Source: Glandiceps talaboti (taxonomy: Eukaryota > Hemichordata > Enteropneusta > Spengelidae). From it: DNA of 64,000 nt. The stretch spans positions 18,536,984 to 18,600,983 of the forward strand of contig NC_135550.1 of assembly GCF_964340395.1 (NCBI RefSeq), given 5' to 3'. Every line of letters begins with the position of its first letter. The first letter of the stretch is position 1. Under the pieces are notes generated by a model that was given only the letters and a program-made list of their open reading frames with translations, ran no database searches and was not told the DNA's origin. The position numbers and the translations under genes were made by a program. Positions 1 to 64,000 of this stretch are shown here, piece after piece.

Positions 1-41
1 CAAATGAAAGTACAAATGAAGGAATGAACAAATAAACAAAC

Positions 42-122
42 GAATGAATGAATGAATGAATGAATGAATGAATGAATGAATGAATGAATGAATGAATGAA
101 TGAATGAATGAATGAATGAATG
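42..122. repeat. (ATGA)n microsatellite
   Basis: About 20 uninterrupted GAAT/ATGA tetramers at the left edge. Confidence 0.97.
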
Positions 123-393
123 GGTGAGGTGCAGGGATGGTTAGTTTTTGGTTAGTTGAAATTGATTTGCTGTATGAAACAACAATTTGGGCTAATTTAG
201 TTGGAAGGGGGTGATGTTATGTGATAATAATAACTAGCATACCTATTTTCTGTATCTTAAAATCTTTTTAAAAAATCTATTATCATACAAAACATTATAA
301 ATTGCCATTTCGAAACCCACATATTTTCTGATCCTCTATTTGCACACACAAAAAAATATATCACCACCTTTTTAATCCAATTCACTATTACAG

Positions 394-543
<150 letters not shown>

Positions 544-1844
544 CTGACTTTCTATCAATCAACGACTTAAGGGTTAAAATTCTCTAAAGATGATAACAAA
601 ATGAACTCCAAACACCACACTCACATACTTTGAGTGTTTTTCCTCAAATTTGAGCAAATTTCAAATCACACCATATAGTCATTGATTGAATAAAGCTCAC
701 CTTTGTTGTAATTTACATTTCTACAGCATGTGATTAATCAATAACTTGAATAACAGCTGTGTAATAAGAATAGTCATCCAAATCTTGATTAGACTGAGTT
801 GTACAGTTGGAGGACTTTTCATAAATCATGTCGATTTCAAGTATCAAAAGGTGTTAAAACTATCAACTGACTGTATAACCATTATACTCTATACTTGATG
901 ATGGCCATTTGTGACCTGAATTGTTTACATACATGAAACAAATATAATATAAAAGTGCTCTTTTTTTGTCAACAAAAGCCTACTACATTATTTCAGACTG
1001 GTGGCGAGTGGGCCGAGGTTTCACACTTGACGACTACATTGTATACAGCGCCCTCTATGGTCACTTTTCGAACTTTTGTTTTTATTTCAATTGGCATACC
1101 ACTAATCAGGCTGTTAATTTTTCATTATTTATTCCCAATGAACATTTCAGTTGAATCAATAATTCTAAGCTCATGCTAAGCGATGAAAGACATTTCAGGC
1201 ATTATATCTAGAAGACCAGTGGCTTGTTGAAAATGAATGAACTAAGTTGATTGACATCATAAAAGACCTTCAAAAACATATGGTATGCAAAAATTACCGT
1301 ATGTTCAACAACATTAAATGATTTGTCATTCTTATTTCCACTCATGAAAACGAAGGTCATCTGAAAAGTCCTTAAGGTTTGAATTCTAGTCACAAGAGTT
1401 TATTACAATTTAAGTCATGGTTTGTATTTGTTTTAAGGGATATAGGGGATGGTTGGAATCATGAATTTCATGGTGAAAATTTGCCATATTTCTAATGATA
1501 AATTGTGGGTACCATATTGAAGGAAAGGATAAATATTTAAGAGCCTGATACAAATATTAAAGACCGACAGACAAATTAAGCACTGCCATTCAAAAGATGG
1601 AATATTATTATATCAAATGTAGATAATGTAGCCTAAAGATACAACAGTGGCAGACGGGGGGGCTTTTACCAAGCTAACACAGACACAAAGTAGAACCATC
1701 ATTGTAACATGCTGATATAATCCATCAATGGACATTAATGTAATGACTTTCAGATGAGGGCAGTGTACATGTCTAGTGTTAGTGCTGGTACATTCAACTG
1801 CATTTCTAACTTACTTGTTCCTCCAGTATGTATAGTATTAACTA

Positions 1845-1976
1845 AAAATTCCTACTCACAGTCAAAAAATGTTACGGAAGCAAACCCCAAATTTTCACTG
1901 ACATTTTTGTCAGCATTGTCAGGGGTGCACTACAAAATTACAAAGAATTTTTTTGAGTCTGTGAGTAGAAATTTTC
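1845..1976. repeat. Small foldback repeat
   Basis: AAAATTCCTACTCACAGTC at the left end and GACTC..TGAGTAGAAATTTT (inverse) at the right end enclose about 85 bp. A related fragment lies at about 30500-30640, including ATCCAGGGTCTGTAAACGTT versus ACCCAGAGTCCATGAATGTT. Confidence 0.6.
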
Positions 1977-2216
1977 ATTACTAATGTATGAACCCAGAGT
2001 CCATGAATGTTCATTCTCGCTTTTTAAAAACATAATTTATCTTTGCATGTTTATTGGTTTTCTTAACAAAATTTCCCTATCTTGATTACAGGATAACTGT
2101 ATCCACATAGCTAAGGTGTTGCTATCACCTATTTGTGTTGTATACCATATGTCACTAACAACAATATTGTACCAGGGTTACCTGTCCAATAAATGTATTC
2201 TACAAGGTGTGGAAAT

Positions 2217-2845
2217 CTATGCAAGCAGATTTTACCAAAACCTATCCCTACTCCTGTGAAAACACTATCCCTACCCCAATGAAAACATTATCCCCATCCC
2301 AGTGAAAACACTATCTCCACCCAATGAAAACATCCCCATCCCAGTGAAAACATTACCCCATCCGTGACAGTATCCCACCCAGTTAAAACACAATCCCACC
2401 CCAGTGAAAACACCATCTCCACCCCAGTGAAAACTCTATCCCCATCCTAGTGAAATACTATCCGAACCCCAATGAAAACACTATCTCCACCCCAGTGAAA
2501 ACTCTATCCCCATCCTAGTGAAATACTATCCGAACCCCAATGAAAACACTATCTCCACCCAAGTGAAAACACTATCCCCACCCCAGTGAAAACACTATCC
2601 CCCACCCAATGAAAACATCCCCATCCCAGTGAAAGCACTATTCCCACTCAATGAAAACACTATCTCCACCCAATGAAAACACAATCCCACCCCAGTGAAA
2701 ACACCATCTCCACCCCAGTGAAAACTCTATACCCATCCTAGTGAAATACTATCCGAACCCCAATGAAAACACTATCTCCACCCCAGTGAAAACTCTATCC
2801 CCATCCTAGTGAAATACTATCAAAACCCCAATGAAAACACTATAT
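2217..2845. repeat. CCCCA(A/G)TGAAAACACTATC minisatellite
   Basis: About 25 variable copies of a 22-26 bp unit, CTATCCCCACCCCAGTGAAAACA and relatives, with higher-order repetition of a four-unit block (compare 2398-2500, 2462-2560, 2690-2790). Non-coding. Confidence 0.9.
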
Positions 2846-5571
2846 GTATAGTTGTGTTGTGACACCTTGTAACTTGTAAATCTGTCATTACAAATGTAGA
2901 TGGAACATAGAGCAAAATAATTTAAATGGCAACTAATAATGACCTCAGTTTTGGTTAGCAAAAAAGCTTCTCTGTGCAATCATCTCTAAAGTGCACTGCT
3001 GTGTCAACTCAGATTCACTTCTAAATAATTGTCAGAGTGTTTGTTTGTTTGTTTGTTTACTCAAACTTTAACCAAAAATGGGATGGTAGCCTTGGTTATG
3101 GACAGCACCACTTGCAGAAATAACACATTCTATTCAAATTGACAAGTTTGAACTTGTATTAGGCACTGTATTATGTATACTGTATATACATTTTGTAAAT
3201 ACTCACCTATTCTGGAAAGACCGTCCAACATTTAGCCTCAAATGTGCTGGATTGTACTATGCTATAGGGTATTCTGGTCTGGTACTCCACACTGTATTGT
3301 AACAACTCTTAATTAAATCAGACAATATGCTAGTTATAAAAAAGATACAAGATTATACAGTTTGACTGCAAGGAGTGAGTAGAGTTCAGAAGCACGTTTC
3401 CCACTTGAAATGCAGGCCAGAAGAGTTAGGAAATACAGAATATATCTTAAAATAGTCAATTTAAAGAATTTTACAGTTTGGACTTGATAGCATTATGAGG
3501 AAGTATATATTAATAGAAACGTACAAACCTCTCTAAATCTTGTAAATACAAACTTACAAACTTCTCTAAGTCCTTTAACTTTCATTGATTAAATTTACAT
3601 ACTGACACTGATATGTCTGCCCCTCATTTTCTATAAAGGGCGTCTTCACACAACTCTTTTTCTGCAAATAACAGCAAAGTTGATAACCACAATATGGCAT
3701 ACTTCCCAGGCTGTCAGTATAAGTCTCCTTGCCAATCCATATTAACAATTACCTGTCCTTTATACAATCCAACTTTTACAATATTTCTCAATAAAACAAC
3801 ACAATATGTTTTTAAGTTTTTCCATTTTTTTATTATATACAGCCTCCCCTAAATTCCATATTTATGTTCGAGTGCTGCATATCACAAGATTACCATCCTG
3901 ACATCCAAACATACAAAAAATTGTACTCAAAGTCCAAAACAACTCTTACACCCAATCGGAAAAATAAGTCCTACATCAGTCCAATGTAAACCATTACATT
4001 CACCATGAAGGAAGTCGAGTTTACTTTAAAGTAAGCTCTAAAATGTTGAATTTATAGCCTTATCCAAAATGATTGATTTATTCCTTGATCAGTACACAAA
4101 TCATATACCAGCACAGCAATATGTTGAGGGTGCAAATGTCAACGATAGAGAAGTTTAGATGTACATAGTTTAATGTGTTCTATACACGTAGCATCATTAG
4201 GCACGTGACTTGAAGGCAATGCATGCATTCTGCAGCAGTTGTTTGTACATGCAAAGAATTTTTTTTTTTCATTTTTCTTCTATTACATGTTATCATTTTG
4301 ATATTAAAATTCAACAAAGCACCTGTAAATTAAATGTTGAATTTTTCTTTTGGGTGCTGTTCAGGAAAAATGTCTAAAATACCAACAAATTTTGAAAACA
4401 ATGGTATGACTTTCACCTTGTGAAGAAAACATGTGAACGCAAGTTGTATTCTGACAAGTAGCTATAACTCTCTACACATTATTATGTGTATGCCTGCATG
4501 ATTACACTCCTGTGTGCATACACATTCTAATATGCAGCTAAAGCTCTCTATTATCAGTTTTCATATAGAGGAGAAAGGCCAGTGAGGATGAACTCGAACA
4601 CAGCATATGTTACAGACTACAGTGACATATAGCTGAGGAGGGGTCCAACAAAATGAAAGATATAAGATATAGCACCTTGTAAAACATCATACAATGCGTA
4701 CTCTTAGCATCAACATTTCAAATTTAACAAACTGCATAAATGACTAATGTCTTGAGACTGAGAACTCTTGACATGACCGATATGTTGTCAGTTGTCAAAA
4801 TGAAAAACTGTCCTGGTTATATGACACATTCGGATGAATGATGTACAATGAACTATAACACTGAATTCTAAAGTTATTGTGAGAATTGGACAGTCAAAAT
4901 ACGATAGTCACTTTGGAATGATAAATTTGAAACGACTGTGATGGTTTGTTTGATCTGTCTACTATTCATATTACCTCTATATGTAATTTGTCTGCAGTTG
5001 AGAGATAATAATGTCACAATTCTTGGTACCTGAAATGGAATTTTACAACCTAGGTGTGTCACAAAGAAACGGCCATTCGATTTCTTGGTCAACATAAAGA
5101 CTTACACTCCACATGCACATGCATTACTATATATGTGTGTGTGAGAATGAGTTGACATTCTTGTTCTATTTTGACCCTCTAGCATGAGGTAGCACGTAAT
5201 TGCAGGTACTGAGAATTGTTTCAAAATCACAGTTCCAAAGTAGCTATATTTCACTGTCTAATTTGATTAAGATTTCCATTAAGATTCAATGTGTGTATCT
5301 AATTCTCTTCTATTAAACTCCTCAACTCAACACCAAAACTACTTTACTTGTCCTTTTTTTCTTTCTAAACTTGTTATTGTATCATGATTCATGAGCTGAA
5401 GGTCTTGGAAATATGGAACAAAGTGATCTGATCTTCTCTTAACACCTTCTCTATCATGTATCAAACATGTGTTGATACATATCAATAGTTTAGAGCCTTA
5501 GGCCTGTTATTAACCAATATCTCCATTATGATTCTATGAGACTGTAATCATCAGAGGCTCTACAATCGGGT

Positions 5572-5779
5572 CTAATTCTTTTCATCAAATACTTCTTTCA
5601 AAGTCTTTGCTGCACCGTGAACAAAGTAGGTTAGAACCGAGAGATGTTTTTCTACAACTTTCCACTGTTTAGTTGCTGCAGGTTCTTCCAGCTGATCAAT
5701 ATCAAAGAGGGCATCGACCAATCCTGGGAAGGCATCACCAACATAGGTATCTTTGCTACTTGGAGCAAACACCACATGT
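5572..5779 (-). CDS. NAALADL1: Peptidase terminal exon
   Basis: Encodes R751 to the TAG stop at 5574-5572. [19 protein letters not shown] aligns with the GCPII segment that contains K699 and Y700; here the Lys is replaced by Thr and the Tyr is kept. The C-terminus [17 protein letters not shown] matches the closing dimer-domain helix of the family. No convincing poly(A) signal was found close to the stop. Confidence 0.95.
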
Positions 5780-8700
5780 CTGTGTAGTAAACATTCAGGT
5801 ACTTGAAATTATTAAATTGTCTATCAAAAGTCACATTCACATACTATTATGTATACTGATGTGAGCTTATAAGATTATGAACTTGGGTGAAAATAATGTA
5901 AGAGAACCAAGTGATGTGTAAATGCTGGTATACCATACTCGGATATTTGCATAATTACTTGTGGTGCTTTCTTTGGCTGTACTTGGTTATCAAGTGAAAA
6001 TGTAGCTGAAAATGCTATAAGAACTTGTGCAAATATCATAAGTAACTACACTAGCACTTATGTGTCATAGGATTCTACCTATGTTTATCCAAAACAACAA
6101 GTTTCATATCAAAAAATAGAAATGTGCATTCACTAGATTTTGTGTACATCAAACCATTGTGCACTCATTCTCTATTTGCATACTGGTGTGCAAAAATGTC
6201 AGTATTGCATTGCAGTGAAATACCGATAGCATACACACACACACTGATACAAGTATTCAACTGTACATAATCATGTATAACACTTTGATTAAATATCATT
6301 ACAAAATACTCTTGTGGCTTTTTAGTTCAGTTGATGGCCGAAAATGGAATTTATTTCATGTTTAATTGTGATCCATCACCTGAGTTTATCATTCATTAGA
6401 CATTACATGACTTTGAAAGGCTCATTAATTCTAGCCCCCTGCAAACCTTGAGTTTTGTTGTATTTGTGTTTTTAAATGTACAACTTTAATCTCCATTTGT
6501 GACTGTATGTTTTTAAAATAGTCTGCAAAATTGATCTGATATGAAAGTGAGGTATGTTTGGCAAAGTTGTCACAATTCGCTACCATAACAGTTTACTGCA
6601 AAAAGTGAAATTCTGTTGCACTTTTATCGGTTGACGACAGTAAAGTGTGAAATTTGATTGCACTGTTTCATAAATGTAATGCTGAACTTGGATTAAAATC
6701 ACAAACATATCAAAAATTCATAAATTTGGCAAACATTCACCACAAACTTTGTCTTTAATAATTCAAAATAATTCATAATAATAAGTGTTATGAGATACCA
6801 GTGATCAAATATCTGACCCTACCTGTCTAGTAATCTGTCAGGCAATCCAATAGGGTCGACAAAAGATCTCTCCAAGTACATCAGTTTATCATTAATACCA
6901 CGAACTTCAAAAGGACTGTATCAGTAAAAATGTGGAGAAAAGACGTGTGTCAGTCATAAGTAATAGATTCTACAAAGCTGATGGAAAGTTATCCAAAGAA
7001 GCACTAGAAACTTTTAAAACTTGTAACATTTCCTACAAAAATATCTCAAATCAAAGACAAACTGTACATCTTTGTATTTTCTCATTTACAGAAAAATCAA
7101 AACAAAATAAGTTAATAACCACTGTGATAAGAAGAATTAAAATGATTAACCTTTTAAAATACGTAGAGTTTTAGCACAAGGCCTAGAATTTTTGCAATGT
7201 TGTGGTGACTATTTGATTTGACCTATCACCTTTCAACTTACAGCTCACAACATTCCTAATGATACCAATACAGTGGCTCCCCATCCCATCATACTATCGC
7301 CACAACGGTGGCAGTTTTCAATGAGGCCGCAACTGTGATATTGAAATTCATATTTAACTTACTCATCTACATTTGATTCCACACTCTCAATGTAGGCATG
7401 GAAATCATTGGCAGCACTTTCAAATTCATCCAATGCATTGTAAAAATCATCTGTAAATGTAAACATGGTGAGAGGCATTACAATGTGTACTACTACATAC
7501 TTAGCTTGAAGTCAATCTACACCAGTTATAGGTCAACCAGATAGCTGAAGTAATACCTCTATCACACATGACATTATACAGATACCCACCTTGAAGTCAT
7601 TTTTACAAGAAATGTCACAAGAGGGCACCCCGCATGATGAAATATGAGGGATAAAATTACACAGCTGCATGCAGTACATAAAGTGGTCAACAAAATATGA
7701 CTATTGAAACTAACTCCATGAATTCCTACAAACTATGATCTGAAACAAAGTTGGCAGAATGTTTGGGCTTGTCAAGGATGCCATCAACTTTTACTGTCAA
7801 ACATTATGAAATGATTTTTTTCAAAGCAGGCCATAGTACTCACTATCATGGCTCTCACAAATGCAGTTGAATGATGCATTCGTTACAAGTAAATAATTAT
7901 TCTCTAGGGTCAAGTTGGTTCTAAACAGTTAACTTACAGAAGTTCTCCATGACATGTAATACAATCAAACCAATGTGAAACAACTCGATTTTCCTAAAAG
8001 CAACTTTTACACTGATTTCTTTACTAAGAAATGCCCCAAACACCATATTTTTATAAAGTTTTACAGTGCAAATGTCAAGGTTTTTAAATTTATATCAAAT
8101 TGCTTGAAATTTCATAAGATTCAATGGTGGAAATGTTGATGATATGAAAGGAACAACAATCCTTACAGGAGGAATTCAATTCATAAAAAGGTTTGCTGTC
8201 CTCACCAAATTTGATATTACGTTCATTCATTTCATCTTCATAACTGTCTTTTATACCATCCATAGATTGCTTCATTTTCTTGCCATAGTCTTCACAATTG
8301 AAGGGCAGGAAGAGAGAATCTGCAAATGTTCTAGCCATCTCGCCCCACACTTGTGACACAACCAGGTGGTAGGTGAAGTCTGGATCCAGGGTATTTTCCA
8401 TCAGATGGAACGTTTCATACATGGAGTGATATAATGGATAGCTAGAAATCCCTAGAGCCTGAAAATCAGAAAACAATAGTCATACGGTGTTATTTTAATA
8501 GTGAATTGTTGTTTATAGTCATAACATAGATCTATAGATGATACACCTATTGCATAGTCACTGATTTCATACCTACCTGATCATAGTCATAACGTAGATC
8601 CATAGATGACACACCCAATGTATTCATAAATGGTGCATAGTCACTTCCAGAGCCAAGATTACCAATACTGTTTATAGCAAAAAGATGACAAAATATAATT

Positions 8701-9611
8701 TACAAAGATTTTACCAGACATTCAAGAAAGTTCATGGCATAGACACCACACTTGTTTACCTATCATGCACTTCCTAAAGTCAAGTCTTTGTTGAACACAT
8801 AGTCCTAAACATTTTTTCTGACCAGGTCTGCTTGAAATTGGCCAATCCATCTCAGCAGTGTACATAGAGACTATGATAATTAATATTTTTGGCCTTGAAG
8901 GTATAGGTCAAAGTCAAAGGTCAAGGTCTCATTAGAAAGACTTTTAAATGAGGTCACTATCTATATAAGCTTCCATAGTCAGTGGGCAAAATATGAAGTT
9001 TTACAACACTCTATGCCTATTTGATCTGAAGATGAAGGTCAAGGTCAAAGTATCATATTAGAAAACTTGTTAATGATAACATGGGTGTCTAAACATGAAT
9101 ACGGTAGCTATCTACTAAGCTTGCGATGTAAAGGGCAAAATGTTACTTTTTACAACAAATATGGCCACTATTCAACAATTACTGAAAAGGACATGAAACA
9201 AAGTAATGTACATATGCAGACTATTAGCACCTGACATTTGCTAAAGGTTTGGTTGGAATTAACCTATGCATGTTTAAGATACAGGTTGAAATGCACACAT
9301 GGACACACAGGACCAAACATAATAGCCTCGGACTTTGTCCATTTGAGGCTTGGTATATATTAATGTCTGACATTGTGTTATAATTCAAAACTTGAACTTC
9401 ATATAAAACATCAACACATACTGTGTTTCAAATGTAACACAGTACAATGCTTATAGCAAAATACTCACTATGGTACTGCTTCACCTTCTTTGGGCACTTT
9501 TTCCAACCAATTCTGATAAACTGTTTTGGTCATGTCATTTGGATCTTTGATCTGAATACAATATAAGACATATTTAATTTTAGTTATGTTACAATTAATT
9601 GAAAATAATGG

Positions 9612-9694
<83 letters not shown>

Positions 9695-12557
9695 GTGTGT
9701 TGTGTGTTGTGTGTGTGTGTGTCATGTGCGGCTGAGGTTGTGTGTGAGGGGTGCTGTATTTGTGTGTCATGTTGGGTTGTGGTTGTGTGTGAGGGGGGTG
9801 GCTGTATGTATGTATGATGTGGGGTTGAGGTGGTGAGGGTGTATCAAGTGGGGTTGAGGTGTGTGTGTTGGGGAGGTGGCTTTTGGTGTGCATGTTTGTG
9901 TCATGTGGGGTTGAGGTTGTATGCATGTGTGGAGGCTATATATGTGTGTGTCATGTGGGTTGAGTGCGTGTCACAGCATTGAGGGTATGTGTGTGTATGT
10001 GTGGGAAGAGGTGGCTGTATGTGTTTTGGTTGGCTTATATATTTTCAGTCTCAATCAAAGACTTACCTTCTTGGTAACATCGTAGATAACCTGGTATAAG
10101 CTTGGTGATGACTTGGCTCTAAACGCATGGTTTCCTTGTACAGAAATATCCACATTTAGGTATACCACTGCTTTCTTACTCAGGGTTTTCATGTTTTCCT
10201 AAATTAAAAATTATACAAATCACTCTCACAGAGAAATGAGTATTCCACTAAACTTAAGGGGTACATGTAGAATGAGACTTGAATACTTCAACCCATTCAG
10301 TAAGTTAAGGGGTAGATGTAGAAAGAGACTTGAATACCTCAACCCATTCAGTAAGTTAAGGGGTAGATGTAGAAAGAGACTTGCATACCTCAACCCATTC
10401 AGTAAGTTAAGGGGTACATGTAGAAAGAGACTTGAATACCTCAACCCATTCAGTAAGTTAAGGGGTACAAATAGAATGAGACTCAAATACCTCAACCCAT
10501 TCAGTAAGTTAAGGGGTACAAATAGAATGAGACTCAAATACCTCAACCCATTCAGTAAGTTAAGGGGTACAAATAGAATGAGACTCAAATACCTCAACCC
10601 ATTCAGTAAGTTAAGGGGTACAAATAGAATGAGACTCAAATACCTCAACCCATTCAGTAAGTTAAGGGGTACAAATAGAATGAGACTCAAATACCTCAAC
10701 CCATTCAGTAAGTTAAGGGGTACAAATAGAATGAGACTCAAATACCTCAACCCATTCAGTGGATCCTATCAGACCATATTCCTCTGCACCCCAACTGCAG
10801 AATACAATTGTACGTCTTGGTCGCCAGTCTGAAAAATCACAGACGATTGATAGTGATTTGTTATTTATATAACTTTTAATAAACATTTTAATTCATTATT
10901 GTTTTATTCAGCCTTTACTACTACAACATGGTAATAAGTTGAACACACTCCCCACTATTTTCTAAAAGTACATGGTCTGATGTCATAGCCTTTCTGACTT
11001 TGCCATCTACTATAAATATGATACACAACTTGTCAAATTTGTAATCTCTGTGAAGTGGGAATACTCGAATATCACATACATCTAGAATAAACAATGACCT
11101 TTTGGTAATTTTGAGTGGGACAGCTATAAACACAAACATGCCACTATAACATCAGTATATCATGAAACACCTTTCTCAATCTCTGTTTGTCTTCCTATCC
11201 ATTACTGATAAGACTTTGGCAGCAAGGGGTTCAATGGTTATCACCCACTGTATAAACTTTAAAACTTGTCAAGATTACCAGTATAGGATTGTTAATCTTT
11301 ATACATGTCAAACTCTGTGTCAACATTTTTAACAGCTAAAAGTATAAGATTTCAGCAGTAAGGAGTTGGTTATCACCCACTGCACAAACTTTAACATTTT
11401 TCAAGATTTATACCACTGGTAGAGGATTGCTAATCCTGTGTATCACAGTGTCAGATCACTGTGTCAACATTTCAACAACTAAAGGGTATAAATACCCAAT
11501 ACAGTGTAAAACCAAACATGCTCAGCTTAACACTAGACCTTTACAACTCTACACTTATGGTAATATGCCAAATTCTGACAGACTTCTGATGATTAATTGA
11601 CAACAACATTCATCATTTTATCCAGACAGATTGTACAACGCTGGAAGAAAAGACCCAAAGAAATGCAGACACTCACTATGTTTGGTGATCAGTTCTTGAA
11701 ATGCTCTGGCCAGCTCCAACATACAAGCTGTTCCACTGGATGGATCCACAGAACCAAACACCCAGGCATCACGATGATTGCCTATTATCACATAACGATC
11801 TGTCAATCATGTAAAGATTGGAGAATATGTTAGTGATCTTAGAGCGACTCGTAGTGACAAGAGTCCCTTAGGTCACTCATATTTTCCTTGGCTGAACGAA
11901 GAAAAATATTGGGGAATGATATCTGTAGCCATTATTTCTGTATCAATGAATGAAATGGTACTACTATTAACAATTACACACAATACACAACATTATAGGG
12001 TTAGGGTATCGGTTGATTTCAACATGGAAGTATAACCCACACAGTTCCATGTTTTAGACTACCTATAATGTATCAGTTTTAGGGTGTTATGATGAGACTC
12101 AAATACAGAACGGTTTACTCCTTACCTGGTTCTAGACTACCTTTAATATAGCCTACAGTAGTGTAGGTATAGTTCCTCTGATTCTTGTTATTCACTTCCA
12201 GTTTCACAGTTCTATCAAGGAAATGAGAAATTACAAGTCACCTTATATAGCTTGACAAAGTTCTAAGCACTTTGATTGACAATTTATCAATTAAGTCATT
12301 CTGTCAGATCATATTGACTGTAAGTCAATATAATAAATAATTAATTAATTTTTGAAAACAGAACTATAACTTCATAAACACTGTATACCTGTTATCCTTC
12401 ATGTCAGGTCCAATATTGTAGGTTATATCCAAATTTCCTTGCCAACTATTAGGGGCTTTCACTCCATCCATTTGTCTGTTATCAAAGAAATGTGGTTTGA
12501 AATGAACTTTAACATAGACAAACCAAAATAAAACTTCCTGTGTGGATGATTCAACAG

Positions 12558-12597
<40 letters not shown>

Positions 12598-12710
12598 CAG
12601 ACATACAGACAGACGGACGGACGGACGGACATATGTACGTACAGAAAGACACAGACAGACACAGACATACAGACAGACGGACGGACGGATGGACATATGT
12701 ACGTACAGAA

Positions 12711-12775
<65 letters not shown>

Positions 12776-15124
12776 CACACACACACAGACAGACACACAC
12801 AGACAGACAGTGCAAAATCTAACAATTTTATAAAAACCAGTAATACCTACTAGATGTTTTTAGGCAAATGTGAGCGACTATTATGGGGATTTGTTTGAAC
12901 AGAATGACTATTGACAAAACCTTAATTCATGTGACATTGACTTTCTGGCTGCAAAAAGACAAATTTGGAGAAAATATAATAATCATTGTATCTGTGCAAG
13001 TGACATAAAATTGTTATGACTGACAATTTTCAATAGTTTCAATCATATTTCAAGCACTGCAGCATTTCTTTGTTCAAACACATTCAATGTGACTTGCACA
13101 TGATTCATACACTGAAATGAATTCTAATAATGTGCAAATATTTTTAGTGATATTATATATGCCAATATTTCTCTTCATATTTTCAGGCATTGAATAATTA
13201 TGATTTCATATTTTTCTAACTTTAATAATGTGGAACTAAATCATGCCCTAGTATGGGAGTACAATCACCAAGGTGACTGCCACCAACAGATACAGATATG
13301 GCCCTGACTCAGTATTTTAGAATAGCAGCTGGCCCTGAACTAGAATAACAATTGTTACATATACAAAGAGTGAGGGCCACAATAGTTGAGTACTGTTTCA
13401 TTTCACAGTTTTATTAGAAAAGTTGGTGGCATTCTCATCAGTGAAAGCATTCTCCTAACTTAAACTTGAAATAAACTGTAGAAACAGCATAAGAACTCAC
13501 TTTAGTAGTTGCATTGCATCATCATATCCAATTGGATGTACTGGGATATGTGGTAAGCCTGTTATGCTTTCTTCATCCTCTCGGAAAGCACTATCTATTA
13601 ATTTAAAACCGGAGTGACAAATTAAAAAAAAGAAGTAGTGTTGATGACATTTGAAACACAAATTCATATAGTATGCAATTTTTTTTAGAGGGTTGACATT
13701 ATAAATCGAAAATCAATAGGACAATATAATGTAGAATTGAGTTTGGACTTCCTCCAACCACGAGCAGGACTAGACTGTAAGCTGTGGCACCTTGTATGTT
13801 GATTTGCCGGTATCGTAGTCTTAAGCATATACTTAAAGGCCAGAGATGCAATCCTATTTTCTCACATTACTAACTGTAATCTTATCAGTGGAACATACAA
13901 GATTATTCTTTTGTTACCGACCAACTTCTTTCATATTTATGATAATTTTTTATTATTTTGTTATTAAAAGCCCACTTACAAAAAGGATTAAAATTTACGT
14001 GTGAAAAACAGTTGTCTGAAAAACTATAGAAAAATGGTGGTCCAAAACAAAACAATAATCCCATTGGATCCTTACAGCTCCATTGATAAGATAACACGTA
14101 TGCAAGAACCTGGGATTGAAACCCTGGCCTTTTAAAGGTGAACAAAGGTGAGGCTGATTTTGTCGTAACTGCATTCCTTTCAACTTAAGGAACCAAGCCA
14201 TATCATTTTCACCAATCCTACATTATATGACCCTCTCTAATATAGGGTTATACTAATAGGCAAAACTGGCTTAAAAGATGCCTGCTTTATACTTTGGCAA
14301 GGCTTTTATGGGAAATAAGCAGAGTTTTGAGATTCTCCTCTGTTCCAACAGCTGGCCTCAGCATCATGTAGCCAATGTTTCACGAGGTGTGAAGCACCTA
14401 CCTTTTTTTTTGTTTATTTCCCATAATGCCTTGTCCCAATGTCCAATAGACCTTTTCTAAGCCAGATCTGCCAATCTTTAATAAGATCAAATTAGCCGTT
14501 CTCTTATTCCCCTTAATAGTAAACAATGTTCCCTAAGCAGTAAAGTATGGGAATGCAAAGGAACAGAAGACAGAATATCTATACCCTTTGCACTATAATC
14601 ACATGAAATATAAAATGTTAATAATTTACCAAGGGAAGGGTAGGCAGGAGTTAGAGGATCTCCATTTGACAACCACAATGTTCCGCGTTGTACACCAGTT
14701 CCTGGTAGCCACCATTCCTTTGGATATACTTCAGTTGTGTCCTCAGTTGCGTAGTCTTTAGGATCCGAGTATAGTATCAAACCTGCAGCTCCAAATATCT
14801 CTGCATGATGAGCCTAAGAAAAATAGCACCAATGGAGTTGTAGCAAAACTGTATCTCTTATTTTTTTCCAAATGTTTATCTGCATTTACACACTGATCCA
14901 GTTCTGTTGTTACCTATATGCAATGTACACTATCATTTGACTGGTGCTAGGGGCGGTATCTTAGTTACTGAGTGACTATGTCTCAATATTTTCTGAAAGT
15001 TTATCCACATGCCTATTTATCCCTGTTGCTATCTTTGCAATATAATTTATTCCCCCCCCCCCCCCCCCTTTGCCCACTGGTCATATTGCTCCCTTGACCT
15101 TGACGGCAATTGCTCAGACAGTTT

Positions 15125-15174
<50 letters not shown>

Positions 15175-18100
15175 TTAGGTGCCTTAAAAATCTCCTTTAC
15201 TATTATTACAATATATTCCCTTGACCCAGTAAAAGAGAACAACCATGTCAGGTACCTGTACATAGTCGTGACATGGTTGTACATTTAGTAAGGCAAGGGT
15301 AAACATACTCCCCCAATACTTGTTCTTTGAGAGCATGTGAGAGTGACAATTTCCTGTATAAGATACAGTACCCCACAAAATTCTCTCAGATTTGCATCTT
15401 GGGATATTTGCTTACTTAATACTCTCCTGTATCAGCAATATTTCTGAATGTTTTAAACATCAAAATTATTATTTGAATACATACATTGCATGTGATCAGA
15501 TTGCCAAGAAACAGTGAGTTGAAACTGCAGGTTCTTTATTCATTGTTTAGAGGCGGTCACTTCATGCACTTTATCATTTGTAAATGAGTGTGTACAGATA
15601 GAAGTAGCCGAAAATGATTTATTACATTATGGCACTTTATCAGATTCACAGGAATTTTTACAAGAAGTACAATATTTGATCAAGAACTGGTTTTAAAAAA
15701 TGTAAAAACAACTGCTACATTCTATTTACTTTTGTAGGGCTGTAAAAAAAATAATTGTTGACAAGTTAAACAAACAGGTATGTATGGTACTTGGCAATGT
15801 TTAGACTGTAGTATAAACTGTCATTGGTTCCGGGCTTATCAGCCTGCTAAAATATAAGGATAGAAAGGCGGAGGTAAAGGAGATGCAGAGAAATATGAAG
15901 ATATCTTCGTATTGCACCCAAATTTAAAATTAGCTCACCAAAGCTTTTGCCAGGTATCCACCAACTGAGACTGAACTTTTGCAGAGATGAACTTTCATCA
16001 TACTAATAAAGAAGATGACTTTTGAATTTAAAAAAAAAAAAAAATTGAACCTACCGACCGACCCATAGTTGCCATGAAAAAGTAATGAGACACATAAAAA
16101 AACATAGGTTCACCCTAATTATCATCGGTAATTCTATTTAATACCATAAATATTCTTACCTTGTCTCCTCTGAAGATCTTCCCATACCTGGCAATCACTA
16201 TCTTACCAGTCACATCTACACTTAGATTTCTTTCAAGGAATTGGAAATCTTCTATTCTTGCATAATTCACATAGACAAGTTGTCCCTACAATAAATGGAA
16301 CAACTGAATGTACTCTGCATTGGCAATCAAAATCAAAGAAGTTGAGAAGTAATTTTGTACATCCCAAAAAATGACTTCTGGATACCAACAATTGTTGTTT
16401 TTTTGTGCAAAAAAAGCCACCAATAGCACTGTAGCACAACTGTACAGCTTATTTTCATTTTCAAAATGTTTATATCCACATGCCTACCCAGTAATTTTTT
16501 TTTTTTACCAAAAATCACATATTTGACCCAAATCACACACCTGTGGTGTGATCATTTTCATGTGTACAATTCCCATTTACACATTCTGAGTACTGTCCCC
16601 ACCTAAATGCTAGGGCAATCAGTCAAACAGTTTTTGACACAGACACAGACACAGACACAGACACAGACACAGACACAGACACAGACACAGACACAGACAG
16701 ACACAGACACAGACACAGACACAGACAGACATAGCCACAGACACATAGACAGGAGACAGACAGAGACAGAGACAGAGACACAAACAGAGACAGATACAGA
16801 TACAGATACAGATACAGATACAGATACAGAGACAGAGACAGATACAGATACAGATACAGGTACAGATACAGACACAGATACAGACACATTTTTTTTATCA
16901 TGCCTATTGCACAACTGAACCACAGTTCAGTTGTGCTAAAACATACCCACATTTCATCATTGGCCTGTATAACACACTATTGCATTGAACCATGTGTGAA
17001 TGGAGTCACACAAATACACATTTTACATGGTCATAGCACTACTGAACTTGTGACAAGGTCAGTTGTGATAAAAATAGGTTGCAAGGTGGGTTTGACACAT
17101 ATATAGAACTGACATAGCACTTTCTGTAATTTTTATGTATTCTGTATGGTACTTACCATATGTATACATCATTTTTATAACTATTTTCTGCACCTTACCC
17201 AATCAAGTACTGTCTTTGATGTACTGTTTGGCCTTTTCTGAGTGTGGTCTACTTTTCCTTTATTTTTGTGCTTAACTTGTTTTGGGCCCCTAGGTAGATT
17301 AGGCTGGTCCTAACAGGGTTACCCGTTTGTTGATGTGTATTTTAAAGCTTTTTGATAATAAAAGTCATTATCATTATTATTATAACCAAAATTTCTTTTA
17401 TATTCAATGAAAAAAAAAAGAACTAACCTTAACAGTGCCATTTGCTGCATATGCATTGAACGGTGGTACAATATCAGTTCTGTTTTCTATATCAGTCAAA
17501 GGTTTTTCATAGGCTTTGGACGTAAACTCTACATCACCATTTGAACTTAAAAGATATGCCTAGAGGAGGTAAAAATACACATACACATACATATATGTAC
17601 CAGTGATTACTTGCATTGGTAGATGCGTATATCATGCCATCAGTCGTTGCAGTACTGTGAACTTCCAAAGCATTATTGTTTCCCTGTACCAGAACAAGCT
17701 GAAGGCACATCTCAAAGTTACAATAAACCAGCAGTATTCATATCAAGTTTAACATTTTTAAATAATACTCTTTCTTTCTTTCAATTTTTTTTTAAACATA
17801 AGCTTATTAGTACACAGTAGATATGACCATTCTAGCATTTAATCAATTTGTAAACAATGTTGTCAGCTGTTAAAAATAGCAGTGAATGATTGATATCTAG
17901 ATGATGTTTTTATGGCATCTATATTGACACTGCAGCCATTGAATGATTTACTTGCTTTGCACTGATATTATTGTTTACAGATTGATTACAATAATCTAGT
18001 GGGCTCCCCAGTCCCCATCTGACCCCATTCAAAGTCAAGATTTAAATTAAATTGATTTAATTCACAACAAAGCCACTTTCTGTCAACACTAAAAATTGAA

Positions 18101-20434
18101 AGATGGATTTGATTCGAATTACAATAGCACATCTGTGCCTACATATGTGGTGTTGTTATAATACACCAGTAACAGTTAAAGACAATCATGAATGTGTACC
18201 ATTCTATCAGTAAACAGAGTTAGGGGATCCAGGGCTCATGATGTGGTGTATATACTTTTTAGTTACTGACACTAATATTACACTGTACAGTGCTTTATAT
18301 GAACAAGCAAATGCATCAGTGTTTTTTTTTTTTGCAGGCTGTATGAAGACGATTGTGGCTGGCTGCATTTTACTTGGGTGTAGACTGAAACTGTGAAAGA
18401 ATCATGGTTGTTGGTGCTCTAAAGTTTGTCTGCTGAAATTAGTAGTGTACAAATCTTAAAATCTACGGTGTTATAGATTGTACTTATTCATGCAAGAAGT
18501 AATATCATAACATAATTCTTGCAGAGCAACTAACACTTAAAACTGATGTAGGTTTGTACTCACATGATTGGTGTTGTTGAGATCTGGATAGGATAATAGT
18601 ACATCATATGGTATCACCTCTATGTGATCCAATCCATACTTAGTAAACTCATTTTTCACATAGTATGCATTGTCTCTATCAGCAGTGGTACCAGCAAGAT
18701 GTGGTTTACTTGTCAAATACCTGTCACAAGTAGTAAGCCATTGTAAGTTGTGTTTGTGCATACATTTTGATATTATTTCCACTTGTCTCCCCCCCCCCCC
18801 CCCCCCCCGAGATATGAATCAGAATACAATAAAATATTGATAATATTGACATATGAAAGGGGTAAAATAACACAGGTTTCTAGGATCGCATAAGTCCATA
18901 CACTGCGGTGTATATATAATGGTGATTTCAAAATATTTTGACTCATAGTTTGAGCATGGGCAGCCGCAATGCCAATGCTGTAGCACATCTTTGCGACTCT
19001 GATTGCTACATAGCGTATGATTGCTACATAGCGTGCGATTGCTACATAGCGTACGATTGCTATAGCAATTGTACACTATATAGCAATCGTACACTATGTA
19101 TACATAGTGTATGATTGCTATATAGCCTGTACGATTGCTAAATAGCATATGATTGCTACATAGCTTACGACTGCTACATAGCATACGAGTGCTACATAGC
19201 ATACAAGTATGTGCTACATAATGTACGAGTGCTATAGCATATGAGTGCTACATAGTATACAACTGCTACAGTGTACGATTGCTAGATAGCATACAATTGC
19301 TACATAGTGTACAATTGCTACATAGTGTACAATTGCTACAGTGTACGATTGCTACATAGCATACAATTCCTACATAGTGTACAATTGCTACATAGTGTAC
19401 GATTGTTATATAGCATACGATTGATACATAGTGCACGACTGCTACATTGTGCACGATTGCTACATAGTGTATGATTGCTATATAGTGTACAATTGCTACA
19501 TAGAAAACAAAAAAACAAAAGGAAAAATGTTGAGTAACGTACACAAAATAAAATATAAAAAAGTATTGTAAATAAAAACAAAGCTACAATTATTGCAGCT
19601 AGCTACATTGCACATAATGCATTACTACATACTAGCATATGATTACTATGCGTTTTTACGCATATTGTGTACAATTGCTACATCCATCCTATCATGCATG
19701 GGGATTTTTGCTCTTGTCATTCCCCTAGACCACACCTGGCATTTCGTTAGCAGCCATTTGTAGAAACCTTATATTAGGTCACAATTGACATTTATACACA
19801 GCAGGGAAAAAGTTGAAACCCACTAAAAATTTGCACCTAATTTCTGGCCAGGCTTCATTATAAAAGTAAATGTCTGCTAGCAAAATGCTTGGCATGGCAA
19901 GGGAATGTAGAAGCATGACTGTCATTTGCTACATAGTGTGTGATTCATATATGACTTACAAAGTTTGCATTCTAATACAATTACACGGAATTACCTCAAA
20001 TGCTCCTCAATCTTACTCTTTTGCAAAATTTCTAATAATTTCTCTGTAATCCCTTCATCTTCCCCTTTCAATGCATCTGACCAACTCTTGTACGACTCTG
20101 GTGTCTCGGTGGAGTCTGACTTTGATGATGAAGGCGCTGCTAAGAAACCAATGAGTAGTCCAAGACCTAGCATAAGTAAGCCAAAAACACCACAAGCAAT
20201 CCAATAGTAACGCATGGGATATCGTCCCGTTCCCATAGTAACAGTACTAGCACTTTCTTTGGGGTATTGAATAAGTTGGAGTTCTTGACAGAAACTGTTT
20301 GGTGGATGATCACCGTCAAGTCTTTCTTCCTCTGTGAGCAGGGGAACTCTGTCGCCGCTCTCATTCGGTGCTGAGAGTGGGAGTGGCGGTGATAAATCTT
20401 GGCTTTCCATCATTAGGTGATAATCAGACGCCAT
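5572..20434 (-). CDS. NAALADL1: NAALADL1-like M28B zinc peptidase (glutamate carboxypeptidase II family), 17 exons
   Basis: Type II membrane exopeptidase of the GCPII/FOLH1-NAALAD2-NAALADL1 family. Exons in coding order: 20434-19995, 18720-18564, 17559-17428, 16285-16160, 14813-14630, 13594-13501, 12475-12389, 12211-12126, 11799-11677, 10828-10746, 10198-10067, 9551-9469, 8667-8577, 8458-8206, 7450-7363, 6915-6823, 5779-5572. All junctions are GT-AG and the frame closes to 2,460 nt (819 aa; human GCPII is 750). Domains: cytosolic tail 1-75, membrane helix about 77-99, PA and M28 domains, then the TfR-like dimerisation domain from about 610. The di-zinc set is complete: H444, D454, E493, D521 and H617, with E492 as general base. 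The segments NVDISV, SWGAEE and GSGSDYAPF favour NAALADL1 over FOLH1. Subfamily is assigned from remembered human sequences; family membership is near certain. Confidence 0.95.
8206..8458 (-). CDS. NAALADL1: Peptidase exon 14: last zinc histidine and start of the dimerisation domain
   Basis: Encodes residues 607-690. [11 protein letters not shown] supplies zinc ligand H617 (GCPII H553) and the adjacent Tyr. The rest is the helical TfR-like dimer domain. Donor TTTG|GTGAGG leaves phase 1. Confidence 0.94.
8515..8568 (-). repeat. Decayed duplicate of the end of peptidase exon 13 inside its intron
   Basis: Sense GGTGTATCATCTATAGATC and TGTTATGACTAT in the intron match GGTGTGTCATCTATGGATC and CGTTATGACTAT of exon 13 at an offset of 68 bp. 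An internal deletion of about 15 bp and several substitutions are present. The donor is lost in the copy. Confidence 0.8.
8577..8667 (-). CDS. NAALADL1: Peptidase exon 13: S1-pocket segment
   Basis: Encodes Y576-Q606 with GSGSDYAPF and SSMDLRYDY. Relative to remembered human GCPII, N519 is Ser and R534 is Asp, while the R536 position keeps Arg. Donor CAG|GTAGGT lies at 8575-8576. A decayed partial copy of this exon lies just inside the following intron (8515-8568). Confidence 0.93.
9614..10020. repeat. (TG)n microsatellite grading into a TG-rich degenerate repeat
   Basis: Perfect TG to about 9692, then TGTTG and GTCATGTGGGGTTGAGG variants up to 10020. It begins about 60 bp from the acceptor of peptidase exon 12; on the sense strand this is a CA tract just upstream of that 3' splice site. 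Confidence 0.95.
10067..10198 (-). CDS. NAALADL1: Peptidase exon 11: third zinc-ligand aspartate
   Basis: Exactly 44 codons (residues 505-548), phase 0 at both ends. [10 protein letters not shown] carries D521, equivalent to GCPII D453. An Arg aligned with GCPII R463 of the S1 arginine patch is kept in [12 protein letters not shown]. Confidence 0.93.
10247..10765 (-). repeat. 51-bp minisatellite built from exon 10 end plus its 5' splice site, 10 copies
   Basis: Sense-strand unit: 18 bases of exon 10 (ACTGAATGGGTTGAG at its end), donor GTATTTGAGTCTC, then about 20 bases of intron. Donor dinucleotides recur every 51 bp, from the genuine 10744-10745 down to 10285-10286. The six units nearest the exon are virtually identical and the four distal ones are diverged, so the array is freshest at the exon. 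A downstream donor would add 51 nt containing an in-frame TAA. Confidence 0.95.
10746..10828 (-). CDS. NAALADL1: Peptidase exon 10: catalytic glutamates, beside a junction minisatellite
   Basis: Encodes N477-E504, including [13 protein letters not shown], which holds the general base E492 and zinc ligand E493. The exon ends GTTGAG|GTATTTGAG in phase 0. Its last 18 bases plus this donor form part of the 51-bp unit repeated through 10247-10765, so the true donor is the first of ten identical or near-identical donors. It is easily missed because it is short and merges into the repeat. Confidence 0.92.
11222..11500. repeat. Tandem duplication of a ~132-bp block
   Basis: GGTTATCACCCACTG...AAACTTTAA..CTT, GAGGATTG.TAATC and CTGTGTCAACATTT occur twice at an offset of about 132 bp. 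Non-exonic, in peptidase intron 9. Confidence 0.75.
11677..11799 (-). CDS. NAALADL1: Peptidase exon 9: first zinc-ligand block
   Basis: Encodes D436-H476. The motif [19 protein letters not shown] carries H444 and bridging D454, equivalent to human GCPII H377 and D387. The exon enters and leaves in phase 1 (donor CATA|GTGAGT). The wording VDPSSGTA matches remembered NAALADL1 rather than FOLH1. Confidence 0.95.
11838..11930. repeat. Dispersed repeat shared with 32345-32440
   Basis: Both loci carry GTAGTGACAA.AG.CCCTTAGGTCAC and TATTTTCCTTGGCTG in the same order. One lies in the peptidase gene and one in phosphorylase intron 11. Family unknown. Confidence 0.6.
12555..12812. repeat. (CAGA)n / (CGGA) compound microsatellite
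   Basis: ACAG tetramers with internal GGAC runs and a duplicated block (about 12600-12655 and 12660-12715). It lies 80 bp upstream, in sense, of peptidase exon 7. Confidence 0.95.
14000..14140 (-). mobile_element. SINE-like repeat, third copy
   Basis: Reverse complement begins GGCCAGGGTTTCAATCCCAG, then GTTCTTGCATACGTGTTATC and AGACAACTGTTTTTCAC, ending TTTTAATCC. It lies in peptidase intron 5. Confidence 0.5.
14266..14465. mobile_element. 200-bp MITE-like element with ~55-bp imperfect inverted ends
   Basis: Outer ends CTGGCTTA and TAAGCCAG. The arms share AAGGC.TTTATGGGAAATAA in inverse orientation. It lies in peptidase intron 5. No clear target duplication. Confidence 0.7.
15127..15172. 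repeat. (CA)n microsatellite; C17 run 60 bp before it
   Basis: CA dinucleotide run in peptidase intron 4; a homopolymer C tract lies at about 15053-15068. Confidence 0.95.
16634..16890. repeat. (ACAGAC)n / (ACAGAT)n microsatellite
   Basis: Hexamer repeat grading from GACACA to GAGACA to GATACA, in peptidase intron 3. Confidence 0.95.
18990..19502. repeat. Short-period array of GATTGCTACATAGTGTAC-type words
   Basis: Roughly 18-20 bp units, about 26 copies, drifting between GATTGCTACATAGCGTAC and AATTGCTACATAGTGTAC, with one inverted stretch near 19062-19090. It lies in peptidase intron 1. The reverse strand looks open ([14 protein letters not shown]), a repeat artefact. Confidence 0.9.
19995..20434 (-). 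CDS. NAALADL1: Peptidase exon 1: start codon, long cytosolic tail and membrane anchor
   Basis: Encodes residues 1-146 plus two bases of codon 147, ending at donor AG|GTAATT. ATG at 20434 is the first Met of the open frame. A second possible start, a Met-Met pair at residues 8-9, would barely change the product. The tail before the hydrophobic helix (about residues 77-99, [10 protein letters not shown] onward) is about 75 residues; as remembered, human NAALADL1 has only a few and GCPII about 19. The tail contains D28-R-V-P-L-L33, which fits the acidic dileucine sorting pattern [DE]xxxL[LI]. Basic residues before the helix and acidic ones after it fit type II topology, N-terminus in the cytosol. 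Confidence 0.93.
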
Positions 20435-20960
20435 TGGTTTATGGCAGATTACAAGTTATATGGTACACCGTATAAGTGTTTGTTCAATATCAAGTGACTT
20501 GTGTCTATCAATATTGACTTTATATGTTACACATTTCCATTGGGTGGTAATCCGAGAAAAGGCGACGAGTTTCTTGTTGCATTAGTGTGGAGATTGTCAA
20601 CAAATAACATTATAATGATTAATACCAATATCGTCGATTATCGATCGTGATCATCACATCAATCAAAGAAAATCCCCAAATGCAACAAATGACGGACCAA
20701 CTTTCGAAAGTTATTCTATTTCAATCCAGTATCACAATAAAATTTGATAGGAAGAGAGAAAAAAATGTAAGTTTACCATATATTCTGAAGTCAATAATGA
20801 ATTTCGATATATAAATCAAGCCCGCTGACGACAAGCGAAGTACCCGGAAGTAGCATTGTGAACGTTGACTTGTGGGAACAAAAGTGTGTCGCATGGGTCC
20901 ACAGGGTGAAGGACAAATAATACACGGTGTATTACCATTAGTCGGATCAGTAGATGTTTA
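20435..20960 (-). promoter_or_regulatory. Upstream region of the NAALADL1-like gene
   Basis: Contains an ETS-type CCGGAAGTA at 20844-20852 and several CpGs in an otherwise AT-rich area (20821-20920), a plausible TATA-less core promoter about 400 bp from the ATG. No transcript start can be assigned from sequence. Confidence 0.35.
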
Positions 20961-21268
20961 CACTCACGGCATAATCATAATGCAAATAGTGAGTTTGTTC
21001 TAGCATGGAAGTATGGGTTCTACTTCCATGGTTCTAGCAAGCTATTAATTAATGCAAAGCTGATAAACTCAGATAAGACATTGATATCAGGTAGGAAATA
21101 TAAAAAAACAGTGAGAGGAAACAGTATTTAAAACTTCATTTGAAATATACAGAAAATAATATTAAAATCCGGAAAATCGCGAGTACAAAACTGATTATTT
21201 GTCCTTTACCCTGGGATGGGTCATGTAGGGACCGATCAGTTTCTTCGACCTGCGGGGGCCGGGCACAG

Positions 21269-21480
21269 CACAGGGGCGTGTAATATTTCATAGATTGTTG
21301 TTTTCCAGGTCTACAGACTAAATATAACAACCTTTTGATTAATACATATATATTCCTACATGTAAGGAGAAGAGAGATTGATACATTTGTAGCAGCAAGA
21401 TTCGTACGATATTTTCATAAGAAAACGGCATTCTAAGCAATAAGAAAACAACAATCTATGAAATATTACACGCCCCTGTG
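21269..21480. repeat. 37-bp perfect inverted repeat with 138-bp spacer
   Basis: 21269-21305 is the exact reverse complement of 21444-21480 (outer ends CACAGGGGCGTGTAATATTT). It lies about 0.85-1 kb upstream of the peptidase start codon. Possibly a young foldback element. Confidence 0.85.
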
Positions 21481-23002
21481 GGGCACAGGCACTTGTTTCA
21501 AAAAATTGACAAATTTATCCTGGCCAGCGATTTCTAATTAGTGCAATGGAACATAGGAAAACATGTTTAACCTGATGGAGAATTGTAAAAAAAAAATTCT
21601 CTCTTTCTTTCTTTTATTATTTCTTTGAAGTTATTAGTTGCTATTTTAACATGATATTTTGTATGTATTTGACTTCTATGTAAATGCTGCTCCTAATGTT
21701 TTTAGTGAGCCCCTGATATAAAAGGGATGCAGAAAAGAAAGAAAGAAAGAAAGAAAGAAAGAAATAGTGGATGCGGAAACTGACATCAGACAATACAAGT
21801 TTGTAATGTGTACTAGTCTAGACTATATACATAAAATCTGAATGATACATGTCAGCCTGGAATCTATGGGGAAGGGGGTTTTGAATTCATTATTTCCACA
21901 TCACGAGTGGGGAAATCAAATTTTAAAATCCTCTATCCACCTGGATTCTAGGCTAGGTACATGACTGTATGTACCCACACAATGATACACGCATTATATG
22001 AACTCAAAATGACGTCATTTTTTTACCTTTAACCTGCTTATGATATTTTTTACATTCAAAACTTTTAAAATATTTTGATGAATAGATAATAATTCTTGAG
22101 ATATAGTATGTAAGCTTTAAATATGACTTTTAAATGACGTATACTGGGTGCTTAGTATAGGCATTACTAGTATTAGCATTAAGCCTACCTACAGCCTTTT
22201 TACGGCACCGTCCAAGCCGCACCGCTGAGCTGAGAGGGGAAAACCCATACCAATAGCAATACATAGCATTTCGGTTTTCTCGCGATATAACAAAATGCCC
22301 AAGGGTTCGCGAGTGGCACCCGTCATGTCAGGTACATGTTATCAGGACACGCCTCCAAATCTTCTTGGGCTAGGGGGGGGGGGGGAGAGACCCTCTAGGA
22401 TGTCTTAATCACCCCCAGATGGATGGGGGACATTCAACCAACCAGCAATCAGATGCATCAACTTTTCACTATCATGATGTTATTAAGTTTAGAACATTTT
22501 AACCCCTATGTATAAATACTATTTGCTTATTTTAGATATATTGTCTTTTAAAGCTATGAAATTATTGCCAGGGTAGTCTAGACTAAAATTGTAGACTCTT
22601 ACAAAAAAACTATCCAACTCTACCCCTACCAATGATACAACAATGATGCCGTTAACTTTGAAAAATTATAATTCAACCATATACATGTATAAAGAAGAGT
22701 GTCTAATGTCTTGTCTCGTAAAGCTTGGAAATTATTTCCTGAGAGGGTCTGCATAGCCTAAAAATTGATTTAATAGTAAAAAAAATCACAGCTTCTAGAG
22801 AGAGAGAACCTGGTTAAGTATATGGACTTAAAATCACAAGGCTTCTCTTTCACTCATTCCCAGAGCAGATAAGGAAAAGATATAATTACACCTGTAGTAT
22901 ACTTGTAATGGAACACCACAGAGCAAAACAGAATATGCATTTTACCACTGACTAGCCAACGTGTAGGACTGACGCTGCTACACTGATTATTCCGTTTATC
23001 CT

Positions 23003-23378
23003 ATTAAGGCATAATAAAAAAAATATCGTGTGGTTCCGAATACGCTCAATTTTAGAATAGGTGGGGTAGGTAGATTTTTTATTTTAGTAAATATTTTTAT
23101 TTATTTTTTTCTGTGTGAGTGTCTAGTTCAGGTTTTTCATCAATTTCCAAATGGTCTTTGTGTTGTTAATTTCTTCCTATCCGATGTACAGCCATTACAG
23201 ATTTAGAGTATTTTTTAAGTTGGTGGCAGTTTCTGCATCCACTATTTCTTGTGAGACTTCACAATTTTTGCGATTTTATTATTTTTTTCTCGAATACGTA
23301 AAAAAAGTTCATGGTCGGCAGTGAAAAGCTAGGTGGGGTCGGGTAACTGGAACCAAACAATTATTTTTTTTAGGCCTA
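23003..23378 (-). mobile_element. MITE-like repeat, copy A (~370 bp)
   Basis: Ends are inverted: AAGGC..TAAAAAAAA.AT.GTGTGGTTCC on the left and GGAACCAAACAATT..TTTTTTTAGGCC on the right. The interior includes AGGTGGGGTAGGTAGATTTTT and AAAAAAAGTTCATGGTCGGC. Reverse orientation of copy B at 62805-63173. Confidence 0.8.
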
Positions 23379-23844
23379 AACTGAAAATGTCAGTTAGGAT
23401 AGCGGAAAAGCAAAAGCGGTAATGCTACACGTCTATAGGTAGGCTATAGGCTAGCCTGGCCTAACACTGATCTCTCCTAACTCCTACAGTGATCCTATAG
23501 GGCGCCCTCCTTTACGTATCAAGAATTTAGTAGAATGTATAACAGTTTATATTATAGATCTTGGAGAGAGTTCCCTCCCACATCTATGATATTATGTTCA
23601 GAATATATCACAAGTCATGTTAAACTTTGTCAATCTTAAATAAAACTGACATCCTATTGTAATAGATAACATATGTAGTGTTACGAGGGGAATGTTCCGT
23701 CCTTCCCGAAATATAATTGGCGTCAATGGTGTCACAATAATCAACAAGAGCAGACCGCAACATTAAGCTCCCAGTCGACATCTGAACAATTTATCTTGTT
23801 TTCAGACATACATACACAGGGCACTCAGGCTTGGTTAGTTACGA

Positions 23845-23925
23845 AACAAACAGACAAACAAACAAACAAGCAAAACAAACAAGCAAGCAAACAAACAAAC
23901 AAACAAACAAACAAGTAAAATAAAT
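23845..23925. repeat. (AAAC)n microsatellite
   Basis: Interrupted CAAA tetramers. A (GAAA)n tract also lies at about 21733-21765, and a (CA)n tract at 54228-54295. Confidence 0.93.
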
Positions 23926-26900
23926 GAATAAATAAAAGAGTACACTGTATATGGGGTAAGTACAATTGTGGCCATTTCGCATATAGGAAAACAGTAATTC
24001 CTGTTGTTGATAATGATTTGTAACTATTCTCTTGGTGATGCTTGTCAGTATTTATTTATTGTTCTTTGTTTGTTTATTTATTTTTTTTGTCTGTTTTCGT
24101 AAATATAACTAAGCCCGAGTGACCTCTGATACGGTTTATAACATACGATCCAAGAGAGTGCGCATACTTTATCGCTCAAGCGATCGCGAGGGATGATTCT
24201 AATTTAGAAGTGTGCCCTCAGTCGACGTCTGTACAATTTCTCCTGTTTTCAGACATAGAGCACACGCGCTTGATCAACTTGTTAAAAGTGACGATGCATA
24301 ATATCTCTCAATGGACGATTACCCGAAATATAATTGTGAAGTACGCCCCCAGTCGATGCTTGAACATTTTTTCCTGTTTTCACACATATAGCATATAACC
24401 TTGATTTGTCAGAAGAATGAGAATGATAGCTTGAGCCTTTATCTCTCAAAGGATGAACAAAGTAATCGAGTTTGAATACAGTTATGTTTGTATAAATTGT
24501 ACAAACATTTTATTACTTTTGAGTTGTGATGGTCGACAGTATTTCTCACTTTTGCTATAAGTATTGATGTAATCTACTAAAAGCAGTGTAAGATTTGTCT
24601 ATATTTGTTTTTCTGTGATAAAGTTGTGGTCATCTTCTATCATTGCCATACTCACAAGATTTCCTATACATAGCCAGAGATCCTGCTCTCCCCTTCTAAC
24701 GCTGTCTGCAAAGACTACTCACATTTGTACAATGTATAGAAAACAGGCTCTTCTTCTCATCAATGGAGCTCTATCTAGGGTGATAAACTGGCAGCATGTA
24801 GCCTAGAGTTCAGCCGTTTCGAGATTCTGGCTATCACTCCATGGCCCCACCATAGCTACACCTCAAATTATACTTTCAATATTTCACTGTATTATCGGCC
24901 ACAAAATGTCCTCAAATTTAGTGGCTTTTAAATTTACCTCACTGTGGCAGATGATGTCAATAGTGCCATTGTGTAATTACAATCAACAAGAGCAGACTGC
25001 AACATAAACGTAACTTCCATTTTCAATGGCAATCACAAAGCAAATCACAAAAAAGATATGAACTTACAAGTATCTAAGTTGGGGCCTTAGCCATTGACAT
25101 TGCTTATTTGAAATCATAATCCAATTTTAGAACCATTAGCATTATTCTAGACATAGCAGGGGGGAGGGGGGGGGGAGTTGATAGCCAAAATCCCAAAACA
25201 CTTTCACTGTAAGCTAGGGAGCAAACAAATCCAGACCAGCACACAACCCATACATCTGTAAACCATGGCAAGACTTTGAATGCAAGAACACTTCACTTTA
25301 TTGAGAACTTGGCAAGCAGATAGAACACATCAAAAGAGTGACCCCCTATTACATCACTAATGTCAAACATCTTTCTTTTCTCATTTCTCTTTCACTATAT
25401 ATAGGTCATTACATTTTTCACGCTTTGCAAGTTTGGAGTAAAAAACCCAACATTTTGAATCTCTCTGCTAATATGTTGAGTCCGACTTTTGCCAAGGAAG
25501 TGTTCGATAGCACACAGGAGTAGCAGTAACAAAACATAGCCACACAGTCCAGTTTGGGATTTACAATTGAAAATCAACTCAAACTAAATTACATTTCTTT
25601 TCACCACCAACCTTCAGGTTCCAGTGAGTTGTATTTCCTGTTTTCCTACAGATATCTTGTACTTTAATATCACACACTCAACTTCCACAAAAATCATAGC
25701 TACTTCCCCTCAATCATCACATACCCCTTCCTTCACTGAAAACAAACCCCTGATTTTTTTTTCTTTACGATGAAAAGACTTCCCCAAATTTTTTTTTCAG
25801 TCTGAGGCTTACATCGACAAAATACCATTATAATATTTCATCCTTGTTTCTTTGCTGGAAATGAAGGGATGAATTCTTGAAGACTATACACCAAGGTTTA
25901 TATTTGCCACAACACACTTTGGATTTGAGCTTCTTGCATGGTACATTTATTGTATTTTTTTTCTATGGTGAATTGAAAGATATTATATTCATAGTATCTC
26001 TGTACACATTTTCACATTTTTTGAGTAATCTCTCTAAACCCTCCCCTTCCTCTCACAATTTTTTTTCAGTAACATCACTAAACCCTCCCCACTGTTGTTC
26101 CTGTCTGCATTTTGCAAGTTTGAACACCTGATTGCCACACAGCCTAGTATATTAATACGACACTTAAAAACATACCAAATCACAACATCTTGAAAGTTAA
26201 GAATTGGATAAAAGTTTTGACACATATGCCGGTCATACCATTCAAAACGAAGTCTGACAGTTATTTGTTATCCATGGACATACTACAGTTATTTATAGCA
26301 AAATATGGCCTAGCCACAGTATCATTACAAAGCTGTGTGAAGAAACAAATGACGGAAAACTCGCGGCCAATTCCCATTTATAACTAGAAAAAAAAAGATA
26401 TTAAAAAAAAAATTGAAAAGACAATTGGTACAAAACAAGAATAAATATCCAGTGCCGGTTTTGTCACTGTAAATATATCCATATGGTCGCTGAGTTTGTT
26501 GCCATGGAGATGTGTGATACTCAAATCATACACAACAAAGAAAGTCTATTTTGTAGACAGATTCACTGTTTAAATGAGCACTGACTAACAGTTACCATGG
26601 TAATTATTGCTTTTTGCAAAGATCATCAATTTTTTTAAAGCTTACTTGTATCCCTTGGCTGTGACCATACACGATGCTAAAGTGAGAACTGTTGTAACTA
26701 AAATGAACTTACCAGGAGTTTGTCTTTAAGACAAGTAACGAAAAACTGACTCACTGAAATATCACAACAATCACTGCTGTAGTACTATGTATAAACTACA
26801 CATCCCAAACAACTGTGTTTACAAATTCACCTGACTAGAATTTCACACCCTGCTGTGCGTCTAGCGTCTTCTTTTTTTTTTTAACAGTTCAATAAATTAC

Positions 26901-27056
26901 ATGATCCATGGACCCTTCTATCAGTGGTCGAGTTCATGTTAAGTTTGATAGGTGGTGTATTTTTTTTTTATATAACTCATTACAATGCTGTGCACAGGAT
27001 GGGAGATGTCTGTCTATATCATTTACACTATCTTACACAAGTATCTGAGAACGACT

Positions 27057-52830
<25,774 letters not shown>

Positions 52831-53050
52831 CTCAACGACCGTTTTTAGGTGCTAAAATACCGAACAAGTTGGACTACTCTAACCCTTACTCAGCAGTCTG
52901 ATCTGTCAGCGATGGCCCACGAAGACTCGGGTCACAACACATGCGCAATGATCATCGCTGGATCCCTGGGAATTTCAGTGCTTGCATGCGCGTGTACCCT
53001 AAAAAGTATATTTTCTCCCCGGAATTTCTCTCTCCGGGCAATTTTTCATG
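52831..53050 (-). promoter_or_regulatory. Upstream region of glycogen phosphorylase
   Basis: GC content rises over exon 1 and its upstream flank. Two NRF-1-like cores are present: CATGCGCA at 52940-52947 and GCATGCGC at 52984-52991. No TATA box is obvious. Confidence 0.4.
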
Positions 53051-54261
53051 AATTTGTTTTAGCATGTTGGACACTGCTGTTTTAGTACTATTTATTTTGA
53101 TAACACAATATACAATTTGGCAGTTCAGGTGTTATTTTTTTCTATTTTGAGTCCCAGAAATAACTTAGTTTTGAAAAGAACACCCATTTGGTATCCTATT
53201 ACAAACAAAACTTGTGAACACGTTTTTCATCCATTGTTATAAACAGCAAAGAGGAGAGTAACTACTGCAAATTCCCAGAGGTATTAATGTGATTTGTGAC
53301 TATTGTCCAAAAATGATCATTCCAGTGTGATTTATGTCTGTTTGATTCCTGGAAATGCTAGTGATATGTATCTAGACTGTGAGTGAAGGTATAAATTGTA
53401 ATGATACTGTATAGGAACTAGACTGTATCTACAGAGATTATTACATAATATACGTAAGGTAATATGGTCACAACAATATGGGGTATCACATACTGTTTAA
53501 TAATGAATCCCAACCATAAACCCAGTATAGTGGATACAATGTATCAGGTCTTGTTGCAATATTCAGGGCAATATTGAAGTTGTGAAGTGTTTAAGTTTAA
53601 TTACCAACATTTTCTTCAGTCAACTTCACATATTATTTGCTCCCCACTCTCATCACTACCCAGGGGATCAGTCATATGAGTTTTAAGATAATATCTAAAT
53701 GTTTCATATTGGCATAATTTGTATCAACATCATATGATATTCTTAATACTTAGGCCTACAATGTGCATCTCAGTGAATTAAAGTAGCCATATAGATGAGG
53801 ATTAAGTATATATTTCAGATTTTTAATTTATAAAACCATTTTTATTTTTATGGCTTCCTACTTGAAAAATCAATGTGAAACAACTTATGCCAAATCCTTG
53901 TTTGTAAAATGTTTGTTATTGTACGTACAATTACAAACTTTTTACACATTTTTTAGCATTTTGCAATGTATTGAGGTACATTTTACATTCATTTTTCAAG
54001 TAGGAGGCCACAATAAAATTGTTTTATAAGTTAAAAATCCAAAATAAATATCCAATCCTCATTCACTTTGATTTTATCTCTCGGTTACAGCCTAAGACGT
54101 TTTGACTCGTTAGATATCTTTGATAAGGCCCCATGATCGATTGATCATTGTTGAGACTTGTATGATTTTTTATCAAGTATCAGATATAATTTGTTTTGAG
54201 AAAATTGTTTAGACACATGCGTGCATGCATACACACACATACACTGATACACACATGGACT

Positions 54262-54297
<36 letters not shown>

Positions 54298-55158
54298 GAC
54301 ACACAAAAGCAGTTGCAAACTCAAAGGTCACTCTTGATCTCAGGACAATACATTTTTTGCTCCATAATTTTTATACGAGTTAATAGTAAACCGACTTGGC
54401 TTTCAAAAGTGATTTGGCCACCTTTTTCTGCAAACTCTTGCAGACTTCATTAAAGTCAGTCATTTCAGTTGAAAGACATTGTCCATTCATGCTGATATTT
54501 CTGTTATTTGACACATGCACACCTGTACATGTAAGTGCACAGGTTCAGTTACAACTACAACTACATGTACAAGAGTTGTAATTCTGTCATATGATATCCA
54601 TGCCTAACTAATACATTCACATCTCCCGCATATAAACAAAACTAAAATGGACAGCATGACTATTTCAATATAACATGTATCTTTATTACATATCAAAATG
54701 TCAGTTACAATCACTCCTACTGAAAGAATCAGTGGCTTAGGTATGTGAAGGTCAGATGAGACCAGACTCTGGATTATAAGCACAGTATTGACATATACCG
54801 TTGTAGACATTTGACTGTCAAATCAACATTGAGTCATGCACTTACATTATATGATTCACTGAATGCACTATATTGGAGCAAAGAACAATATTTGATGGAC
54901 AGTGTAATAACAATATGTTTACAAGTCATCCTAAAATGATTTTTTTAAAAAGACATCCTCCAAATCGACTTCACATCTATAACAGTTGACACAGTATCTT
55001 TTTTTTATGTTGCTTCTAAACAAATGGAAACTTCATCACACATACAACTTACAAGAATCTTTTTATCACTTGATTCTTAGTCTCTCTCCTTGTGTCAGGA
55101 AACGATTTCCTGTGTATGTATTTACATAGTCTTAATGTAGTAGCTTTGTTCTACATAC
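53051..55158. other. Intergenic region between phosphorylase 5' end and MRPS5 3' end
   Basis: Contains an imperfect inverted pair around 53840-53880 and 53995-54030 (TTTTTAATTTATAAAACCA versus GTTTTATAAGTTAAAAATCC), a (CA)n tract and, at the right, MRPS5 3' untranslated sequence. No gene recognised. Confidence 0.55.
54682..54687 (-). terminator. Possible MRPS5 poly(A) signal
   Basis: Minus-strand AATAAA about 470 bp past the MRPS5 stop. It is the first canonical hexamer I noticed downstream; position is plausible but unconfirmed. Confidence 0.35.
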
Positions 55159-58100
55159 TCAAAATACTAAGACACCATCTCTATCAAATCTAGTGTTCCT
55201 TGCAGTTTTAGGTTTCAACTCTTTCCATTCCAATGGCATATCTTTATCCCAGTCCTGTTCATCAATGTCATCTCGAACTCCTTCTTCAGGTGATGCAACA
55301 ACTTTAGGGAAAAAATCACATTCCTCTTTGAATTCCACTAGATGAAGCTGGTGTCTGTCAGCAATTTGTTGGTGTGTTTCCTAAAAAGTAAAATTTATCA
55401 AAATCATATAGTTATTATAAAAGAAAATGTCGGGGTTTTTTTTGTGTGTGTTTTGGTGAACAACATTCTAGTACATTTAATATATAACACACATGCTAAT
55501 CTTTCCATTTTTTGATCATGGTGAACTTCATAATGACAAAGTGAATCTAGTATCAATGTAGTAATGTACTCATGATATTTATAAGCATAACAAGATATCC
55601 GAGGTATGACAAGGACTGTCTATGGTACAAAAAATATGTACAAGTCCAGAGAAATGTCAAATGTGAAAGTACGGTACCTGTAGCAATATCTATGAACAAC
55701 ACCCATGAATCTGCCCACCAGTGGAAATATACAGATTGAAAGAGAAATTTTAAATACGTTCCTAAAAATTAGCCGCCAAAACATTACAGAGTAGCCGGTT
55801 GTTTTTGCTGGCTACTGGGCCTCATCTACATCCCTGCAAGTCAACTCAAGCTATAAACAACATCATAAGTTCAGACAAACTGTCATCTACTATGATTTGG
55901 AAACTTCATTTATAAATGTAACCATTTCTCCAGACATTTCTTTGGGAACATAAAATGTGTTTGATTCACACAGTGTTTTGGCAATCATTGCCTGTTTCTG
56001 CTGTAAAGAGCTTGGAGTACACTGTATTCACTTTCACAGTGAGGTACTATAAGACTAATGTTTGAAAACTTTGACATGAAAAATAGGCCTTAAAGCCTTG
56101 CTTTCTACAATAATAACAATAGAAGAAGATCCATATATGCTCATTTTATGAAAATAGTATTTAAGTAATTCTGTGAAAATATTCATTGACAAGCATGTTT
56201 ATTGGTGACACTATTTTGTGTGGCACTATGAAATAAGTATGCCCAAATACGCAGAATGTGAGGAGTGGTTGATTCATATACGTACCTGGCTGGCTAGCTA
56301 AACCTTGGAAGACTGACTGCATGGCAGATATTGAGAAGATTATGTCATAATACATACCTGGCTAGCTAAACCTTGGAAGACTGCATGGCAGATATTGAGA
56401 AGATTATGTCATAATACATACCTGGCTAGCTAAACCTTGGAAGACTGACTGCATGGCAGATATTGAGAAGATTATGTCATAATACATACCTGGCTAGCTA
56501 AACCTTGGAAGATTGCATGGCAGATATTGAGAGGATTATAGGAACCATACACTGTGGCATGTAGGTCTTTGATTCCAGCTAATTTACATACTTCTCTTAC
56601 AATACGATGACATTTCAAACCAAAACCTGCAATGTGAGAATTTCACATAAGTTTTGTTGTAAATGGATAAATATGCACACACAGACAGTAAATCTGTACA
56701 TCTGGATCATAAAATCAACCTACAGTATTCGTGTGATTTGTACTCTTTTATAACCCATACAAGTTGGTAGCCCAGTAATAAGAACCCAAGACATCAGACA
56801 GTTCTAGTTACCAACTACATTACCTTTATGCTGCTTCCTTATTCTTATCCTTGTAGCTTTAAACCTGGTTTCCACATCATGGTAAACTGTACAGGAAATA
56901 CACAACATATATTTATTGTATCATATCTTTTGTTAATATCACAGTTATCAATCCTAACAAAACTGATGGTTTTTAATGAACAATAAATATGTATAAGTTA
57001 TTTAAGTTATTGCTATCAGAACATGTAAAACTAATTCCAATATCTACCTCACCCTAAGGTATTGCTAGACTATGGTGAATACATGTGTACTAATATCTGT
57101 GACCATGCTGTTCACTCAATTTCTTGTCTATTTTAACAACTATTGCTATGCTCTCACAACTAATAGCAAACTGAGTTAAGCTATATCTGAAAGTGTGCTA
57201 TGCTGTAAACCTACCTGTATGGTTGTCATATCTTTCAAAGTAATGTAGATAGTGTGCTGCACTGTTCTTTGCCTTCCGTACAGCTGAGACGACATCCTCT
57301 GCTTTGCCAATAGCATAGCCTATAATGTAACAGAGAAGACATTATATCCATGGTTCTCCTACTTCATAATAGGTTTGTACTATGACAGAACCCCATGACG
57401 CACAAGTGCAAGTGTGGTGTACTCAGGGTATTTGCTGTGTTCTCTGCACCCATACTTTCATGAGTGTAGTGAGTGAAAGTGCAGCAGAAAACACTGCAAG
57501 CACAAGTACAAATACCTCTGAGCACCCACACTGGAACTCACGTGCCATGGGGTTCTGTTATTATTACATGTTTATCTGAAACAACAAATTTCCATAAAAA
57601 TCATACAGTGTGATCATGCGATTTCGTGTGTAGCAAAAGATCATGTCCTCATTTCCTCATTTGCATACAGATATGCAATAATGCTTTCGGTATTGCACTG
57701 CAGTGAAAATACCACTAGTATACATGCGTACCAGTGCAAGTAATCTCTGATACATATGTACAAGTACAACCACAGAAAACACCTGACGCACTTGCACAAA
57801 TACCCTGAGAATGTCACACTACTGGCATTTGTACATCACAGGGTTCTGATACAGTATAAGTTCATGACATGAACTTGATGTTAGAATATCACTGTCGTTT
57901 ATTTACTACATTGGTAGAGTTGTGCAACTGTACATATACGTTGTCATAAGGTAACAAATGACTTCTAACTGTACACAACTGAGAACACGAGATAGTTTCC
58001 CCCAAAAAAGTAATTCAGCTTTCTTCTTGTATACTTTATTTTTAATTCTAATACCAGTATTTAATTCTCAGTAACTGTAATAGCATTTTACCTCATGATA

Positions 58101-61056
58101 GAGGATCAAAATAGAACAAGAAGGTCGACTTATTATTCGTACCTGCAATAGCATTTCACCTTAAGCTAGAGGGTCAATATACAACAAGAAGGTCGACTTC
58201 TTCTTATGCATACCTGTAATAGTGTAGTGTATGTGAAGTGCGTGGAGCAGAAGTTGTGGTGTCGACCAAGAAATTGAATCTTCACTATTTTTATGATGCG
58301 CCTAGGCAGTAATATTCTATTTCAGGTACTAAGAATTATAATGATTTAATTTAGAAACATGTAAGCTAAGATATGATATCCAATATATCTACTAGTACAA
58401 TCAAGTTACCTTACCTACAGCACCATTGTAATTTCCAACCACAACAACTGCAAAGGCACTTCGTTTACGACCAACAGTGGCTGTCATGTTAAATACATGT
58501 TTTACTTGAATGACTGTAGACTCAAATCCTTCAAAATCACCTATAATCAGACAAGAGATAAAATTCATTTTATATTGAATATCAATACAATATTCATGTA
58601 CATGTACAGACAACGGCTTGCCAATATATTCGGCATTCAAATTTGATAATTTGAAATCTTTTTGCATTTTGCAGTGATTACATTTGTATTCATTTTTTTT
58701 TTTGGGGGGGGGGGGGGAGGGCAGACTTTACTTATATTGTACTTTATTTTTCATTACGATTCTGTTTAGATCAATTCAAGTACATATAGATGACATAGCC
58801 CATCATTTATTTACCACAATATCAACTATTTCAAGTGAGATTTCTTACATCCAGGGATTGGATCTGGAGGTCCAAGACTTCGTCCACCCCAACTTTTTGA
58901 TGTCCATCCTCTTTCTTCAATTGGTACTGATCTTTTCTTTTTCTTGTCCCACTCTTCCTGTATCCTCAATAACTCAGCTGCTTTTTCTGGGTCAACAGGT
59001 CTCCGTTCAATAGTTTTCACTTCTTTGTCTACAAACACTGGAGTATTCAGACCTGGCCATGCAATGCTTGCTTTACCTGCATATAAACAAACCACAACGT
59101 ATTAATACATTTTTAAAGGCCTGGGATTCAATCCCAGGTTCTTGCATAAGTGTCATCTAATAGTGAAGCCATTAGGATTACATAGGATCATTCTTTTGTT
59201 CTGCACCAACTTTTCCCGTCACTAAAGACAATTGTTTTTCACCCTTACATTCTAATCCTAATCCTAATCCAGAATTTGGCCTTTTAATCCCTGATGTTTG
59301 AATCCCATGGTCTTGGATTGGTATTATCTTTTTATCAGTGGTGACATAAGAGTCTAAATAGGATCATTCTTTCATTAATGATGAACCTTTTCTCAAGCCT
59401 TACCATACCATTTTTCACATCAACTTTTAATCCCTGATCTGACATTAGACTTTAATGAGTACCTGGATCTGCCATATACCATCATGATATCTTATGTTCA
59501 AAATAAATAGATAAAAACTGTTCTCTTACCTTCTCCAAGTTGTTGACCTCTGTTCAAATTCTTCTTCACTCCTCTTTTTGATCTTTTTCCTCTTCCTTTC
59601 TTGCTAGATTTACCAGATTCTGCCATGGCTCCTTTCCACAACTGCTCAGCAGTCACTACACAAAAGGTTCAAATACAGAAATGTCTAAAAACATCCCTAA
59701 ATATTGGAGATGTTATTCCTAGTATGCAAATATGCCTTAATGTAGAACTATAAATACACACCATACACTAATGAATCTATCACAAAAATGCAACATTGAA
59801 CTTCACAATGTCTCTATTACCCAGGTAGTAGTTGTATATAGCATTTTTTAATAATAGCAATACTTGGCCTTAGGTAGTTTTACCCAAAACTAAGATTTAT
59901 TACTTTAATAGTTTATAACAGATTATTGTCATCTTTTGGTTATGCAAAGCTGGGCAATATGACAACCACTGATATGACAGATACCCTCCCCCCACCCCCA
60001 CCTGCAAATTGGGATACAGATATCATCAATAAAATATTGGTCATATTACTCACTGGAATTAAAGAAACTTTTATATCTGTGTTGTACATATATTGGCAAC
60101 ACAGACACACTACTGATGGCAGTACACTGTCGGGGGATCACTGTATTGGTAAGACGGCATACTGGTATTCTTATAGCTGTACTTGTATCTGTTGAAAGAA
60201 ACACACAAGGTTAATTTGAAAATAATAATATGGGATTATTTTAGAACTAGTTAAAGTATACATGTATAATTTCGTTTCTACAAGTTTGTATAAAAAATAT
60301 TTTCAGAAGGTGACTCTTTAATGACCTTAGATATCAAAGAATCATAGGAAACCGAAACTATAAATCTTTGTAGTCATGACAGTATACACTGTGTTGTTGG
60401 TGCATTATAATTTTTAATTTAAATGAATATACAATAATAAAGATCATAATGTCTTTGCATGAAAAAAAAGCTACCTTCTATTTTTTTTAATTAATATATG
60501 ATGCATTATAAATAGTCCATATATAAATATGCCTGACTGCAACATTATCGTTATTTTATACTGAAAAAATGGTTTCATTCTAGAATTGTGCAAACAGTAC
60601 AAAGATTGGTATGATATAGTATTATACCATATTATATACAAATGTTGCAACAACATTTGTAATTGTCTGAAACAAAGTGAATGTGGATTTATGAGAGTAA
60701 GTACTTCAGATGTCATATTTTCTGACCTTGATGTCAACACTTTATTGTGCACCCCCACCCCACCCCATGCCTTCCATTATTACAAGTAATGTGTACAGGA
60801 AGACCGAAATACATGTAGACATGATAGAAATACTGAGCAAAATGAGGGGACTCCATCCCAGCTTCAATTTGGTAGCCAATAGCAAAATAGAATGAACATC
60901 ACTGAATATTGTACCATGGATTTGTTCTCAGTTGACACTGTAAATGGGGCAATAAACATTATGGCAATCGCATAACAACTTATACGTGTTTGTATTTAAC
61001 GTACCTTTTGCCAATATTGCAGGCAAACGTGCAAGGCATCTCATGGACGCCGCCAT
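55159..61056 (-). CDS. MRPS5: Mitochondrial small-subunit ribosomal protein uS5m, 8 exons
   Basis: Component of the mitochondrial ribosome small subunit. Exons in coding order: 61056-61005, 59655-59530, 59076-58849, 58540-58415, 57319-57215, 56886-56824, 56626-56490, 55380-55159. Every internal junction up to exon 7 is phase 1; exon 7 ends in phase 0. Total 1,059 nt, 352 aa. Recognised segments: [15 protein letters not shown] and [28 protein letters not shown], the S5 RNA-binding segment [13 protein letters not shown] with [25 protein letters not shown], and [17 protein letters not shown]. Human MRPS5 is about 430 aa. The shortfall is mostly N-terminal (17 residues before VTAEQLW, against some 80 in human), so an extra exon in the 59656-61004 intron could have been missed. 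Starting Met-Ala-Ala-Ser-Met-Arg with basic residues fits a mitochondrial presequence. Confidence 0.94.
56281..56542 (-). repeat. 64-72 bp tandem repeat of MRPS5 exon 7 end plus 5' splice site, 4 copies
   Basis: Donor dinucleotides at 56488-56489 (genuine), 56420-56421, 56356-56357 and 56284-56285 each follow GGTTTAGCTAGCCAG with the strong consensus GTATGT, except the last (GTACG). The copied exon portion is about 55 bp. Two copies carry a 4-bp insertion (TGAC on the plus strand), which explains the alternating spacing. Confidence 0.95.
56490..56626 (-). CDS. MRPS5: MRPS5 exon 7: S5 C-terminal domain, beside a junction repeat
   Basis: Encodes [20 protein letters not shown] through AIFQGLASQ, the ribosomal S5 C-terminal fold. 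Donor CAG|GTATGT at 56488-56489 is the first of four near-identical donors, spaced 64-72 bp apart in the intron (56281-56489). Confidence 0.94.
57385..57860 (+). mobile_element. Second copy of the ACAGAACCCCATG composite repeat
   Basis: 57385-57558 is the foldback core. The block up to 57745 (GTGCAAGTAATCTCTGATAC) matches 30915-31115 reversed. A further inverted partial core continues to 57847. It lies in MRPS5 intron 4. A third, more diverged copy is at 43650-43815. Confidence 0.8.
58849..59076 (-). CDS. MRPS5: MRPS5 exon 3: animal-specific uS5m linker
   Basis: Encodes [15 protein letters not shown], a charged stretch (about EEWDKKKKR) and [20 protein letters not shown], matching the block just before the S5 N-terminal domain in animal MRPS5. 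Phase 1 at both ends. Confidence 0.94.
59116..59285 (+). mobile_element. SINE-like repeat with B-box-like motif
   Basis: Starts GGCCTGGGATTCAATCCCAG and continues GTTCTTGCATAAGTGTCATC. The segment GGGATTCAATCCC resembles a tRNA T-arm/B-box. Reverse-strand copies lie at 14000-14140 and 39290-39450 and share the order: B-box, TTAGGAT or AAGGAT, ACAGAC(A)ATTG.TTTTTCA, then TAATCC. No A-box was found, so tRNA origin is only suggested. Confidence 0.5.
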
Positions 61057-61109
61057 GTTGAGATTTTCGACTGACACCAATGAGCATGCTCAGTAGAATT
61101 AAATCCAAG
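61057..61109. promoter_or_regulatory. Bidirectional promoter between MRPS5 and COX16
   Basis: Only 53 bp separate the two divergent start codons, so both promoters and both 5' leaders must overlap here or extend into the opposite first exon. A CCAAT box lies at 61077-61081, with the 10-bp palindrome GAGCATGCTC directly after it (61082-61091). No TATA box is visible. Confidence 0.8.
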
Positions 61110-61734
61110 ATGTCTGCGCCCATAGTAAACACACTTAGGAAATACAGGGATGTCGTCGCCAAAAGTAAATTTTTACGGTTCGGATTACCGATGATGGTAT
61201 GTAGGCTAGACTTTAGAACACCTAACGATAACATATAACAGTGTACAAAATGCGGCATCGCTTACCATAACGTACATTCGGATAACAAACTTGGCCTGAC
61301 CTCAATGCACAGTTCTATCGGAGCTCCGATACGTGGTCCATATATATATAACATCTATTTTATATATTTTAGGAATTTCTTTTCTTGTGAAAGACAGTTG
61401 TTCCAAGAAGGTGTTTATCTTATTTATAGCCACTTTAATTTGAAGATTATTGGTTTTATATACAATTCTTTTATGTTTCTTTATAAAAATAATTTTTTAT
61501 TCTATTAAAATTAAAACTTTATATTATAATATACTCCTCTTTTCTTTTACAGCTTCTAATAGTTGGTGGTTCATTTGGACTAAAAGAGTTTGCAATTCTA
61601 CGCTATGAAACTCAGTACCTCAGAAGAAAAGTATTCAGTTTGTTTATTTGTTTGTTTGTTTGTGGTGTGTGTGTATGTATGTATGTGTTTGTTTGTTTGT
61701 TTGTTTGTTTGTTTACAAGTGTATTCTGTATATC

Positions 61735-61783
<49 letters not shown>

Positions 61784-61806
61784 GTATGTGCAAGAGAATG
61801 ATGTAT

Positions 61807-61844
<38 letters not shown>

Positions 61845-63345
61845 GGGTAAACCTAATCTATTAGTGATGTATCCCATAGTATAATACTGTACAAATATCA
61901 CAGACATTTCCCATTCATACATGTAGTCATAAATTATGACCCATTGTCATCAATTCTTAAAAATTAAAATAAACAGTAGTTAAATGAACTGCAAAATGAA
62001 TCTAAGTGTCAATTCGCACTAATTTCCCTCAATAGGTATTCAAAATACGTCTGTATTTCATTATACTAGATTGACCCGGAAACTGAGGAAAGGCTTGGCT
62101 TGAAGAAAAAGAAAGGAAAAGTGACACTGGAAGGAGAATATGAGGTAGGGGATGACAAGCAATGTTTTATAACAGTAGTAATAACAAACAAAGGCCTGAC
62201 ATTGTAACCATAGTAATAAATTAACGCAAAAGAACAAATCATTCAAGACATTTTTCTAGTATTATTAGAATCTTATGTTTGGGTTTGAAAGCAAGGGTTT
62301 TCAACTCTTATGGTGTTGATATCATGTATAGCAACAAAAGTTACTGTAAGGGTCTGAGATTAATTGATGATCAACCCGCGCCATGTACATTGATTTTGAA
62401 CATCTTGTATATTAATAATACATAGATACATTGGAAGGGTTGTTGGTCTGTTTGCCCCATCGGATTAAAACCCTGTGATAATGAGGGTATGTACTTCACA
62501 CCTACTGTGTCACAGTCATTCTGTTATACTTGTTGGGTTAGGTCACCTGGTGTGAATTAACACTTGAAGAATGAAATAGAAGGCAATAGTATACTAGTAA
62601 TAGATGTGAAATATGGAGGAAATAAGAGAAATGAAGCCCTTTTCTTTGTCAGATTTGAATCAAGGTGATTTCATGCCCAAGAACTTTTGATATGTATTAA
62701 TAAGTGCCATGTAAGGTAATATTAAACACCTTTACTTAGAAATATGATATGTAGTACAATCAACAGGTTTTAATTATTCCATGTTTATTGAGGAATTCAA
62801 TATAATAAGGCAAAAACAAAAAAAAAGAATTGTTTGGTTCCAGTTACCCGATCCCACCTAGTTTTTCACTGCTGACCCTGAACTTTTTTTATGTATTTGA
62901 GAGAAAAATAATAAAATCGAGAAAATTTTGAAGTCTCGCAAGAAATGCAGAAACTGACATCAGCATAAAAATTCAATATAAAACTGTTCTTCCAGTCTGT
63001 AATGGCTGTACATCTGATGAGAAAAAACCAATAACAGAGAGACCATATGGAAAACAACGGAAAACATAACTACCTGAACTAGACACTGACACATGAAAAA
63101 TAAAAAATCTACCTACCCCACCTATTCTAAAATTGAGCATAATTGGAACCACACAATTTTTTTTAGGCCTTATGTCAACTGCATGACCATTGTAATGCAT
63201 GTATTGTGTTTATATTTGATAGAGACTTGCAGAGCAAGATATTGATACTTGGACAAACATCAGAGGACCTCGACCATGGGAAGACTCCAAAGAAGTTCAA
63301 GATGAACTAAGAAAAGAACAAAAAGGACAAAATACAAAGAGTTAG
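61110..63345 (+). CDS. COX16: Cytochrome c oxidase assembly factor COX16, 4 exons
   Basis: Small inner-membrane protein needed for complex IV assembly (COX1/COX2 maturation in family members). Exons 61110-61196, 61553-61630, 62070-62144, 63223-63345: 29 + 26 + 25 + 40 codons plus stop, all phase 0, 120 aa (human 106). An N-terminal basic stretch precedes one membrane helix, about residues 24-43 (FGLPMMLLIVGGSFGLKEFA), followed by LRYE, IDPETEERL and the signature NIRGPRPWED. ATG at 61110 is the only in-frame start consistent with family length. The exon 2 donor is AAAA|GTATTC, a weaker match than the others. The C-terminal tail is lysine- and glutamine-rich. Confidence 0.95.
61641..61843. repeat. 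Compound (TTTG)n-(TCTG)n-(TG)n microsatellite in COX16 intron 2
   Basis: Three successive simple repeats starting about 10 bp past the exon 2 donor. Open frames across it are repeat artefacts. Confidence 0.95.
62805..63173 (+). mobile_element. MITE-like repeat, copy B (~370 bp) in COX16 intron 3
   Basis: Mirror of copy A: TTGTTTGGTTCCAGTTACCC near the left end and GGAACCACACAATTTTTTTT on the right, with CTACCTACCCCACCTATTC inside. It ends about 50 bp before COX16 exon 4. Confidence 0.8.
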
Positions 63346-64000
63346 CATACTGGTGTAATTTTATGCCGTATTAACATTTTGAACCCAGTGATAGTCTCGT
63401 CATGCATTTTTAAAAAAACGTTCAAACACATTTGCGGTAAAGAGACAGTTTGGAATTGTTTAAAAGGCTGTTAATACACCAACACCACTGTTTTACTCTT
63501 ACTGTATCAGTTACAAACAAGTAGCGGTATTTGTAAAAGTACTTGAAAGTACATACAATCCTTATAAGTACTTTACTTGTAAAAGTACCATGTTACTTTC
63601 ATGTACTGGTTGAAACAATCTTTCAGTAGATTATAGAGGGTATTGTCTCAAATTATCAACCCTTGGAATGTGAATATTTTATGACAATTAATGAGAATTT
63701 TTCTATATTAATTTACACACATGTATGATATGTATGCTTTCTTCAATGTTGATGGGTATAGGGTGATTACTAGATTAGTGTTTAAAGTCAATGTAACCAT
63801 AGATCATGGACAGAGATCCTCCCTCTCTCCAATGTCTATGATGTATTAACAAAGCAAGACAGGAACGCAGGTGTGTTGATATTGGAGTTGGACAGAAATA
63901 ACAGCTGTATGGACTTGGTGTCTATCAGCTTACATGTATACAGAATACATTTTTGGAGTCAAATTAAAGGGGTTGGAACGATACACGTTGTTGTCAAGTG
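63346..64000 (+). other. COX16 3' flank
   Basis: Untranslated or downstream sequence to the window end. It includes an imperfect repeat of AAAAGTAC.TGTTACTTT words near 63530-63610. No coding signal. Confidence 0.5.
63963..63968 (+). terminator. Possible COX16 poly(A) signal
   Basis: ATTAAA about 620 bp past the COX16 stop, close to the window edge. Variant hexamer, so low confidence. Confidence 0.25.

Follow-up and report, generated by a model that had tools for sequence, protein, structure and literature searches.

Tandem copies of exon–intron boundaries occur repeatedly in the 64,000-nucleotide stretch of DNA analysed here (the window), which raises the question of whether duplication is directed to splice junctions or is merely tolerated there. 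The window contains three minus-strand genes, encoding GCPII/NAALADase, glycogen phosphorylase and MRPS5 (Table 1), whose proteins align over their conserved length with PDB homologues, including across the junctions concerned. A COX16-like gene with four exons lies on the plus strand, and was identified by eye only. The four gene models have 88 splice sites. The original prediction spoke of about 40 junctions, which matches the number of introns in the three minus-strand genes (41), but not the number of splice sites. Searches with Rfam at gathering thresholds yielded no matches in the window or in myosin loci L104–L107.

We compared the window with itself using BLAST, without gene information, to find clusters of tandem duplications. 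Six of the 17 clusters found contain a splice site, and these are the same six junctions that had been singled out originally: five donors and one acceptor, with three of the donors expanded into arrays of 4, 10 and 12 copies. The splice site is inside an aligned copy in five of the six clusters; in GCPII exon 13, it falls in the stretch separating the two copies. All six units take in the edge of a pre-existing intron. According to the original prediction, the genuine exon is at the sense-upstream end in every case. This is true of the donor cases, but in phosphorylase exon 8 the genuine exon is downstream, as an acceptor requires.

Table 1 Genes, exons and junction duplications in the window, and myosin loci with junction duplications outside it
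Feature	Positions	Strand	Details
GCPII/NAALADase (peptidase M28) coding region	5572..20434	−	17 exons; gene model and PDB homologue alignment
GCPII exon 13	8577..8667	−	gene model
GCPII exon 13 donor duplication	8515..8623	−	2 copies: intron 8515-8555 vs exon 8583-8623
GCPII exon 10	10746..10828	−	tail is sense-first unit of 10-copy array
GCPII exon 10 donor array	10251..10760	−	51 bp × 10; unit: exon's last 15 bp, donor, 36 bp of intron
Glycogen phosphorylase coding region	27057..52830	−	18 exons; gene model and PDB homologue alignment
Phosphorylase exon 14	29936..30083	−	gene model
Phosphorylase exon 14 donor array	29366..29954	−	50 bp × 12, last partial; unit: exon's last 18 bp, donor, 32 bp of intron
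Phosphorylase exon 8	35220..35363	−	gene model
Phosphorylase exon 8 acceptor duplication	35309..35479	−	95 bp, 2 copies, 92% identical; intron 35404-35479, genuine 35309-35383
Phosphorylase exon 6	37882..37993	−	gene model
Phosphorylase exon 6 donor duplication	37668..37900	−	~136 bp, 2 copies, 71% identical
MRPS5 coding region	55159..61056	−	9 exons; gene model and PDB homologue alignment
MRPS5 exon 8 (exon 7 in the original prediction)	56490..56626	−	gene model
MRPS5 exon 8 donor array	56290..56539	−	64/68 bp × 4; unit: exon's last 50 bp, donor, 14 bp of intron
Myosin junction duplications at donors			L035, L049, L053, L064, L092, L097, L103
Myosin junction duplications at acceptors			L032, L044, L082

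The anatomy is as originally described, with exon tail, donor and intron head duplicated repeatedly and arrays growing from this unit. The donor GT is retained throughout the arrays of GCPII exon 10 (10/10 copies), phosphorylase exon 14 (12/12) and MRPS5 exon 8 (4/4). Six exon-proximal copies of the GCPII array are identical and the four distal ones are variant, and in the phosphorylase array one variant pattern is common to copies 3–7 and 8–12, such that a block of five units is repeated. Both arrangements are consistent with unequal exchange. Variable sites number 1/15 in exon-derived versus 8/36 in intron-derived positions of the GCPII array and 1/18 versus 2/19 in the phosphorylase array, which are numbers too small to interpret. 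Copies 2–4 of the MRPS5 array carry an acceptor-like CATGCAG at the place where the exon has CATGCAA. When translation is continued through the first donor, an in-frame stop follows 5–10 codons beyond it in all three arrays. As for the two-copy cases, the second copy in GCPII exon 13 is degenerate and its donor GT is gone, the donor is lost in the intron copy of phosphorylase exon 6, and AG is retained in the intron copy of phosphorylase exon 8.

Within the 325 kb compared, the three array units match only their own arrays (L001 and L003 overlap the phosphorylase array), and no dispersed repeat captured at junctions was seen. Chance similarity is also rejected as the source of the copies: 0 near-diagonal matches of at least 33 bits arose when the window was resampled 12 times with a first-order Markov model. 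Microhomology at duplication ends could be considered in only four two-copy candidates, one of which is in fact a large array wrongly taken for two copies.

The same anatomy recurs outside the window. Our second sample consists of 78 exons matching the myosin head by HMM, every one of which was taken whether or not repeats were present. We counted tandem duplications that extend over a splice junction and leave the exon intact (the exon-sparing rule). Such duplications occur at 10 of the 78 loci, or 10/156 nominal exon edges, while 2.4 would be expected from random regions and 2.3 from noncoding DNA of the window, using the same geometry (P 1e-4). They correspond to 10 of the 23 clusters in myosin loci and affect 7 of 18 myosin gene places. 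The rate agrees with that in the window (6/88), at roughly 6–7% of junctions in both samples. L103 was counted despite including only ~5 bp of exon, and L047 was left out, as its HMM match spans an intron and the repeat, judged by eye, is within that intron.

In the ten myosin cases, the splice dinucleotide is retained in 26 of 30 recognised copies, a count that includes the genuine ones and does not register copies in which fewer than 11 of 16 bases match. The signal is lost in two of the nine copies of L064, and L092 has lost its inner donor. In L053, the unit is derived from the exon, and what follows the donor on its intron side is copied from exon sequence. Over the 16 cases in the window and the myosins, there are 12 donors and 4 acceptors (two-sided P 0.08).

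Although the original prediction regarded the pattern as previously undescribed, it is already in print for lancelets. In two papers, "mirages" are minisatellite-like duplications of exon–intron boundaries in lancelet Adh3, the globins BflGb6 and BflGb9, TnC and PGBD5, for which normal splicing and length instability are reported (PMC3087553, PMC3902484). These papers also cite work on retinol dehydrogenase and presenilin for more lancelet loci, and the naming is credited there to a 2002 NAR paper (PMC3087553). As described in these two papers, lancelet units of tens to ~160 bp extend across the splice junction, occur at donors and acceptors of several unrelated genes and preserve AG or GT in many, but not all, copies. 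Likewise, we found boundary-spanning units, at both exon ends and with partial retention of splice signals, in GCPII, phosphorylase, MRPS5 and the myosins. The present cases differ in probably having a hemichordate rather than a lancelet host, and in being accompanied by a control and by a junction rate, 6–7% in both samples. Among the literature matches listed, "mirage" in this sense is used in two papers, each concerning lancelets, and no hemichordate case is included.

We counted codons in stretches of mitochondrial COX1 and COX2: AAA represents 0 of 7 lysine codons, and the gene order is partly vertebrate-like. ATA occurs at positions that we take to be conserved isoleucines. The mitochondrial code and gene order appear to agree with a hemichordate host and point to it. 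Given this host, the mirage kind would extend beyond lancelets.

Most probably, the duplications are of the mirage kind, are tolerated at junctions and arise amid general duplication near exons. A local event would duplicate some 30–140 bp with a splice site among them by chance. Still attached to the exon, the outer copy would preserve the protein, and the remaining copies would lie in the intron, where they could decay or grow by unequal exchange into a minisatellite. Junction duplications would be common because short tandem duplications abound in this genome, particularly near exons, and would survive because the mRNA is unchanged while the outermost site is used. Given the in-frame stop past the first donor, a duplication would be harmless as long as the outermost donor is used, and the conserved proteins are consistent with such use. 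We infer this mechanism, the choice of the outermost site and the neutrality of the copies. Tolerance leaves the 12:4 excess of donors unaccounted for.

An alternative, also raised in the original prediction, is a mutational bias toward exon–intron junctions themselves; its cause could be, for instance, DNA structures linked to transcription or splicing, or the sequence of the donor. We consider such a bias unlikely. How the overlap of duplications with splice sites compares with random placement depends on what is placed. When whole clusters in the window are dropped at random, 5.4 of 17 are expected on a splice site and 6 are observed (P 0.46), which is at chance. However, this null is too generous, because, for an array that began as a single 50-bp unit, it is enough that this unit touches a junction. 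For founding units, 1.7–2.2 of 16 are expected versus the 6 observed (P 0.003–0.014). This excess, that in the myosins (10 versus 2.4) and the predominance of donors over acceptors all favour a junction bias. By contrast, flank-only duplications beside myosin exons (12 versus 2.5–3.9 expected) are enriched as much as junction-crossing ones. Therefore, the junction:flank ratio in the myosins, 10:12, equals that of the two controls, 61:64 and 35:60 (Fisher P 0.70, 0.30). In the myosin sample, the excess of duplications is thus near exons in general, and junctions are not singled out over adjacent DNA. The ratio within 260 bp of exons in the window, 6:2, speaks for a bias and is above both controls (Fisher P 0.14, 0.04), and the pooled ratio is 16:14 (P 0.40 versus random DNA, 0.08 versus noncoding DNA of the window). 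These two ratios leave room for a modest junction-specific excess. However, constraint on the exon side could inflate the junction count without any bias: selection fixes the exon copy, and therefore junction duplications should remain recognisable longer.

All of these P values are rough, because the controls were drawn, by overlapping resampling, from one window and 150 kb of random DNA. The exon-sparing rule was adopted after a first count made without it. In that count, duplications cross the junction at 11 of 78 loci versus 5.5, 7.8 and 7.6 expected from three control sets (P 0.015, 0.15, 0.10), and the crossing share of clusters (11/23) is below the 66–73% of the controls.

A second proposal is that selection keeps the copies since several U1 or U2AF sites aid splicing. 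The sequences contain a hint of this: three of the five duplicated window donors are weak, ranking 6, 7 and 8 from the weakest of 41, none of the 26 copies in the three window arrays lacks GT, and splice dinucleotides are retained in 26/30 copies of the myosin cases. However, the other two duplicated donors, at ranks 31 and 33 of 41, are strong. Moreover, the inner donor is lost in the diverged two-copy cases (GCPII exon 13, phosphorylase exon 6 and L092), as neutral decay predicts, and an inner donor in any of the three arrays would run into a stop. A benefit from multiple sites is therefore very improbable.

An assembly artefact is hardly credible: tandem repeats are easily misassembled and the GCPII array has six identical copies in a row, but the arrays include several distinct variant copies and are shorter than 600 bp, the 590-Mb assembly has only 47 contigs, which suggests reads far longer than the arrays, and like anatomy is present in the myosins, at 7 of the 18 gene places.

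Tolerated duplication of existing junctions can be compared with two further systems. In the Rogers model, introns are reportedly gained when an exonic AGGT segment is duplicated in tandem, as is said of a potato RdRp gene. Both situations lead to extra splice sites within a gene by tandem duplication. However, an exonic segment and a new intron are involved in that model, whereas the six window units contain an existing intron edge, and no new intron was seen. Myosin locus L053, with its exon-derived unit, is nearer to the model. In human segmental-duplication genes, variable tandem repeats occur at exon–intron boundaries (PMC2812944). These resemble our cases in the expansion of minisatellites at boundaries, with splicing affected in human cases, but they involve recent paralogues and alternative introns, rather than conserved genes as here.

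These results turn a lancelet curiosity of a few genes into a countable feature, at ~6–7% of junctions in two samples from one genome, probably of another phylum. Loci with 10–12 near-identical donors are natural tests of splice-site choice among equals, and it is plausible that junction arrays are raw material for intron gain. Tentatively, and with more doubt than confidence, junction minisatellites may be a standing, genome-wide ambulacrarian feature, at one junction in fifteen, that is shared with lancelets and thus possibly old in deuterostomes. They would be formed or kept at donors more than at acceptors, and could be a running source of new donors and introns, a possibility suggested by L053 and by the acceptor-like sites of MRPS5. 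The outermost of up to 12 near-identical donors would then be chosen by exon definition alone.

Three multi-exon genes occupy the minus strand of the window, encoding the M28 peptidase GCPII (17 exons), glycogen phosphorylase (18) and MRPS5 (9), and a COX16-like gene of four exons, named by eye, lies on the plus strand. Exons were placed by splice signals and open frames, and all three minus-strand proteins align with solved structures across their conserved length. The four gene models comprise 48 exons and 88 splice sites; COX16 exon 4 begins about 2 bp too early in its model, at a site without duplication.

A gene-blind BLAST self-scan, with microsatellites filtered afterwards, found 17 tandem clusters in the window, and a splice site falls within six. 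These six are exactly the junction duplications of the original prediction: the donors of GCPII exons 10 and 13, phosphorylase exons 6 and 14 and MRPS5 exon 8 (exon 7 in the prediction's numbering), and the acceptor of phosphorylase exon 8. Markov resampling of the window (n=12) gave no match of 33 bits or more. Three of the six are arrays, all copies of which keep the donor GT. GCPII exon 13 and phosphorylase exon 6 have two diverged copies each, the intron copy lacking a donor. The genuine exon was said always to lie sense-upstream, which fails at phosphorylase exon 8, where the duplication spans the acceptor and the downstream copy is genuine.

Repeat features of the window and of loci outside it, with one open frame
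Feature	Position	Composition or observation	Strand or orientation
GCPII exon 10 array		10 x (15 bp exon, donor, 36 bp intron)	sense
Phosphorylase exon 14 array		12 x (18 bp exon, donor, 32 bp intron), copy 12 partial	sense
MRPS5 array		4 x (~50 bp exon, donor, ~14 bp intron)	sense
MRPS5 copies 2-4	window 56290-56475	CATGCAG, vs CATGCAA in genuine exon	
Further minisatellite arrays	window 36045-36578, 40672-41249, 19000-19952, 2237-2844	intronic or intergenic, off splice sites	
Dispersed repeat, by eye	window 31100-31300, 43640-43810, 57380-57560	around GAACCCCATGAC / AAGTGCAAGTGT, in introns; perhaps a short transposon	
Open frame	window 44163-44414	inside phosphorylase intron 1	plus
L053, myosin exon	G000:C12:392984-393749	exon-derived tandem unit	
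L009, random region	G000:C1:3000001-3010000	~7 kb tandem or clustered repeats	
L105, contig start	start of G000:C46	contig opens with dense, degenerate GGTTTTGACC-like repeats	both

Of the ten GCPII copies, the six adjoining the exon share one sequence and the four farther out vary. In the phosphorylase array, copies 3-7 and 8-12 have one variant pattern in common, and the two copies nearest the exon have private variants. We infer that both arrays grew by unequal exchange, which these patterns fit. In all three arrays the reading frame, if continued beyond the genuine donor, ends at a stop 5-10 codons on, so the inner donors, if used, would spoil the message. Of the five donors duplicated in the window, three are weak and two strong. 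The CATGCAG sites of MRPS5 are acceptor-like and score 5.3-5.7 (median of real acceptors, 8.9), and a micro-exon of 23-27 nt in these copies is conceivable. The phosphorylase array holds 14 faint acceptor-like sites (those printed score about 2); the GCPII array has no such site scoring above 2. Over 16 cases in the window and the myosins described below, donors and acceptors number 12 and 4 (two-sided P 0.08).

Whether splice sites are hit more often than under shuffled positions depends on what is counted, and the following figures come from a window chosen for its pattern. Whole clusters show no clear excess: random placement of all 17 puts 5.4 on a splice site versus 6 observed (P 0.46), and 4.2 of 13 versus 6 once four microsatellite-derived or widely spaced clusters are removed (P 0.17-0.21). 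An excess appears when the founding unit alone is counted, with 1.7-2.2 of 16 expected versus 6 (P 0.0035 for units set by hand, 0.014 for periods as measured, 0.011-0.065 at other score cut-offs). Cluster density in the window is 2.5 per 10 kb, twice the 1.24 of 17 random regions.

Outside the window, we sampled a single family. A myosin-head search of the assembly (590 Mb, 47 contigs) gave 78 matches, which we grouped into 18 gene places, from 65 scored of 175 candidates; the sample is therefore the best-matching part of the family. All 78 listed matches were taken with 260 bp on each side; a script predicted the splice edges by combining the HMM match with splice-site matrices, and edges near repeats were read by eye. 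Scanned in the same way as the window, these loci hold 23 clusters, of which 10 run across a junction without disrupting the exon (exon-sparing crossings) and 12 are confined to the flanks; the remaining one (L047) is in an intron within the HMM match. Counted by HMM edges rather than splice edges, crossings number 9 and others 2. At L053, the donor's intron side (GTAAGATA) is copied from the exon, and the donor thus seems to have been created by the join between the duplicated segments.

Two controls of matched geometry, both modest in size and sampled with overlap, were used: 2000 segments from 15 random regions (150 kb; L009, with its repeat tract, and L016, at 19% GC, were left out) and 1200 segments of window noncoding DNA. 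Per 78 loci, they predict 2.4 and 2.3 exon-sparing crossings and 2.5 and 3.9 flank clusters, respectively. The myosin sample does not support the proposed bias toward junctions as such. Its crossings run at about four times the expected number (P 1e-4), but its flank clusters run at 3-5 times theirs as well (P 7e-6 and 5e-4), and the crossing:flank ratio matches the controls (Fisher P 0.70 random, 0.30 window noncoding). This ratio is 16:14 for window and myosins pooled (P 0.40 and 0.08) and 6:2, leaning to junctions, for the window alone (P 0.14 and 0.04). A first myosin count lacked the exon-sparing rule, which was added later because an array that covers an entire pseudo-exon in the controls would, in a gene, ruin the exon. 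It gave 11 crossings versus 5.5, 7.8 (all 17 random regions) and 7.6 expected (P 0.015, 0.15 and 0.10), and a crossing share of clusters below that of the controls. Median best-copy identity (hand-entered) is similar in crossing and flank clusters, at 88% and 91%, so a detection bias may exist but is not obvious. The reading we draw is that tandem duplications are dense near exons of this genome, and that those crossing junctions are the tolerated share.

The assembly also contains a mitochondrial contig, G000:C40, on which a COX1 search found three copies spaced 15,435 bp apart; it is therefore a concatemer of head-to-tail units. A tRNA finder placed trnN, a TCA-anticodon tRNA (called SeC by the finder, here read as trnW), trnA and trnY around cox1 and trnS after it, and nad2, cox2 and atp6 were recognized by eye. 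The arrangement around cox1 is vertebrate-like, not echinoderm-like. Codons counted in COX1 and COX2 stretches include no AAA, no AGA or AGG, and seven AAG, and ATA codons sit at what we take to be conserved isoleucines. According to PMC2697986, ATA encodes isoleucine in echinoderms and hemichordates, and Balanoglossus lacks AAA and has a nearly vertebrate gene order. Together, code and gene order make a hemichordate host likely.

The junction duplications of the window and the myosins belong to the same kind as mirages, the minisatellite-like duplications across exon-intron boundaries of lancelet genes. PMC3087553 describes mirages in globin genes, cites Adh3 and other loci, and reports length instability, regular splicing as judged by RT-PCR, and an intron-gain model; PMC3902484 adds PGBD5 and cites TnC. 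The original prediction named single cases of intron gain by AGGT duplication but no precedent for this pattern, which had already been published for lancelets. New, as far as our literature search reached, are a rate from two samples, a control for nearby introns and, if the assignment holds, a second phylum with mirages.
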